This document shows, in pieces, positions 1 through 64,000 of a stretch of DNA of 64,000 nucleotides. Every line of letters begins with the position of its first letter. Position 1 is the first letter of the stretch. The DNA is from Actinokineospora baliensis. Its GTDB lineage: Bacteria; Actinomycetota; Actinomycetes; Mycobacteriales; Pseudonocardiaceae. The position numbers and the translations under genes were made by a program. Under the pieces are notes generated by a model. It was not told the origin of the DNA and ran no database searches. It was given only the letters and a program-made list of their open reading frames with translations. The stretch is taken from NCBI RefSeq assembly GCF_016907695.1, contig NZ_JAFBCK010000001.1, positions 6,126,001 to 6,190,000 on the forward strand, written 5' to 3'.

Positions 1-44
1 CCACGTCCCCGCCCACCCCCAGCACAGCGCGACAACACCACCCC

Positions 45-427
45 GCGAAACGACCCGCCTCCCCAACGGGACAGCGGGCCGCGCACACCACATGCCAAAC
101 CGCGAAACCACAAGCAAGCCGCCCACCGACTCCCAGACCGGCCGCACCGCAACCAAGACGACATCCGCCGCAGCCATCACCCCGCCCGCCCCCAGCACCA
201 ACCACAGAACTTCGCGGGAGGCCACCCACGCGAAGCGGCCCGCCGCCCGGCGGGGAAGCGGGATCGCCGACAGCGCGCACCCGCTCCCACCGCTGCACGC
301 TCACCCAGCCAGCCGCGCCCCGGACATCAGCACCGGCCCCTCTCCCGCGCCGGCCGATCGCCCGCGAGCGAAAGCCCCCGCCAACGCGAAACGGCCCGCC
401 TCCCCAGTGGGGAAGCGGGCCGCGCAC
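45..427. repeat. Three dispersed copies of a terminator-like hairpin
   Basis: Copies lie near 45-85, 229-262 and 385-427. Copies 1 and 3 share the order CGCGAAACGRCCCGCCTCCCC, a short loop, then GCGGGCCGCGCACA. Copy 2 keeps GCGGCCCGCC and GGGGAAGCGGG. Only copy 3 folds nearly perfectly. The set looks like duplication and decay of one terminator hairpin; that history is inference. Confidence 0.6.
392..422 (-). terminator. Hairpin terminator after sufT / suf operon
   Basis: The arms are CGGCCCGC (392-399) and GCGGGCCG (415-422), extended inward by TCCCC/GGGGA with one mismatch and a 3-nt AGT loop. It lies 13 nt beyond the sufT stop. Read on the minus strand the stem is followed by TTTCGC, a weak T run as is usual in high-GC actinobacteria. 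Confidence 0.7.
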
Positions 428-435
428 AACGCGGG

Positions 436-810
436 TCAGACCGTGAAGCCGAGGGCGCGCAACTGCTCCCGCCCGTCCTCGGTGATCTTCTCCGGGCCCC
501 AGGGCGGCATCCACACCCAGTTGATCCGGAAGTCGTCCACCAGGCCGCCGCCGGTCAGCGCCGCGCGGGTCTGGTCCTCGATCACGTCGGTCAGCGGGCA
601 GGCCGCTGACGTCAGGGTCATGTCCAGGGTGGCGGTGTTGTCGTCCTCGACGCGGATGTCGTAGACCAACCCCAAGTCCACGACGTTGATGCCGAGTTCG
701 GGGTCGACCACGTCCCGCATGGCCTCTTCGAGGTCGTCCAGGGACGCCACGTCCGCGCGGGGGGCCTGGGTCGGCATGCCCGCTGCGCCGCGTTGGACTT
801 CTTCGGTCAT
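436..810 (-). CDS. sufT: SufT-like iron-sulfur cluster assembly protein (DUF59/MIP18)
   Basis: This 124-aa protein of the DUF59 (MIP18/PaaD-like) family is the last gene of the suf operon and is thought to help deliver or mature Fe-S clusters. The family core DPELGINVVDLGLVY is at residues 36-50, the conserved Cys is C71 (TSAACPLTD), and a Trp/Pro-rich segment WMPPWGPEKI lies near residues 100-109. The length is normal. Its ATG overlaps the sufU stop by 4 nt (ATGA), so the two are translationally coupled. The family is certain. The symbol follows common use for suf-linked DUF59 proteins, and the exact biochemical role is inferred from the family and the operon. Confidence 0.9.
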   Translation of the reverse strand: MTEEVQRGAAGMPTQAPRADVASLDDLEEAMRDVVDPELGINVVDLGLVYDIRVEDDNTATLDMTLTSAACPLTDVIEDQTRAALTGGGLVDDFRINWVWMPPWGPEKITEDGREQLRALGFTV

Positions 811-1249
811 GAGGGTCCTCCTTCAGCGCGGGCGGCCGCGTCCTTGAACGCCATCCAGCCGAGCAGGGCGCACTTCACTCTAGCGGGGTACTTGGCCACG
901 CCCGCGAAGGCGATGCCGTCCTCCAGCACGTCCTCGTCCGGCTCCACGGTGCCGCGGCCGTGCATGAGCTCGACGAAGGCGTCGAACTTGGTCAGCGCCT
1001 CCGCCAGCGGGCGGCCGACCACCAGGTCGGTGAGCACCGAGGTGGACGCCTGGCTGATGGAGCAGCCCTGCCCGTCGTAGGACACGTCGGCCACCACCGG
1101 GCCGTCCAGCTTGACCCGCAGGGTGACCTCGTCGCCGCAGGTCGGGTTGACCTGGAACGACTCGGCGTCGTACGGGTCGCGCAGGCCGCGGCCGTGCGGG
1201 TTCTTGTAGTGGTCCAGGATGATCTCCTGGTACATCTGCTGCAGCTGCA

Positions 1250-1250
<1 letters not shown>
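807..1250 (-). CDS. sufU: SufU, zinc-dependent sulfurtransferase partner of SufS
   Basis: This 147-aa IscU/SufU-like protein accepts persulfide sulfur from SufS and passes it to the SufBCD scaffold. The ligand residues of the SufU type are all visible: C38 and D40 (NPTCGD), C63 (GQGCSI) and C127 (RVKCALL), with the family opening LDHYKNPHGRGL at residues 12-23. An in-frame reading extends 44 codons upstream, but MQLQQMYQEI is the family start. Its ATG shares one base with the sufS stop (TGATG), so the extension would lie wholly inside sufS. It sits between sufS and sufT in one operon. Confidence 0.95.
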
Positions 1251-2554
<1,304 letters not shown>

Positions 2555-2565
2555 CTACAACGCAC

Positions 2566-3336
2566 TCAGACGCCCGCGGCTTCCGCGGCGCCGGTGTACT
2601 TCACGTAACCCTCGGCCTCGAGCTGGTCGGCCAGCTCCGAACCGCCGGACTCGACGATGCGACCGCCCGCGAACACGTGCACGAAGTCCGGGGTGATGTG
2701 GCGCAGGATGCGGGTGTAGTGCGTGATCAGCAGGACGCCGGACTCGCCGGAGGCCTTGAACCGGTTCACCCCGTCGGAGACCACCCGCAGCGCGTCCACG
2801 TCGAGGCCGGAGTCGGTCTCGTCGAGGATGGCGATCTTCGGGTTGAGCAGGGCCAGCTGCAGGATCTCGTGCCGCTTCTTCTCGCCGCCGGAGAAGCCCT
2901 CGTTGACGCTGCGCTCGGCGAAGGCGGGGTCGATCTCCAACTCCTTCATCGACTCCTTCACCTCCTTGACCCAGGTGCGCAGCTTCGGCGCCTCGCCGCG
3001 CACGGCGGTGGCCGCGGTGCGCAGGAAGTTCGACATCGACACGCCGGGGACCTCGACCGGGTACTGCATGGCCAGGAACAGGCCCGCGCGGGCCCGCTCG
3101 TCCACGCTCATCTCGAGGACGTCCTCGCCGTCGAGGGTGACCGAGCCGGAGGTCACCTCGTACTTGGGGTGCCCGGCGACGGCGTAGGACAGGGTGGACT
3201 TGCCGGACCCGTTCGGGCCCATGATCGCGTGGGTCTCGCCTGCCCGGACGGTCAGGTCGACGCCCTTGAGGATCTCCTTGGCACCGTCGTCGGTCGCGAC
3301 CGAGACGTGCAGGTCCTTGATCTCCAGGGTGGCCAT
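2566..3336 (-). CDS. sufC: SufC, Fe-S assembly ATPase
   Basis: This 256-aa ABC-type ATPase powers the SufBCD scaffold complex in the cytoplasm and is not a membrane transporter. Walker A GPNGSGKST is at residues 40-48, the family-specific signature FSGGEKKR at 148-155 (instead of LSGGQ) and Walker B with catalytic Glu in ILDETDSGLD at 170-179. The signature plus ETDSGLD is diagnostic for SufC. The gene follows the Rieske ferredoxin with a 20-bp gap carrying a GGAGAG ribosome-binding site and precedes sufS. Confidence 0.98.
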   Translation of the reverse strand: MATLEIKDLHVSVATDDGAKEILKGVDLTVRAGETHAIMGPNGSGKSTLSYAVAGHPKYEVTSGSVTLDGEDVLEMSVDERARAGLFLAMQYPVEVPGVSMSNFLRTAATAVRGEAPKLRTWVKEVKESMKELEIDPAFAERSVNEGFSGGEKKRHEILQLALLNPKIAILDETDSGLDVDALRVVSDGVNRFKASGESGVLLITHYTRILRHITPDFVHVFAGGRIVESGGSELADQLEAEGYVKYTGAAEAAGV

Positions 3337-3356
3337 GGTGGTTCTTCTCTCCAGTA

Positions 3357-3671
3357 CTAGTTCAAGGTTCGGGTGACGTCGACCAAGACGTCATCACCGT
3401 CGACGGTGACCGCGTACACGTCGACGGGTTCGGTGGCCGGTGGCGCGGAGGGGGCGCCGGTGCGCAGGTCGAAGCACGACCCGTGCAGCCAGCACTCCAG
3501 CCCCTTGCGGGACAGCTCGCCCTCCGAGAGCGCCACCGCGGCGTGCGAGCACTCGTCGCGCAGCGCGTGGACCGCGTCGCCGCGGCGCACCAGCACCACG
3601 GCGACGTCGTCGACCTCAACGGCGAACGGCTTGTCGTCGTCCAGTTCGGACAGTCCACAAGCGCGGGTCAT
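3357..3671 (-). CDS. Rieske-type [2Fe-2S] ferredoxin of the suf operon
   Basis: This 104-aa non-heme ferredoxin has one Rieske domain. The cluster ligands are C41 and H43 (DECSHAA) and C60 and H63 (ECWLHGSCF), giving the expected C-x-H and C-x2-H pairs with 16 residues between H43 and C60. The start ATG overlaps the sufD stop by 4 nt (ATGA), which rules out the longer upstream reading that lies inside sufD. Its place between sufD and sufC suggests electron delivery to Fe-S assembly or use as a cluster client. That role is inference; the cofactor type is clear. Confidence 0.93.
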   Translation of the reverse strand: MTRACGLSELDDDKPFAVEVDDVAVVLVRRGDAVHALRDECSHAAVALSEGELSRKGLECWLHGSCFDLRTGAPSAPPATEPVDVYAVTVDGDDVLVDVTRTLN

Positions 3672-4804
3672 ACCCCGACGGCTTCCAACTCGGCCTCGAT
3701 CGCGGCCTCGAGGCGCTCGCGCACCTCGGGGACCTGGATCTTCATCAGCAGCTCGTGGAAGAAGCCGCGCACGACGAGGCGGCGGGCCTGGTCCTCGGGG
3801 ATGCCGCGGGCCTGCAGGTAGAACAGCTGCTCGTCGTCGAAGCGGCCCGTCGCGCTGGCGTGACCGGCACCGGCGATCTCGCCGGTCTCGATCTCCAGGT
3901 TCGGCACCGAGTCGGCGCGGGCGCCGTCGGTCAGCAGGAGGTTGCGGTTGAGCTCGTAGGTCTGCGTGCCCTCCGCCGCGGCCCGGATCAGCACGTCGCC
4001 GACCCACACCGTGTGCGCGTCGTTCCCTTGCAGCGCACCCTTGTAGACCACGTTGGACGTGCAGTTGGCCTGCGCGTGGTCGACGAAGGTGCGGTGCTCG
4101 AAGTGCTGCCCCGCGTCGGCGAAGTAGAGCCCGTTGAGCTCGACCTCGGCGCCCTTGTCGGCGAACGCGGCCGTCGGCGCGACCCGGACGACGTCGCCGC
4201 CCAGGGTGACCACCGTGTGCCGCAGCACCGCGTCGCGGCCGATGCGGGCGTGGTGCGCCGAGACGTGCACGGCGTCGTCCGCCCAGTCCTGGATGGACAC
4301 CACGGTCAGCTTCGCGCCGTCGGCCAGCACGAACTCCACGTTGTCGGCGTACACGCCGGACCCGCGGTGGTCGAGCACGACGACGGCCTCGGCGAACCGC
4401 TCCGCCCGGACCTGCAGGTGCCCGTAGGCGACCTGCCCGGCGCCCGGCCCGGTCACCGTGACGGTGACCGGCGCCGACGCGCGGGACTCGGCGGCCACGG
4501 TCAGGACCGTGGCCGCGGTGAACGAGCTGTACGCCTGCGCCGCGACCCGGTCGGCGGGCACGCCGCCCTGACCGAGCCGGGAATCGCCGCGCTGCACCGT
4601 CTCCACGGTGACCTCGGCTGGCGCGTCGACCTCGACGCCCGCCGAACCGGTCGCCTCGACCCCGGTGTGCAGACCGGCGAGGCGCTTCATCGGCGTGAAG
4701 CGCCAGATCTCCTCACGACCCGACGGCACCTCGAAGGCCGCCACGTCGTAGGAGGTGAACCATTCGGCCCGAGAAGCCTCGGGCACCACAACCGCCGCGG
4801 TCAT
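3668..4804 (-). CDS. sufD: SufD, Fe-S cluster scaffold subunit
   Basis: This 378-aa beta-helix protein pairs with SufB in the SufBC2D scaffold. It shows the SufBD C-terminal pattern: the DEQLFYLQARGIPEDQARRL region near residue 325 and the closing VRGFFHELLMKI, with GALQGNDAHTVWVGD in the core. It begins directly at the end of sufB with no gap and ends overlapping the Rieske gene. The length is normal for actinobacterial SufD. Confidence 0.96.
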   Translation of the reverse strand: MTAAVVVPEASRAEWFTSYDVAAFEVPSGREEIWRFTPMKRLAGLHTGVEATGSAGVEVDAPAEVTVETVQRGDSRLGQGGVPADRVAAQAYSSFTAATVLTVAAESRASAPVTVTVTGPGAGQVAYGHLQVRAERFAEAVVVLDHRGSGVYADNVEFVLADGAKLTVVSIQDWADDAVHVSAHHARIGRDAVLRHTVVTLGGDVVRVAPTAAFADKGAEVELNGLYFADAGQHFEHRTFVDHAQANCTSNVVYKGALQGNDAHTVWVGDVLIRAAAEGTQTYELNRNLLLTDGARADSVPNLEIETGEIAGAGHASATGRFDDEQLFYLQARGIPEDQARRLVVRGFFHELLMKIQVPEVRERLEAAIEAELEAVGV

Positions 4805-6253
4805 CTAGCCGACCGCTCCTTCCATCTGCAGCTCGATCAGTCGGTTCAGTTCCAGCGCGTACTCCATGGGCAGCTCGCGCGCGATGGGCTCGACGAACCC
4901 GCGCACGATCATCGCCATGGCCTCGTCCTCGGTCAGGCCGCGCGACATCAGGTAGAACAGCTGGTCGTCGCTGACCTTGGACACGGTCGCCTCGTGCCCC
5001 ATCGCCACGTCGTCCTCGCGGACGTCGACGTAGGGGTAGGTGTCGGAGCGGCTGATCTGGTCGACCAGCAGCGCGTCGCACTTGACCGTGGACTTGGCGT
5101 GGTGCGCCCGCTTGTTGACCTGCACGAGGCCGCGGTAGGAGGTGCGGCCGCCGCCGCGCGCCACCGACTTGGAGATGATCGTCGAGGACGTGTGCGGTGC
5201 CATGTGGACCATCTTGGCGCCCGCGTCCTGGTGCTGGCCCTCACCGGCGAAGGCGATGGAGAGCACCTCGCCCTTGGCGTGCTCGCCCATCAGGAACACC
5301 GCCGGGTACTTCATGGTCACCTTGGAGCCGATGTTGCCGTCGACCCACTCCATGGTCGCGCCCGCCTCGGCCTTGGCCCGCTTGGTGACCAGGTTGTAGA
5401 CGTTGTTCGACCAGTTCTGGATGGTGGTGTAGCGGCAGCGCGCGCCCTTCTTCACCACGATCTCCACGACCGCCGAGTGCAGCGAGTCCGAGGAGTAGAT
5501 CGGCGCGGTGCAGCCCTCGACGTAGTGCACGTAGGCGTCTTCGTCGACGATGATCAGGGTGCGCTCGAACTGGCCCATGTTCTCGGTGTTGATCCGGAAG
5601 TAGGCCTGCAGCGGGATCTCGACGTGCACGCCCTTGGGGACGTAGATGAACGAGCCGCCCGACCACACGGCGCCGTTGAGCGCGGAGAACTTGTTGTCCC
5701 CGTGCGGGATCACCGAGCCGTAGTACTCCTCGAACAGCTCCGGGTGCTCCTTGAGCGCGGTGTCGGTGTCGAGGAAGATCACGCCCTGCTTCTCGAGCTC
5801 CTCGTTGATCTTGTGGTAGACCACTTCGGACTCGTACTGCGCGGCGACACCGGCGACCAGGCGGGCCTTCTCGGCCTCCGGGATGCCCAGCCGGTCATAG
5901 GTGTTCTTGATGTCCTCCGGCAGGTCCTCCCAGGACTGGGCCTGCTTCTCGGTGGAGCGCACGAAGTACTTGATGTTGTCGAAGTCGATGCCCGACAGGT
6001 CGGCGCCCCAGCTGGGCATCGGCTTGCGGTCGAACAGCCGCAGCGCCTTGAGCCGCGACTCGAGCATCCACTCCGGCTCGTTCTTCTTGGCCGAGATGTC
6101 CCGGACCACGGCCTCCGACAGGCCGCGCTGGGCGCTGGCGCCCGCGCTGTCGGAGTCGGCCCAGCCGTACTCGTACCGCCCGAGCGTCGCCAGGGTCTCG
6201 TCCTGGGTGAGCGGCTGGGGTGTGGTGGTGCGCTGCTGCGCAGCGGCAGTCAT
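4805..6253 (-). CDS. sufB: SufB, Fe-S cluster scaffold subunit
   Basis: This 482-aa core scaffold protein builds Fe-S clusters together with SufC and SufD. Recognisable segments include the N-terminal [35 protein letters not shown] carrying the conserved cysteine, [14 protein letters not shown], and the [20 protein letters not shown] block near the C-terminus. It is the first structural gene after sufR, from which it is separated by 22 bp containing a GGAGGGAAG ribosome-binding site. The length matches the family. There is no sign of the intein known in M. tuberculosis SufB. Confidence 0.98.
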
Positions 6254-6275
6254 GGGGACTTCCCTCCATCCGGGT

Positions 6276-7001
6276 CTAACTCGTCGTGGTGCCGGGTGCC
6301 TGGGGCTGGTGCGGGACGTGCGTGGTGCACGCCGCGTCGCCGCGGGCGATCGTGGCCAACCGCTGCACGTGGGTGCCGAGCAGGTCGGCGAACGCCGCCG
6401 TCTCGACCTCGCACAGCTGGGGGAACTCCGCCGCGACGTGCGCCACCGGGCAGTGGTGCTGGCACAGCTGCTCCCCCGCCCCGACGCTGCGCGTCGAGGA
6501 GGCGTAGCCCTCCCTGGTCAACGCCTCGGCCAAGGCCTCGGCGCGACCCGCGGGATCCACCGGCGCGGTGACCGCGTCCCGGTGCCGGTCGACCAACGTG
6601 GCCACCCGGCGCTCGGCGAACGCGCGCACCGCTTGCTCCCCCCCGCTCTCGGCGAGGAAGCGCAGCGCGGAGATCGCGAGGTCGTCGTAGGCGTGCCCGA
6701 ACCGGGACCGACCGGTCTCGGTGAGCAGGTAGAGCTTCGCCGGCCTGCCGCGGCCCCGGGCGCCGAGGCGGGGCGCGTCACGGGTGTACGCCTCCCCGTC
6801 GGCGACCAGTGCGTCCAAGTGCCTGCGGACGGCGGTCGAGCTCAACCCCAACGCCTCGGCGATCGCGACCGCCGCGACCGGTCCCCGTTCCAGCAGCAGC
6901 CGGGCCACACCCTCGCGGGTGCGCCCCTCGGCCTGCTGCCCGGCCGCGGCGGGGCCGGTGGCCTCGGGCGCGGTCCGCGGAGCGGGGGCGGTCTTTTTCA
7001 C
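6276..7001 (-). CDS. sufR: SufR, Fe-S-sensing repressor of the suf operon
   Basis: This 241-aa DeoR/ArsR-like winged-helix regulator heads the operon and is expected to repress it when holding a [4Fe-4S] cluster. The helix-turn-helix spans about residues 33-68 ([19 protein letters not shown]) and is followed by the wing [12 protein letters not shown]. The cluster cysteines are C180 and C184 (LCQHHCP), C197 and possibly C225. Translation starts at GTG 7001, next to a 12-bp inverted repeat that is a candidate operator, which would make the gene autoregulated. The Ala/Pro-rich first 25 residues are probably disordered. Confidence 0.93.
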
Positions 7002-7002
7002 A

Positions 7003-7014
7003 ACACAAGTGTGT
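7003..7014. promoter_or_regulatory. Candidate SufR operator
   Basis: ACACA-AG-TGTGT is a perfect 5-bp inverted repeat with a 2-bp spacer, 1 nt upstream of the sufR GTG and inside the probable promoter. The position fits autoregulation of the whole suf operon. The assignment rests on position and symmetry only. Confidence 0.5.
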
Positions 7015-7327
7015 CTTATTTCCCGGCCGGAGGCAAAGACGGGGGTCAGCAGGCGTGAGCCCCCTCACAAGCCCCCGTCCGGGTGACCCCCCACCAGCCC
7101 ACGCCGAGCGACGGTACCAAGATCGGAATCCCCCCTGGTCGCGGGTGATCTCGGTGCCACCCGAAGTCAGTCCGATCGCGGTGTCCGAAGGCGCTGTCCA
7201 CCGCGCTTCGGGTTCGGTGGGGTCCCTTGGGTCCGTTGGGGCGGATCGGGCGGAACCGGACCTGTGCCCGTCGCACCGGCGCTACCGTCATGATCAACCG
7301 TGTTGGTGGTGGGTTCGAGGGGCGGTC
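7015..7327. other. Divergent intergenic region sufR / membrane protein
   Basis: No gene is visible. It must hold the promoters for sufR (minus) and for the plus-strand membrane protein. A TANNNT hexamer TACCGT at 7283-7288 could be the -10 of the latter, 40 nt before its start. I see no riboswitch. Confidence 0.4.
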
Positions 7328-9010
7328 ATGGTCGATCCGTCTGTGCTGTCGGTCGTGCTGGTCGTCGCTGTCGGGGTGCACGCGGTGGCGCGCAGGTTGG
7401 GCGCTGCCGATTGGGCGAGGCCGCTGCCGTGGGTGGACCTGGGGCTCGGGGTGCTGTTCGGGATCTTCGCGGGTTCGGTGGCCGACGGTGCTGGGGTGTG
7501 GGTGGGGGTCGCCGCGTTCGTGGTGGGGTTCTGCGGGTTCGGGTTCCTGGCGGGGGTGGCCGCGTTGACCGTGCTGCGGTTGCCGGACCCGGACCTGATG
7601 GCCTGGGTCGTGGTGCCGCTGCTGGTCGGGTTCGGGTTCGGCTACTACCTCCGGGCCGTCCGGGGCAAGGCCATCCCCCTGCGGGCCGCGGTCAGCGACA
7701 GCGCGGTCGCCGACAAGCGCTGGCGCTACGCGGCCCTCGCCGCGCCCTACCTGTCGATGGTCGTGGTGCTCCTGGTGCCGATGACCGTCAGCGGGCACGT
7801 CCTGGCTCGGGTCCTCGGCGTGGCCGTCCTCACGATCTACCTGATCGCGATCGACCACACGCGGCAGTGGCTGATGCGGCCGCGCCGGTGGACGACCCGG
7901 TCGGCCGAGCTCGGGCTGGCGCTCGCGCTGGTCGCCGCCGCGGCGAGTCCGGTCGGTGAACAGGTGGTCCGGTGGTGGGCGGCGACCCCGGAGTTGACCG
8001 GCGGCGGGTGGTACTGGGGCGCCTTGATCACGTTCGGGGTCTTCGTCGTGTGCGCCGGGGTCGTGGGCAGCCGCGTGGCCACCGGGCCGGTGCTGGCCCT
8101 GTTCATCGTGGTCGGGCTCGTCACCAGGCTGGTGATGCTGCTCGCGTTGGTGCTCACCGCGTGCGTGGCGCTGTTCCACCCGCACCCCGACCTGCTGTTC
8201 CTGGCCGCCGTCGGTGGTCTGCCCGCCGCCCTGTCCAGCGCGATGGCCGCCCGCCGCGGCCAGGTCAGTCGCCAGTTCGGCGACGTCGGGCTGCTCGCCG
8301 AACTCAACGACACCGTGCGGACCAGGGTGATCGACGCGTGGGCCGTCGAGGTCGCCGCGACCAGGTTGCCGCTGATGCTGCCGGACGCGGCGGGGGCGCT
8401 GGCCCACCAGGCGCTGATCGAACCGCAGCCCGCCCCGCCGTGGCGGGTGACCCCCGACCAGGCCCTGGCCGTCGCGGCCGACCTGCTCGACGGCATCGAC
8501 CGGCAACTGGCGCGGGAGCCCTTCCCCCTGCTCAACCGCGCTCGCATCGCCGCCGGGGGCGACCACGCGCTCTGGCAGGCGAAGGTCAACGGCGAACGCG
8601 GGCAGACCGCGGTCGCGCTCGAAGCCGCCAAGACCGCGGTGAGCACCTTCGCGCGCGCCGAAGCCCCCTTCGCCACCGCCCTGGCCTGGTCCGCCGTCGT
8701 CGACCACGCCGAAGCCGACCCCACCCTCGACCCCGTCGCCGAGATCGAGGCCTGGATCGAGGCCCACGACCTGCTCGCCGCCCCCCGCCGCCACGCCCAC
8801 GGCGCGGCCGCCCGAGCCGCCCTCGACCGCGGCGACCGCGCCACCGCCCGAGCCCACCTCGACCGCGCCGCCACCTTCCACGCGAGCATCGGCGCCACCG
8901 CAACCGCCATGCGCACCGACAAGATCTACTTCGGCGCCACCCCGCGCTCCCTGTTCGCCATCATGCTCGCCAACGAACGCCACCTAGGCCTCCAACTCCC
9001 ACCCGGCTGA
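7328..9010 (+). CDS. Polytopic membrane protein with soluble helical C-terminal domain, function unknown
   Basis: This 560-aa protein is not one I recognise. The first ~310 residues hold about nine or ten hydrophobic segments, for example VLSVVLVVAVGVHAV, VAAFVVGFCGFGFLAGVAAL and LALFIVVGLVTRLVMLLALV. The remaining ~250 residues are soluble, Ala-rich and helical, and the last 150 look like TPR-type helix pairs (ATARAHLDRAATFHASIG). I chose ATG 7328 because a GAGGGGCG ribosome-binding site precedes it; the frame is open far upstream but lacks a credible earlier start. It lies divergently from sufR and upstream of mptB without obvious linkage to either. Confidence 0.75.
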   Translation: MVDPSVLSVVLVVAVGVHAVARRLGAADWARPLPWVDLGLGVLFGIFAGSVADGAGVWVGVAAFVVGFCGFGFLAGVAALTVLRLPDPDLMAWVVVPLLVGFGFGYYLRAVRGKAIPLRAAVSDSAVADKRWRYAALAAPYLSMVVVLLVPMTVSGHVLARVLGVAVLTIYLIAIDHTRQWLMRPRRWTTRSAELGLALALVAAAASPVGEQVVRWWAATPELTGGGWYWGALITFGVFVVCAGVVGSRVATGPVLALFIVVGLVTRLVMLLALVLTACVALFHPHPDLLFLAAVGGLPAALSSAMAARRGQVSRQFGDVGLLAELNDTVRTRVIDAWAVEVAATRLPLMLPDAAGALAHQALIEPQPAPPWRVTPDQALAVAADLLDGIDRQLAREPFPLLNRARIAAGGDHALWQAKVNGERGQTAVALEAAKTAVSTFARAEAPFATALAWSAVVDHAEADPTLDPVAEIEAWIEAHDLLAAPRRHAHGAAARAALDRGDRATARAHLDRAATFHASIGATATAMRTDKIYFGATPRSLFAIMLANERHLGLQLPPG

Positions 9011-9044
9011 CCACTGATGACCCGTGCCCGGCGGTGGTCGCGAG

Positions 9045-9600
9045 CTCCACGGATGGCATCACCCGCCGATCGAGCACCCCAGACCTAGCCGTGTCGCGGC
9101 CATCAGCGGGCCAGCGAGTCGCCTGTGGGCAGCGGTCCACGCTTCGGGCGCCACCCGAGTCCGCCGCCGCTTTCGCCGGGCCCTGTGGCCACGGGTTCCA
9201 CCGCCCTGAGCACCATCCGACCGCCGCCACCACACGGCCGAGATCGCCACGTAACGCGGGCCCACACTCTGGGCGCCACCCGAATGCAACCGCCTGCCAC
9301 GGGCTCCGCCACTACGAGCACCATCCGGAGCCACTGTCGCGTGGTCAAGCAGCCTTGCGGTGCGGGCCCGAGCCCCGAGCGCCACCGCTCGGCCAAACCG
9401 CCTGCCACGAGTCCCGTCACCCTGAGCGCCGCTGTCGCGCTGCATTCGCCGGGCCCTCGGGCCGTGATCGCTTCGGCGCCACCTCGCGCATCGTCGCGTG
9501 GGCGACTCACCGCGCGCTGTCGGCCACGAGGCCCATGCTTCGGGCGTTGTGCGGGTCGCGGGTTCCGCCGCCCCAGCGCGTCGAGTCGCATCGCGGAGGC
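9045..9600. repeat. Degenerate tandem repeat, period 108 bp
   Basis: The marker CCACGRGYTCC(R)YC occurs at 9189, 9297 and 9405, exactly 108 bp apart. The marker GAGCACCATCCG occurs at 9208 and 9316, with a decayed form at 9424, again 108 bp apart. Weaker outer copies appear near 9047 and 9524. Between these lie repeated GGGCGCCACCCGA cores (9146, 9271). A period of 36 codons keeps frame, so the array could be the relic of a repeat protein, but no intact gene remains. Confidence 0.65.
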
Positions 9601-9757
9601 CGCTGGTCCGCCCGCGCGATCAGCACCAGCTCGCAATGGGCGACCAGCCCGCCGAACGCGCCGACCCCGATCCCCGACCGGCCCCCTCGACCCCCCTCCC
9701 CGCGCGGGTTGATCATGTCGGTGGGCCTGGTCCGGTTCCGGTCGGTCGGGCTGCCGC

Positions 9758-9763
9758 TACCCT
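9758..9763 (+). promoter_or_regulatory. -10 element TACCCT, probable leaderless start of mptB-like gene
   Basis: TACCCT fits the actinobacterial TANNNT -10 and ends 7 nt before GTG 9771, with no ribosome-binding site between. This arrangement predicts transcription starting at the start codon. Confidence 0.5.
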
Positions 9764-9770
9764 TCCGGTC

Positions 9771-11387
9771 GTGGTGGCGGGAGACACGACGCGGTTGGCG
9801 CGGGCGGGGGACGAGCCGGGGCGGGCTGGGTCCGGGCCGTTGGACGAGCGCGAGCGGCGGCAGTTGGACGTGGTGCGCCGGTTCGGGACGGTGGGGTCGC
9901 TGCTGCTGACCATCGGGTCGCTGGGGGCCGGGGCGGCGCCGGTGTTCAACCCGGTGTTCCGGATCCCCGTGCTCGGGCTGTTCAGCCGGATGACCACGGT
10001 GGCGCTGGCGTTCGCGTTCACCGGGGTGTTCATGATCGTGCTGGCCTGGCTGGCGCTGGGGCGGCTGTCGCGGCCGGGGCGGGCGCGGGCGGTGTCGGTG
10101 CCGCAGATGGCCCGCACGCTGGTGATGTGGATCGCGCCGCTGGTGTTCACCGTGCCCAGCTTCAGCCGCGACGTCTACAGCTACCTGGCGCAGAGCGAGA
10201 TCGTGGCGATGGGCCAGGACCCCTACACCGTCGGCCCGGCGCAGGCGCTGGGGGTCAACCACCCGCTCACCCAGGGCGTGCCGACGATGTGGCGGGAGAC
10301 GCCCTCGCCGTACGGGCCGCTGTTCCTGACCCTGGGCAAGGCGATCAACTGGCTCACCGGCGACCACGTGGTGGCCGGGGTGGCCGCGCACCGGGCGCTG
10401 GCGCTGCTCGGCCTTGCGATGATCATCTGGGCGCTGCCGAGGCTGGCGCGCCGGTTCGGGGTGAGCCCGGTCAGCGCGCTGTGGCTGGGCGCGGCGAACC
10501 CGCTGGTGCTGTTCCACCTGGTGGTCGGGGTGCACAACGAGGCGCTGGCGATCGGGCTGATGCTGGTCGGCTTCGAGGTGGCGCTGCGCGGGATGCCCAG
10601 GGTCACCCCGGACGGGCCGTTCCCGCCGTGGCAGCGCGGGGAGCTGCTCTGGTACGCCGTCGGCGCCGCGGTGATCACCCTCGGCGCGGCGGTCAAGATC
10701 CCGGCGGCGCTGGCGCTGGGCTTCCTCGGGGTGATGATCGCCCGCCGGATGGGCGGCTCGTGGAAGAACCTGTTCGCCGTCGCGGGCGGGCTCGGCGTGG
10801 TGTTCGCCGTGGTGCTCACCGCGACCTCGCTGGGCAGCGGCCTGGGCTACGGCTGGGTGGCGACGCTGAACACGGCGGCGACGATCAAGAGCTGGATGGC
10901 GCCGATGACCGCGCTCGGGTTCGGCGCGGGCTGGCTGGGCATCGTGCTCGGCCTCGGCAACCACATCGACGCCGCGATCACCGCCGGTCGCCTCGTCGGC
11001 GCGGTGATCGGCCCGCTGATCGCGGCGAAGCTGCTGCTGGACAGCTTCCGCTGGAAGCTGCGCCCGCTGACCGGCCTGGGTGTCAGCCTCGGCGCGGTGC
11101 TGGTGTTCGGCGCCACGGTGCAGCCGTGGTACCTGCTGTGGGCGGCGGTCCCGCTGGCCGCGGGCGCCGGGAACACCCGGTTCCGCACCGCGGCGATGGT
11201 GGTCAGCGCGGTGCTCGCGGTCGCGCTCGGGCCCACCGGGGCGACCTTCGACGGCCGGGTGTTCGTGCTGCCCTACGCCTACATCGGCGCGATCACCGTG
11301 ACGCTGATCGCGGTGACCCTGGTCCGCAAGCACATCCCGCGTACCGAGTGGACGCCCGCCGGGGCCGTGACGCCGCCCACGCCCTAG
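9771..11387 (+). CDS. mptB: MptB-like polyprenol-phosphomannose-dependent alpha-1,6-mannosyltransferase
   Basis: This 538-aa membrane glycosyltransferase has the GT-C fold. The family acts outside the membrane, using polyprenyl-phosphomannose to elongate the alpha-1,6-mannan core of lipomannan. About a dozen transmembrane segments begin near residue 40. The catalytic-type Asp lies in the first outer loop (SRDVYSYLAQ, D134), followed by GQDPYTVGPAQALG and SPYGPLFL typical of the family. Its position next to sufR and upstream of a two-gene ABC transporter matches mptB of M. tuberculosis. I chose GTG 9771 because of the -10 element 7 nt upstream; the frame is open further upstream. Family is firm, exact acceptor unknown. 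Confidence 0.85.
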   Translation: MVAGDTTRLARAGDEPGRAGSGPLDERERRQLDVVRRFGTVGSLLLTIGSLGAGAAPVFNPVFRIPVLGLFSRMTTVALAFAFTGVFMIVLAWLALGRLSRPGRARAVSVPQMARTLVMWIAPLVFTVPSFSRDVYSYLAQSEIVAMGQDPYTVGPAQALGVNHPLTQGVPTMWRETPSPYGPLFLTLGKAINWLTGDHVVAGVAAHRALALLGLAMIIWALPRLARRFGVSPVSALWLGAANPLVLFHLVVGVHNEALAIGLMLVGFEVALRGMPRVTPDGPFPPWQRGELLWYAVGAAVITLGAAVKIPAALALGFLGVMIARRMGGSWKNLFAVAGGLGVVFAVVLTATSLGSGLGYGWVATLNTAATIKSWMAPMTALGFGAGWLGIVLGLGNHIDAAITAGRLVGAVIGPLIAAKLLLDSFRWKLRPLTGLGVSLGAVLVFGATVQPWYLLWAAVPLAAGAGNTRFRTAAMVVSAVLAVALGPTGATFDGRVFVLPYAYIGAITVTLIAVTLVRKHIPRTEWTPAGAVTPPTP

Positions 11388-11390
11388 GCT
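11385..11390 (+). promoter_or_regulatory. -10 element TAGGCT overlapping the mptB stop codon
   Basis: TAGGCT contains the TAG stop of the preceding gene in its first three bases and ends 8 nt before the GTG start (11399) of the ABC ATPase gene. It could give the transporter its own leaderless transcript. Confidence 0.4.
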
Positions 11391-11398
11391 TGGTCGTT

Positions 11399-12325
11399 GT
11401 GAACACGCCCGCCGTCGAGGTGTCCGACCTGGTCAAGAGATACGGGTCCAACACGGCCGTCGACGGCATCGGGTTCGCGATGGCGCCGGGGTCGGTGCTG
11501 GCGCTGCTGGGACCGAACGGCGCGGGCAAGACGACCACGGTCGAGATCTGCGAGGGCTTCCGGCGCGCGGACGCCGGGACGGTGCGGGTGCTGGGTCTGG
11601 ACCCGCGCACCGACGGCGCGCGACTGCGCCCCCGGATCGGCGTGATGCCCCAGGGCGGCGGCGCCTACCCCGGTGTGCGCGCCGGGGAGATGCTGCGGCT
11701 GGTGGCGGCGTGCGCGGCGAACCCGCTGGACCCGGCGTGGCTGATCGACACCCTCGGCCTCGGCTCGTGCGCGCGGACCCCGTACAAGCGGCTCTCCGGC
11801 GGCCAGCAGCAGCGGCTGTCGCTGGCCTGCGCGCTGGTCGGCCGCCCGGAGCTGGTCTTCCTCGACGAGCCGACCGCGGGCATGGACCCGCAGGCGCGGC
11901 GGCTGGTGTGGGAGCTGGTGGCCGCGCTGCGCGCCGACGGCGTCGCGGTGCTGCTGACCACGCACCTGATGGAGGAGGCCGAGGCGCTGGCCGACCACGT
12001 GGTGATCGTCGACGGCGGCCGGGTGGTCGCCGAGGGCACCCCGGCCGAGCTGACCGAGGAGCGGCCCGACACGCAGGCGCTGCGGTTCCGGGCGAAGTCG
12101 GGGATGGACACCGGTCTGCTGGTCGCGGCGCTGCCCGAGGGCTGCGACGTGTCGGAGCCCTCCCCCGGTGGTTACCTGGTGACCGGGACGGTCGACCCGC
12201 AGGTGGTGTCGGCGGTGACGGCGTGGTGCGCGCAGCAGGGCGTGCTCGCCGAGGAGCTGCGGGTGGGTCGGCGCAGCCTCGAAGACGTCTTCCTCGACCT
12301 GACCGGACGGGAGTTGCGCTCATGA
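11399..12325 (+). CDS. ABC transporter ATP-binding protein
   Basis: This 308-aa ATPase of the DrrA/CcmA-like exporter class has Walker A GPNGAGKT at residues 38-45, signature LSGGQQQR at 132-139 and Walker [13 protein letters not shown] at 152-163. The H-loop is in [15 protein letters not shown]. The C-terminal ~80 residues form the extra domain typical of drug/heme-type exporters, ending [13 protein letters not shown]. It overlaps the permease gene by 4 nt and should form a complex with it. The pair matches the transporter linked to mptB and ctaA in mycobacteria. Substrate is unknown; heme-related or cell-envelope export is suggested only by location. Confidence 0.93.
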
Positions 12326-13101
12326 GCGGTCGGTTCGCCCCCGGCACGTTCACCCCGGCGCCCGGTGCGGGCGCCCCGGTGCGGATGCTGCTGACCCACG
12401 CGCGCACCGAGGCGGTGCTGACGCTGCGCAACGGCGAGCAGGTGCTGCTCACCCTGTTGATCCCGTTGGCCCTGCTGGTCGGCCTCACCTACGTGACGGT
12501 GATCGATCTGCCGCAACCGCGGGTGGATTCGCTCGTGCCGCGGGTGTTCGCGCTGGCGGTCATGTCGACGGCGTTCACCGGGCAGGCGATCGCGCTCGGG
12601 TTCGACCGTCGCTACGGGGTGCTCAAGCGGCTGGCGGCGACGGCGTTGCCGCGGTGGTTGCTGGTGGCCGGGCGGGTCTTGGGCTGCCTGGCGGTGGTGG
12701 CGCTGCAGCTGGTGGTGCTCGGGGTGACCGGGGCGTTGCTGGGGTGGTCGCCGTCCGCGGGCGCTCTGGTGTGGACGGTCGTTCTGGTGGTGCTGGGCAC
12801 GCTCACCTTCGGCGCGCTCGGCGTGCTGCTGGGCGGGTCGCTCAAGGCCGAGGTCGTGCTGGCGCTGGCGAACATCATCTGGCTGGTGCTGCTGCTGGCG
12901 GGCGGCATCGTGCTCACCGTCGACTCGCTGCCCGCCGGGATGGCCGATGTGGTGCGGCTGCTGCCTTCCGCGGCGCTGACCGAGGGCCTCACCGACGCGC
13001 TGGTGCGCGGGACGGCGCCCGCGGTGTCCACTGTGGTCACCCTGCTCGGCTGGGGCGCGGTCGCGGGCCTGGCCGCCACCCGGACCACGAAGCTGGTCTG
13101 A
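12322..13101 (+). CDS. ABC-2 type transporter permease
   Basis: This 259-aa integral membrane protein has six predicted spans, for example VLLTLLIPLALLVGLTYV and LVLLLAGGIVLTV, with the ABC-2 pattern FTGQAIALGFDRRYGVLKRLAATALPR before the third. It starts with ATG overlapping the ATPase stop (ATGA) and is the membrane half of the transporter. A strong hairpin 13 nt beyond the stop probably ends this operon. The direction is most likely export, from family knowledge. Confidence 0.92.
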   Translation: MSGRFAPGTFTPAPGAGAPVRMLLTHARTEAVLTLRNGEQVLLTLLIPLALLVGLTYVTVIDLPQPRVDSLVPRVFALAVMSTAFTGQAIALGFDRRYGVLKRLAATALPRWLLVAGRVLGCLAVVALQLVVLGVTGALLGWSPSAGALVWTVVLVVLGTLTFGALGVLLGGSLKAEVVLALANIIWLVLLLAGGIVLTVDSLPAGMADVVRLLPSAALTEGLTDALVRGTAPAVSTVVTLLGWGAVAGLAATRTTKLV

Positions 13102-13113
13102 CCAGGGCTCGGC

Positions 13114-13160
13114 GGCTGCCGCCGGACGGTCGTGGGGGATGAACCGGTCCGACGGCAGCC
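13114..13160 (+). terminator. Terminator of the ABC transporter operon
   Basis: The arms GGCTGCCGCCGGA (13114-13126) and TCCGACGGCAGCC (13148-13160) pair with one mismatch. It lies 13 nt after the permease stop. Confidence 0.7.
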
Positions 13161-13284
13161 TGGAAGGCGGTGGGGGAGTCCACCTTCCGCGACGGAGTGT
13201 AGTTCGCCGTGATCACTGCGTGGGGTCCTTTCGCGAGCATGCCCACACTTTCCGCGATCGCCCCTCGGTGAGAGCCCGCGCACG

Positions 13285-13450
13285 CTAGTGGTGCGACTCA
13301 GAATGTTGGCCGTGTATCGGCCCGTCCACGGCGTGGCTGGCAAGGCGCCGGAACGGCCTCGTACTGGGCGTACTCGGTCGTTTCGGCAACGCCGCCAGGC
13401 GCGTCGTGGGCGGGCCGAGACATGGTCAAGGTTCTGGGTCGCACCACTAG
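13285..13450. repeat. 166-bp near-palindrome with CTAG ends, MITE-like
   Basis: The left end CTAGTGGTGCGACTCAGAA and the right end, read on the other strand, CTAGTGGTGCGACCCAGAA match except at one position. Pairing continues with scattered mismatches to the centre near 13367, where GTAC-TGGGC-GTAC sits. The whole unit would extrude as one long hairpin. It carries no gene. Architecture suggests a non-autonomous transposable element, but no target duplication is evident. Confidence 0.7.
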
Positions 13451-13486
13451 CCCCGGGCCTGGTCACGACCCTCAGTGACGCGGGCC

Positions 13487-13492
13487 TACCAT
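13487..13492 (+). promoter_or_regulatory. -10 element TACCAT, probable leaderless start of ctaA
   Basis: TACCAT ends 6 nt before GTG 13499 with no ribosome-binding site between, the expected spacing for a leaderless actinobacterial transcript. Confidence 0.5.
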
Positions 13493-13498
13493 CGGCGG

Positions 13499-14446
13499 GT
13501 GCCGCTGGAGACGCTGAAAGCCCGCATCGATGCCCTGCCGACCCCGAGCGTGCGCCTGCAGCGAGCGGTCGCGATCGCCGTCGTGGTGACGCAGGCGCTG
13601 ATCGCGGTCACCGGGTCGGTGGTGCGGGTGACCGGGTCCGGGCTGGGCTGTTCGACGTGGCCGCAGTGCCAGCCGGGGAGCCTGGTGCCGGTGTCGCACC
13701 CGGAGTTCGCGGCGCTCAACCAGTGGATCGAGTTCGGCAACCGCCTGCTGACCGGCGTCGTGGGGATCGCCGCGTTCGCCGCGTTCGCCTTGGCCTACCT
13801 GGCCCGGCCCAGGCGCAGGCACTACGTGCGGCTGGCGTTCGCGATGCCCGCGGGCGTCGTCGTCCAGGCCGTCCTCGGCGGCATCACGGTCCGACTCGAC
13901 CTGCTGTGGTGGACCGTCGCGGTGCACTTCATGGCGTCGGCGGTGATGGTGTGGCTGTCGGTCCTGCTCGTCGATGCGGTGGATCCCGAACCCAAGCGCG
14001 CGAGCCGGGTGCCCGCGGCGCTGCCGGGCCTGCTGACCGGATCGGTCGTCGTGCTGGTGGGCCTGTTGATCGCCGGGACGATGGTGACCGGCGCGGGCCC
14101 GCACGCGGGCGACCCGGAGACGCCGCGCCTGGACCTCCCGGTGGAGACGCTGGCACACGTGCACGCGGCGTTCTTGTTCGTGTACCTGGGAATGGTCCTG
14201 GCGGCAGGCGTACTGCTGCGCACCGGCGCTGCGGACCGACCGCTGTGGCGGCGGTACTGGGTGCTGGTCGCGGTGGTGGTGGCGCAGGGGGCACTCGGGT
14301 TCGTGCAGTTCTGGACCGGGGTACCGGAGCTGCTGGTGTCGCTGCACGTACTCGGCGCAACAACAGTGATCGCGGCGACGTCGGCGCTGTGGTGCGGCAC
14401 TCGGGACCGATCGCCTGCCGAAGCCCCGCAGCGGGTGTCGGCCTAA
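13499..14446 (+). CDS. ctaA: Heme A synthase (CtaA/Cox15)
   Basis: This 315-aa membrane enzyme oxidises heme O to heme A for the aa3 cytochrome oxidase, completing the step after CtaB. It has eight predicted spans in two four-helix halves. Histidine motifs for heme are VAVHFMAS (first half) and LAHVHAAFLF and VSLHVLGATT (second half). A Cys pair, C51 and C57 (GLGCSTWPQC), lies in the first outer loop as in CtaA proteins. The segment IEFGNRLLTG stands where the Bacillus enzyme has E-x2-H, so Asn replaces one His. I chose GTG 13499 from the -10 element; GTG 13475 is the alternative. Confidence 0.93.
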   Translation: MPLETLKARIDALPTPSVRLQRAVAIAVVVTQALIAVTGSVVRVTGSGLGCSTWPQCQPGSLVPVSHPEFAALNQWIEFGNRLLTGVVGIAAFAAFALAYLARPRRRHYVRLAFAMPAGVVVQAVLGGITVRLDLLWWTVAVHFMASAVMVWLSVLLVDAVDPEPKRASRVPAALPGLLTGSVVVLVGLLIAGTMVTGAGPHAGDPETPRLDLPVETLAHVHAAFLFVYLGMVLAAGVLLRTGAADRPLWRRYWVLVAVVVAQGALGFVQFWTGVPELLVSLHVLGATTVIAATSALWCGTRDRSPAEAPQRVSA

Positions 14447-14452
14447 CCAGGC

Positions 14453-14764
14453 CTAACCTCGGGTACGGGCCGCCATCTTGGCTCGGTGCTCGGGGCCGAT
14501 GCGGGTGGCTGTGACGGTGTCGCGGTCCCATTCGCTGAGTTCCAGGCCCTCGACCTGGTCCACGAGCGCCTCACCGACCGAAGTGCTGGACACGACCACG
14601 TCCCCCATCGCACCGTCCGCACCGACGAGGACCACTCGCGCACCCGCACGGCCGATGGGCTCCACCACAGCCCTCGACGGCTGTCCGTGGGCGGCGACGA
14701 AGGAGGCGGCCGAGCGCAGCGCGGCGGCTGGGACCTGCGGGTTCTCGTCAGCTGTGTTCGCCAT
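14453..14764 (-). CDS. Small conserved actinobacterial protein, function unknown
   Basis: This 103-aa soluble protein has no motif I recognise. It contains a predicted alpha/beta stretch, GARVVLVGADGAMGDVVVSS, followed by a charged tail (RIGPEHRAKMAARTRG). It converges on ctaA with only 6 bp between the stops and diverges from qor. A -10-like TAGGCT 8 nt upstream of its ATG supports expression as a leaderless gene. I treat it as real because of the promoter, the clean codon usage and the position. Confidence 0.7.
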   Translation of the reverse strand: MANTADENPQVPAAALRSAASFVAAHGQPSRAVVEPIGRAGARVVLVGADGAMGDVVVSSTSVGEALVDQVEGLELSEWDRDTVTATRIGPEHRAKMAARTRG

Positions 14765-14772
14765 GGGTCAGC

Positions 14773-14778
14773 AGCCTA
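14773..14778 (-). promoter_or_regulatory. -10 element TAGGCT of the small conserved gene
   Basis: Read on the minus strand, TAGGCT ends 8 nt before the ATG at 14764; no ribosome-binding site lies between. Confidence 0.4.
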
Positions 14779-14902
14779 GGTGCTAGCGGGGTCGCGGACC
14801 CGGCGAGCGTGAGCGGGCGCACTCCCGGATGCCGGGAGGCGGTGCGCCCGCCGTGGTCGCGGGTGGTAGGAACGGGTGCGTCGACGCGGAAGGAGAACGC
14901 CA

Positions 14903-15874
14903 GTGCCCCAGGCGATCGTGGTCTCGGTGAACGGTGGACCCGAGGTGCTCGTCCCCACCGAGGTGCCCGCCCGCTCCCCCGGCGCGGGCGAGGTCCTGGT
15001 CCGGGTGGCGGCGGCGGGCGTCAACTTCATCGACACCTACCAGCGCGCGGGCATCTACAAGGTGCCGACGCCGTTCACCCCCGGCATGGAGGGCGCGGGC
15101 ACGGTCGAGGCGGTGGGCGCGGATGTCACCGAGCTCGCCGTGGGTGACCGGGTCGCGTGGGCGCAGTCGATCGGCAGCTACGCCGAGCAGGCCGTGGTCC
15201 CGGCGGCCTGGGCGGTCCGCGTCCCCGACGAGGTCCCCGACGACACCGCGGGGGCGACCCTCCTGCAGGGCCTCACCGCCCACTACCTGGTGACCTCCAC
15301 CTACCCGGTCGTCGAAGGCGACACGGTCCTGGTCCACGCCGCCGCCGGTGGGGTGGGTCTGCTGCTGGTCCAGCTGGCGAAGGCCCGCGGCGCCACGGTG
15401 ATCGGCACAGTGTCCACTCCGGACAAAGAGCGCCTGGCCAGGGAAGCGGGCGCCGACGAGGTCATCCGCTACACCGAAGAGGACTTCGTCACCCGAACCC
15501 GCACCCTCACCAACGGCGAAGGCGTAGCAGCCGTCTACGACGGCGTAGGCGCCACAACCTTCGACGGCAGCCTCGCCACCCTCCGCCCCCGAGGCGTCCT
15601 GGCCCTCTTTGGAGCCGCGAGCGGCCCAGTCCCCCCTGTCGACCCCCAACGCCTCAACGCGGCGGGCTCCGTCTTCCTGGCCCGCCCCTCCTTGGCCCAC
15701 CACCTGGCGACCCCAGAGGAAAACCGCTGGCGAGTGGACGAGGTACTGGGCGCCGTCGCCCGTGGCGAACTCCACGTGAATATCACCGGCCGCTACGCCT
15801 TGGCCGATGCCCGCCGCGCCCACGAGGACCTGGAAAGCCGAAAGACCACCGGCAAACTCCTCCTACTCCCCTAG
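14903..15874 (+). CDS. qor: NADPH:quinone oxidoreductase (zeta-crystallin family)
   Basis: This 323-aa zinc-free MDR-family reductase carries one- or two-electron reduction of quinones with NADPH. The family N-terminal pattern GVNFIDTYQRAGIYKVP is near residues 40-56. The Rossmann motif AAAGGVGLLLVQLAK is near 150-164, and the QGLTAHYL segment precedes it. There are no structural zinc cysteines. GTG 14903 is preceded by AAGGAG with 7-nt spacing, which decides the start over the in-frame ATG 27 nt upstream. The gene lies between ctaA and ctaB in the same order as in mycobacteria. Confidence 0.93.
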   Translation: MPQAIVVSVNGGPEVLVPTEVPARSPGAGEVLVRVAAAGVNFIDTYQRAGIYKVPTPFTPGMEGAGTVEAVGADVTELAVGDRVAWAQSIGSYAEQAVVPAAWAVRVPDEVPDDTAGATLLQGLTAHYLVTSTYPVVEGDTVLVHAAAGGVGLLLVQLAKARGATVIGTVSTPDKERLAREAGADEVIRYTEEDFVTRTRTLTNGEGVAAVYDGVGATTFDGSLATLRPRGVLALFGAASGPVPPVDPQRLNAAGSVFLARPSLAHHLATPEENRWRVDEVLGAVARGELHVNITGRYALADARRAHEDLESRKTTGKLLLLP

Positions 15875-15910
15875 CTTCCGGGCACCCCCCTGGACTCCAA
15901 CAGCACTGCC

Positions 15911-16300
15911 GACCGCTGGACACTCGGAAGCCGCCGGTACCAACCCAGCCCCCCGAGCCAGCCCGCTCAACCCGGCCCACCGAGCCCACCCCGCCAGTCC
16001 GACCACTGGACACTCGGAATCCGCTGGTGCCAAAGCAGCCCACCGAGCCAACCCCACCAAACCCACCCACCGAGTCAGCCCCGCCAGCCCGACCACTGGA
16101 CACTCGAAATCCGCTGGTGCCACCCCAACCCACCGAGCCAACCCCACCAAACCCACCCACCGAGTCAGCCCCGCCAGCCCGACCACTGGACACTCGGAAG
16201 CCGCCGGTACCACCCCAACCCACCGAGTCGGCCCACCCAAACCCACCCACCGAGTCAGCCCCGCCAGCCCCACCACCGCTCCCGGAAGTCGCTGGTGCCA
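15911..16300. repeat. 90-bp minisatellite, four units plus a partial fifth
   Basis: Units begin with GACCRCTGGACACTCGRAA at 15911, 16001, 16091 and 16181, exactly 90 bp apart. A decayed fifth unit at 16271 runs into palindromic element copy 1. Units 2 to 4 are nearly identical. Each unit ends in ACCCACCGAGTCAGCCCCGCC-type blocks, the complement of the G-rich tails beside the other palindromes. A period of 30 codons keeps every frame open. Confidence 0.85.
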
Positions 16301-16303
16301 ACT

Positions 16304-16448
16304 GCTCGATGGGGTGGACCTGTTTTGTGTGGGGGGACGGCAGCCGTAGCGTCGCCTCGCTGCAGGGCCATGCTTTTCGGCCCCTGCTTTGCGGTCCTGC
16401 CACGGCTGTCGTAGGGGCCCCACGCAAAACAGGTCCACCACATCGAGC
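16304..16448 (-). repeat. Palindromic intergenic element, copy 1
   Basis: This 145-bp unit starts GCTCGATGGGGTGGACCTG and ends with its complement CAGGTCCACCACATCGAGC; the ~31-nt arms differ at two positions. The core, read on the minus strand, contains GGGGCCGAAAAGCATGGCC, a small internal stem-loop. It is closest to copy 7. It lies between the convergent genes qor and marR. Confidence 0.9.
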
Positions 16449-16512
16449 CTGCACTCAAATCGCGGATCGGCGCGCGATGCCGCAGGCGAGCCGATGATCC
16501 GATGCAATGCCG

Positions 16513-16627
16513 AAGGCGAGCCGAAGATCATCTAACCCGAAAGCCCCCGATATCCACCCTACCGAGGCACACCGACAAAACAGGCGCCGCAAGAAAGCCT
16601 GTGGACAGCCACCCGTGTTGTGGACAA
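16513..16627 (-). repeat. Conserved module with DnaA-box-like 9-mers, copy 1
   Basis: On the minus strand it holds TTGTCCACA (16619-16627) and CTGTCCACA (16600-16608), then TTGTCGGTGTGC and ATATCGGGGGCTTT. The same order recurs at 40854-40945 and, shortened, at 22542-22615. TTGTCCACA is the actinobacterial DnaA-box form. The function here is unknown. Confidence 0.6.
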
Positions 16628-16632
16628 CGCGG

Positions 16633-17082
16633 TCACCGCTCCGGCCGCACCGCCCGATCGATCCCCAGCGTCGTCACCAATTCCACCAACTGCAGCCGAA
16701 ACGCCTCATAATCCCGCACGGCCCCCAGTACCTCCGGTGCCTCCCGCTCCGCCCGCAGCGCGTCCGCGTGCACCACCCGCCCCGCGTCCGTCAGCGTCAC
16801 CAGCATCCGGCGCCGATCCGAGGGGTCCGTCCCCCGCTCCACGAAGCCCGCTCGGTGCAGCCGCTCCACTGTTCGGCTCATCGTTTGGTCGGTGACCTTG
16901 GCGCCGTGGGCCAGGGCTCGTTGGGTGCGGGGGCCGTCGAGCAGGAGGTGCAGGGCGATGAGGCCCGCGTGGGTGAGGCCGCGGGTGGCCAGGAACTCCT
17001 GCCAGGAGTGCTCCACCAACCGCGCCGCGACCGACAGCAGGCGGCCGGTCGGCCAGGAGGCCACCGGGTCCGGCATGTCCAC
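16633..17082 (-). CDS. MarR-family transcriptional repressor
   Basis: This 149-aa winged-helix regulator has the recognition-helix segment VTDQTMSRTVERLHRAGFVERG near residues 63-84 and the wing DPSDRRRMLVTLTDAG that defines MarR proteins. It is divergent from the MMPL exporter, with an 83-bp gap containing a perfect 9-bp inverted repeat that should be its operator. It probably represses itself and the exporter until a ligand binds. ATG 17082 has a GGAGGG ribosome-binding site; an in-frame ATG two codons later is the alternative. Confidence 0.92.
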   Translation of the reverse strand: MDMPDPVASWPTGRLLSVAARLVEHSWQEFLATRGLTHAGLIALHLLLDGPRTQRALAHGAKVTDQTMSRTVERLHRAGFVERGTDPSDRRRMLVTLTDAGRVVHADALRAEREAPEVLGAVRDYEAFRLQLVELVTTLGIDRAVRPER

Positions 17083-17102
17083 CCTCCTCCGCCCGAGTTG
17101 CG

Positions 17103-17122
17103 TTGTTCAGCGTGCTGAACAA
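17103..17122. promoter_or_regulatory. MarR operator between marR and the MMPL exporter
   Basis: TTGTTCAGC-GT-GCTGAACAA is a perfect 9-bp inverted repeat with a 2-bp spacer, centred in the divergent promoter region. Length and symmetry are typical of MarR binding sites. Confidence 0.8.
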
Positions 17123-17165
17123 TTATGTGTCGCGACCCCACGCCGGTACCCGCACTAGGGACGCG

Positions 17166-19214
17166 ATGACAGACAACCGTACCCGCGCCGCAGCGGCGCG
17201 CTGGATCCTGCCCGCACTGCTCATCGTCGCCTGGTTGGTGGTCGGTGGGATCGGCGGACCCCTGCAGGGCCAGCTCAGCACCGTCCAGCGCAACGACAAC
17301 GCCGCGTTCCTGCCCGAGTCCGCCGAGTCGACCAGGGTGGCCGAGCTGCAGAAGGGCTTCGCCGAGCAGAGCTCGCTGCCCGCGGTGCTGGTCTTCGAAC
17401 GGCCCGGCGGGCTGACCGGGGAGGACCAGCGGGCGATCACCGCGGCGCTCGCCGAGGTGGCCGGGGTGCCCGGCGTCGGGCCGGTAACCCCGCTGAAGCT
17501 GTCCACACAGGACAAGGACGCCGCCCAGTCGGTCGCGCTGCTGCCGACCGGGGGCGAGAAGCCGCGCGAGGTGGTCGCCGACATCCGGGAGAAGCTCGCC
17601 GGGTTGCCCGAGGGGCTGGCGGCGCACGTGACCGGGCCCGGCGGGCTGATCGCCGATTTCACCGCGGCCTTCGGCGGGATCGACGGCCTGCTGCTGGGGG
17701 TGACCGCGGCGGTAGTCGCGCTGATCCTGGTGGTGGTCTACCGCAGTCCCCTGCTGCCGTTCGTGGTCCTGCTGACCGCCGGGCTCGCGTTGTGCCTGGC
17801 GGTGGCGGTCGTGTACGCGCTGGCCAAGGCCGAGGTGCTGACCCTCAACGGGCAGAGCCAGGGCATCCTGTTCATCCTCGTCTTCGGCGCCGCCACCGAC
17901 TACGCGCTGCTGCTGATCGCCCGCCTGCGCGAGGAGTTGCGCCGCCACGAGTCCAAGGTCGCGGCCACAAAGGCGGCCCTGCGGGCGGCGGCGGGACCCA
18001 TCGCGGCGTCAGCGGGCACCGTGATCGCCGGTCTGCTCTGCCTGCTGATCTCCGACCTGCGGTCCAACTCCAGCCTGGGCCCGGTGGCCGCGATCGGCAT
18101 CGCCGCGTCGCTGGCCGCCTCGCTGACCTTCCTGCCCGCGGTGCTGGTGTTGTTGGGACGGACCGCTTTCTGGCCGTCGCGACCGAAGTACGGGTCCGCC
18201 GAGGAGGAGCGGCCCACGCGCGGGGTATGGCCGAAGGTCGCCGGGCTGGTCGGTCGCAGGCCGCGCGCGGTCTGGCTGTTGAGCACGCTGCTGTTGGCGA
18301 TCGGTGTCGGGTTCCTCCCGCAGTTGCGCTCCGACGGCGTGGCGCAGAGCGAGCTGTTCCTCACCGAGGTCGATTCGGTCACCGGGCAGCAGGTGTTGGC
18401 CCGCCACTTCCCCGCGGGCACCGGCTCCCCCGCCATCCTGATCACGGCGGCGGGCTCGGCCGAGGAGGTCGTGCGGATCGCCAAGGACACCGAGGGCGTC
18501 GCCGACGCCGGACCGCGCACCGCGAAGATCGTCGATGGCCGCGTCGAGCTCTCCGCGCTGCTCAAGGACGCGGCCGACAGCCCCAACGCGCTCGACACCG
18601 TGCAGCGGCTGCGCGAGCGGACCCGCGACGTCGGCGGCACCCTGGTCGGCGGGCCCAGCGCCAGCCAACTCGACGTGCGCACCAGTTCGCTGCACGACCG
18701 CAAGATCATCATCCCGGTGGTGCTCGCGGTGATCTTCGCCATCCTGGCGCTGCTGCTGCGCGCGCTGCTGGCCCCGCTGCTGCTGATCGGCACCGTCGTG
18801 CTCTCGTTCGCCGCCACGCTGGGGGTGAGCGCGCTGGTGTTCAACCACGTGTTCGACTTCCCCGGGGCGGACCCGAGCGTGCCGCTGTTCGCGTTCGTGT
18901 TCCTGGTGGCGCTGGGCATCGACTACAACATCTTCCTGATGACCCGGGTCCGCGAAGAGGCGCTCGTGCACGGCACCCGCGACGGCGCGCTGCGCGGGCT
19001 CACCGTCACCGGAGGTGTGATCACCTCGGCCGGTGTGGTGCTGGCGGCCACCTTCGCCGCGCTGGCGGTGCTGCCGATCCTGTTCCTGGCGCAGATCGCG
19101 TTCCTGGTGGCCTTCGGCGTGCTGCTCGACACGCTGCTGGTGCGGTCGCTGCTGGTGCCCGCGCTGACCGTCGACATAGGACGCAAGATCTGGTGGCCGA
19201 GCAAGGTGGGCTGA
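17166..19214 (+). CDS. MMPL/RND-family membrane exporter
   Basis: This 682-aa transporter has 12 predicted spans in two repeats. Each repeat has one span, a large outer loop (about residues 40-170 and 390-500), then five spans. The MMPL proton-relay motifs are GAATDYALLLIARLREE and ALGIDYNIFLMTRVREE. It is likely a proton-driven exporter of lipid-like or toxic compounds under control of the adjacent MarR. ATG 17166 follows an AGGGA ribosome-binding site; the frame is open upstream through the operator, which rules out earlier starts. The substrate is unknown. Confidence 0.93.
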   Translation: MTDNRTRAAAARWILPALLIVAWLVVGGIGGPLQGQLSTVQRNDNAAFLPESAESTRVAELQKGFAEQSSLPAVLVFERPGGLTGEDQRAITAALAEVAGVPGVGPVTPLKLSTQDKDAAQSVALLPTGGEKPREVVADIREKLAGLPEGLAAHVTGPGGLIADFTAAFGGIDGLLLGVTAAVVALILVVVYRSPLLPFVVLLTAGLALCLAVAVVYALAKAEVLTLNGQSQGILFILVFGAATDYALLLIARLREELRRHESKVAATKAALRAAAGPIAASAGTVIAGLLCLLISDLRSNSSLGPVAAIGIAASLAASLTFLPAVLVLLGRTAFWPSRPKYGSAEEERPTRGVWPKVAGLVGRRPRAVWLLSTLLLAIGVGFLPQLRSDGVAQSELFLTEVDSVTGQQVLARHFPAGTGSPAILITAAGSAEEVVRIAKDTEGVADAGPRTAKIVDGRVELSALLKDAADSPNALDTVQRLRERTRDVGGTLVGGPSASQLDVRTSSLHDRKIIIPVVLAVIFAILALLLRALLAPLLLIGTVVLSFAATLGVSALVFNHVFDFPGADPSVPLFAFVFLVALGIDYNIFLMTRVREEALVHGTRDGALRGLTVTGGVITSAGVVLAATFAALAVLPILFLAQIAFLVAFGVLLDTLLVRSLLVPALTVDIGRKIWWPSKVG

Positions 19215-19223
19215 GACGTGAGA

Positions 19224-19251
19224 GGGGCGCGCCCGGAATCGGGCGCGCCCC
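19224..19251. terminator. Bidirectional hairpin terminator
   Basis: A perfect 12-bp stem GGGGCGCGCCCG / CGGGCGCGCCCC with a GAAT loop lies between the convergent MMPL and FKBP genes. Confidence 0.8.
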
Positions 19252-19272
19252 TGGGCAATCAAGAGACAGTGG

Positions 19273-19878
19273 TCAGGAGACCTTCACCGCGTCGATGACG
19301 AACACCAGGGTCTCGTTGGGCGCGATGCTGGTGTTGCCCCGCGCGCCGTAGCCCTTGTCCGGCGGCACGACCAGCAGCCTGCGGCCGCCCTGCTTCATCC
19401 CGGTCAGGCCCTCGTTCCAGCCCGCGATCACCTGGGCCTGGCCCACGTTCTCCAGCGGAAACGGCTGGCCGCTGTCCCAGGAGGAGTCCTTCTCCTGGCG
19501 GTCGGACCAGGTCACCAGCACGTAGTGGGTGTCCATGGTGACGCCCGGCTTGACCTCGGGGCCGGTGCCCTCGATGAGGTCCTTGCTCTGCAGGCCGGTC
19601 GGCGCGCCGCACGCGGGCGGGATGGTGATCTTCGGCTTGCTGCCCGCCGCGCCCTCGACCAGCACGTCGTCGACCGAGCACTCGGCGCCGCCGCCCTGCT
19701 GCTTGGTCGCCGACGGCGCGACCGTGGTGGGCGCCGCGGCGCTGCTGGAGGTGGGGCGCGCCTTGGCGCTCACCGTCGCGTCACCGGGGGGCTGGGTCGA
19801 GGCCTGCTCGGAGTTGGCGCAGGCGGTGAGGCTGACCCCCACGGCTACCGCGATCATGAACTTGCCGACGTTGCGCAT
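19273..19878 (-). CDS. Lipoprotein FKBP-type peptidyl-prolyl isomerase
   Basis: This 201-aa protein is exported and lipid-anchored: the signal peptide ends in the lipobox SLTAC with the modified residue C20. A low-complexity Ser/Thr/Ala/Pro linker (about 21-65) precedes the FKBP domain (about 100-201). That domain carries TMDTHYVLVTWSD, QVIAGWNEGLTGMKQGGRR and VPPDKGYGARG, the hallmark FKBP segments. It likely folds proteins outside the membrane. Two further cysteines (C67, C89) could form a disulfide. A leaderless -10 element precedes the ATG. Confidence 0.92.
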   Translation of the reverse strand: MRNVGKFMIAVAVGVSLTACANSEQASTQPPGDATVSAKARPTSSSAAAPTTVAPSATKQQGGGAECSVDDVLVEGAAGSKPKITIPPACGAPTGLQSKDLIEGTGPEVKPGVTMDTHYVLVTWSDRQEKDSSWDSGQPFPLENVGQAQVIAGWNEGLTGMKQGGRRLLVVPPDKGYGARGNTSIAPNETLVFVIDAVKVS

Positions 19879-19884
19879 GGCGGC

Positions 19885-19890
19885 AGCCTA
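19885..19890 (-). promoter_or_regulatory. -10 element TAGGCT of the FKBP gene, probable leaderless start
   Basis: On the minus strand TAGGCT ends 6 nt before ATG 19878. Confidence 0.45.
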
Positions 19891-20068
19891 GGTGGCGCGG
19901 CGGACCGGGGCACCAGGTGCCCCGCCACCGGTGGCGGAAAGGCACCCACCGCGGCGCTCACCCGATATTCGCAACCCACGCCCCAGGTGGTCGGCGTAAA
20001 GTGACTGTGAGCGCCCGTTCGGATACCGCAAGCGGTCCAGCCGGGCGTCGGTCGAGGAGGTGACCGCC

Positions 20069-21073
20069 TTGCCCGCGGACGCCAAAGGCCTCCGCTCCCA
20101 CCCCATCCAGGACCTGTTCTGGACCCGCACCGGCCTGCTGCTGTTCGTCATGCTCGTCGTGTCCGGGCTCTCGATGTGGGTGTCCAGCGAGCTCGACCCC
20201 GGCCTCGGCAAGAACCTGCTCACCGCGCTGGGCACCGGGACCCTGGTCTCCTCGGTGGTCGGCTTCGGCCAGACCCTGATCACCGCGAGCGCCGCCCAGC
20301 GCGCCATGGTCACCCCGGTGATCGAGGAGAGCCGCAAGGCGCTGCGCGAGCTGTCGGCGGAGTACCGCTCGCTCAACCAGGAGTTCTTCCCCACGCACGT
20401 GTTCGAGGCCAGCACCGAACCGGACCCGGCGTTCAACGCGCTGATCATGACCGACCTGCGGCAGACCAGGCAGCTGTGGTTCCGCGGCTTCTCCGGCCGC
20501 TACGCCGCGGCCAGGATGCTGCTCTCGCCCGCGCAGTGGGAGGTGCGCGCGGTGCTGGCCGACCCGCGCGAGCGCGGCGCGATCAGCGGCCGCGCCAGGC
20601 ACCTGGCCAGGCACCAGGGCGCCAGCGCCGACTTCGAGCAGATCCAGCGGACCCTGCACGAGGAGATCCGGATCGGCCTGGTCGGGCTGTACCTGGCGCG
20701 CGGGCGCTGCGCGGGCATCGACGTCACCGTGATCGCCGACCCGCCGCTTGACCGGGTCGAGCTGTTCGACGACTGCGTGTGGATCACGCTCTACAGCGCG
20801 GTCGCGGGCGCGCCGTCGCTGTACCCGCGCACGCTGCGCTTCTCCGAGGGCTCGTTCATCTACGACATGCAGCGCGCGGAGTTCGCCAGGGTGCACGCCG
20901 CGCGCGAGGCGCACCGGTTCGTGCTCACCCCCGACACCGGCCGCGCCGAGTTCTGCGCGCACTTCGCCGCGATCACCGGCTCCTCCCTGTCCGAGGCCGA
21001 GTTCCTCGACCTGGAGGCGAAGTTCCACCAGTTCCGCCACGAGTTCTCCACCAAAGCCGAGCTTGAGAGCTGA
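20069..21073 (+). CDS. Membrane-anchored protein with large cytoplasmic domain, function unknown
   Basis: This protein of about 334 aa has two N-terminal spans (TGLLLFVMLVVSGLSMWV and NLLTALGTGTLVSSVVGFG, within residues 21-70). About 260 soluble residues follow, with WFRGFSGRYAAARMLL, VRAVLADPRERGAISGRA and a strand pattern SLYPRTLRFSEG. The soluble part weakly recalls PLD-like signalling domains, but no HKD motif is present. GAGGAGG at 20054-20060 lies too close to GTG 20060 but is 8 nt from TTG 20069, which I prefer as start. It is the first gene of an apparent cluster with a cupin and an HD protein. Confidence 0.7.
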   Translation: MPADAKGLRSHPIQDLFWTRTGLLLFVMLVVSGLSMWVSSELDPGLGKNLLTALGTGTLVSSVVGFGQTLITASAAQRAMVTPVIEESRKALRELSAEYRSLNQEFFPTHVFEASTEPDPAFNALIMTDLRQTRQLWFRGFSGRYAAARMLLSPAQWEVRAVLADPRERGAISGRARHLARHQGASADFEQIQRTLHEEIRIGLVGLYLARGRCAGIDVTVIADPPLDRVELFDDCVWITLYSAVAGAPSLYPRTLRFSEGSFIYDMQRAEFARVHAAREAHRFVLTPDTGRAEFCAHFAAITGSSLSEAEFLDLEAKFHQFRHEFSTKAELES

Positions 21074-21077
21074 TGCC

Positions 21078-21737
21078 GTGTCCTCCCCGGTGCCCGCGCT
21101 GTCCCAGCTGGCACAGCGCATGCGCGAGATCGACCCCGTCCCCCGTCCCGACCTCCCCTACCCCGCCGCGCACTGGTCCGAGGTGTACGACGGCGTCTCG
21201 TCCTGGGTGGACGGTGCGGTGCTGCGCGCCGTGCTGCGCCGCCACTTCGCCGACCTCGACCCGCGGCGGGCGGAGGCGTTGGCGGCCCGTTCCCGCGAGA
21301 CCACCACGCACTTCGCCTGGTGCCTGCGCGACCGCCCGGCCGAGCCGTTCACCTTCTGGCTGCACGAGTACAAACCCCGGCACGAGTGGCGGCCGGGGTA
21401 CGCCGATTCGGTGCACAACCACCGGTACCACTTCTGCACGGTGATCCTGCGCGGCGGCTACCGGCACGAGCGCTACGCCACCGACCTGGACCGGACCACG
21501 GGGTTGATCACCGGGGTGCGGCTGACCAGGCGCACCGAGTGCCTGGCAGGCGACTCCGGGTTCCTCACCGCCGAGGACTTCCACCGCATCCCGCGCGCCG
21601 AGGACGGCACGATGACGTTCCTGGTCAAGTCGCGGCCGGTGCGCAGGTGGAGCCTGTCGTGGGACCCGTCGACGGGGATCGGGCACCGGCACGTCCCGGT
21701 CGAGTCCCGGCTGGAGGAGCTCACCAGGCGGCTGTGA
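21078..21737 (+). CDS. Cupin-like protein, function unknown
   Basis: This 219-aa protein has a predicted beta-barrel core with the metal-binding-type motif SVHNHRYHFCTVILRGGY (His residues at 113, 115 and 118). It is followed about 35 residues later by a second strand pair ending GFLTAEDFHRIPR, as in cupins. The rest has a helical N-terminal half. GTG 21078 has a GAGAG site upstream and starts 5 nt after the preceding stop, so the two genes are likely co-transcribed. It could be an oxygenase or a ligand-binding regulator; the sequence does not decide. Confidence 0.7.
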   Translation: MSSPVPALSQLAQRMREIDPVPRPDLPYPAAHWSEVYDGVSSWVDGAVLRAVLRRHFADLDPRRAEALAARSRETTTHFAWCLRDRPAEPFTFWLHEYKPRHEWRPGYADSVHNHRYHFCTVILRGGYRHERYATDLDRTTGLITGVRLTRRTECLAGDSGFLTAEDFHRIPRAEDGTMTFLVKSRPVRRWSLSWDPSTGIGHRHVPVESRLEELTRRL

Positions 21738-21858
21738 CCGGGGCGGCTGTGATCAAGATGACGGTGACGTAGGCGACTGTGACGAAGGCGGCGGTGCCGC
21801 CCGGCGAGGGCCACTAGCATCACCCCACCCGTTTGTCCAACGGAAGGGGAAGGTCGCC

Positions 21859-22530
21859 ATGTCCACGCCCATCACGTCCGCGCCCGCGCTCGCGGGCACC
21901 GTCGAGCGCTCCTCGGTCACCTACGTCGAGCACCGGGTGCGCACCCTGTGCGAGCGGCACGCGAAGCGGTTGCAGTTCCACGGCTGGCACCACGTCAGCT
22001 TCGTGCGCGACAAGGCGGTGGAGTTCGCGGGCGGCAACGGCTCCGACGTGGCCGTGGTGGAGACCGCCGCGCTGGTGCACGACGTCAACTACCTGGTGCG
22101 GCGCAACTCCACGGCGGCGGTGGGCAGCGGCCTGCGGATGGCGATCCTGGCCGACGCGGGCGTGCCGGACCCGGTGGCCGAGTGGATCGACGCGATCGTC
22201 GACGAGGCCGAGATGCGCACCCGCCACCGCCACATCTCCCGCGAGGCGCAGGCGCTCAGCGACGCGGACACCCTGTTCAAGGCGCTGCCGGTGACCCCGG
22301 TGGTGCTGGCGCACAAGTACCTGGCGGAGAACGGGGTGAGCCTGCGCGAACTGGCCGACAAGATCGTCGGCGAGCAGCGCGACCCGCACGCCGAGGGCTT
22401 CTACTTCTACTCCCCCGCCGCGGCCGCCGCCTACTCCCGCTGGGCGACGGCGAACCTGGAACTGTGGCAGTGCATCAAGGAGTCCCTCGACGACCCCACC
22501 GTGGAACGGCTACTCACCGCTGTCGCCTGA
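21859..22530 (+). CDS. HD-domain phosphohydrolase-like protein
   Basis: This 223-aa protein has the metal-binding residues of the HD superfamily: H44 (HGWHHVSF), H74 and D75 (ALVHDVNYL) and D137 (LSDADTLFK). Such enzymes hydrolyse phosphate esters of nucleotides or metabolites; the substrate is unknown. ATG 21859 follows GGAAGGGGAAGG with good spacing. The 121-bp gap after the cupin gene has a TAGCAT hexamer (21815-21820), so the gene may also have its own promoter. It completes a trio with the membrane protein and the cupin. Confidence 0.85.
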   Translation: MSTPITSAPALAGTVERSSVTYVEHRVRTLCERHAKRLQFHGWHHVSFVRDKAVEFAGGNGSDVAVVETAALVHDVNYLVRRNSTAAVGSGLRMAILADAGVPDPVAEWIDAIVDEAEMRTRHRHISREAQALSDADTLFKALPVTPVVLAHKYLAENGVSLRELADKIVGEQRDPHAEGFYFYSPAAAAAYSRWATANLELWQCIKESLDDPTVERLLTAVA

Positions 22531-22541
22531 CCGGGTCCACG

Positions 22542-22615
22542 TTGTCCACAGGCCCCCGGTCACCGCGACCGAAATGTCCGCCCTGCTCGGTATGCTGTGT
22601 ATCGGGGGCTGCTCA
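22542..22615 (+). repeat. Shortened DnaA-box module, copy 3
   Basis: TTGTCCACA at 22542-22550 is followed by ATGTCCGCCCTGCTCGGTA and CTGTGTATCGGGGGCT. This is the same order as the modules at 16.5 and 40.9 kb, but no palindromic element follows. It fills most of the gap between the HD gene and ctaB. Confidence 0.5.
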
Positions 22616-22656
22616 GACCGGTTCGATCTTGGTCAGCACGTCAGAACGTCACAGCG

Positions 22657-23619
22657 TCAGAACGGCCAGCCGGTGACCGGCAGCGACAGCGCCGAGTCGA
22701 CCGCGAGCGCCACGAACACGGCCGTCAGGTACGTGTTGGACATGTGGAACAGCTTCATCGGGTTCGCAGGCTGGTCGCGGCGCACCGCGGCGTAGAGCCG
22801 GTGGGCGAACACCAGGAACCACCCGCCCGCCAGGAGGGCGAACGCGGTGTAGACCCAGCCGGTGGCCGGGATCAGCAGGGCGGTCCAGGCCACCATGACC
22901 CAGGAGTAGACGACGATCTGCTTGGCGACGTGCTGGGCGGTGGCCACCACCGGCAGCATCGGCACGCCAGCCTTGGCGTAGTCGTCGCGGAACTTCATGG
23001 CCAGTGCCCAGAAGTGCGGCGGGGTCCAGAAGAAGATCACACCGAACATGACCAGCGCCTGCCAGCCGACGTCGCCGGTGACCGCGGACCAGCCGATGAC
23101 CACCGGCATGCAGCCCGCCGCGCCGCCCCACACGATGTTCTGCGACGTCCGTCGCTTGAGGAGCATCGTGTAGACCAGCACGTAGAACAGGATCGCGCCG
23201 ACGGCCATGGCCGCGGCGAGCAGGTTCGTGGTGGCGTAGAGCCAACCGAAGGACAGCACCCCGAGCACCAGGCCGAACACCAGGGCGTTGCGGGTGGGCA
23301 CCGCGTGCTTGGCCAGCGGGCGGGCCGACGTGCGCTTCATCACCGCGTCGATGTCGGCGTCGACCACGCAGTTGAGCGCGTTGGCGCTGCCCGCGGCCAT
23401 GGTGCCGCCGATGAGGGTGTTGAGCACCAGCCACGGCGACGGGATGCCGCGCGCGGCCAGCAGCATCGCGGGCACGGTCGTGACCAGCAGCAGCTCGATG
23501 ATGCGCGGCTTGGTCAGCGCCACGTACGCGCGCACCAGGGCGCGGGTGTCGCGGCGGGGCGGTGTGGCGGGTACACCTGCGGGAACGGCGTCGGCGGGCA
23601 CGGGGGTCACCGACGACAT
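22657..23619 (-). CDS. ctaB: Protoheme IX farnesyltransferase (heme O synthase)
   Basis: This 320-aa membrane prenyltransferase of the UbiA family adds farnesyl to heme B to give heme O, the substrate of CtaA encoded 9 kb away. The Asp-rich motif [20 protein letters not shown] lies near residues 80-99. The second catalytic loop is [16 protein letters not shown]. About nine spans are predicted. ATG 23619 has AGAGGAGC at the right distance; a 34-codon upstream extension lacks a ribosome-binding site. It is divergent from tkt. Confidence 0.96.
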
Positions 23620-23949
23620 CTCGCTCCTCTTGGTCCGCGGTACTCGCCCGGACCTGGTGTTACCCGGGTCACCGCGGTCGCCGCTGCCGCTCGTCCACCA
23701 CCGCGGGGACGGCCGCGGCACCGAGGGAAATGTTAACCGCGCGGTATCGGGGTACCCGTATCGGGTGGCCGGGTGTCGACGGGAGACGGTCGGAGATCAC
23801 ACGCAGGCGCACCGCCGACTAGGCTGGTCACCGGACCAGGGATGACACGCGGATCCGCGACGCAGCCGGTTTCCGGGATCGATCCAGCCCGGAGGTGGGC
23901 GGGGCGTTCGCGTCGACTCCGCCAGACGTGGAAGTGGGAGCCTAAGCCC
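23620..23949. other. Divergent promoter region ctaB / tkt
   Basis: The 330 bp hold no supported gene; the frame open upstream of tkt is GC-biased extension. TAGGCT at 23820-23825 is a candidate -10 for the tkt operon, leaving a leader of about 120 nt. I see no clear riboswitch. Confidence 0.4.
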
Positions 23950-26067
23950 GTGTCCGTCAGCAGTGAACTACCCGCCGACCTGACCGAACTCACCCGAGCG
24001 ACGCTGCCGGAGGACTGGTCCGACCTGGACCGCCGCGCCGTCGACACGCTCCGGGTGCTGGCCGCGGACGCGGTGCAGAACGTCGGCAACGGCCACCCGG
24101 GCACGGCCATGAGCCTCGCCCCGGTCGCGTACGCGCTCTACCAGCGCGTCATGCGGCACGACCCGACCGACCCGCACTGGATCGGCCGCGACCGGTTCGT
24201 GCTCTCCGCCGGGCACTCCAGCCTCACCCAGTACCTGCAGCTGTTCTTCTCCGGCTACGGCCTGGAGATCGAGGACATCAAGGCGCTGCGCACCTGGGGT
24301 TCGAAGACCCCGGGGCACCCGGAGGTCAACCACACCAAGGGCGTGGAAATCACCACCGGCCCGCTGGGCCAGGGCCTGGCCTCCGCGGTGGGCATGGCGA
24401 TGGCGGCGCGGCGCGAGCGCGGCCTGTTCGACCCGGACGCCGCGCCTGGCGAGAGCGTGTTCGACCACCACGTCTACGTCATCGCCTCCGACGGAGACAT
24501 CGAGGAGGGCGTCACCTCCGAGGCCTCGTCGCTGGCCGGCCGCCAGGAGCTGGGCAACCTCACCGTCGTCTACGACGACAACAAGATCTCCATCGAGGAC
24601 GACACCGCCGTCGCCCTGTCGGAGGACACCGCCAAGCGGTACGAGTCCTACGGCTGGCACGTGCAGGTCGTCGTGGGCGGCGAGAACGTCACCGGGATCC
24701 TCGAGGCGCTGGAGGCCGCGAAGGCCGAGACCGAGCGGCCGTCGTTCATCCTGCTGCGCACGGTGATCGGCTTCCCGGCGCCGACGCTGCAGAACACCGG
24801 CAAGGCGCACGGCGCCGCGCTGGGCGTCGACGAGGTCGCCGCGGTCAAGAAGATCCTGGGCTTCGACCCGGAGCAGAACTTCGCGGTGGAGCCGGAGGTG
24901 CTGTCGCACGCCCGCGAGGTCGTCAAGCGCGGCGAGGCGGCGCACGGCGAGTGGCAGAAGGCGTTCGACGCCTGGAAGGCGGCCAACCCGGAGCGCAACG
25001 CGCTGCTGGAGCGGGCGCAGGCCTACCGGCTGCCCGAGGGCTTCGACGACGCGCTGCCCACCTGGGAGCCGGACCCGAAGGGCGTGGCCACCCGCAAGGC
25101 CTCCGGTGACGTGCTCAACGCGATCGGCGGGCTGCTGCCGGAGCTGTGGGGCGGGTCGGCCGACCTGGCCGAGAGCAACAACACCACCATCAAGGGCGCG
25201 GACTCGTTCGGCCCGCCGTCGGCGAAGACCGCGCACTGGAACACCACCCCGTACGGGCGGACGCTGCACTTCGGGGTCCGCGAGCACGCGATGGGCTCGA
25301 TCCTCAACGGCATCGTGCTGCACGGCCCGACCCGGCCCTACGGCGGCACGTTCCTGGTCTTCAGCGACTACATGCGACCCGCGGTCCGGTTGGCCGCGCT
25401 GAGCAAGCTGCCCGTCACCTACGTGTGGACGCACGACTCGATCGGTCTCGGCGAGGACGGTCCGACCCACCAGCCGGTGGAGCACCTGGCCGCGCTGCGC
25501 GCGATCCCGGGCCTGATCGTGCTGCGCCCCGGTGACGCGAACGAGACCGCCGCGGCCTGGCGCACCACGCTGTCGCAGTCCCAGGCCCCGGTCGGCTTGG
25601 CGCTGACGAGGCAGAACCTCCCGGTGCTGGAAGGCACCAAGGAGAAGGCCCGCGAGGGTGTCGCCAAGGGCGCGTACGTGCTGCACGACACCGAGGGCAC
25701 CCCGGACATCGTGCTCATCGGCACCGGCTCCGAGTTGCAGATCGCGGTCGAGGCGCGCACGGTGCTGGCCGAGGCGGGCGTCGCCGCCCGGGTCGTCTCG
25801 GTTCCCTCGATCGAGTTGTTCGACGCGCAGGACCAGTCCTACCGCGACTCGGTGCTCCCGCCGTCGGTCAAGGCGCGCGTGGTCGTCGAGGCCGGGATCG
25901 CCCAGCCGTGGCACCGGTTCACCGGCGACGCGGGCGAGATCGTGTCCATCGAGCACTTCGGCGCCTCGGCGGACTACCAGACCCTGTACCGCGAGTTCGG
26001 CATCACCACCGAGGCCGTCGTCGCGGCGGCCAAGCGCTCCATCACCAAGGCTGGAGGCGACAAGTGA
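23950..26067 (+). CDS. tkt: Transketolase
   Basis: This 705-aa TPP-dependent enzyme moves two-carbon units in the non-oxidative pentose phosphate pathway. Motifs in order are [13 protein letters not shown] (substrate loop), [14 protein letters not shown], the TPP/Mg motif [20 protein letters not shown] ending in DDNKISIED, and in the second half [19 protein letters not shown]. The length is normal. GTG 23950 is preceded by TGGGAG with 8-nt spacing and decides the start over an in-frame extension of 59 codons. It is the first gene of tkt-tal-pgi-zwf-opcA-pgl and overlaps tal by 4 nt. Confidence 0.97.
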
Positions 26068-27173
26068 CCGATCCCCTCAAGCAGCTCTCCGACGCCGGGG
26101 TTTCCGTCTGGCTGGACGACCTGTCCCGCGAACGGCTGACCTCGGGCAACCTCGCCGAGCTGATCCGCGACAAGCAGGTGGTGGGCGTCACCACCAACCC
26201 GACGATCTTCGCCGGTGCCCTCGCCGACGGCCAGGCCTACGACGCGCAGGTCCGCGAGCTGGCCGCGCGCGGGGCGTCGCTGTCGGAGGTCGTGCGCGAG
26301 CTGACCACGACCGACGTGCGCAACGCCTGCGACCTGTTCCGCGACGTGCACGAGCGCAGCCACGGCGTCGACGGCCGGGTGTCCATCGAGGTCGACCCGG
26401 GCCTGGCCCGCGACACCGACGCCACCACGGCCGAGGCGCTGGACCTGTGGAAGACCGTGGACCGGCCGAACCTGCTGGTGAAGATCCCGGCGACCGAGGA
26501 GGGCCTGCCCGCGATCACCAGCACCCTCGCCGAGGGGGTCAGCGTGAACGTGACGCTGATCTTCTCCGTCGAGCGGTACCGGGCGGTCATGGACGCCTAC
26601 CTCGCGGGCCTGGAGCAGGCGAAGGCCAACGGGCACGACCTGCGCTCGATCCACTCGGTCGCGTCCTTCTTCGTGTCCCGTGTGGACTCCGAAGTGGACA
26701 AGCGGCTGGACGCGATCGGCACCGACGAGGCCAAGGCGCTGCGCGGCCAGGCGGCCGTCGCCAACGCCAGGCTCGCCTACGCGGCGTTCCTGGAGGTCTT
26801 CCAGGGCCCGCGCTGGGACGCCCTCGCGGCGGACGGGGCCAACCGGCAGCGTCCACTGTGGGCGTCCACCGGGGTGAAGAACCCGGACTACTCCCCCACC
26901 CTGTACGTCGACGAGCTGGTGGTGGCCGACACGGTCAACACGATGCCCGAGAAGACGCTGCACGCGGTGGCCGAACACGGCAAGATCACCGGTGACACGG
27001 TGACGGGCACCGCCGACGCTGCCCAGTCCGTCTACGACCGCCTGTCCGCGGTCGGGATCGACATCGACGATGTCTACCGCACCCTCGAGGTCGAGGGCGT
27101 GGAGAAGTTCGACAAGTCGTGGGCCGAGCTGTTGGAAACGGTCCAGGGCCAGATAACCGCCGCGAAGCGGTAG
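26064..27173 (+). CDS. tal: Transaldolase
   Basis: This 369-aa Schiff-base enzyme transfers a dihydroxyacetone unit in the pentose phosphate pathway. The active-site lysine is K140 in [13 protein letters not shown]. The N-terminal motif [13 protein letters not shown] (residues 41-53) and SVNVTLIFS are classic. The GTG start overlaps the tkt stop (GTGA) and has GGAGG upstream. The length is typical of the longer actinobacterial/cyanobacterial transaldolase type. Confidence 0.97.
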
Positions 27174-27229
27174 ATCGACACAGCAGCGAAGCGCAGAGAA
27201 GTGAATCCCAGGAGAGGCTGACGCCGCAC

Positions 27230-28855
27230 ATGGCAGCGCACCCCGGAGAAGTCGCAATTTCCATCGTTGACGAGCGGCTCGCCGAGGAGGCGCTGCCGCT
27301 CGTGCACCAACTGGTCGAGGACCGCGTGGCGTCCCGGCTCACCGCGCAGGACCCCACGCTGTGGGGCCCCGACGCCGAGTCGGAGGCGCGCGTCCGCCTC
27401 TCCTGGACCACCCTCGCGACCACGTCGCGCCCGTTGCTCGCCGAGATCGATGCCCTGCGCGCGGAACTGCGCGCGGAGGGCATCGATCGGGTGGTGCTGG
27501 CGGGCATGGGTGGCTCGTCGCTGGCCCCGGAGGTCATCACCGCGACCGCCGGGGTCCCGCTGGTCGTGCTGGACACGACCGACCCCGGTCAGGTCGCCGA
27601 CGCGCTCGCGGGCGAGCTTGCCCGTACCGTGCTGGTGGTGTCGTCCAAGTCCGGGTCCACTGTGGAGACCGACAGCCACCGGCGGGTCTTCGCCGCGGCG
27701 TTCGCCGAAGAGGGCTTGGACCCGGCCGCGCACATCGTCGTGGTCACCGACCCTGGCTCCCCTCTGGAGCAGGCCTCGGTCGAGGCGGGCTACCGCCGCG
27801 TGTTCCAGGCCGACCCGAACGTGGGTGGCCGCTACTCGGCGCTGACCGCGTTCGGTCTGGTGCCCGCCGGGTTGGCGGGTGCCGACGTGGCCGCGCTGCT
27901 CGACGACGCCGAGAGCGCCGCCGCGGTGCTGGCCCAGGACTCCCCCGACAACCCCGCCCTGGTGCTGGCGTCCGCCTTGGGCGCGGCGCACGCGCGGGGC
28001 GCGGAGAAGGTCGTGCTGGCCGACACCGGGTCGGGCATCAAGGGGTTCGGCGACTGGGCCGAGCAGTTGGTGGCCGAGTCGACCGGCAAGAACGGCACCG
28101 GGTTGCTGCCGGTGGTCGTGGAGGGTCCGCAGTCGCCCGGGTTCTCGAACGCGGGCGACGACGCGACCGCGGTCTCCATCGGCGCACCGTCCGACGGGGC
28201 CGAGTTGGGCACCACGGGCACGCTGGGCGGGCTGATCCTGCTGTGGGAGTACGCGACCGCGGTGGTGGGCAGGCTGCTGGCGATCAACCCGTTCGACCAG
28301 CCCGACGTGGAGGCGGCGAAGAAGGCGGCGCGGGCGCTGCTGGACTCCGCCGACGCACCGCAACCGACGCCCGCGTTTACGTCTGGCCCGATCGAGGTTC
28401 ACCCGTCCGAGGGTTTCTTGCCGGAGGGAACGGACTCCGTGGCGGGCGCGGTGCACGCGCTGCTGGCGGCGGCTCCGTCCGCCGGGTACGTCTCGGTGCA
28501 GGTCTACCTCGACCGGCTCGACGACGCGTCCGCGGTGCTGCTGCGGACCGGGCTGACCAGGATCTCCGGGCTGCAGACCACGTTCGGCTGGGGCCCCAGG
28601 TTCCTGCACTCCACCGGGCAGTACCACAAGGGCGGCCACCAGAACGGCGTGTTCCTGCAGATCACCGGCGCGGTGGAGCAGGACCTCGCGGTGCCGGAGC
28701 GGCCGTACACGCTGGGCGGGCTGCAGATCGCGCAGGCGCTCGGCGACGGGCAGGTGCTCGTCGAGCACGGCAGGCCGGTGCTGCGGCTGCACTTCACCGA
28801 CCGCGCGGCCGGGTTGGCCCGGCTGGTCGAGGCGCTCGCCGAGGTGGGCAGGTGA
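27230..28855 (+). CDS. pgi: Glucose-6-phosphate isomerase
   Basis: This 541-aa enzyme interconverts glucose-6-P and fructose-6-P and links glycolysis with the pentose phosphate genes around it. It has two SIS-type halves. AGMGGSSLAPEV and VVSSKSGSTVETDS bind phosphate, NVGGRYSALTAFGLVP matches the PGI signature, and FLHSTGQYHKGGHQNGVF lies near the C-terminus. The sequence resembles the PGI domain of fused Tal-Pgi enzymes, and here it directly follows tal. ATG 27230 has GGAGAGG 12 nt upstream, slightly far. The 3' end overlaps zwf by 4 nt. Confidence 0.95.
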   Translation: MAAHPGEVAISIVDERLAEEALPLVHQLVEDRVASRLTAQDPTLWGPDAESEARVRLSWTTLATTSRPLLAEIDALRAELRAEGIDRVVLAGMGGSSLAPEVITATAGVPLVVLDTTDPGQVADALAGELARTVLVVSSKSGSTVETDSHRRVFAAAFAEEGLDPAAHIVVVTDPGSPLEQASVEAGYRRVFQADPNVGGRYSALTAFGLVPAGLAGADVAALLDDAESAAAVLAQDSPDNPALVLASALGAAHARGAEKVVLADTGSGIKGFGDWAEQLVAESTGKNGTGLLPVVVEGPQSPGFSNAGDDATAVSIGAPSDGAELGTTGTLGGLILLWEYATAVVGRLLAINPFDQPDVEAAKKAARALLDSADAPQPTPAFTSGPIEVHPSEGFLPEGTDSVAGAVHALLAAAPSAGYVSVQVYLDRLDDASAVLLRTGLTRISGLQTTFGWGPRFLHSTGQYHKGGHQNGVFLQITGAVEQDLAVPERPYTLGGLQIAQALGDGQVLVEHGRPVLRLHFTDRAAGLARLVEALAEVGR

Positions 28856-30384
28856 CCAGGTCCTGGGTGAACCCGCTGCGCGACGAGCGGGACAAGCGGC
28901 TGCCGCGGATCGCGGGGCCGTGCGGGCTGGTGATCTTCGGCGTGACCGGTGACCTGTCGCGCAAGAAGCTGATGCCCGCGATCTACGACCTGGCCAACCG
29001 GGGGCTGCTGCCGCCGGGCTTCTCGCTGGTCGGGTTCGCCCGCCGCGAGTGGGAGGACCAGGACTTCGGCCAGGTCGTCTACGAGGCGGTCAAGCAGCAC
29101 GCCCGCACCCCGTTCCGCGAGCAGGTGTGGGACCGGCTCGCCGAGGGCTTCCGGTTCGTGCAGGGCACCTTCGACGACGACACCGCCTTCGACAAGCTGG
29201 CCGAGACCGTCGCCGAGCTCGACGAGCTGCGCGGCACCAGCGGCAACCACGCGTTCTACCTGTCGATCCCGCCGGGCGCGTTCCCGGTGGTGACCCAGCA
29301 GCTGGCCCGCTCCGGCCTGGCCAAGCCGACCGACGCCGACCAGTGGCGGCGGGTGGTGATCGAGAAGCCGTTCGGGCACGACCTGGCCAGCGCCAAGCAG
29401 CTCAACAAGATCCTCAACGACGTGTTCCCCGAGGACTCGGTGTTCCGCATCGACCACTACCTCGGCAAGGAGACCGTGCAGAACCTGTTGGCGCTGCGCT
29501 TCGCCAACCAGCTGTTCGAGCCGATCTGGAACGCCAACTACGTCGACCACGTGCAGATCACCATGGCCGAGGACATCGGTCTCGGCGGCCGCGCCGGGTA
29601 CTACGACGGCATCGGCGCCGCGCGCGACGTGATCCAGAACCACCTGCTGCAACTGCTGGCGCTGACCGCGATGGAAGAGCCGGTTTCCTTCCACCCCAAG
29701 GCTCTGCGCACGGAGAAGATCAAGGTGCTGGAGGCGACGAAGGCGCTCGCGCCCTACGGCGAGACCACCGCGCGCGGGCAGTACCTGGGCGGGTGGCAGG
29801 GCGGGCAGAAGGTGCCGGGTCTGCTGGAGGAGGCCGGGTTCGACAAGAACTCGACCACCGAGACCTACGCGGCGATCACCCTGGAGGTCAACACCCGCCG
29901 CTGGGCCGGGGTGCCGTTCTTCCTGCGCACCGGCAAGCGGCTGGGTCGGCGGGTCACCGAGATCGCGGTGGTGTTCAAGCGGGCGCCGCACCTGCCCTTC
30001 GACGACACCGCGACCGAGGAGCTGGGGCAGAACGCCCTGGTGGTGCGGGTGCAGCCGGACGAGGGCGTGACCATGCGGTTCGGCTCGAAGGTGCCGGGCA
30101 ACCAGATGGAGGTCCGGGACGTGTCCATGGACTTCAGCTACGGGCACGCGTTCACCGAGTCGTCGCCGGAGGCCTACGAGCGGCTGCTGCTCGACGTGCT
30201 GCTCGGCGAGCCGTCGCTGTTCCCGGTCAACGAGGAGGTCGAGCTGTCGTGGGAGATCCTCGACCCGGTCCTCAAGCACTGGAAGACCGCCGGAAAGCCG
30301 GAGGGGTACCCCGCTGGGACCTGGGGTCCTGACGCGGCTGACAAGATGTTGTCCAGGACCGGCCGTCATTGGAGGCGACCGTGA
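28852..30384 (+). CDS. zwf: Glucose-6-phosphate 1-dehydrogenase
   Basis: This 510-aa enzyme makes 6-phosphogluconolactone and NADPH in the first oxidative pentose phosphate step. The nucleotide-binding motif GVTGDLSRKK is at residues 30-39, EKPFGHD at 171-177 and the substrate/catalytic motif RIDHYLGKE at 199-207. The GTG start overlaps the pgi stop and the 3' end overlaps opcA (GTGA in both cases). In actinobacteria the enzyme works with OpcA, which is encoded next. Confidence 0.98.
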   Translation: MTRSWVNPLRDERDKRLPRIAGPCGLVIFGVTGDLSRKKLMPAIYDLANRGLLPPGFSLVGFARREWEDQDFGQVVYEAVKQHARTPFREQVWDRLAEGFRFVQGTFDDDTAFDKLAETVAELDELRGTSGNHAFYLSIPPGAFPVVTQQLARSGLAKPTDADQWRRVVIEKPFGHDLASAKQLNKILNDVFPEDSVFRIDHYLGKETVQNLLALRFANQLFEPIWNANYVDHVQITMAEDIGLGGRAGYYDGIGAARDVIQNHLLQLLALTAMEEPVSFHPKALRTEKIKVLEATKALAPYGETTARGQYLGGWQGGQKVPGLLEEAGFDKNSTTETYAAITLEVNTRRWAGVPFFLRTGKRLGRRVTEIAVVFKRAPHLPFDDTATEELGQNALVVRVQPDEGVTMRFGSKVPGNQMEVRDVSMDFSYGHAFTESSPEAYERLLLDVLLGEPSLFPVNEEVELSWEILDPVLKHWKTAGKPEGYPAGTWGPDAADKMLSRTGRHWRRP

Positions 30385-31472
30385 TCATCGACCTGCCCTC
30401 GACCACCACGTCGCAGGTCAACTCGAAGCTGGTGCACCTGCGCGAACAGGGCGGCGCGACCGCACTGGGCCGGGTGCTCACCCTCGTCATCGTCACCGAT
30501 GACGGGGCCAAGACAGAGGACGCCATCGACGCGGCCAACGACGCGAGCCGGGAGCACCCGTGCCGGGTGATCGTGGTCGCGCGGGGCGCGCGCAAGGCCG
30601 CGGCCCGGTTGGACGCGCAGATCCGGGTCGGCGGTGACGCAGGCGCCAGCGAGGTCGTGGTGCTGCGGCTCTACGGCCCGCTCGCCGACGAGGGTGCCAG
30701 CTGCGTGATCCCGCTGCTGCTGCCCGACGCCCCGGTCGTGGCGTGGTGGCCCTTCGAGGCGCCCGCCAAGCCCGCCGACGACCCGATCGGGCGGCTGGCG
30801 CAGCGGCGGATCACCGACTCCGCCGCGGAGCGCAACCCGATCAAGGCCCTGGAGGTCCGCCAGAAGCACTACGCGGCAGGCGACACCGACCTGGCCTGGA
30901 CCAGGCTGACGCTGTGGCGCGCGGTGCTGGCGGCGGCGCTGGACCTGCCGCCGTACGAGAAGATCACCGACGCCACGGTCACCGGCGAGGGCGACTCCCC
31001 GTCGACCGACCTGCTGGCCGGGTGGCTGGCCGCGCGGCTGCGGATCCCGGTCCGCCGGGCGAAGGCGGTCAACGGCCAGGGGATCATCTCGGTGGTGCTG
31101 GAGCGCAAGTCCGGCCCGGTGGAGCTGCTGCGCCCGGACGGCAAGGTCGGCACCCTGACCCAGCCGGGTCAGCCCGCCCGCCGGGTGGCGCTGCAGCGCC
31201 GCGCCAACCGCGACTGCCTCGCCGAGGAGCTGCGCAGGCTCGACCCGGACGAGCCGTTCGAGGAGACCCTCAAGGGCCTGACCAAGATCGTGCGCGGTCG
31301 CACCCCGGTCAAGACCCCCACCAAGGCGCCAGCCGCCCCCGACGACACCCCCGTCGTCTCGGCGGCCGACGCCGAAGCCGCACTGTCCAAGAAGGACACC
31401 CAACCAGCCGCCAAGCCGCGCTCGAGCAGCTCGGCGAAGCGGCCGACCAAGGCGGGCAAGGGGAAGCCATGA
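30381..31472 (+). CDS. opcA: OpcA, glucose-6-phosphate dehydrogenase assembly/allosteric protein
   Basis: This 363-aa partner of Zwf has the family segments LREQGGATALGRVLTLVIV, PDAPVVAWWPFEAP and DLAWTRLTLWRAVLAAALD. The C-terminal ~55 residues are a Pro/Ala/Lys-rich, probably disordered tail (TPVKTPTKAPAAPDDTP and onward). GTG 30381 has GGAGG 5 nt upstream and overlaps the zwf stop; a TTG four codons earlier is less likely. Between zwf and pgl it is in its usual place. Confidence 0.95.
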   Translation: MIIDLPSTTTSQVNSKLVHLREQGGATALGRVLTLVIVTDDGAKTEDAIDAANDASREHPCRVIVVARGARKAAARLDAQIRVGGDAGASEVVVLRLYGPLADEGASCVIPLLLPDAPVVAWWPFEAPAKPADDPIGRLAQRRITDSAAERNPIKALEVRQKHYAAGDTDLAWTRLTLWRAVLAAALDLPPYEKITDATVTGEGDSPSTDLLAGWLAARLRIPVRRAKAVNGQGIISVVLERKSGPVELLRPDGKVGTLTQPGQPARRVALQRRANRDCLAEELRRLDPDEPFEETLKGLTKIVRGRTPVKTPTKAPAAPDDTPVVSAADAEAALSKKDTQPAAKPRSSSSAKRPTKAGKGKP

Positions 31473-32182
31473 ACCGGATCGTCGTGTACACCGATCCCCC
31501 GCTGCTGGCCAGCGCCACCGCAGCCAGGCTGGTCACCGCCATCACCGACCTGCAGACCAGCCAGCCCTCGGTCGCCATCGCCCTCACCGGCGGCCGCACC
31601 GGGACCGCCGTGCTGGAGCACCTGCGGGTCAACACCGCGGCCACGGCCATCGACTGGTCCACTGTGGACGTCTACTGGGGTGACGAGCGGTTCCTGCCCA
31701 CCAAGCACCGAGACCGCAACGAAACCCAGGCCAGGGCCGCCCTGCTCGACCACGTGCCCATCCCCAAGTCCCGCATCCACCCCATAGCCCCCTCCGACGG
31801 CCCCTACGGCGACGACCCGGAACTGGCCGCCGCCGCGTACGCGAAGGAGCTCACCGGAGTCACCCTGGACATCCTCCTGGCGGGGGTCGGCGAAGAGGGC
31901 CACACCCTCTCGATCTTCCCCGACTCCCCGGCGGTGCACGAAACGGAGGCAACGGTGGTGGCGGTCCGCGACTGCCCGAAGCCGCCGCCCACCCGGATCA
32001 GCCTCACCCTGCCCGCCGCCCGAGAAGCCCGCCAGGTCTGGCTGATGACCACCGGAGCCACCAAGGCCGAAGCCGTCACCACCGCCCTCTCCGGGGCGTC
32101 CGAGGTCGACCTCCCCGCGGCGGGCGCCCGGGGATCGGACCTCACCCTCTGGCTGCTGGACAAGGCAGCCGCAGGGCGGTAG
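31469..32182 (+). CDS. pgl: 6-phosphogluconolactonase
   Basis: This 237-aa enzyme of the NagB/DevB family hydrolyses 6-phosphogluconolactone, the Zwf product. Motifs are ALTGGRTGTAVLEHL, DVYWGDERFLP and LAGVGEEGHTLSIFPDS, where the general family has G-x-D-G-H. ATG 31469 overlaps the opcA stop (ATGA). It is the last intact gene of the operon; the next reading frame begins directly after its stop but is broken. Confidence 0.96.
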   Translation: MNRIVVYTDPPLLASATAARLVTAITDLQTSQPSVAIALTGGRTGTAVLEHLRVNTAATAIDWSTVDVYWGDERFLPTKHRDRNETQARAALLDHVPIPKSRIHPIAPSDGPYGDDPELAAAAYAKELTGVTLDILLAGVGEEGHTLSIFPDSPAVHETEATVVAVRDCPKPPPTRISLTLPAAREARQVWLMTTGATKAEAVTTALSGASEVDLPAAGARGSDLTLWLLDKAAAGR

Positions 32183-33324
32183 ATGAGCGGGCACGAGGTC
32201 CGCAACACGTTCATCGGCGTGCTGAACGGCACGCTGATCCAGGCGGGCCAAGTAGTCCAGCACGCCGACCGCGAGTACCGGGATGTGGGCGAGTACCTGC
32301 GCCTGCAACAGCACCAAGCCGCGACGCGGCTGCTGGCCGGGTGGCTCGCGGTCGGCGTGGACTCCGGGGTGGCCCTCGACCTGGCCGGTGACCCGACCCT
32401 CGGCGCGCTCGACGTGGACTGGCCCGACGAGGGCATCCTGGGGGTGATCGGCGACGTCGGGTCCGGCAAGTCGGTCAGCGCAACGCTGGCACCTCACCAA
32501 CGTCGAGTCGGCCCTGACCGCACCCGCGTCCTTGCCGATGAGCTTCCAGGCCAAGGAGTTCCCGGTCGACTTCGTCGCGCACCACGCCAGGTTGGCGAAG
32601 TCGCTCGGACTCGCCGACACGACTCCCGCGCGGTTCGTGGTGGACGGCCTCGACGAGGTGAGCCCGGGGCGGGCCATCGAGGTCGTGTCGAGCGGGTCGG
32701 CGGGAACCCGGCCGGGCTCCACAACGGTGGCCGCGCGGTGCGGCACGCGTTGAGCAGACCGCTGTTCGCGTTGATCGCCGCCAGACTGCGTCGAGCGGGC
32801 CGACCGGTGCCGCGCAAGCCCGCGGAGTTTGGTCGACGACGCACTGATCTCCAAGGGACGGGTGCTCGCTTTCGCGCTGCCGGTGTTGGAGCAGTACTTC
32901 GCGGGCCGCGCGATCTTGCGCTCCGGCGACGTCACCGCGTTCGCCGGGGAATTGACCGCACTGGCCAGGTGGCGCCACGGCCTCGCGCTCGCGGTGTCCA
33001 CCGGTGGTTGGGACCAGGTCGCGGGCATCCTGGACACGCTGTCGCGCACCGCCCCCGGAGTCGCGGTGTGGGTCCCTCAAGCAATCCACGCCGGACTCCT
33101 CGACCGAGTCCGACTCCGCGTTGCCCCGTCCCTGGAAGCCGCTCGACGGCTGCGGCGCGGCCTCACCGGGTGGGCCTACCGCCCTGGGGTGGTCGACCTC
33201 GTGGACTACGCACGAGGCGTTCGACGGCTTCGGCGATCGGCCCGCGACCGAACTGGCGTACTCCTGGTTGGCACGAGACCTCCGCGAACTCGGAGTGGCC
33301 ACCGCCACGCCGCGTGGGCGGTAG
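32183..33324 (+). pseudogene. Broken NACHT-type NTPase gene
   Basis: The parts of one NTPase lie in successive frames. Segment 1 (32183 to ~32480) has VRNTFIGVLNGTLIQAGQV, an opening common in actinobacterial NACHT/NB-ARC proteins, and Walker A GDVGSGKS. Segment 2 (to ~32690, shifted) has RFVVDGLDEVSPG, a Walker B. Segment 3 (original frame, to ~32830) has LSRPLFALIAARLRRAGRPVP. Segment 4 (to ~33200, shifted) has FALPVLEQYFAGRAIL, as in NACHT C-termini. Segment 5 ends RDLRELGVATATPRGR. At least four shifts and a probable deletion rule out a working product. Such proteins often serve in defence or signalling; that role is inference. Confidence 0.8.
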
Positions 33325-33353
33325 GCCGCGCTGACCGGAGCGCGGCCTACCGC
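33318..33353. terminator. Bidirectional hairpin terminator
   Basis: A perfect 15-bp stem GCGGTAGGCCGCGCT / AGCGCGGCCTACCGC with a 6-nt loop lies between the pseudogene and the convergent GDPD gene. Confidence 0.75.
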
Positions 33354-33359
33354 CTCAGG

Positions 33360-35396
33360 TCAGCGCAGGCCGTTGCGCTTCGCTACGGCGATCAGCAGGT
33401 CGGGGTCGTCGGAGATGATGCCGTCTACGCCTAGGTCGATGACCCGTTGGAGGGTGGGGGCATCGTTGACGGTGTAGGGGATTGCTTTGAGGTTCTTGCG
33501 GTGCAGGCCCTCGATGGTCGGGCCGTGGAAGTAGGTGGGGTCTTGGCGGAGGTACCAGTCCGGGTTGGACACCATGGCCTGGGCGGGGTCGTGGACCTGC
33601 CAGTTCGCTGAGACGGTGGAGGCGCCGGACTGGCGGACGAGCTTGGCCAGGTCTCGGGTCTTCCACCAGTCCAGGGTGCCGGTCCAGGGGGACTTCACGG
33701 CGGGGTTGCCGTACACCGCTTGCAGGGAGCACTCGTCGGCGACGGTGGCGCACTCGGCGGGGCCGTACTGCCAGACCAGGGCGACGGTGTCCAGGCGTGG
33801 CTGGATGCGCTTGGACAGCTGGATCGTGCGCCAGTCGAACGACTGCAGGGTGGTGCGGTCGAGCACGCCCGCGCGGGTGATCTCGGCGACGACCTTGCGG
33901 GTGAACACCTCGTACGGTGCGGTGTCGTCGGTGGTGGGGCTGATCTTGGTCTCGATGTTGAACCGGATGTCCCCGCGGACCCGGGCCGCGGCGAAGACCT
34001 CGGCCAGCGTCGGGATGCGCTCACCGGGCACGGCCACCTGGCGCGGGAACTCCGGCAGGGTCTTGGAACCGCAGTCCAAGGTCTTCACCTGCGCCAGCGT
34101 CAGGTCGTGCACCCGCTTGCCCACGTACGGGAACTCGGGGTCGCCTGGGCGCACCGGCGCGGTGTCGACGCAGTGCGAGCCGTTGATGGTGCGGTCGTGG
34201 ATCACCACGACGGCGCCGTCCTCGGTGATCCCGGTGTCGAGCTCCAAAGTGGACACAGCGGGCACGGCGAGCGCGTAGCGGAAGGCCGCCAGCGTGTTCT
34301 CCGGTCGGACCGCCCGCGCGCCGCGGTGGCCCTGGACGTCGAACGGGGACGCGTGGCCGCGCGGGAGCCGGAACCCGCGCTCGGCCAGCACGCCGCGCAG
34401 CACGTCCGGGTAGTCGGTGATCAGGCCGTCCACGCCGTCGGAGATCAGCTTGGCCATGGTGGGCGCGTCGTCGACGGTCCAGGGGATGACCTTGATGCCG
34501 TTGCGGTGGGCGTGGCGCACCATGTCCGCGGTGACGTACGGGCGGTAGCCGGGGTCGTTGACGGTGCCGCCCTGGGGGAAGCCGTGCACCGGGGAGAACG
34601 CGGTGGCGCCGAAGGTCTTGATGGCCTTGATCGGGTCGCCGCCGAAGTCGTCGATGTCCAGGCCACCCAGCCACGGCGACTTGCCCGGCTGACCGGTCTG
34701 CAGGAAGTCGTAGTTGGTCAGCGCGACGACCGGCAGCCGCGGCGCGACCTGGCGCATCCGCATCAGCGCGCCCCAGTCGAAGCTCTGGATGCTGACCCGG
34801 CGGCCGACCCCGGCCGCGGCGACCTCGCGCGCGGTGATCTGGACGAACTTCTCCCGTGGCGCGGTCTCCTGCGGGGCGCCCGCCTCGACCTTGGTCTCGA
34901 CGTTGAACCGGACGTCGTCGGCGCCGTACCGCTCGGCCAGGGCGAAGACCTCGCGCAGCAGCGGCATCCGGGAGCCGGGGGTGATCTCCTGCCTCGGGTA
35001 CCCGGCGAGCTGGGTCGAGCCGCAGTCGAGGGTGCGCACCTGGGCCAGGGTCAGCGTGTTGACGTACTTGCCGACGTAGGGGAACTCGGGGTCGCCGGGG
35101 GTGGCGGCCGCGGTGTCGCGGCACTTGCGACCGTCGACGCGGCGGTCGTGGGTGACCACGGCCTGGTCGTCCTCGGTGATCTGCACGTCGAGCTCGAGGG
35201 TGGACACCCCGAGGCGCAGTGCGTTGCCGAAGGAGCTGAGGCTGCTCTCCACGCGCAGGCCCAGGCCGCCGCGGTGGGCTTGGAGGTCGAACTCACGCGG
35301 GCGCTCGTGCGCGGTCGCCGCGCCGGGCACCGCCACCAGGCAGGCCAGCACGGCGACGGCGACGGCACCGGCGCGGTAGCACAGGGATCGGGTCAT
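33360..35396 (-). CDS. Secreted glycerophosphodiester phosphodiesterase with two tandem GDPD domains
   Basis: This 678-aa exported protein has a signal peptide (residues 1-29, ending PGAATAH) and two full GDPD domains, about 36-345 and 352-678. Domain 1 opens with QAHRGGLGLRVESSLSSF (H41), where the usual P-E-N-T is changed to V-E-S-S. Domain 2 has the canonical GHRGARAVRPENTLAAF (H357). Both carry the LELD and HD pairs (ELDVQITEDDQAVVTHDR; ELDTGITEDGAVVVIHDR). The family hydrolyses glycerophosphodiesters from phospholipids or teichoic acids. One domain may be less active. Confidence 0.92.
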   Translation of the reverse strand: MTRSLCYRAGAVAVAVLACLVAVPGAATAHERPREFDLQAHRGGLGLRVESSLSSFGNALRLGVSTLELDVQITEDDQAVVTHDRRVDGRKCRDTAAATPGDPEFPYVGKYVNTLTLAQVRTLDCGSTQLAGYPRQEITPGSRMPLLREVFALAERYGADDVRFNVETKVEAGAPQETAPREKFVQITAREVAAAGVGRRVSIQSFDWGALMRMRQVAPRLPVVALTNYDFLQTGQPGKSPWLGGLDIDDFGGDPIKAIKTFGATAFSPVHGFPQGGTVNDPGYRPYVTADMVRHAHRNGIKVIPWTVDDAPTMAKLISDGVDGLITDYPDVLRGVLAERGFRLPRGHASPFDVQGHRGARAVRPENTLAAFRYALAVPAVSTLELDTGITEDGAVVVIHDRTINGSHCVDTAPVRPGDPEFPYVGKRVHDLTLAQVKTLDCGSKTLPEFPRQVAVPGERIPTLAEVFAAARVRGDIRFNIETKISPTTDDTAPYEVFTRKVVAEITRAGVLDRTTLQSFDWRTIQLSKRIQPRLDTVALVWQYGPAECATVADECSLQAVYGNPAVKSPWTGTLDWWKTRDLAKLVRQSGASTVSANWQVHDPAQAMVSNPDWYLRQDPTYFHGPTIEGLHRKNLKAIPYTVNDAPTLQRVIDLGVDGIISDDPDLLIAVAKRNGLR

Positions 35397-35448
35397 GGCC
35401 GGGATGGTGGCAACCCGAGGGGGACAGCCCGTGACGATCCGGTGGCCC

Positions 35449-37527
35449 TCAGCCGAACGACCGACCGCCGCTCGCCCAGACGCGGCCGGGGAACCGGGCG
35501 CCGAGGAGGTCGACCATCGTGGTGGCCTTCACCGCGGTCTCCTCGAACTCCTCCCCCGGGTCCGACAGCGCGATCACCGCGCCGCCGACGCCGAAGGACA
35601 CCGCGCCGGGCCGCACGACCAGGGTGCGGATCACCACGCTCAGGTCGGCGGCGCCGGTGAGCGAGAAGTACCCGATCGCCCCCGAGTAGACCCCGCGCGG
35701 GCCGCGTTCGAGCCGGTCGATGATCCGCATGGTGCGCTCCTTGGGCGCCCCGGTCATCGACCCGCCGGGGAACGCCGCCCGCACGCAGCGCACCGCGGAC
35801 ACGCCCTCGGCCAGCCGCGCGCGGACGGTGCTGACCAGCTGGTGCACCGTCGGGTAGGTCTCCACCTCGAACAACCCGGGGACCTGCACCGAGCCGACCT
35901 CCGCGTAGACCCCGAGGTCGTTGCGGACGAGGTCGACGATCATCAGGTTCTCGGCGCGGTCCTTCTCCCCCGCGGCCAGGTCGTGCCGCAGCCGCTCGTC
36001 CTCCTCCGGGGTCGCGCCGCGCGGCCGGGTGCCCTTGATCGGCCTGGACTCGGCCACGCCGTCGGCGGTGATCGCGAGGAACCGCTCCGGTGAGGTGCTC
36101 AGCACCGACAGGCCACCGAAGCGCAGCAGCGCGCCGTAGCGGGCGGGGTTGGCGCGGCGCAGGACCCGGTAGGTGCGCCACACGTCGACCTCGGCGGTGG
36201 CGGTGAGCTCGTTGGTCAGGCACACCTCGTAGGTCTCGCCGTCGCCGATCGCCAGCTGGCAGTCGGCGATCATCGCGAGGTACTCGTCGCGCTCGTGCCG
36301 GGCGACGAGCTCACCGGCGGCGACGTCCGCGGGCTCGGGCGGCGCGAGCGGGGGCGCCGCGGCCAGGGTCGCGGCGGTCGAGGTCTGCCAGTCGCGGGCG
36401 CCCGGGTGGTCGAGGGCCAGCAGGTAGACCTCGCCGGTCTCGTGGTCGAAGGCGAGCGCGCGGTCGGCGAACACCAGCTGGGCGTCCGGGTCGACGGCCC
36501 GGTGGGCCTGGTCGCCACCGCACTCGGCCTTGAGCTCGTAGCCCAGGTACCCGACCCAGCCCAGCGCGAAGTCGAACGGCAGCGGGGGCACGGTCACCGG
36601 GTGCGCGGCGAGGTCGTCGTCGAGCCAGGCCAGGAACTCGCCGCGGACCACGCTCACCCCGTCGCGGGAGGTGACCGTCACCGTGCCCTCCGCCACGTCG
36701 GCGGTGGCGACCCTGGCCAGTGGACCGCTCGCGTCGCCGAGGAAGGAGAACCGGCCGTCGGCGGCGCTGTCCAACCAGAACGCGTGCTCGGAATCCCCGT
36801 AGAGGGCCGCGAAAGCCTCCTCCGCGGTCACCGGCACGGTGATCTTCTCCACCAGCACCCCGATGACCGGGTCGGGGCGGCACTGCGGCACGGGCACCGG
36901 TACCGCGGGCGTCCCGGTCCCGGCGGCGACCTTCTCCCTGGGGTGGCGCGACCACCAGTCCCTGGTCAGCTCCTCGAAGTTCGCCAGCAGGGCGACGCCG
37001 TGTTCGGTCGCGATGGACTCCGGGTGGAACTGCACGCCCCAGGCCGGGCGCTCGCGGTGCCGCACACCCATGAGGACACCGTCCTCACTCCACGCGGTCG
37101 CCTCCAGCACATCGGGCAGGTCCACCGCGGCCAACGAGTGGTAGCGCACCACCCGCATCGGGGAAGGCAGGCCGCGGAAGAGGTCCCGGCCGTCGTGGTG
37201 CACCTCGGAGAGCCTGCCGTGGCGCACCTCGGGGGCGTGTTCCACCCGGGCCCCGGCGAGCAGGCACAGCCCCTGGTGGCCCAAGCACACCCCCAGCAGC
37301 GGCTGCCTGGCCGCGGCGAGGACGGCCCGGCTGAGACCGAAGTCGCCGGGCACGCCAGGATGACCCGGGCCCGGCGAGATCACCACGTTGTCGAAGTCGA
37401 CGAGCCCGCCGAGGTCCCAGTCCTCGTCGTTGCGCACCACCACCGGGCGCGCGCCGTCGAGGCGGGCCAACGCCTGGTAGAGGTTGTAGGTGAAGGAGTC
37501 GTGGTTGTCGACGATGAGCGTGCGCAC
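35449..37527 (-). CDS. pabAB: Fused aminodeoxychorismate synthase PabA-PabB
   Basis: This 692-aa fusion converts chorismate and glutamine to 4-amino-4-deoxychorismate for p-aminobenzoate and folate, or for a secondary metabolite. The glutamine amidotransferase half (1-190) has the triad C81 (GVCLGHQG), H168 and E170 (GVQFHPES). The synthase half (about 225-692) has PIKGTRPRG with K498, the lysine that marks PabB rather than anthranilate synthase, plus IVDLVRNDLG and GSMTGAPKERT (589-599). GTG 37527 has GGAGGAG upstream; the frame continues far beyond but into the divergent kinase gene. Confidence 0.93.
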   Translation of the reverse strand: MRTLIVDNHDSFTYNLYQALARLDGARPVVVRNDEDWDLGGLVDFDNVVISPGPGHPGVPGDFGLSRAVLAAARQPLLGVCLGHQGLCLLAGARVEHAPEVRHGRLSEVHHDGRDLFRGLPSPMRVVRYHSLAAVDLPDVLEATAWSEDGVLMGVRHRERPAWGVQFHPESIATEHGVALLANFEELTRDWWSRHPREKVAAGTGTPAVPVPVPQCRPDPVIGVLVEKITVPVTAEEAFAALYGDSEHAFWLDSAADGRFSFLGDASGPLARVATADVAEGTVTVTSRDGVSVVRGEFLAWLDDDLAAHPVTVPPLPFDFALGWVGYLGYELKAECGGDQAHRAVDPDAQLVFADRALAFDHETGEVYLLALDHPGARDWQTSTAATLAAAPPLAPPEPADVAAGELVARHERDEYLAMIADCQLAIGDGETYEVCLTNELTATAEVDVWRTYRVLRRANPARYGALLRFGGLSVLSTSPERFLAITADGVAESRPIKGTRPRGATPEEDERLRHDLAAGEKDRAENLMIVDLVRNDLGVYAEVGSVQVPGLFEVETYPTVHQLVSTVRARLAEGVSAVRCVRAAFPGGSMTGAPKERTMRIIDRLERGPRGVYSGAIGYFSLTGAADLSVVIRTLVVRPGAVSFGVGGAVIALSDPGEEFEETAVKATTMVDLLGARFPGRVWASGGRSFG

Positions 37528-37833
37528 CCCGGGTGGCTCCTCCGCTCTGCTCCGATCGGGCACCGTGCGTTTGCTCCCGCACAGTTGTTGGGCGGGCGCC
37601 GTCCCGGGGCCGGTGTTGTCTGTCTTGATGGGTGACGACACCACCAGGCAGCGTGCGGCGGGTCGTCGCAGGAAGGGCGTTCCATGCCACAGCGCCAGCG
37701 CGGGCAGGCCCAGGACCGGGAGAATGGTAGCGCCCGTGAGCGCGTGCCCGCCCAGCGCGCGGGTGGGCACGACAGCCGGACGCGGGCTGACCCGGGTCCT
37801 GGTCCAGGAGGAGGTGCGGCGCTGGTCACCCCC
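37528..37833. other. Divergent promoter region pabAB / histidine kinase
   Basis: No gene is supported in these 306 bp. Frames from both neighbours run through it, but without ribosome-binding sites at upstream starts. I cannot place promoters with confidence. Confidence 0.4.
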
Positions 37834-39066
37834 ATGCTGACCCCGGAGGGGGTCGGCCGCGACGCGCAGGGCGCGGTGGTCGAGCCCGCGGTCACGGAGC
37901 GGCCTCGGCGCACGGCGTCGCGGCTGCTGCGGCTGCCCAGGTTGCGGCTGCCACCCCGGCTGGCCGCGCTGCGCGAGCGCAAGCGGGTCCGCGAGCTCGG
38001 GTCCGACGGCCTCGCCCTGCTGGTGGCCGCCCTGGACGTGTGGCTGGTCGTGCCGCCGAACGTGGCGACCTACTCGCTGTGGCTGTCCTGGTTGGCGGTG
38101 CCCGCGGTGCTGCTGCGCAGGCACGTGCCGTTCGTGGCGATCCTGCTGACCATCCCCGGCTTCTTCGCGGGCTGGGCGCAGCTGGCGGCGATGATCACCC
38201 TGGGCGCGCTGGCCAGGCGGCACCTGGTGAGCTGGCGGACGGTGGTCGGCGCGGTGCTGGTCGGGCTGAGCCGGTTCGTGCTCTGGCCGTGGCCGGAGTT
38301 CGTGGCGCTGACCTGGCGCGAGCACATCTCCGACTTCATCTACGGCGTCCTGGTGGCGGGCATGCCGGTGGCGATCGGGCTGCTGATGGCGGTGCGCCAG
38401 GAGCTCTCCAGCCGGATCAGGGAACTGGCCCGCAGCCGGGAGCGGGAGAAGGTGCTGCACGCGGCGACGGTGCGCTCGGCGGAGCGGGCGAAGCTGGCCA
38501 GGGAGATGCACGACGTGGTCTCCCACCAGGTCACGCTGATCGCGATGCAGGCGGGCGCGATGCAGGTCGACGTGCGCGACCAGGCGACCAGGGAGGCGGC
38601 GGAGACGATCCGCTCGCTGAGCACCCGCACCCTGGAGGAGCTGCGGGAGCTGGTCGGCGTGCTGCGCTCCGGGGTGGACGACGACGAGGCGCAGCCGGGG
38701 CTGGAGGACATCGCCGACCTGGTCCAGGACGCCGACGTGCGGCTGACGATGGACGCCTGCCCGGCCGGGCTGCCCGGCCCGGTGTCGCGGGCGGCGTACC
38801 GGACGGTGCAGGAGGCGCTGACCAACGTCCGCAAGCACGCGGCGGGCTCGCGGGCCTCGGTGCGCATCGAGGCCGAGCCGCACGCCCTGGTCGTCGAGAT
38901 CACCAACGACCCGCCCAAGCGGCGCCAGCTCGGCACCCTGCCCTCGGGTGGGCACGGGCTGCTCGGGCTGCGCGAACGGGCCGGGCTGCTGGGCGGCAGC
39001 CTCGACGCGGGGCCCACCCCCGACGGCGGTTTCGAGGTCCGCGCGCGGTACCCGCTGGCGGGCTGA
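37834..39066 (+). CDS. Orphan NarL/DesK-type sensor histidine kinase
   Basis: This kinase of about 410 aa has four to six membrane spans between residues 58 and 190. It then has the HisKA_3 phosphoacceptor box LAREMHDVVSHQVTLIAMQAG with H226, and an ATPase domain with QEALTNVRKHA and GHGLLGLRERAGLLGG. No response regulator gene is adjacent, which is unusual for this class, normally paired with a LuxR-type regulator. ATG 37834 lacks a close ribosome-binding site, so the start is uncertain, though the first predicted span lies well downstream. Confidence 0.88.
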   Translation: MLTPEGVGRDAQGAVVEPAVTERPRRTASRLLRLPRLRLPPRLAALRERKRVRELGSDGLALLVAALDVWLVVPPNVATYSLWLSWLAVPAVLLRRHVPFVAILLTIPGFFAGWAQLAAMITLGALARRHLVSWRTVVGAVLVGLSRFVLWPWPEFVALTWREHISDFIYGVLVAGMPVAIGLLMAVRQELSSRIRELARSREREKVLHAATVRSAERAKLAREMHDVVSHQVTLIAMQAGAMQVDVRDQATREAAETIRSLSTRTLEELRELVGVLRSGVDDDEAQPGLEDIADLVQDADVRLTMDACPAGLPGPVSRAAYRTVQEALTNVRKHAAGSRASVRIEAEPHALVVEITNDPPKRRQLGTLPSGGHGLLGLRERAGLLGGSLDAGPTPDGGFEVRARYPLAG

Positions 39067-39108
39067 GCCGTCCCGATAGCGCAGTCGGGGTATCTCGGTT
39101 GTTTCGCC

Positions 39109-39135
39109 TCAAGTGCGACCGCCACCCGCCGAAGG
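39109..39135 (+). promoter_or_regulatory. Candidate sigma-28 (FliA/WhiG-type) promoter of the chemotaxis gene
   Basis: TCAAGTGC (39109-39116) and GCCGAAGG (39128-39135) are separated by 11 bp. The known FliA/WhiG consensus is TAAAGTTT-N11-GCCGATAA. It lies 55 nt before the chemotaxis receptor start, where a motility sigma factor would be expected. Confidence 0.5.
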
Positions 39136-39190
39136 GCCGGGCGATCTCGACCTGGCCCGCGGCGCGACCGCGTGAGTGGAACGGTGGCAC

Positions 39191-40804
39191 ATGCTGAAGC
39201 GAATCTCGGACCTGAAGGTCGGTGTGCGGGTCGGCGCGGCCATGGCGGTGCTGCTGGTGCTGCTGTGCGCGCTGGCCACCGTCGCGGTGTCGGGCATGGA
39301 GCGCGAGCGCGCCTCGGCCGAGCAGATCGCCCGGTCCCGGCAGCTGACCCAGCTGGCGATGCAGGTGAAGTTCCGCTCCGGTGACTTCAACGGCTGGCAG
39401 ACCGCCTACGCGTTCGACGTGATGCGCGGGGTGACCGGTGCCGCGGCGGACAACGCCAGCGCCCGCGCCGCGTTCCTCACCTCCGCCGACGCCTTCCGCA
39501 AGGAGCTCGCGGAGCTGTCCGCGTTCGGCTTGGAGACCGACCAGGCGGCCGACGTCAAGTCGATCACCGACCTGTTCGGCACCTTCATGCAGCTCGACGA
39601 GGAGATCGTCACCGCCTACCGCTCCGGTGACCCGGTGCAGGTGTCGAAGGCCAACGAGCTGGTCGCGGTCCAGGAGATCGAGAACTTCAACAAGATCGCC
39701 GAGCGGATCGACCTGCTGATCGACGACGTCGAGGGCGAGTCGGCCGCCGCGATCGCGCTGGCCGAGGACCGCGCCAACGAGGGCACCCTGACCACCATCC
39801 TGCTCGCCGCCGCCGCGTTCGTCTGCGGCTTCGCGATGACGCTGCTGCTGGTCCGCTCGATCACCAAGCCGCTGAGCAGGCTGCGCGCGGGCCTCAACGG
39901 CATCGCCGGCGGCGACCTGACCCAGCGCATCGAGCAGACCCGCGCCGACGAGCTCGGCGAGGTCGCCCAGGGCTTCAACCAGCTCGCCGAGCGCACCCAG
40001 GAGCTCATCGGCCGGGTCGCCGCCCGCGCCGAGGAGGTCGCCGGTGCCTCCAGCGAGCTGACCACGGTCAGCGGCATGCTCGCCGAGACCGCCGGGGACA
40101 CCAGCACCGAGGCCAACTCGATCAACGCCACCGCCACCGAGGTGTCGTCCATGGTCACCGCCATGGCCAGCGCCTCGGAGCAGATGCGCGCCGCGATCGA
40201 CGAGATCACCCAGAACGCCAGCCGCGCCGCCGACGTCGCCACCGACGGTGTCCGCGACACCGAGACCGCCAACCAGGCCGTCGCCGCCCTCGGCGACGCG
40301 ACCGCCGAGATCGGCACCGTGGTGAAGCTGATCAGCTCCATCGCCGAGCAGACCAACCTGCTCGCCCTCAACGCCACCATCGAGGCGGCGCGGGCTGGCG
40401 AGTCCGGCAAGGGCTTCGCCGTCGTGGCCGGTGAGGTCAAGGAACTCGCCCAGCAGACCGCCACCGCCACCGAGGACATCACCCGCCGCATCAAGGCCAT
40501 CGAGCAGGGCAGCGCCGAGGCCACCTCCGCCATCCACCAGATCGGCCAGGTCGTCAGCTCCATCTGCGACACCCAGACCGTCATCGCGGCCGCGGTGGAG
40601 GAGCAGACCGCCACCACCGCGGAGATGAGCCGCAACGTGCACGAGACCGCCAACGCGGTGGTGCAGATCGGGACGGGCATCGCGGGGCTGGCCAGCGCGA
40701 CGGAGGACACGAGTTCGGCGGCTACGGCGGCCAAGCGGACGGCGGAGACGCTGAGTGAGGCTTCGGCGGATCTGCGGACGCTGATCAGCGCGTTCCGGTA
40801 CTGA
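39191..40804 (+). CDS. Methyl-accepting chemotaxis protein
   Basis: This 537-aa receptor has span 1 (about 14-36), an outer helical sensing domain of about 160 residues, span 2 (about 199-220), a HAMP linker ([20 protein letters not shown]) and a long cytoplasmic coiled-coil signalling domain. The conserved hairpin tip is [20 protein letters not shown]. No CheA, CheW or CheR is nearby. In Pseudonocardiales, chemotaxis genes go with motile spores, so this is a lifestyle marker. ATG 39191 is preferred over GTG 39176; neither has a strong ribosome-binding site. Confidence 0.92.
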
Positions 40805-40853
40805 GGTTGTGGGTGGCGGCCCCGTGTCCCTGTGGGATGCGGGGCCGCTGCCG

Positions 40854-40945
40854 TTATCCACAATGCGGGTTCTTGTGCACAGGCTCTTTTCGCGGCGCCG
40901 GATCTGTCGGTGTGCGCCGGTAAGCTGTGTATTCGGGGGCTTTTG
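40854..40945 (+). repeat. Conserved module with DnaA-box-like 9-mers, copy 2
   Basis: TTATCCACA (40854-40862), a perfect classical DnaA box, and TTGTGCACA (40873-40881) precede CTGTCGGTGTGCGCCGGTA and TGTGTATTCGGGGGCTTT. Order and spacing match the module at 16513-16627. Confidence 0.6.
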
Positions 40946-41057
40946 TGGCGGGTGATCTTCGGTGGACGCCTCGCCTGCGGCATCGGGGGCGGTTCGTAGT
41001 GGTGCGGCGGGTCGGCTCGCCTTCGGCATCGCGACCCGGGTCGTGGTGGTGCGGTGT

Positions 41058-41203
41058 GCTCGATGGGGCGAACTCGGTTTGCGCGGGGCCCCTGCGCCAC
41101 CCGTGGCAGGACCGCAAAAGCCGGGGCCGAAAAGCATGGCCCTGCAGCGAGGCAAGGCTACGGATACCGCTCCCCCACACAAACCAAGTCCGCCCCATCG
41201 AGC
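41058..41203 (+). repeat. Palindromic intergenic element, copy 2
   Basis: This 146-bp unit starts GCTCGATGGGGCGAACTCGG and ends CCAAGTCCGCCCCATCGAGC. The core GGGGCCGAAAAGCATGGCC reads on the plus strand. It is nearly identical to copy 6, and the similarity extends left into TCGTGGTGGTGCGGT. The tag TTCCGAGTGTCCAGTGGT follows at 41219. Confidence 0.9.
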
Positions 41204-41261
41204 AGTTGGGTGGGCGGCTTCCGAGTGTCCAGTGGTTGCTTGGGTGGGCTGACTCAAAGAA

Positions 41262-41310
41262 AGACTGCGGCCCCGCACATCCCGAAGAGGGATGTGCGGG
41301 GCCGCAGTCT
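41262..41310. terminator. Strong bidirectional terminator after rbpA
   Basis: A perfect 22-bp stem (41262-41283 with 41289-41310, core CTGCGGCCCCGCACATCCC) has a 5-nt GAAGA loop. On the minus strand it is followed by TTCTTTGAG. It is the best terminator in the window, 23 nt beyond the rbpA stop. Confidence 0.85.
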
Positions 41311-41332
41311 AAACAAGGTCTCTCGGGATACC

Positions 41333-41674
41333 TCAGCCTTCGCGCTTGGCGCGCAGCTTGGCGAGCGCTTCGGCGAGGATGGCCTCGCCGTCGGCGTCGG
41401 AGCGGCGTTCCTTGACGTAGGCGAGGTGGGTCTTGTAGGGCTCGTTGCGGGGCGCCTTGGGGGGCGCCTGCTCGTCCAGCCCGGCGGGCAGCCCGCAGCG
41501 CGGGCAGTCCCAGGACTCCGGCTTCTCCGCCTCCAGCGCGAACGACGGACGGGATTCGTGTCCGTTGGCGCACCAGTAGGAGACCCGCTGCCGGGGCGCG
41601 GATTCCCCGCGCTCCGACTCTCCCATGGGACCAGCACCGACCCGGGTACCCCGGATCGCGTTACCACCGGCCAT
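41333..41674 (-). CDS. rbpA: RbpA-family RNA polymerase-binding protein
   Basis: This 113-aa protein has the RbpA layout: an N-terminal basic segment (IRGTRVG), the core linker APRQRVSY, a zinc-ribbon-like part with CANGH and CPRCG, and a C-terminal sigma-binding helix pair (THLAYVKERRSDADGEAILAEALAKLR). RbpA binds RNA polymerase and the housekeeping sigma factor and aids promoter opening. The C-terminal helix departs from the common THWDMLLERR form, so this may be a second, divergent paralogue. A GGGGGAG site precedes ATG 41674. It lies downstream of secG on the same strand. Confidence 0.88.
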   Translation of the reverse strand: MAGGNAIRGTRVGAGPMGESERGESAPRQRVSYWCANGHESRPSFALEAEKPESWDCPRCGLPAGLDEQAPPKAPRNEPYKTHLAYVKERRSDADGEAILAEALAKLRAKREG

Positions 41675-41761
41675 TGATGTTCACTCCCCCACCACGTGGT
41701 CGGACGCGGGGCTCGGCCGCGTCCTTGTTGTCCTGATGGCCTGCGACCAGCACCTGGCGGA

Positions 41762-41995
41762 TCAGCTGATCTTCACCAGCAGGCCGAGGCCGATGACGCA
41801 GATGATCCACACCGCGCCGACGAACAGCGTGACCCGGTCGAGGTTCTTCTCCACCACGCTCGAGCCGGACAGGCTGGACTGCATACCGCCGCCGAACAGC
41901 GAGGACAGACCGCCACCGCGGCCCCGGTGCAGCAGCACCAGCAGGATCAGCAGAAGGCTGGAGACGATCAGAGCGATCTGCAGCGTCAGAATCAT
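41762..41995 (-). CDS. secG: SecG, preprotein translocase subunit
   Basis: This 77-aa membrane protein has two spans (about 3-23 and 55-74) joined by a Gly/Ser-rich loop RGRGGGLSSLFGGGMQSS, which is the SecG signature. It assists SecYE-mediated export. A GAGGAC ribosome-binding site precedes ATG 41995. It lies downstream of tpiA in the usual actinobacterial order. Confidence 0.96.
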   Translation of the reverse strand: MILTLQIALIVSSLLLILLVLLHRGRGGGLSSLFGGGMQSSLSGSSVVEKNLDRVTLFVGAVWIICVIGLGLLVKIS

Positions 41996-42028
41996 CGGGT
42001 CCTCGCGGTCAGTGTGGTTGAGGCCTCA

Positions 42029-42034
42029 GATTAC
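42029..42034 (-). promoter_or_regulatory. Candidate secG -10 element TAATCT
   Basis: On the minus strand TAATCT lies 33 nt before the secG ATG. It fits a housekeeping -10; the -35 region is weak. Confidence 0.35.
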
Positions 42035-42147
42035 CCGGTGACTCCCCCGGGTTCGACCACCGGCCCGACCTGGCGTGCCGGTGCCGTTACCAGAATAGGC
42101 GAAGATCGCATCCGCACGTGCATGTGCACGCGACCACGGAATGCGCG

Positions 42148-42179
42148 AGGGCGCCGGGAAGTACCCTCCCCGGCGCCCT
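42148..42179 (-). terminator. Terminator after tpiA (gap-pgk-tpiA operon)
   Basis: The arms AGGGCGCCGGG and CCCGGCGCCCT pair over 11 bp around a ~10-nt loop, 18 nt beyond the tpiA stop. Confidence 0.75.
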
Positions 42180-42196
42180 GACCTGGCACAACAGCG

Positions 42197-42982
42197 CTAC
42201 GGCAGCGGTCCGCCTGCGGCCATCGCGCACAGTTTCGTGAACTCGTCGGCCTGCAGGCTGGCGCCGCCGACGAGGGCTCCATCGATGTCGTCCTGGGCGA
42301 CGAGCTCGCCGATGTTGCCGGATTTCACCGATCCGCCGTAGAGCACGCGCACGGTCGCGGCGACCTCGTCGCCGTACTTCTCGGCCAGGGCTGCGCGCAG
42401 CGCGGCGCACACCTCCTGGGCGTCCGCGGCGGTGGCGACCTTGCCGGTGCCGATCGCCCAGACCGGCTCGTAGGCGATGACGACCTTGGCCACCTGCTCG
42501 GCCTTGAGGCCCTTGAGACCGGCGGTGAGCTGGGCGACGCAGTGCGCCACGTGCTCGCCCGACTCGCGGACCTCGAGCCGCTCACCCAGGCACAGGATCG
42601 GCGCGACGCCGTGCTTGAGGGCGGCCTTGACCTTGGTGTTGACCAGCTCGTCGGTCTCCGCGTGGTACTCGCGCCGCTCGGAGTGCCCCACGGTGACGTA
42701 GGTGCACCCGAGCTTGGCCAGCATCGGCCCCGACACCTCGCCGGTGTAGGCGCCGGAGTCGTAGCGGGAGATGTCCTGGGCGCCGTAGCGCAGCAGCAGC
42801 TTGTCGCCGTCCACCATGGTCTGGATCGACCGGATGTCGGTGAACGGCGGCAGGACGGCCACCTCGACCTTGGCGTAGTACTTCTCCGGGAGCGAGAACG
42901 CGATCTTCTGCACCAGGGCGATGGCCTCGAGGTGGTTGAGGTTCATCTTCCAGTTGCCCGCGACGAGCACCTGCCGCGCCAT
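42197..42982 (-). CDS. tpiA: Triosephosphate isomerase
   Basis: This 261-aa glycolytic enzyme interconverts DHAP and glyceraldehyde-3-P. The catalytic residues are visible in GNWKMN (Lys), [11 protein letters not shown] (His) and [13 protein letters not shown] (Glu, with the phosphate loop after it). GALVGGASL closes the site. The ATG shares one base with the pgk stop (TGATG). It is the last gene of the operon. Confidence 0.98.
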
Positions 42983-44169
42983 CAGCCCTCCAACACGGAG
43001 ACGCCCGGCAGGTCCTTGCCCTCGAGGAACTCGAGGGAGGCGCCACCACCGGTGGAGATGTGTGAGAAGCCGTCCTCGGGCAACCCGAGCAGCCGGACCG
43101 CGGCCGCCGAGTCGCCGCCGCCGACCACGGAGAACGCGGACGAGTCCACGATCGCCCTGGCGACGCCGCGGGTGCCGTCGGCGAACGGGGCGAGCTCGAA
43201 GACGCCCATCGGCCCGTTCCAGAACACCGTGCCCGCGCCCGCGATGACCTCGCTGTAGCGCTCGACGGTGATCGGGCCGACGTCCAGGCCCTTCCAGCCC
43301 TCGCGGATGGTGGCCACGAGCACCGTGTGGGTGTTCGCCTCGGCGGAGAACTCGTCGGCGATGACCACGTCGGCGGGCAGCAGGATCTTGTCCGGGTGCT
43401 CGGCGAGCAGCCGCTTGCAGGTGTCGATCATGTCGGCTTCCAGCAGCGAGTCGCCCACCCCGAGGCCCTCGGCCGCGAGGAAGGTGAAGCACATGCCGCC
43501 GCCGACCAGGATCGCGTCCACCTTGGGCAGCAGCGACTCGATGACCGCGAGCTTGTCGGAGACCTTGGAGCCGCCCAGCGCCACCACGTACGGGCGCGCC
43601 GGGTCGCCGGTGAGCTTGCGCAGCACCTCGACCTCGTCGAGCACCAGGCCACCGGCGTACGCCGGGAGCTGGGTGGCGACCTCGTAGACCGACGCCTGCT
43701 TGCGGTGCACGACACCGAAGCCGTCGGAGACGAAGGCGTCGGCGAGCGCGGCGAACTCGGCGGCGAGCGCGGCCCGCTCGGTGGCGTCCTTGCTGGTCTC
43801 GCGCGGGTCGAACCGCACGTTCTCCAGCAGGGCGACACCGCCGTCGGCCAGGCTCGCGACGGTGGCCTTCGCGGAGTCGCCGACCACGTCGGTGGCGAGC
43901 GCGACCGGGCGGCCGAGCAGCTCACCGAGCCGCGCGGCGACCGGGGCCAGGGAGTACTTGGCCTCGGGCGCGCCCTTGGGGCGGCCCAGGTGCGCGGCCA
44001 CGACCACCCTGGCGCCCGCCTCGGCGAGGCGGGACAGGGTGGGCAGCGACGCGCGGACCCGGCCGTCATCGGTGATCGTCTCGCCGTCGAGCGGGACGTT
44101 GAGGTCGGCGCGCACCAGCACGCGCCGACCGGCCACGCCCTCGGCGAGCAGGTCGTCGAGAGTCTTCAA
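42982..44169 (-). CDS. pgk: Phosphoglycerate kinase
   Basis: This 395-aa enzyme makes ATP from 1,3-bisphosphoglycerate. The N-terminal signature [15 protein letters not shown], the substrate-binding HLGRPKG, the hinge region and the nucleotide-binding GGGMCFTFL and [13 protein letters not shown] are all present. It lies between gap (12-bp gap) and tpiA (1-nt overlap). The length is normal. Confidence 0.98.
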
Positions 44170-44181
44170 ACCGGGACCCCT

Positions 44182-45288
<1,107 letters not shown>

Positions 45289-45502
45289 TCAGGAGGTCAG
45301 CGGTCTCTCTTTATCGAATCAGACCTCGGGGCCTGGGACAACTGTTCGACGAGCGGATAGTCGGACGGCACAGCAGTGCGGCGCTGTGACCGAATCGCCT
45401 GTATCGGAACCGGTTCCGAAGGCGCGGGTCACGGGTTTCGGCTTCGCCGTCGGATCATCGGCTCGCCTGCGGCATCGGGGGCGGTCCGCGAGAGTGCGGT
45501 GG

Positions 45503-45649
45503 GCTCGATGGGGTGGACCTGTTTGTGCGGGGCCCCTGCGACACCCGTGCTGGGCCTGAAAAGCTGGGGGCCAAAGGGACGGCCCAGCCAGCCGCCGGTC
45601 AGGCTACGGGTGCCGCACCCCCACACAAAACAGGTCCACCCCATCGAGC
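45503..45649 (+). repeat. Palindromic intergenic element, copy 3
   Basis: This 147-bp unit starts GCTCGATGGGGTGGACCTG and ends CAGGTCCACCCCATCGAGC, with exactly matching outer arms. The core is diverged (CTGAAAAGCTGGGGGCC). A leader with GATCATCGGCTCGCCTGC precedes it at 45453, as at 16.5 and 63.5 kb. Confidence 0.9.
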
Positions 45650-45659
45650 AGAGCATGCG

Positions 45660-45883
45660 GGCGGCCTCCGGGAGCCGTGGCCGGGCTGGCGGGGTGGGCT
45701 CGGGGGGCTGAGTTGGGCGGGCTGGCTCGGGGGCTGGGTTGGGCGGGCTGGCTCGGGGGCTGGGTTGGGTTGGGTGGGCCGGCTCGGGGGGCGGGTTGAG
45801 CGGGCTGGCTCGGGAGGCTGGGCCAGGCGGGCCAACTCGGGGGGCTGGTTTGGGCGGGCCAGCTCGAGGGGCTGGGCGCGGCG
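45660..45883 (+). repeat. G-rich tandem repeats after copy 3
   Basis: Units of about 26 to 30 bp follow the form GGCTGGGTTGGGCGGGCTGG-CTCGGG. GGGTTGGGCGGGCTGGCTCGG plus GGG satisfies a four-tract G-quadruplex pattern several times on the plus strand. Between copies 4 and 5 (46029-46150) a shorter block of the same type appears. Confidence 0.8.
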
Positions 45884-46028
45884 GCTCGATGGGGCGGACT
45901 TGTTTTGCGTGGGGTGGCGGCAGTCGTAGCGTTCTGCGCGGACAGGGCCATGCTTTTCGGCCCCAGCTTTGCGGTCCTGCCACGGCTGGTGCAGGGGCCC
46001 CGCGCAAAACAAGTTCGCCCCATCGAGC
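45884..46028 (-). repeat. Palindromic intergenic element, copy 4
   Basis: This 145-bp unit starts GCTCGATGGGGCGGACTTG and ends CAAGTTCGCCCCATCGAGC. The core reads in the opposite sense to copies 2, 6 and 7. It is very close to copy 5, 267 bp further on, suggesting a local tandem duplication that included the following G-rich block. Confidence 0.9.
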
Positions 46029-46150
46029 AGTTGGGGCGAGCGGCCTCTGAGAGCAGTGGCGGGGCTGGCGCGGCTGACTCGGGGGGCTGAGTTGGGCGGG
46101 CTGGCTCGGAGGCTGGGTCGGGTGGGCCAGCTCGAGGGCTGAATGTGACG

Positions 46151-46295
46151 GCTCGATGGGGCGGACTTGTTTTGCGCGGGGTGGCGGCAGTCGTAGCGTT
46201 GTGCGCGGACAGGGCCATGCTTTTCGGCCCCAGCTTTGCGGTCCTGCCACGGCTGGCGCAGGGGCCCCGCGCAAAACAAGTCCGCCCCATCGAGC
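46151..46295 (-). repeat. Palindromic intergenic element, copy 5
   Basis: This 145-bp unit starts GCTCGATGGGGCGGACTTG and ends CAAGTCCGCCCCATCGAGC, so the outer arms match perfectly. It is the tandem partner of copy 4. Confidence 0.9.
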
Positions 46296-46417
46296 AGTTA
46301 GAGGCAGCGGCTTCCTGGGAGCGGTGGCCGGCTAGCGGGGCTGACTCGGTGGGGCGGGCTGGCGGGGTTGGCTCGGTGGGCTGGGTTGGCGGGGCCGGTT
46401 CGTGGTGGTGCGGTTGG

Positions 46418-46564
46418 GCTCGATAGGGCGAACTCGGTTTGCGCGGGGCCCCTGCGCCACCCCGTGGCAGGACCGCAAAAGCCGGGGCCGAAAAGCATGG
46501 CCCTGCAGCGAGGCAAGGCTACGGATACCGCCACCCCACACAAACCAAGTCCGCCCCATCGAGC
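46418..46564 (+). repeat. Palindromic intergenic element, copy 6
   Basis: This 147-bp unit starts GCTCGATAGGGCGAACTCGG and ends CCAAGTCCGCCCCATCGAGC. It is almost identical to copy 2, 5.4 kb away, including the left flank CGTGGTGGTGCGGT. The tag TTCCGAGTGTCCAGTGGTCG follows at 46579. Confidence 0.9.
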
Positions 46565-46673
46565 AGTTGGCACCTCGGGTTCCGAGTGTCCAGTGGTCGG
46601 GTTGGGCGGGTTGGGGCTGCTATGCGGGGTGGCAGTGGAGTGGGTTGGGCCAGCCTGAGTTCTGGGCATGGCA

Positions 46674-46720
46674 GTGGCGTGGAGTCCGCCAGCCCCCACG
46701 CCGGGCGGACTCCACGCCAC
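46674..46720 (-). terminator. Hairpin downstream of whiA
   Basis: A perfect 17-bp stem GTGGCGTGGAGTCCGCC / GGCGGACTCCACGCCAC has a 13-nt loop, 141 nt beyond the whiA stop. It probably ends the uvrC-whiA transcript. Confidence 0.65.
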
Positions 46721-46735
46721 TTCCCCCCTGGGTGT

Positions 46736-46765
46736 GCGGGTGCCCCTCCCCCAAGCGGCACCCGC
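46736..46765 (-). terminator. Second hairpin downstream of whiA
   Basis: The arms GCGGGTGCC and GGCACCCGC (9 bp) enclose a 12-nt C-rich loop, closer to whiA than the 17-bp hairpin. The pair may act together. Confidence 0.5.
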
Positions 46766-46860
46766 GCTCCCGGAAGTCAGGAGGCGGGGGGAAGCGGTCC
46801 AGATACCGGGCGAGACCCAGATCACAACGGTTGTTGGTGGGTTGCCCACCGGGCGTGGGG

Positions 46861-47847
46861 TCAGGCGTCGGCTTCGAGCATGTCGGGGGTGACGGCGGAT
46901 TCGGTGTCGGGGAGGCCGAGGTCCTTGGCGCGTTTGTCGGCCATGGCCAGGAGGCGGCGGATGCGGCCCGCGACGGCGTCCTTGGTCATGGGGGGGTCGG
47001 AGAGTTGGCCGAGTTCCTCGAGGGAGGCCTGCTTGTTCTGCAGGCGCAGCTCACCCGCCGCGGTGAGGTGTTCGGGGGCGTCGGGGCCGAGGATCTCCAT
47101 TGCGCGCTGGACGCGGGCGGCGGCGGCGACGGCGGCGCGGGCGGAGCGGCGGAGGTTGGCGTCGTCGAAGTTGGCCAGGCGGTTGGCGGTGGCTCGGACC
47201 TCGCGGCGCATCCGGCGCTCTTCCCAGGCGAGCACGCTGGAGTGGGCGCCGAGGCGGGTCAGCAGGGCGCCGATGGCGTCGCCGTCGCGCACGACGACGC
47301 GGTCGGCGCCGCGGACCTCGCGGGACTTGGCGGCGATGCCCATCCGGCGGGCGGCGCCGACGATGGCCAGCGCGGCCTCGGGGCCGGGGCAGGTGATCTC
47401 CAGCGCCGACGAGCGGCCGGGTTCGGTGAGCGAGCCGTGCGCCAGGAACGCGCCGCGCCAGGCGGCCTCGGCGTCGCAGACGCCGCCGGAGACCACGGGG
47501 GCGGGCAGGCCGCGGACCGGGCGGCCGCGCGGGTCGAGCAGGCCGGTCTGCCTGGCCAGCCCGTCGCCGTCCTTGACCACGCGCACGACGTAGCGGGTGC
47601 CCTTGCGCAGGCCGCCGGAGGTGATCACGTGGACGTCGGCGTGGTGGCCGTAGAGCTCGTGGATCTCCTTGCGCAGCCGCCTGGCGGTGGCGCCGGTGTC
47701 CAGTTCGGCCTCGACGACCACCCGGCCCGCCACGATGTGCAGGCCCCCGGCGAAGCGCAGCAGCGAGGACACCTCGGCGCGGCGGCAACAGGTCTTGGCC
47801 ACGGCCAGCCTGCTGAGCTCGTCCTTGACTGCGGCGGTCATCGCCAC
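46861..47847 (-). CDS. whiA: WhiA, sporulation/cell-division regulator
   Basis: This 328-aa DNA-binding protein is required with WhiB for sporulation septation in actinomycetes. It has a LAGLIDADG-like N-terminal domain ([19 protein letters not shown] near 20-38; [21 protein letters not shown]) and a C-terminal helix-turn-helix ([23 protein letters not shown]). GTG 47847 has GAGGAGGA upstream and gives the family start [11 protein letters not shown]. It follows yvcK by 64 bp. Confidence 0.97.
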
Positions 47848-47911
47848 GGGGTCCTCCTCTCCCGGCCCCGGTTCGGGCGCCGGTACATCCCACCACGAGC
47901 GCCGGGCGGGT

Positions 47912-48883
47912 TCAGCGCGCCCTCACCGAGGTGATCGCCCGCCGCAGGCTGGCGGCCAGTGCCGCCGGGTCGTGCCGGTCGGGGCTGGCCGAGGCGGCGA
48001 CCGGGTCCAGCCACATGTCCGCGCCGAGCACCGAGGCCGCACGTCGGAGCCGGTCCGGGGTGGACACGGAGTCGGCGTCGGCGATGACCGCGTCGACCCG
48101 CAGCCGGGGCGCGTGCTCGCAGAGTACGTCGAGGTGGCGCTCCGGGGAGAACCCCGCGGTTTCCCCCGGTTGGGGGACCAGGTTGAGCACGACGACCCGG
48201 GCAGCGGCGGTGTCGACCAGCGCCTCGTGCAGTTCGGGGACCAGCAGGTGCGGCAGCACGCTGGTGAACCACGACCCCGGGCCGAGCAGCACCACGTCGG
48301 CCTCCCGGACGGCGGCGACGGCCTGCGGGCAGGCCGCGGGCGGCTCGGTCTTGCGGTTGGTGTTGTGCAGCCGGATCCGGCGGACCAGCCCGGGCGTGGT
48401 GGCCACCGCGACCTGGCCGCGGATGCGCCGGACCGTGTCCGGGTCCTCCTCAAGGCCGGTGACCTCGGCCTCGATGTCGAGCGGGTCGGTCGACATGGGC
48501 AGCACCCGGCCGGTGACGCCCATCAGCTTGGCGGCCTCGGCGAGCGCCTCGACCGGGTCGCCGATGACCTCCAGCAGCCCGGCCAGCACCAGGTTGCCGA
48601 CGGCGTGCCCGGCCAGGGCACCGGTGCCGCCGAAGCGGTGTTCGAACACCGCGGGCCACGGGCCGTCGTCGCCCGCGAGGGCGGTCAGCGCCTTGCGCAG
48701 GTCGCCGGGCGGGAGCAGGCCCAGTTCGCGGCGCAGCCGACCGGAGGAGCCGCCGTCGTCGGCGACGGTGACCACGGCGGTGACGTCGGGGGTGATCAGC
48801 CGCGACGCGCTGAGCGTCACGTGCAGGCCGTGGCCGCCGCCGAGGGCGACCACCCGCAGGTCCCGCGCGGGCTCGGCCGTCAC
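47912..48883 (-). CDS. yvcK: YvcK/CofD-like gluconeogenesis factor
   Basis: This 323-aa protein of the YvcK family is needed for growth on gluconeogenic substrates and for cell shape in other bacteria and binds UDP-sugars. It has GGGHG at residues 15-19, [12 protein letters not shown] (40-51) and the family block [16 protein letters not shown]. The GTG overlaps the rapZ stop (GTGA). The order uvrC-rapZ-yvcK-whiA is highly conserved in Gram-positive bacteria. Confidence 0.95.
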
Positions 48884-49764
48884 TCGCGCCCCAGGTCGCG
48901 GTGCACGACCTTGACCGCCATGCCGTCCTCGTCGGCCAGCCGCCGCGCCAGTTCCTCGGAGATCGCCACGCTGCGGTGCTTGCCGCCGGTGCAGCCGATG
49001 GCCAGGGTCAGGTACCGCTTGCCCTCGCGCCGGTAGCCCGCGCCGATGAGCCGCAGCAGCTCGTGGTAGCGGTCGAGGAACTCGTCGGCGCCCTCCTGGC
49101 TGAGCACGTAGTTGCGCACGTCGGAGTCGCGGCCGGTCTGGTCCTTGAGCTCGGGGATCCAGAACGGGTTGGGCAGGAACCGCACGTCCATCACCAGGTC
49201 GGCGTCCATCGGCAGGCCGTACTTGTAGCCGAAGGACAGCACGGTGACCCGGGTGGTGGCCGCGGCGTCGGAGCCGAACGCGTCCTCGATCTTGGCGCGC
49301 AGCTGGTGCACCGACAGGGTGGAGGTGTCCAGGACCAGATCGGCCTCCTCGCGCAGCGGGCGCAGCAGCTCGCGCTCGGCGCCGATGCCGTCGATGAGCC
49401 TGCCCTCGCCCTGCATCGGGTGGCCGCGGCGGACGTGCTCGAACCGGCGGACCAGCACGTCGGTGGTGGCCTCCAGGAACAGCACCCGCGGCCGGTAGCC
49501 CTTGGCGTCGAGGTCCTTGATGATCGCCGAGAGGTCCTCGGTGAAGGCGCGGCTGCGCACGTCCATCACCACCGCGACCTTGGTGATCACCCCGCGGGCC
49601 TGGGAGCCGAGCTCGACCATGGTGGAGATCAGCTCCGGCGGCAGATTGTCCACGACGAACCAGCCGAGGTCCTCGAGGCACTTGGCCGCGGTGCTGCGGC
49701 CCGCCCCGGACAGACCGGTGACGACGGCGACCTCGATGCCGGGGCCGGGGGTTTCGGTGCTCAC
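48880..49764 (-). CDS. rapZ: RapZ/YvcJ-family nucleotide-binding protein
   Basis: This 294-aa P-loop protein has Walker [10 protein letters not shown] (17-25) and the family segments [42 protein letters not shown] and [14 protein letters not shown]. In E. coli RapZ guides small-RNA decay; in Gram-positive bacteria the role is less clear. The GTG overlaps the uvrC stop (GTGA), and it is coupled to yvcK downstream. Confidence 0.95.
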
Positions 49765-51794
49765 TGCTGTTGGTCCTCTGCCTTCATCGGCGCGGCGGCC
49801 TCACCCGCCAGCGCGCTGTGCACTGCCTTGGCGGTGGCCGCCCCGATACCGGGCACCCCGCTGATCTCGTCGATGCTGGCCGCCCGCAGCCGTTTGAGCG
49901 AGCCGAAGTGCTTGATCAGCACCGCTTTGCGGCCCTGGCCGAGGCCGGGGATGTCGTCGAGGGCGGACACGCTGAGCTTCTTGGACCGCTTCTGCCGGTG
50001 GTAGCCGATGGCGAACCGGTGCGCCTCGTCGCGGACCCGCTGCAGCAGGTAGAGCGCTTCGCTGGTGCGCGGCAGGATGGCGGGCTCGGGGTCCGCGGGC
50101 AGCCAGACCTCCTCCAGCCGCTTGGCCAGGCCGATCACCGCGACATCGGTGACGCCCAGGTCGGCCAGGACGTCGGCGGCGGCATTCGCCTGCGGACCGG
50201 CGCCGTCGACGACCAGCAGGTTGGGCGGGTAAGCGAACCGCTTGGGCCTGCCGGTCTCCGGGTCGATGCCCGGCCGCGGCTCGGGCAGGACGACCTCCGG
50301 GGTGTCCTGCCCCACCGGTTCCGCCTGGTCGGGCTCCACCGGCTGGTCGTCGGGTTGGCCGTCCGGCTGGTCTTTGGCGCGGTGCTTGGCGAAGCGGCGG
50401 CGGACCACCTCGGCGATCGAGGCGACGTCGCCCTCGGTGGCGGCCTCGCGGATGGCGAAGCGCCGGTACTCGGACTTGCGGGCCAACCCGTCCTCGAAGA
50501 CCACCAGGGAGGCGACCACGTCGCTGCCCTGGATGTGCGAGATGTCGACGCACTCGATGCGCAGCGGCGCGGTGTCCAGGCCCAGCGCCTCCTGCAGTTC
50601 CTGCAGCGCGGCGGAGCGGGCGGTCAGGTCGCCCGCCCGGCGCAGCTTGTGCTGGGTGAACGCTTCCTTGGCGTTGCGCTCGACGGTCTCCATCAGCGCG
50701 CGCTTGTCCCCGCGCTGCGGCACCCGCAGCGCGACCTTGGACCCGCGCAGACCGCTGAGCCAGTCGGTGATCGCCTCGGCGTCGTCGGGCAGTTCCGGGA
50801 CCAGGATCTCGCGCGGCACCGGGTTGCTCTCGTCGGCCAACTCGGCCTGGTCGCCGTAGAACTGCGACAGCAACCGGTCGACCAGGTTGGCCACCGGGGA
50901 CTGCTCGTCGCCGTCGTCGAGCCGGTCGATCACCCAGCCGCGCTGGCCGCGGACCCGGCCGCCGCGCACGTGGAAGATCTGGACGGCCGCCTCGAGCTCG
51001 TCGAAGGCGAAGGCGACCACGTCGGCGTCGGTGCCGTCACCGAAGACCACGGCCTGCTTCTCCAGCGCCCGCCGCAGCGCCCCGATGTCGTCGCGCAGCC
51101 GGGCCGCCCGCTCGAACTCCAACTCGGCGGAGGCGGCGGCCATCTCCCGCTCCAACCGCCGGACCATGGCGTCGGTCCTGCCGGAGAGGAAGTCGCAGAA
51201 GTCCTCGACGATGGCCCGGTGCTCGGTCTCGTCGACCTTGCCGACGCACGGCGCCGAGCACTTGTCGATGTAGCCGAGCAGGCAGGGGCGGCCGATCTGG
51301 CCGTGCCGCTTGAACACGCCCTTGGAGCAGGTGCGCGCGGGGAACACCCGCAGCAGCAGGTCCAGCGTCTCGCGGATCGCCCAGGCGTGCGCGTACGGGC
51401 CGAAGTAGCGCACGCCCTTGCGCCGGGGGCCGCGGTAGACGTGCAGGCGGGGGTACTCCTCGTTGAGCGTCACCGCCAGCACGGGGTAGGACTTGTCGTC
51501 GCGGTAGCGGACGTTGAACCGCGGGTCGAACTCCTTGATCCAGTTGTACTCGAGCTGCAGCGCCTCGACCTCGGTGGACACCACGGTCCACTCGACGCCA
51601 CCCGCGGTGGTCACCATCTGCCTGGTGCGCGGGTGCAGCGAGGTGATGTCGGCGAAGTACGAGTTCAGCCTGGAGCGCAGGCTCTTGGCCTTGCCGACGT
51701 AGATGACCCGGCCCCCGGGATCGCGGAACTTGTAGACCCCGGGTGCGTCCGGAATCGTCCCAGGCGAAGGTCGGTAGGTGGTCGGGTCAGGCAC
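49761..51794 (-). CDS. uvrC: UvrC, excinuclease ABC subunit C
   Basis: This 677-aa nuclease makes both incisions in nucleotide excision repair. Domains in order are GIY-YIG (about 16-95, [20 protein letters not shown]), a Cys cluster ([22 protein letters not shown]), a UVR UvrB-binding helix (about 206-240), an RNase H-like endonuclease ([32 protein letters not shown]) and C-terminal helix-hairpin-helices ([20 protein letters not shown]). A charged QPD-rich insert lies near residue 480. The start GTG 51794 has a -10 element 6 nt upstream. Confidence 0.98.
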
Positions 51795-51800
51795 ACGACA

Positions 51801-51806
51801 ACCCTA
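51801..51806 (-). promoter_or_regulatory. -10 element TAGGGT of uvrC, probable leaderless start
   Basis: On the minus strand TAGGGT ends 6 nt before GTG 51794 with no ribosome-binding site between. It would drive uvrC-rapZ-yvcK-whiA. Confidence 0.45.
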
Positions 51807-51865
51807 CGGCTGCCCACCGACAGTCGGCTCACCCGCCCGACGGGGGTGAGCCGACCGGTCGTCGC

Positions 51866-52888
51866 CTAGGCCACGGCGTGCAGGTTGCCGTCGGAGCCGA
51901 TCAGGCAGCGGGCGGTGGGGGTACCGGCGTTGACGAACTCGGTGACGCAGCGGCCGAGCTGGGCGTGGCCGCGGGCGTTGGGGTGGAAGGATTGCTGCGC
52001 CATGTGGATGCCGACCGAGTCGAGGCCGCCGAAGACCCACGCGTACGGGTCGACCAGGACGCGGTTCTGCCACTCGGTGGCGGAGTTGTCGCCGCCGCTG
52101 CAGGCCTCGCGGCCCTCGGTGGCCCGCGACAGGTCCAAGTAGGACAGTCCGTTCCTGGCGGCGATGCCGCGGTAGGCCTCGGCGAACTGCGGCACGGCCT
52201 CCGTGCGACCGTAGCCGGCGTCGGCCAGACGCAGTGGGCAGCCCTGGGGTCCGTGGTTGATCGCGTCCATCTTCTCGGTGACCGGGGAGGCGTACGAGGT
52301 GATGACGAACCGGTAGCTGCCGTCGGCGTACCCGGCCTGGCGCATCGCGGACTTGACGTCGGCGACCGCGCGCTCGACCTTGGGGGCCATCGCGGTCAAC
52401 CTGGCAGGCCACTGCGTGCGCAGGTCCTTGGCGCAGCCGGAGCCGAACGGGTTGAACCACTTCTTGATGCACCCGACGAGGGTGTCGGCGAAGGCCGGGT
52501 CGTCGTTCGCGCCGACCTGCAGCACGACCGCCACCACCCGGTTGGCCTTGGCGACGTCGATCAGCCTGCGCGCCTGGGAGCCCTCGGTGTAGTGCGTGGT
52601 GTCGGCGAGCGAGACGTTGGCGGCGTCGGCACCGGAGCAGGCGAGGTTGACGGTGCGCTGGGCGAGCTGCGTCTTGTGGATCAGCGCGTTCGCCGAGCGG
52701 TGGCACCAGTTGCCGTTCTCGCCGCGGGTGCCCGGCTCGTAGTCGCCCGCGCCCTCCCCGGAGATGGCGCTGTCGCCGAGGGACACGACGGCGGTCGGGC
52801 GGTCGTCGGCGACGGCCTGCGGGGCGGCGACCAGGCCCGCGGCCAGCACCACCCCCGTGACGAGACCGAGAACTCGGATGGCTGGCAT
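51866..52888 (-). CDS. Secreted SGNH-family hydrolase/lipase
   Basis: This 340-aa exported esterase has a signal peptide of about 28 residues (VLGLVTGVVLAAGLVAAPQAVA). Block I is SLGDSAISGEGAG with catalytic S40, block III is LQVGANDD and block V is SFHPNARGHAQL with the catalytic His. Six or more cysteines suggest disulfides. It resembles the Streptomyces-type SGNH lipases. ATG 52888 is preceded by a GGGGGGA site; a 39-codon extension is rejected because the signal peptide would be buried. Substrate unknown. Confidence 0.9.
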   Translation of the reverse strand: MPAIRVLGLVTGVVLAAGLVAAPQAVADDRPTAVVSLGDSAISGEGAGDYEPGTRGENGNWCHRSANALIHKTQLAQRTVNLACSGADAANVSLADTTHYTEGSQARRLIDVAKANRVVAVVLQVGANDDPAFADTLVGCIKKWFNPFGSGCAKDLRTQWPARLTAMAPKVERAVADVKSAMRQAGYADGSYRFVITSYASPVTEKMDAINHGPQGCPLRLADAGYGRTEAVPQFAEAYRGIAARNGLSYLDLSRATEGREACSGGDNSATEWQNRVLVDPYAWVFGGLDSVGIHMAQQSFHPNARGHAQLGRCVTEFVNAGTPTARCLIGSDGNLHAVA

Positions 52889-52988
52889 GGGTCCCCCCGG
52901 GTCAGGGTGATGGGTTGACCTTGACTCAACCACCGGTGATCCGGTGAATCCATAACCCGAACGGACCTGGGTCCGGACGCCGTCCGGA

Positions 52989-53032
52989 CCACCCCTACCG
53001 TCCACTGTGGAGCGAGCGGCCGGTAGGGGTGG
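52989..53032 (-). terminator. Terminator after the Rieske lipoprotein gene
   Basis: The arms CCACCCCTACCG and CGGTAGGGGTGG (12 bp, perfect) enclose a 20-nt loop just beyond the Rieske stop codon. The loop holds a CCACTGTGG palindrome. Confidence 0.65.
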
Positions 53033-53042
53033 CTCCGGGTGC

Positions 53043-53573
53043 TCAGCCGAGCACGACGCTGTCGCCGTCGACCTTGACCGCGATGCTCTTGAGCCCGGTC
53101 TGCGCCTGCCCCGCGGTGCGCGCCCCGGTACCGGCGTCGAACGTGCTGAAGTGCCGGGGGCAGGTGATCACCCCGTTCTTGGGCGGGTCCACGGTCGCCC
53201 CCTGGTGCGGGCACGACGGGTCGAACCCCTTGACGGTGCCGCCCGAGCGCACGAGCAGGATCTTGCCGCCGGACGGGTTGTCGACCAACACCCCACCCCC
53301 GTCGGGGATCGCCGCGACCGTGCTCAACGCCCCGCTCGCCCCTCCCCCCGTCGTCGCGCCACCGGTCGTCGCCCCACCCCCGGTGGTGCCACCCCCGGTC
53401 GTACCGGTCGTGCTCCCGCTCGGCGAGTCGCTGGTGCCACACGCGGCGAGCACACCGGGCGCCACCAGGGCGACCATCAGGCCGCACAGGACCTGCCTGC
53501 GGTTGCGCTCGGGCGGGGTGTTGGTCGTCGTCGGAACGCCGGAATCGACGGTGGTGGGATCGACAACAGTCAC
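53043..53573 (-). CDS. Exported Rieske [2Fe-2S] lipoprotein
   Basis: This 176-aa protein has a twin-Arg-containing signal (ERNRRQVLCGLMVALVAPG), a lipobox VLAAC with C45, then a Gly/Thr repeat linker (about 53-80, GTTGGGTTGGGATTGGATTG). The Rieske domain has ligands C121 and H123 (SCPHQG) and C138 and H141 (TCPRHFS). A Tat signal is plausible because Rieske proteins fold before export. It is probably a membrane-tethered electron carrier; its partner is unknown. No oxygenase or cytochrome gene is adjacent. Confidence 0.9.
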   Translation of the reverse strand: MTVVDPTTVDSGVPTTTNTPPERNRRQVLCGLMVALVAPGVLAACGTSDSPSGSTTGTTGGGTTGGGATTGGATTGGGASGALSTVAAIPDGGGVLVDNPSGGKILLVRSGGTVKGFDPSCPHQGATVDPPKNGVITCPRHFSTFDAGTGARTAGQAQTGLKSIAVKVDGDSVVLG

Positions 53574-54222
53574 GCTGGGCCTCCTCGGAAATCAGTCCAG
53601 GGATACACCGAGGCCAACGCGGGCGCCTCCCGACCGGTTCACCGATCGGGGGTATTCACAGTGCGCGCACAGGAACCGATCAGAGCCCCAGGTGCACCCG
53701 CAACGCCTCATCCACCGCTGTGAGCAGCGACGCGGGCACCCGCCCCAAGCGGGCGGTGACGATGGAGCAGAGGAACGGCCAAGGCCAGCAGCGGCGACGG
53801 GGTGGCTCCGGTCCGCAATACAAGCGGCCGGGAACGGCCACCGACGACACAACACCGCCACCTGATCCACCCGCCCAAGCGCCCCCGTGCACCGCCGCAA
53901 GCGGCGGGACAGCACCCCGGGCAGGTGGCGGAGGCGATGGGAACGGCCTGCCAAGCCCGGTGCGCCCACGCAGGCGAAAGGCCACTATGCCCAGCCGGGC
54001 GACACGGCTCGCCACGCAGCCGCGGACCGCCGGAACCGATCAGAGCCCCAAGTACACCCGCAACGCCTCATCCACCGCCATGAGCAGCGACGCAGACACC
54101 CGCCCGAGGCTGGCGGTGGCGATGGAGCGGGCCTGTCATGCCCGGCGCACCCAGGCAGGCACTCACCCGCCCCCAGCCACCACCATCTCCAAAGGCAACC
54201 ACAGTGCGCGCACAGGAACCGA
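53574..54222. repeat. Array of decayed copies of the mazF 3' end, period about 180 bp
   Basis: The marker GGAACCGATCAGAGCCCC occurs at 53672, 54032 and 54215, the last being the 3' end of the intact mazF gene. On the minus strand the copies encode TARLGRVPASLLTAVDEALR (53.7 kb) and TASLGRVSASLLMAVDEALR (54.1 kb), matching the MazF C-terminus, each with its own stop. A more decayed unit lies between, near 53852-53960. The rest of the gap holds no gene. Confidence 0.75.
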
Positions 54223-54570
54223 TCAGAGCCCCAGGTGCACCCGCAACGCCTCATCCACCGCCGCCAGCAGCGGCCCGGGTACCCGTCCCAAGCGGCGCCC
54301 CAGGCGGGCGGTGGCGATGGAGCGGACCTGTTCGGCCTGGGCTTTGGAGTCGGCGACCAAGCCGCAGTCGGGGCCGGGGAGCAGGACCTGGAAGGGGAAG
54401 ACGCGGGTGGTGTTGGAGGTGATGGGGATGACGGTGACGACGCCGCGGCCGGTGCGGTGGGCGGCTTGGTTGGCGGCGTCGTTGCTGACGATCACGGCGG
54501 GGCGGACCTTGTTGGCCTCCGAGCCCCGGCTGGGGTCCAGGTCCACCAGGTGGATGTCACCTCGGCGCAT
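54223..54570 (-). CDS. mazF: MazF-type toxin (PemK family endoribonuclease)
   Basis: This 115-aa protein has the MazF/PemK fold markers MRRGDIHLVDLDPSRGSEANKVRPAVIVSND (residues 1-31) and VVTVIPITSNTTRVFPFQVL. Such toxins cut RNA at short sequences and stop growth unless bound by the antitoxin encoded upstream. The ATG lies 14 nt inside the antitoxin gene, the usual coupling. The last 30 residues, TARLGRRLGRVPGPLLAAVD and onward, are also present as decayed copies downstream. Confidence 0.92.
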   Translation of the reverse strand: MRRGDIHLVDLDPSRGSEANKVRPAVIVSNDAANQAAHRTGRGVVTVIPITSNTTRVFPFQVLLPGPDCGLVADSKAQAEQVRSIATARLGRRLGRVPGPLLAAVDEALRVHLGL

Positions 54571-54775
54571 CGGCGACCGTCGACTCCCACAGGGCGGCGT
54601 CGTCCTCGGCGTCCCACTCGGCGAAGGCCTGGGCGTACTCGTCGCGCATCGCCGTCTCGCGCAGCAGGCCGATGGCGAGCTGGATCACCGAGGACCTGGT
54701 CGCCGCGTCGAAGCGGGCCAGGTACTCGTCGATGAACCGCACATCGACGTCCGGCAGGCTCACACTCAGTTTCAC
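54557..54775 (-). CDS. mazE: MazE-type antitoxin (ribbon-helix-helix)
   Basis: This 72-aa protein begins with a ribbon-helix-helix region, VKLSVSLPDVDVRFIDEYLA followed by TRSSVIQLAIGLLRE, and ends in an acidic tail (FAEWDAEDDAALWESTV) that should bind the toxin. It should repress its own operon. The start GTG 54775 has a -10 element 7 nt upstream and no ribosome-binding site, so it may be leaderless. Confidence 0.88.
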   Translation of the reverse strand: MKLSVSLPDVDVRFIDEYLARFDAATRSSVIQLAIGLLRETAMRDEYAQAFAEWDAEDDAALWESTVADAPR

Positions 54776-54782
54776 ACCACTG

Positions 54783-54788
54783 ATGCTA
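54783..54788 (-). promoter_or_regulatory. -10 element TAGCAT of the mazEF operon
   Basis: On the minus strand TAGCAT ends 7 nt before GTG 54775. Confidence 0.5.
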
Positions 54789-54817
54789 CCCCGGTTGCCA
54801 CCGGGGTGGCCACCACG

Positions 54818-57607
<2,790 letters not shown>

Positions 57608-57620
57608 CGGCGGCTCCTCC

Positions 57621-58640
57621 TCAGTTCCGGACCGGGACCGCGGAGATCCGCACGTCCGGTCCGCTCATGGTGACCTCTTCGACGGCCAGCCGGTGTGCCT
57701 CGGTGATGGTCGACACCCCGGATGCGCCCAACGCCACAGGCCCGCCGCCGAGCAGGGTGGGCGCGAGGTAGACCAGGACCCGGTCGACCAGCCCCGCCCC
57801 CACGAACGCGCCTGCCAGCGTCGGCCCGCCTTCGAGCAGGACGTCGACCACCCCGCGCGCGTGCAACTCGGCCAGCACTTCGGCCGGGTCGTGCGTGCGC
57901 GCCAGCAGGGTCTCGGCGCTGTCGTCGAGCACCCTGGCCCCCTCGGGCAGGTCGGTGTGTCCCACGACAACCCGCAACGGCTGCCGGGCCTCCGGTGTTC
58001 CATCCGCAGCGCGCGCGGTCAAAGTGGGATTGTCGATCATGACCGTTCCGGTTCCGACCACAATGGCGTCCACCCGCCTGCGCAGCTCGTGCACCTCTTC
58101 GCGCGATTCCGCCGAACTGATCCACCGACTGGTCCCATCGGCGGCGGCGACCCGTCCGTCGAGGGTCGCGGCGTACTTCCACGTCACGTGCGGTCGACCG
58201 TGTGTGACGAAGTGCAACCACGCCCTGAGCGGACCTCTGCTGACCTCGTCGGCGAGCAGCCCGGCTTGGGTCTGGACGCCCGCCTCGCGCAGCGTTGTGG
58301 CACCGCCGGACGCGACGGGGTTCGGGTCGGACACCGCGTAGACGACCTTCGCCACTCCGGCCGCGATAAGAGCGTCGGTGCAGGGTGGGGTGCGGCCGTG
58401 GTGCGCGCAGGGCTCAAGGGTGACCACCGCGGTCCCACCTCTGGCCCGCTCCCCCGCCGCGCGCAACGCCATCACCTCAGCGTGCGGCCCACCAGGTGGC
58501 TGTGTGGCGCCCTCGCCTATAGGCACGCCCGAGGAATCCAGCACGACGCACCCCACGGGCGGGTTGGGACTGGTCGACCCCCGCACCTGCTCGGCCAGCG
58601 CCACCGCAGACCGCATCGCCGCGGCCAGGCTGTACTCCAC
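57621..58640 (-). CDS. ribD: Bifunctional pyrimidine deaminase/reductase RibD
   Basis: This 339-aa enzyme carries out the second and third riboflavin steps. The deaminase zinc site is H53 and E55 (PHAEVMAL) with C78 and C87 (PCAHHGRTPPC). The reductase half has YAATLDGRVAAADGTSRWI and LLEGGPTLAGAF. It lies 95 bp downstream of rpe. I see no FMN riboswitch before it. The length is normal. Confidence 0.97.
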   Translation of the reverse strand: MEYSLAAAMRSAVALAEQVRGSTSPNPPVGCVVLDSSGVPIGEGATQPPGGPHAEVMALRAAGERARGGTAVVTLEPCAHHGRTPPCTDALIAAGVAKVVYAVSDPNPVASGGATTLREAGVQTQAGLLADEVSRGPLRAWLHFVTHGRPHVTWKYAATLDGRVAAADGTSRWISSAESREEVHELRRRVDAIVVGTGTVMIDNPTLTARAADGTPEARQPLRVVVGHTDLPEGARVLDDSAETLLARTHDPAEVLAELHARGVVDVLLEGGPTLAGAFVGAGLVDRVLVYLAPTLLGGGPVALGASGVSTITEAHRLAVEEVTMSGPDVRISAVPVRN

Positions 58641-58735
58641 GCCGGACAGTCTCCCAGCTCGGGCCCGCCTCCCGGCAGCGGGTCGACCGGAAGTCGCCGG
58701 TCCACAGTGGACTCCAGGGCGGCCGGGCCCGCGGG

Positions 58736-59419
58736 TCAGGCCGGGACGAAGCGGTGGTTGGCGGAGCGGGCCTGGTCACGCAGCGCGGTGATCGCGCGGG
58801 CCGGGTCGGCGGCGCCGTAGACGGCCGAGCCCGCCACGAAGCAGTCGACGCCCGCCTCGGCGGCCAGCTCGACGGTGTCGGCGTTGATGCCGCCGTCGAT
58901 CTCGACCAGCAGGTTGAGGTGGCCGGTGTCCACCAAGCGGCGCAGCGTGCGGACCTTGTCGAGCACCTCGGCGATGAAGCTCTGGCCGCCGAACCCGGGC
59001 TCGACCGACATCACCAGCAGGGTGTCGTACTCGGGCAGGATCTCCAGGTACGGCTCGATCGGGGTGCCCGGCTTGACCGAAAGGCCCGCCTTGGCACCGG
59101 CGGCGCGCAGGTCGCGGGCGATGCGGACCGGGTCGGTGGCGGCCTCGACGTGCACGGTGACGTTGTGCGCGCCCGCCTCGGCGTACCCGACCGCCCACCG
59201 GTCGGGGTCGGAGATCATCAGGTGGCAGTCCATCGGGATGTCGGTCACCTTGAGCAGCGACTCGACGATCGGCAGGCCCAGCGTCAGGTTCGGCACGAAG
59301 TGCGCGTCCATCACGTCCACGTGGACCCAGTCGGCCCCCTCGATGGCGGCGAGCTCGTCGGCGAGCCTGGCGAAGTCCGCAGACAGGATGCTGGGGGCGA
59401 TCATCGGGGAGGTCGACAC
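58736..59419 (-). CDS. rpe: Ribulose-phosphate 3-epimerase
   Basis: This 227-aa enzyme interconverts ribulose-5-P and xylulose-5-P, serving the pentose phosphate genes elsewhere in the window and ribulose-5-P supply to RibBA. The motifs [48 protein letters not shown] and VEIDGGIN are all present. GTG 59419 has a -10 element 8 nt upstream. It likely heads rpe-ribD-ribE-ribBA-ribH. Confidence 0.98.
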
Positions 59420-59427
59420 GAGTGCCC

Positions 59428-59433
59428 AGTCTA
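59428..59433 (-). promoter_or_regulatory. -10 element TAGACT of rpe, probable leaderless start
   Basis: On the minus strand TAGACT ends 8 nt before GTG 59419; no ribosome-binding site is present. Confidence 0.45.
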
Positions 59434-59452
59434 AGTCAGACCGGTGGGGCGC

Positions 59453-60373
59453 TCAGACGAGGGCGAGGACGGCGTCCGCGCTCCCCCACGAGTGGCTGAC
59501 GCCCATGCCGCCGTGCCCGTAGTTGTGCACCACCAGCGCCTCGCCGACCCGTTCGGCTTCTAGCCGCGGCGTGGCCCGCCACGGCCGCAGCCCGACCCGG
59601 TGCTCGACCACCCCGGCGTCGGCCAGCCTCGGCTCCACGGCAGAGCAGCGAGCGATGATCCCGGCGGCGACCAGCGCGTCCGGGGTGCGGTCCCACACGT
59701 CGGGGCGGGTGATGCCGCCCAGCACGACGTGGTCGCCGTGCGGGAAGAACCCGGCCCACTCGTCGCCGAGGACGGCCTCGATGTAGTACTCGTCGAGCCC
59801 GGGGTTCTCGACGACGACGTGCTGGCCCCAGAACGGCCGCACGCCCTCGTCGCCCGCCAGTTCCCTGGCGCCGACGCCGGTGCAGTTGACCACCACGGGC
59901 GCCTCGGCCGCGGGTTCGGCCAGCGAGGCGACCCGGCGGATCTCGATCTCGACGTCCAACCGCGCGACCAGGTGGTCGAGGTAGCGGGGCATGTCGACGA
60001 CGGGCACGGTGGTCTTCATGCCGACGCGCATGCCCGGCCGCAGCTCGTCCGGCTCCAGCATCCGGACCTCGGGCAGCCGGTCCACCCACGGCGGCGGTTC
60101 GTCCTGGATGTCGGAGGCCTGGGTGCCACGGCACAGGTGCACACCGGTCGCCGGGTCGGCGGCGAGCCCGGTCAGCTCGGGCTGGGTGGCGTAGGCCCAC
60201 GCGCGCCCCGGGTCGGTGAAGTCGGGTCCCCACAACGCGGCCGCCACGGCCGAGGTGGTCTCCGCGGGCGGTTCGGCGGCCCACACCCGAACCCGCGCGC
60301 CGGAGTCGGCCAGCCGGATGGCGGTGCTGAGCCCGATGACCCCCGCGCCGATGACGATCGCGTCCGCTGCCAT
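59453..60373 (-). CDS. FAD-dependent oxidase, D-amino-acid oxidase family
   Basis: This 306-aa flavoprotein has the FAD motif IVIGAGVIGLSTAIRLA near the N-terminus and the DAAO family C-terminal block HNYGHGGMGVSHSWGSA. GLRPWRATPRLE carries the conserved Arg that binds the substrate carboxylate. It likely oxidises a D-amino acid; the exact substrate is not evident. A -10 element lies 6 nt upstream of the ATG. It is divergent from a Nudix gene across only 49 bp. Confidence 0.88.
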   Translation of the reverse strand: MAADAIVIGAGVIGLSTAIRLADSGARVRVWAAEPPAETTSAVAAALWGPDFTDPGRAWAYATQPELTGLAADPATGVHLCRGTQASDIQDEPPPWVDRLPEVRMLEPDELRPGMRVGMKTTVPVVDMPRYLDHLVARLDVEIEIRRVASLAEPAAEAPVVVNCTGVGARELAGDEGVRPFWGQHVVVENPGLDEYYIEAVLGDEWAGFFPHGDHVVLGGITRPDVWDRTPDALVAAGIIARCSAVEPRLADAGVVEHRVGLRPWRATPRLEAERVGEALVVHNYGHGGMGVSHSWGSADAVLALV

Positions 60374-60379
60374 GGCCGC

Positions 60380-60385
60380 ACGCTA
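60380..60385 (-). promoter_or_regulatory. -10 element TAGCGT of the DAAO-family gene
   Basis: On the minus strand TAGCGT ends 6 nt before ATG 60373. Confidence 0.45.
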
Positions 60386-60408
60386 CCCCGCCGCGTCACC
60401 CGCTTGGG

Positions 60409-60414
60409 TAGGTT
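60409..60414 (+). promoter_or_regulatory. -10 element TAGGTT of the Nudix gene
   Basis: TAGGTT ends 8 nt before GTG 60423. With the opposing -10 at 60380-60385, two leaderless promoters sit within 49 bp. Confidence 0.45.
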
Positions 60415-60422
60415 GACCTCCT

Positions 60423-60890
60423 GTGAACCGGTCCCTGCGGGTGGCGGCCTACGCCGTGTGCGTCGAGGCGGAGAAGATCCTGCTCGCCAGGTGGGTGGGG
60501 CGCACCGAGAAGAAGTGGACGCTGCCCGGCGGCGGGATCGACCACGGCGAGGACCCGCTGGACGCGGTGGTGCGCGAGGTGGCCGAGGAGACCGGGTACG
60601 CGGTGCGGGTGGACGCGCTGCTGGGCATCCACTCGGTGCGCCGCCGGTTCGAGCGCACCGGGCTGCGGCGAGCGCTGACCAGGGCGGGCAACGCGACCGA
60701 CTGGCACGGGCTGCGGGTGGTGTACGCGGCGACGATCACCGGCGGGGAGCTGACCTTCGAACAGGACGGGTCGACCGACATGGCCGCCTGGGTCGACCTG
60801 GCCGAGGTGTCCACAGTGGACCGGACGGACCTGGTGGACGTCGCGCTGCAGCTCGCGACGCGCAAACCGCCGACCGGGCACGCGGACTGA
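60423..60890 (+). CDS. Nudix hydrolase
   Basis: This 155-aa enzyme has a complete Nudix box, G37-x5-E43-x7-REVAEE-x-G (GGGIDHGEDPLDAVVREVAE), so it should hydrolyse a nucleoside diphosphate linked to another group. The substrate is unknown. The start GTG 60423 is predicted leaderless. Confidence 0.9.
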   Translation: MNRSLRVAAYAVCVEAEKILLARWVGRTEKKWTLPGGGIDHGEDPLDAVVREVAEETGYAVRVDALLGIHSVRRRFERTGLRRALTRAGNATDWHGLRVVYAATITGGELTFEQDGSTDMAAWVDLAEVSTVDRTDLVDVALQLATRKPPTGHAD

Positions 60891-60896
60891 ACTCCT

Positions 60897-60916
60897 TTTC
60901 CGCATACGTGCGGAAA
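60897..60916 (+). terminator. Hairpin after the Nudix gene
   Basis: TTTCCGCA-TACG-TGCGGAAA is a perfect 8-bp stem with a 4-nt loop, 6 nt beyond the Nudix stop. It could instead be an operator for the peroxidase gene downstream. Confidence 0.5.
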
Positions 60917-61097
60917 TAAGTCATGCGCGCATTCCTCAGGAGGCGGGGCACCATTTTCCGGTAGCCTGGCCGCGGGGAGGAGTTCGGTACCGGCGCCGGT
61001 TCTCTGGGGAGGGAACTCGGTACGGCGCGGTACCCGCTCGCCCCTTTCTCCCGGGGGCCGCCGTGTGGTCCCCCGGCCGGACAGTGGGGGTTCACCA

Positions 61098-62744
61098 ATG
61101 GCTCGACGCCATGCCAGAGACAGTTTCCTCATCGTCGGCGAAGGGGTGGTGGAGTCGACCGCGGACGGCACCCCGCTGACCCGCGCGCCGTCCACCGAGG
61201 AGGAACTGCGCCGATTCCGCTTCTCCCGCCTCGGCCCGAAGGGCAACCGGACCGACGAGGCGCTGCGCACCGCGCTGGCCACCGCCATCACCGAAGCCGG
61301 GGCCGCGCAGCCGGACGGGTCGATCCCGGCCGGTTTCACCTACCTCGGCCAGTTCGTCGACCACGACCTGACCATCGACAGGACCGCGACCCAGCTCGGG
61401 TCCGAGGTCACGGTGGACGAGCTGGTGCAGGGCCGCTCGCCCGCGCTGGACCTGGACTCGCTCTACGGCCGCGGCCCGCTCGACCGCCACGACCGGCGCT
61501 TCTACGCCGAGGACCAGGTCAAGCTCAAGGTCGGCACCACGTCGGCGACCGACTTCCCCGACGACCGGGTGCGGGTCGACCTGGAGGGCTTCGACCTGCC
61601 CCGCAAGGGCGGCACCTCGGGGACCGGGGCCGACCGGCGCGAGCCGCTGATCCCGGACCTGCGCAACGACGAGAACCTGGCCGTCGCGCAGACGCACCTG
61701 GCGTTCATCCGGTTCCACAACCGCGTCGTGGACGACCTGGCGCTGTCGGGGATGAACGAGCGCCGGTTGTTCGAGGCCGCGCGCGAACAGGTGGTCAAGC
61801 ACTACCAGTGGATGTTGCGCACCGATTTCCTGCCGCGCGTGGTCGACCCGGAGATCGTGCACGAGGTGTTCACCGGTGGCCGCCGGTTCTTCGAGGCCAA
61901 CGGCCACAACCGCACCCGGCGACCGACGATGCCGGTCGAGTTCTCCGTCGCCGCGTACCGCATGGGCCACAGCATGGTGCGCGACGCCTACGAGTGGAAC
62001 CGCGTGTTCCGCACCGGCGGCCCCGGCCCGCTGGGCACGCTGCCGCTGCTGTTCACCTTCACCGGCGTCAGCGGCAACTTCACCGGCGGCTCGCTGTCCG
62101 AGTTGGACGATCCGAACTCCGGCACCGTCGACCGGTTGCCGACCAACTGGATCGCCGATTTCCGCCGCCTGTACGACTTCACCGAGGCGGGCCGTCCCGA
62201 TCTCGCGGCTCCCGAAGGCGGCGGCAACGCGGCGAAGCGGATCGACACGGTCCTGGTGGACCCGCTTGACCAGCTGCCAGCGGGCACCTTCGGCGGTCGG
62301 GGCACCGCGTTCCCCGCCGTCCACCGCAACCTCGCGTTCCGCAACCTGACCCGCGCGAGCATGGTCGAACTCGCCAGCGGCCAACAACTCGCGGCCCTGT
62401 TCGGCGTGACACCGCTCACCACCGAGCAGATCGTCGAGGGCGCTGGCGGCGCGTCGCTGAGCGGGCTGTCGCCGGAACAACGGGCAGAAGTGTCGTCGGA
62501 CACGCCGCTGTGGTTCTACGTGCTGCGCGAGGCCGAGCTCAACAACGGTGTCCTGGGCCAGGTCGGCGGTCGGATCGTGGCGGAGGTCTTCCACCGCGCG
62601 ATCGAGGCCAGCCGCGCCTCGATCGTCCGGGAACCGTGGTGGCGCCCGGCACTGGGCCCGGACTCGACCACGTTCCGGATGACCGACCTGCTGCTGTTCG
62701 CCTTCGAGGGCAAGGCGGACCTGCTCAACCCGCTCGGCGACTGA
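61098..62744 (+). CDS. Animal-type heme peroxidase
   Basis: This 548-aa protein belongs to the peroxidase-cyclooxygenase (animal heme peroxidase) superfamily, rare in bacteria. The distal His is H89 in GQFVDHDLT. NDENLAVAQTHLAFIRFHN (190-208) matches the family, and the proximal His is H291 in AYRMGHSMVRDAYEWN. No signal peptide is visible, so it is probably cytoplasmic or exported by another route. ATG 61098 has a GGGGG site; an in-frame ATG 33 nt earlier is possible. Likely roles are peroxide-driven oxidation or halogenation; substrate unknown. Confidence 0.9.
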   Translation: MARRHARDSFLIVGEGVVESTADGTPLTRAPSTEEELRRFRFSRLGPKGNRTDEALRTALATAITEAGAAQPDGSIPAGFTYLGQFVDHDLTIDRTATQLGSEVTVDELVQGRSPALDLDSLYGRGPLDRHDRRFYAEDQVKLKVGTTSATDFPDDRVRVDLEGFDLPRKGGTSGTGADRREPLIPDLRNDENLAVAQTHLAFIRFHNRVVDDLALSGMNERRLFEAAREQVVKHYQWMLRTDFLPRVVDPEIVHEVFTGGRRFFEANGHNRTRRPTMPVEFSVAAYRMGHSMVRDAYEWNRVFRTGGPGPLGTLPLLFTFTGVSGNFTGGSLSELDDPNSGTVDRLPTNWIADFRRLYDFTEAGRPDLAAPEGGGNAAKRIDTVLVDPLDQLPAGTFGGRGTAFPAVHRNLAFRNLTRASMVELASGQQLAALFGVTPLTTEQIVEGAGGASLSGLSPEQRAEVSSDTPLWFYVLREAELNNGVLGQVGGRIVAEVFHRAIEASRASIVREPWWRPALGPDSTTFRMTDLLLFAFEGKADLLNPLGD

Positions 62745-62787
62745 CCCCGCGGCCGGGGTGTCCCGCGTGGGGCACCCCGGCCCCCGG

Positions 62788-62793
62788 TAACGT
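62788..62793 (+). promoter_or_regulatory. -10 element TAACGT of the AlkD-like gene
   Basis: TAACGT ends 6 nt before GTG 62800. The CCACTGTGG palindrome (62795-62803) spans the start codon. Confidence 0.45.
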
Positions 62794-62799
62794 GCCACT

Positions 62800-63468
62800 G
62801 TGGACTTGGCCTCCGACATACGCACCCGCCTCGCCTCGGCGGGCGACCCCGGCCGGGCACCGGACATGCAGCGCTACATGAAGTCCGACATGCCCTTCCG
62901 CGGCGTCCCCAAACCCGCCAGGGACGCCCTGGTCCGCCAACTCCCCGCCCTCCACACCAGAGCCGAGTGGCTCGACGTCATCCGCCGCCTCTGGCGAGAA
63001 GCCACCCACCGCGAAGAACGCTACGTCGCCCTGGACCTGCTGCGCCGGTACCCGCGCTGGCAGGAACTCGACCTCTTGCCCCTGTACGAGGAATTCGTCG
63101 TCACCGGCGCCTGGTGGGACTATGTGGACGAACTCGCCAGCCGCCACATCGGGTCGCTGCTCATGGCCCAGCGGGACGCGGTCACCCCGGTGATGCGCGA
63201 GTGGGCGGTGTCCGAGGACCGCTGGAAACGGCGGGTAGCGGTGATCTGCCAATTGGGGGCGAAGGGGGAAACCGACCTGGCCCTGCTGGCGTTCGCGGTG
63301 GAAGCGAACGAGGCGGACGGGGACTTCTTCTTGCGCAAGGGGATCGGGTGGGCGCTGCGGCAGTACGCGCGGGTGGACGCTGACTGGGTACGGGGGTTTG
63401 TTGAGGCACATCCTGGCCTGTCGGGGTTGTCGCGGCGGGAGGCGTTGAAGCACATCTTGACCGGGTGA
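62800..63468 (+). CDS. AlkD-like DNA alkylation repair protein
   Basis: This 222-aa all-helical HEAT-repeat protein matches the AlkD family of DNA glycosylases that remove bulky or positively charged alkylated bases. RYMKSDMPFRGVPKPARDAL (25-44) is the family N-terminal pattern. ATHREERYVALDLLRR and WWDYVDELASRHIG carry the Trp and Asp of the active groove. DRWKRRVAVICQL has the conserved Arg. The length is normal. The start GTG 62800 is predicted leaderless. Confidence 0.9.
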   Translation: MDLASDIRTRLASAGDPGRAPDMQRYMKSDMPFRGVPKPARDALVRQLPALHTRAEWLDVIRRLWREATHREERYVALDLLRRYPRWQELDLLPLYEEFVVTGAWWDYVDELASRHIGSLLMAQRDAVTPVMREWAVSEDRWKRRVAVICQLGAKGETDLALLAFAVEANEADGDFFLRKGIGWALRQYARVDADWVRGFVEAHPGLSGLSRREALKHILTG

Positions 63469-63554
63469 GGGCGGGTCTCTTGTTTCGGCTTCGCCGTCGG
63501 ATCATCGGCTCGTCGCTTCGCGACCTTGCATGCCGATCCGCGATTTAAGTGCGG

Positions 63555-63699
63555 GCTCGATGTGGTGGACCTGTTTTGCGTGGGGCCCCTACGACAGCCG
63601 TGGCAGGACCGCAAAGCAGGGGCCGAAAAGCATGGCCCTGCAGCGAGGCAAGGCTACGACTATCGTCCCCCCACACAAAACAGGTCCACCCCATCGAGC
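63555..63699 (+). repeat. Palindromic intergenic element, copy 7
   Basis: This 145-bp unit starts GCTCGATGTGGTGGACCTG and ends CAGGTCCACCCCATCGAGC, with one difference in the outer arms. The core GGGGCCGAAAAGCATGGCC reads on the plus strand. It is closest to copy 1, 47 kb away. The tag TTCCGAGTGTCCAGTGGTCG follows at 63716. Confidence 0.9.
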
Positions 63700-63734
63700 A
63701 TCTGGCACCAGCGTGTTCCGAGTGTCCAGTGGTC

Positions 63735-63910
63735 GGGCTGGCGGGGTTGGCTCGGTGGGCGGGGTTGGCGGGGTTGGCTCGGTGGGCTGGGTTTGGATGG
63801 GCTGACTCGGTGGCTTGGGTTTGGGTGGCGGGGCTGACTCGGTGGCTTGGGTTTGGGTGGCGGGGCTGACTCGGGGGGGCTGGGTTGGGTGGGTCAGCTC
63901 GGTGGGTTGT
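63735..63910 (+). repeat. G-rich tandem repeats after copy 7
   Basis: Units of the type GGCGGGGTTGGCTCGGTGG repeat, including two identical 32-bp units beginning GACTCGGTGGCTTGGGTTTG near 63805 and 63837. The complement is the unit of the 90-bp minisatellite at 15.9 kb. Confidence 0.8.
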
Positions 63911-63955
63911 TCTGGCACCGGCGGCTTCTGAGGTTTGTCACTGGCTCCTGAAAAG

Positions 63956-63996
63956 CCTTGAGGGCGGCCGCGAGGTTGTCGCGGTCGCCCTCAAGG
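63956..63996. terminator. Hairpin terminator at the window end
   Basis: An 18-bp stem, CCTTGAGGGCGGCCGCGA with TCGCGGTCGCCCTCAAGG (one G-T pair), has a GGTTG loop. It probably serves a gene beyond the window. Confidence 0.75.
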
Positions 63997-64000
63997 GGGG

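Follow-up and report, generated by a model that had tools for sequence, protein, structure and literature searches.

Palindromic intergenic repeats with a conserved fold in Actinokineospora and other Pseudonocardiaceae, candidates for REPIN-like elements with a DUF222-HNH partner

The window analyzed here is a stretch of 64,000 nucleotides from the genome of Actinokineospora baliensis (contig NZ_JAFBCK010000001.1, positions 6,126,001 to 6,190,000). It contains seven copies of a palindromic element of 145–147 bp, all located between genes. The original prediction had placed the copies at these coordinates and described their GCTCGAT starts, ATCGAGC ends, inverted arms of about 31 nt and intergenic positions, and our analysis bears out each of these features. 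The copies are listed below with the strand that folds best, termed core−.

16304..16448, plus strand: palindromic element, 145 bp (alignment; R1 model match of 165.8 bits), in the convergent gap 15875–16632
41058..41203, minus strand: palindromic element, 146 bp (alignment; R1 model match), in the convergent gap 40805–41332
45503..45649, minus strand: palindromic element, 147 bp, the first in a four-copy cluster (alignment; R1 model match)
45884..46028, plus strand: palindromic element, 145 bp, in the opposite orientation to the first cluster copy (alignment; R1 model match)
46151..46295, plus strand: palindromic element, 145 bp (alignment; R1 model match)
46418..46564, minus strand: palindromic element, 147 bp (alignment; R1 model match)
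63555..63699, minus strand: palindromic element, 145 bp (alignment; R1 model match of 167 bits), in the convergent gap 63469–64013

Searched against the window with a limit of E ≤ 0.001, a covariance model built from the seven copies returns these seven places and no others. Mean column identity reaches 88% once the copies at 16304, 45884, and 46151 are reverse-complemented. Because these three are inverted relative to the other four in the alignment, the family has an orientation, which the original prediction missed. The core− strand folds into an outer stem of about 31 bp, an internal loop of 2 nt on one side and 5 nt on the other (GG / AGGGG), a second stem that covaries, and a hairpin at the apex. 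The small hairpin initially proposed for the core is present, but it forms the tip of a single long fold. The arm sequences are species-specific yet complementary, with changes on both sides in 35 of 44 pairs, and the internal motifs are conserved while the stems covary. A strongly conserved structure is supported. One strand is favored: core− has the lower folding energy in 14 of 17 rows, and G·U exceeds A·C on this strand (42 vs. 12) and in the arms (83 vs. 9 and 102 vs. 4). At the gathering score, Rfam gives no match in the window or in 11 loci of other genomes, and a relaxed search of positions 44500–47500 yields only matches far below gathering scores; the earlier statement that no named family fits the element agrees with this result.

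The guess that seven copies in 64 kb would mean hundreds genome-wide was correct, as the genome contains approximately 205 copies. A 24-nt arm pattern with at most three mismatches has 204 forward and 205 reverse matches in the 7.68-Mb sequence, and the reversed pattern, used as a control, has none. In all 184 copies that were read (816 kb of sequence from this genome), the element is 142–148 bp long. Judged by a home-made gene caller, 184 of 184 lie in gaps between called genes with a tolerance of 60 bp, and in only one of them does the overlap with a called gene exceed 40 bp. The copies are mostly found between convergent genes and are homogenised. Arm changes are paired, with few intermediates; tandem copies occur, many of them spaced 237–278 bp apart; and the flanks form a mosaic of 20–50-nt modules, common to many copies in varied combinations. 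Two simple explanations were considered and rejected by eye. The element is not part of a protein-coding frame, as its length varies by single bases (142–148 bp) and the upstream frame start is not kept; the copies are not pieces of one protein-coding gene, one of the outcomes named at the outset as refuting the proposal. Nor is it a terminator common to both neighboring genes, as the 41058 site has its own hairpins on both sides of the unit.

Comparison of orthologous sites revealed both occupied and copy-free states. In A. globicatena, three of four window sites are without a copy: the site of the 16304 copy, the 41058 site (97 vs. 527 bp), and the site of the four-copy cluster (360 vs. 1449 bp). 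The compared sites are also occupied in A. diospyrosa, where the cluster site has one copy. Both orientations relative to the flanks occur. Flanks of copies from this and other genomes, as well as sites with and without a copy, were inspected by eye, and no target duplication was seen; the site comparisons are between species.

A covariance-model search, as proposed in the original prediction, detected the element in the genus and in other genera. It is present in 15 of 16 Actinokineospora genomes, and a second form occurs in 10 of the 46 sampled genera of Pseudonocardiaceae. Among the 21 matching genomes outside the genus, the best locus was inspected in 10 and the remaining 11 were counted uninspected; in all 31 matching genomes the best E-value is at most 8e-8. 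Single matches near E = 0.001 can be chance hairpins, as exemplified by one in genome G071. The family-wide conservation of the fold, together with the covarying arms, shows that the element is not limited to one genome or one arm sequence, and the fold is conserved enough for relatives to be found in other genera. Within one genus the number of copies ranges from 0 matches (genome G005) to about 200, offering a natural experiment.

A promoter-like module accompanies some of the elements:

16542..16563, minus strand: on the 5′ side of the 16304 copy, core of the recurrent promoter-like module, which combines a P1/RecA-NDp-type motif with TTGTCCACA boxes
40919..40940, plus strand: core of the same P1/RecA-NDp-type module, 5′ of the 41058 copy, with 5 mismatches to the pattern
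22589..22610, plus strand: P1/RecA-NDp-type module without a palindrome; in A. terrae and A. globicatena, the orthologous gap contains one

The part of the literature consulted gives the consensus of the P1/RecA-NDp (PafBC) promoter as tTGTCRgtg - 8 nt - TannnT (PMC5656591). By its letters, the 5′ module fits this consensus: 12 strict matches are found in 653 kb vs. 0 for the control, and 10 of the 12 adjoin elements. With a profile built from 121 module sequences, own-genome matches included, 33 of 118 blocks have a module with this DNA damage-type motif no more than 500 bp away, and 33 of 34 such modules near blocks point inward. It would transcribe core+, the weaker-folding strand, in 23 of 23 cases examined, and 17 of 51 modules are located away from elements. 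On these two grounds it was rejected as the element's own promoter and is treated as a neighbor.

No RAYT gene was detected in the A. baliensis genome. The Y1/RAYT transposase profile PF01797 has 0 matches there, while 5 of 14 control genomes are positive, which leaves a strict REPIN unsupported. The early suggestion of a mobile, MITE- or REPIN-like element is otherwise supported. A transposon with GCTCGAT ends is likewise lacking among the 184 of approximately 205 copies read. An arm pair 1.6 kb apart (4332292–4333907 of the genome), considered as an autonomous transposon, proved to be a copy split by an IS4-like insertion, named by eye from its translation and carrying a 10-bp duplication. 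Another two partial arms, separated by 285 bp, are found at 569133–569417.

A candidate trans-acting gene comes from another genus, Kutzneria, in which inverted copies surround genes for a DUF222-HNH (REP13E12-type) nuclease. In 800 kb there are seven strong copies, each of them at most 470 bp from such a gene; away from the two seed elements, this holds for 3 of 3 copies. Inverted copies are located on both sides of three of these genes and on one side of another. Two of the genes match PF02720 (E = 7e-18 and 1e-20), and across 30 proteins the HNH motif has invariant Cys, Asp, and His residues. The DUF222 domain is predicted to resemble the DNA-binding domains of ParB/Noc, a claim limited to residues 40–157, as VIA-align rows barely test the model beyond them. 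Among the matches listed (best 120 of 171), all organism-named matches to the Kutzneria subfamily at a minimum of 55% identity are from Kutzneria, and a plasmid search with a DUF222 protein returned seven records (Rhodococcus, Arthrobacter, Tsukamurella). Neither PADLOC nor NCBIfam gave a match for the two DUF222 proteins, and a profile search for PF02720 found none in the A. baliensis genome.

The explanation we favor, with a probability of about 0.55, is that the repeats are REPIN-like non-autonomous mobile elements, with a DUF222-HNH gene flanked by inverted hairpin ends as the autonomous form. The ends would be recognised via their shape and not the arm sequence. The family is spread over the Pseudonocardiaceae; its autonomous form would be the endonuclease gene with two inverted palindromes seen in Kutzneria, and the solo copies of Actinokineospora would be derivatives tolerated mainly between convergent genes. 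The DUF222-HNH protein would bind an extruded hairpin or the target by its ParB-like domain and cut it by its HNH domain; repair of the cut may then spread copies.

A rather unlikely alternative is that the repeats are many copies of a structured non-coding RNA or of a site for RNA processing, in which a transcript of one strand folds and acts in stability, RNase III cleavage, or termination, the fold being kept by selection on RNA and the spread being secondary. The covarying stems with conserved internal motifs, the favored strand, and the inward-pointing P1-type modules are all consistent with it. But the modules would transcribe the weaker folder, the 41058 unit has, by eye, terminator-like hairpins on both sides, the matches within one genus go from 0 to about 200 copies, and both orientations relative to tandem genes occur (core+ coincides with the gene strand in 43 vs. 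28 cases in this genome and 10 vs. 16 in relatives). We consider it distinctly improbable that the repeats have no present mobility and are old sequences that gene conversion and hairpin-associated template switching keep alike and that spread with duplicated intergenic blocks. The mosaic flanks, tandem copies, paired arm changes, and shared occupancy in A. diospyrosa speak for this scenario, whereas sites occupied in one species and copy-free in another, and the inverted copies bracketing DUF222-HNH genes, argue against it. An ordinary MITE of some DDE transposon, moved via terminal inverted repeats, is about equally improbable. Inverted arms, intergenic positions, both orientations relative to flanks, and the presence or absence of copies at sites are in its favor, but the arm sequences differ from species to species with pairing and internal motifs retained, the opposite of a terminal repeat read by sequence; furthermore, target duplications are not seen by eye, and no transposon with these ends is found among the 184 copies read, the 1.6-kb arm pair being the interrupted copy described above.

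The REPIN-like reading may be extended, though doubtfully, to a new class of mobile elements. In it, the DUF222-HNH protein, its HNH nuclease joined to a ParB-like reader of DNA, would mobilise DNA whose two ends each carry a conserved folded hairpin that it recognises. The hairpin would be read either as extruded single-stranded DNA or via an RNA copy that pairs up with the HNH domain, much as omega-RNA partners IscB, and solo hairpins would be parasites of this system. If so, the REP13E12/DUF222 family would gain a function; none was found for its proteins in the literature searched. The closest solved structures for the HNH domain are IscB (E = 8e-4) and Cas9 (E = 3e-3), but the weak IscB match is confined to this domain, and no other part of IscB was matched. 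IscB works with structured RNA.

For hairpin DNA parasites relying on a host-borne enzyme, REPINs serve as the standard example. The element resembles REP/REPIN sequences with their RAYT partners in being short intergenic hairpin DNA present in hundreds of copies; in Kutzneria, copies adjoin a gene that may mobilise them. As far as the published accounts consulted in part describe them, REPs adjoin a single gene thought to mobilise them and REPINs are paired units (PMC3116915), and REPs measure 20–40 bp with a GTAG/CGTC tag at one end (PMC3733652). In contrast, the unit described here is about 145 nt long with two covarying stems, and its candidate partner is a DUF222-HNH protein and not a Y1 transposase. 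Among long stem-loop intergenic repeats, the enterobacterial ERIC (127 bp) and YPAL (about 168 bp) are of comparable size, according to the portion of the source considered (PMC2267715), and the element shares their features of being multi-copy, intergenic, and a single stem-loop. However, it belongs to other bacteria and has another sequence, its arms covary across species, and it is linked to a nuclease gene in one genus. The REP13E12 DUF222-HNH genes of mycobacteria are repetitive and have the same Pfam domain as the Kutzneria genes, in the part of the account available to us (PMC10589994); for mycobacteria, compared by literature only, no palindrome linked to these repeats was found. The family is apparently an independent system of actinobacteria with a different candidate enzyme, and it offers the DUF222-HNH (REP13E12) proteins a testable role.

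There is good support for the palindrome family, its fold, and its dispersal. The seven window copies of the original prediction (starting at 16304, 41058, 45503, 45884, 46151, 46418, and 63555) have the coordinates and ends (GCTCGAT...ATCGAGC) ascribed to them, and a covariance model built from them (R1) finds exactly these seven places in the window. The copies at 16304, 45884, and 46151 are inverted relative to the other four; after turning them, the mean column identity is 88%. In the A. baliensis genome, a single contig of 7.68 Mb with the window at 6126001-6190000, a 24-nt arm pattern with at most three mismatches has 204 forward and 205 reverse matches, and the reversed-pattern control has none. 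Thus, the genome contains approximately 205 copies, in agreement with the predicted hundreds. The 184 copies that we read, in 816 kb of sequence, are 142-148 bp long and form 66 neighboring pairs less than 600 bp apart; 40 of them fall into 17 groups of identical sequences, most of which are spread over different loci. For the 144 copies read first, the median identity to the best paralog is 0.986, and 23 are flipped relative to conserved flanks. Identity between copies frequently stops at the palindrome edge.

Between species, the arm sequences vary yet stay complementary. When 17 sequences, taken from 15 genomes, are aligned, both sides have changed in 35 of 44 pairs, and pairing in the outer 31-bp helix amounts to 96.5%. 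Covariation scores 0.468, compared to 0.180 +/- 0.014 in shuffles (none of 500 reaches 0.468) and at most 0.107 in slid controls, the true register being favored over the latter because the structure was derived by folding the same 17 sequences. In the second helix, all 11 pairs have changes on both sides, and 75.3% of cells are paired. The strand called core- folds better than its complement in 14 of the 17 sequences (the reverse holds for genomes G009, G001, and G015) and carries 42 G.U versus 12 A.C. On the other strand, core+, the A. baliensis arms have 83 A.C versus 9 G.U, and those of relatives 102 versus 4, mostly from one position (14); strand-biased mutation is an alternative explanation of this arm bias.

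The arm sequence itself is present in 6 of 16 genomes of the genus and in 3 of 200 Pseudonocardiaceae genomes, all three Actinokineospora. Its degenerate form matches at least 120 stretches, those listed all being from A. diospyrosa, A. terrae, and A. globicatena. The model search in relatives, proposed with the original prediction, reached further. With up to 150 candidates scored per genome, R1 matches 15 of 16 genus genomes (E <= 0.001), G005 alone having no match and G015 having one. The family-wide model R2, with 15 candidates scored per genome and stricter filters, matches 31 of 200 genomes in 10 of 46 genera, 10 of the 31 being Actinokineospora. The best locus was inspected for 10 of the 21 matching genomes outside the genus, covering six genera. 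Nine retain both stems, an arm end GGGG or GGAG, and a five-base AGGGG/AGAGG-like or similar loop, and in eight of these the second stem is followed by an AAGCTT-like or AAACT-like motif; the arm interior of locus L312 is doubtful. Neither the window nor 11 further loci of the genus have an Rfam match at the gathering score, and we found no such element for Actinokineospora or Pseudonocardiaceae in open papers, passages on RepRanger included.

Copies prefer gaps between convergent genes. In A. baliensis, 115 occupied gaps comprise 69 convergent, 39 tandem, and 7 divergent ones, versus 23, 149, and 98 among 270 empty gaps of at least 50 bp (Fisher p ~1e-25), with genes called by a home-made codon-usage caller and, as segments were picked around copies, with empty gaps that are neighbors of occupied ones. 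In A. diospyrosa, A. terrae, and A. globicatena, where 85 of 111 copies were placed, the corresponding counts are 56/25/2 occupied and 33/192/106 empty.

Comparison of occupied and empty sites, also proposed originally, was made across species and reveals sites with a copy in one species and without it in another. A. globicatena has no model match at the sites orthologous to 41058, 16304, and the 45503-46418 cluster; there, the distances between aligned genes are 97, 414, and 360 bp, respectively, versus 527, 793, and 1449 bp in A. baliensis. In A. diospyrosa, each of these sites is occupied by a single copy. Conversely, the gap at window 22530-22653 contains a palindrome in A. terrae and A. 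globicatena and none in A. baliensis. The 63555 site is part of a larger unaligned gap, in which A. globicatena has a copy. In the clade of A. baliensis, the DNA inserted at occupied sites also comprises larger flank modules. A repeat search of the window identified:

15909-16268, tandem 90-bp repeats built from the right-flank module, in a gap that also holds the 16304 copy (family D2)
45679-46417 and 63731-63883, G-rich degenerate repeats of the GGGCTGGGTTGGCGGGGTTGGCTCGG kind, occupying the intervals between and after copies (families D1, D4)

A promoter-like module often lies near palindromes. In the clade of A. baliensis it consists of paired DnaA-box-like TTGTCCACA boxes and a sequence fitting the P1 promoter motif. 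The LexA-independent DNA-damage P1 consensus is tTGTCRgtg-8-TannnT (PMC5656591). The 816 kb of A. baliensis sequence contain 51 modules (reversed control, 0), in gene-end gaps and often 5' of a palindrome; A. diospyrosa has them in tandem arrays. Window modules are:

16542-16563, module, gene-end gap
22589-22610, module, gene-end gap
40919-40940, module, gene-end gap

For 33 of 118 palindrome blocks, a module lies no farther than 500 bp away, and 33 of 34 modules near blocks point inward. We nevertheless keep the module apart from the palindrome, since it is aimed at the less stable palindrome strand in 23 of 23 cases and 17 of 51 modules are away from palindromes. In genome G106, the palindrome at locus L307 (1501-1632) has a Pup ligase gene on one side and a WYL-domain gene on the other. 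Judging by position, these may be pafA and pafB, in which case the palindrome adjoins the likely regulators of the P1 promoter.

A candidate autonomous partner is the DUF222-HNH (REP13E12-type) gene, whose linkage to palindromes is supported in two Kutzneria genomes (loci L311 and L313, genus g20). In 400 kb around each locus, R2 finds seven distinct copies (E 8.1e-8 or lower), each with a DUF222 reading frame less than 470 bp away. Of the four close DUF222 genes, three have a copy at either side and one has a 5' copy only; a fifth, distant gene has none. With two seed elements excluded, 3/3 copies and 2/2 close genes still agree. In the three complete elements, core- is antisense in the 5' copy and sense in the 3' copy. 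End identity in two G121 elements is 97% and 94% within and 81-85% between elements; in G137, one element has a 5' end that shares more identity with the 5' end of another element (96%) than with the 3' end of the same element (91%). Kutzneria sp. CA-103260 occurs in 16 of 120 clusters listed for the DUF222-HNH protein, which fits the expectation for a multiplying gene. As a mechanism, the encoded nuclease would mobilize the palindromes. The main result against such a partner in A. baliensis is the absence of DUF222 from its genome, where neighboring copies in opposite orientation are arranged as in the Kutzneria elements in 18 of 20 cases (duplicated clusters among these are not independent). 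A further 400 kb, from G071, have no DUF222 and a single weak, apparently unrelated palindrome match, and we found no DUF222-palindrome link in open papers. Directly 3' of one DUF222 element is a DDE_5 transposase gene (L311, 1700-2893), and the sequence following this element is the same as the downstream flank of the second G121 element.

Insertion sequences, named by eye, are also seen at A. baliensis copies. An IS4-like transposase gene interrupts a palindrome arm at locus L283 (4332292-4333907) with a 10-bp duplication GCGCAAAACA. At L165, between the copies at 1177718 and 1179292, an IS3-like element with an apparent 4-bp duplication AACT lies beside a palindrome; copies near 1487549 and 6202487 likewise border on sequences of its ends. 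These palindrome-abutting IS3-like ends are reminiscent of IS elements that target REP sequences.
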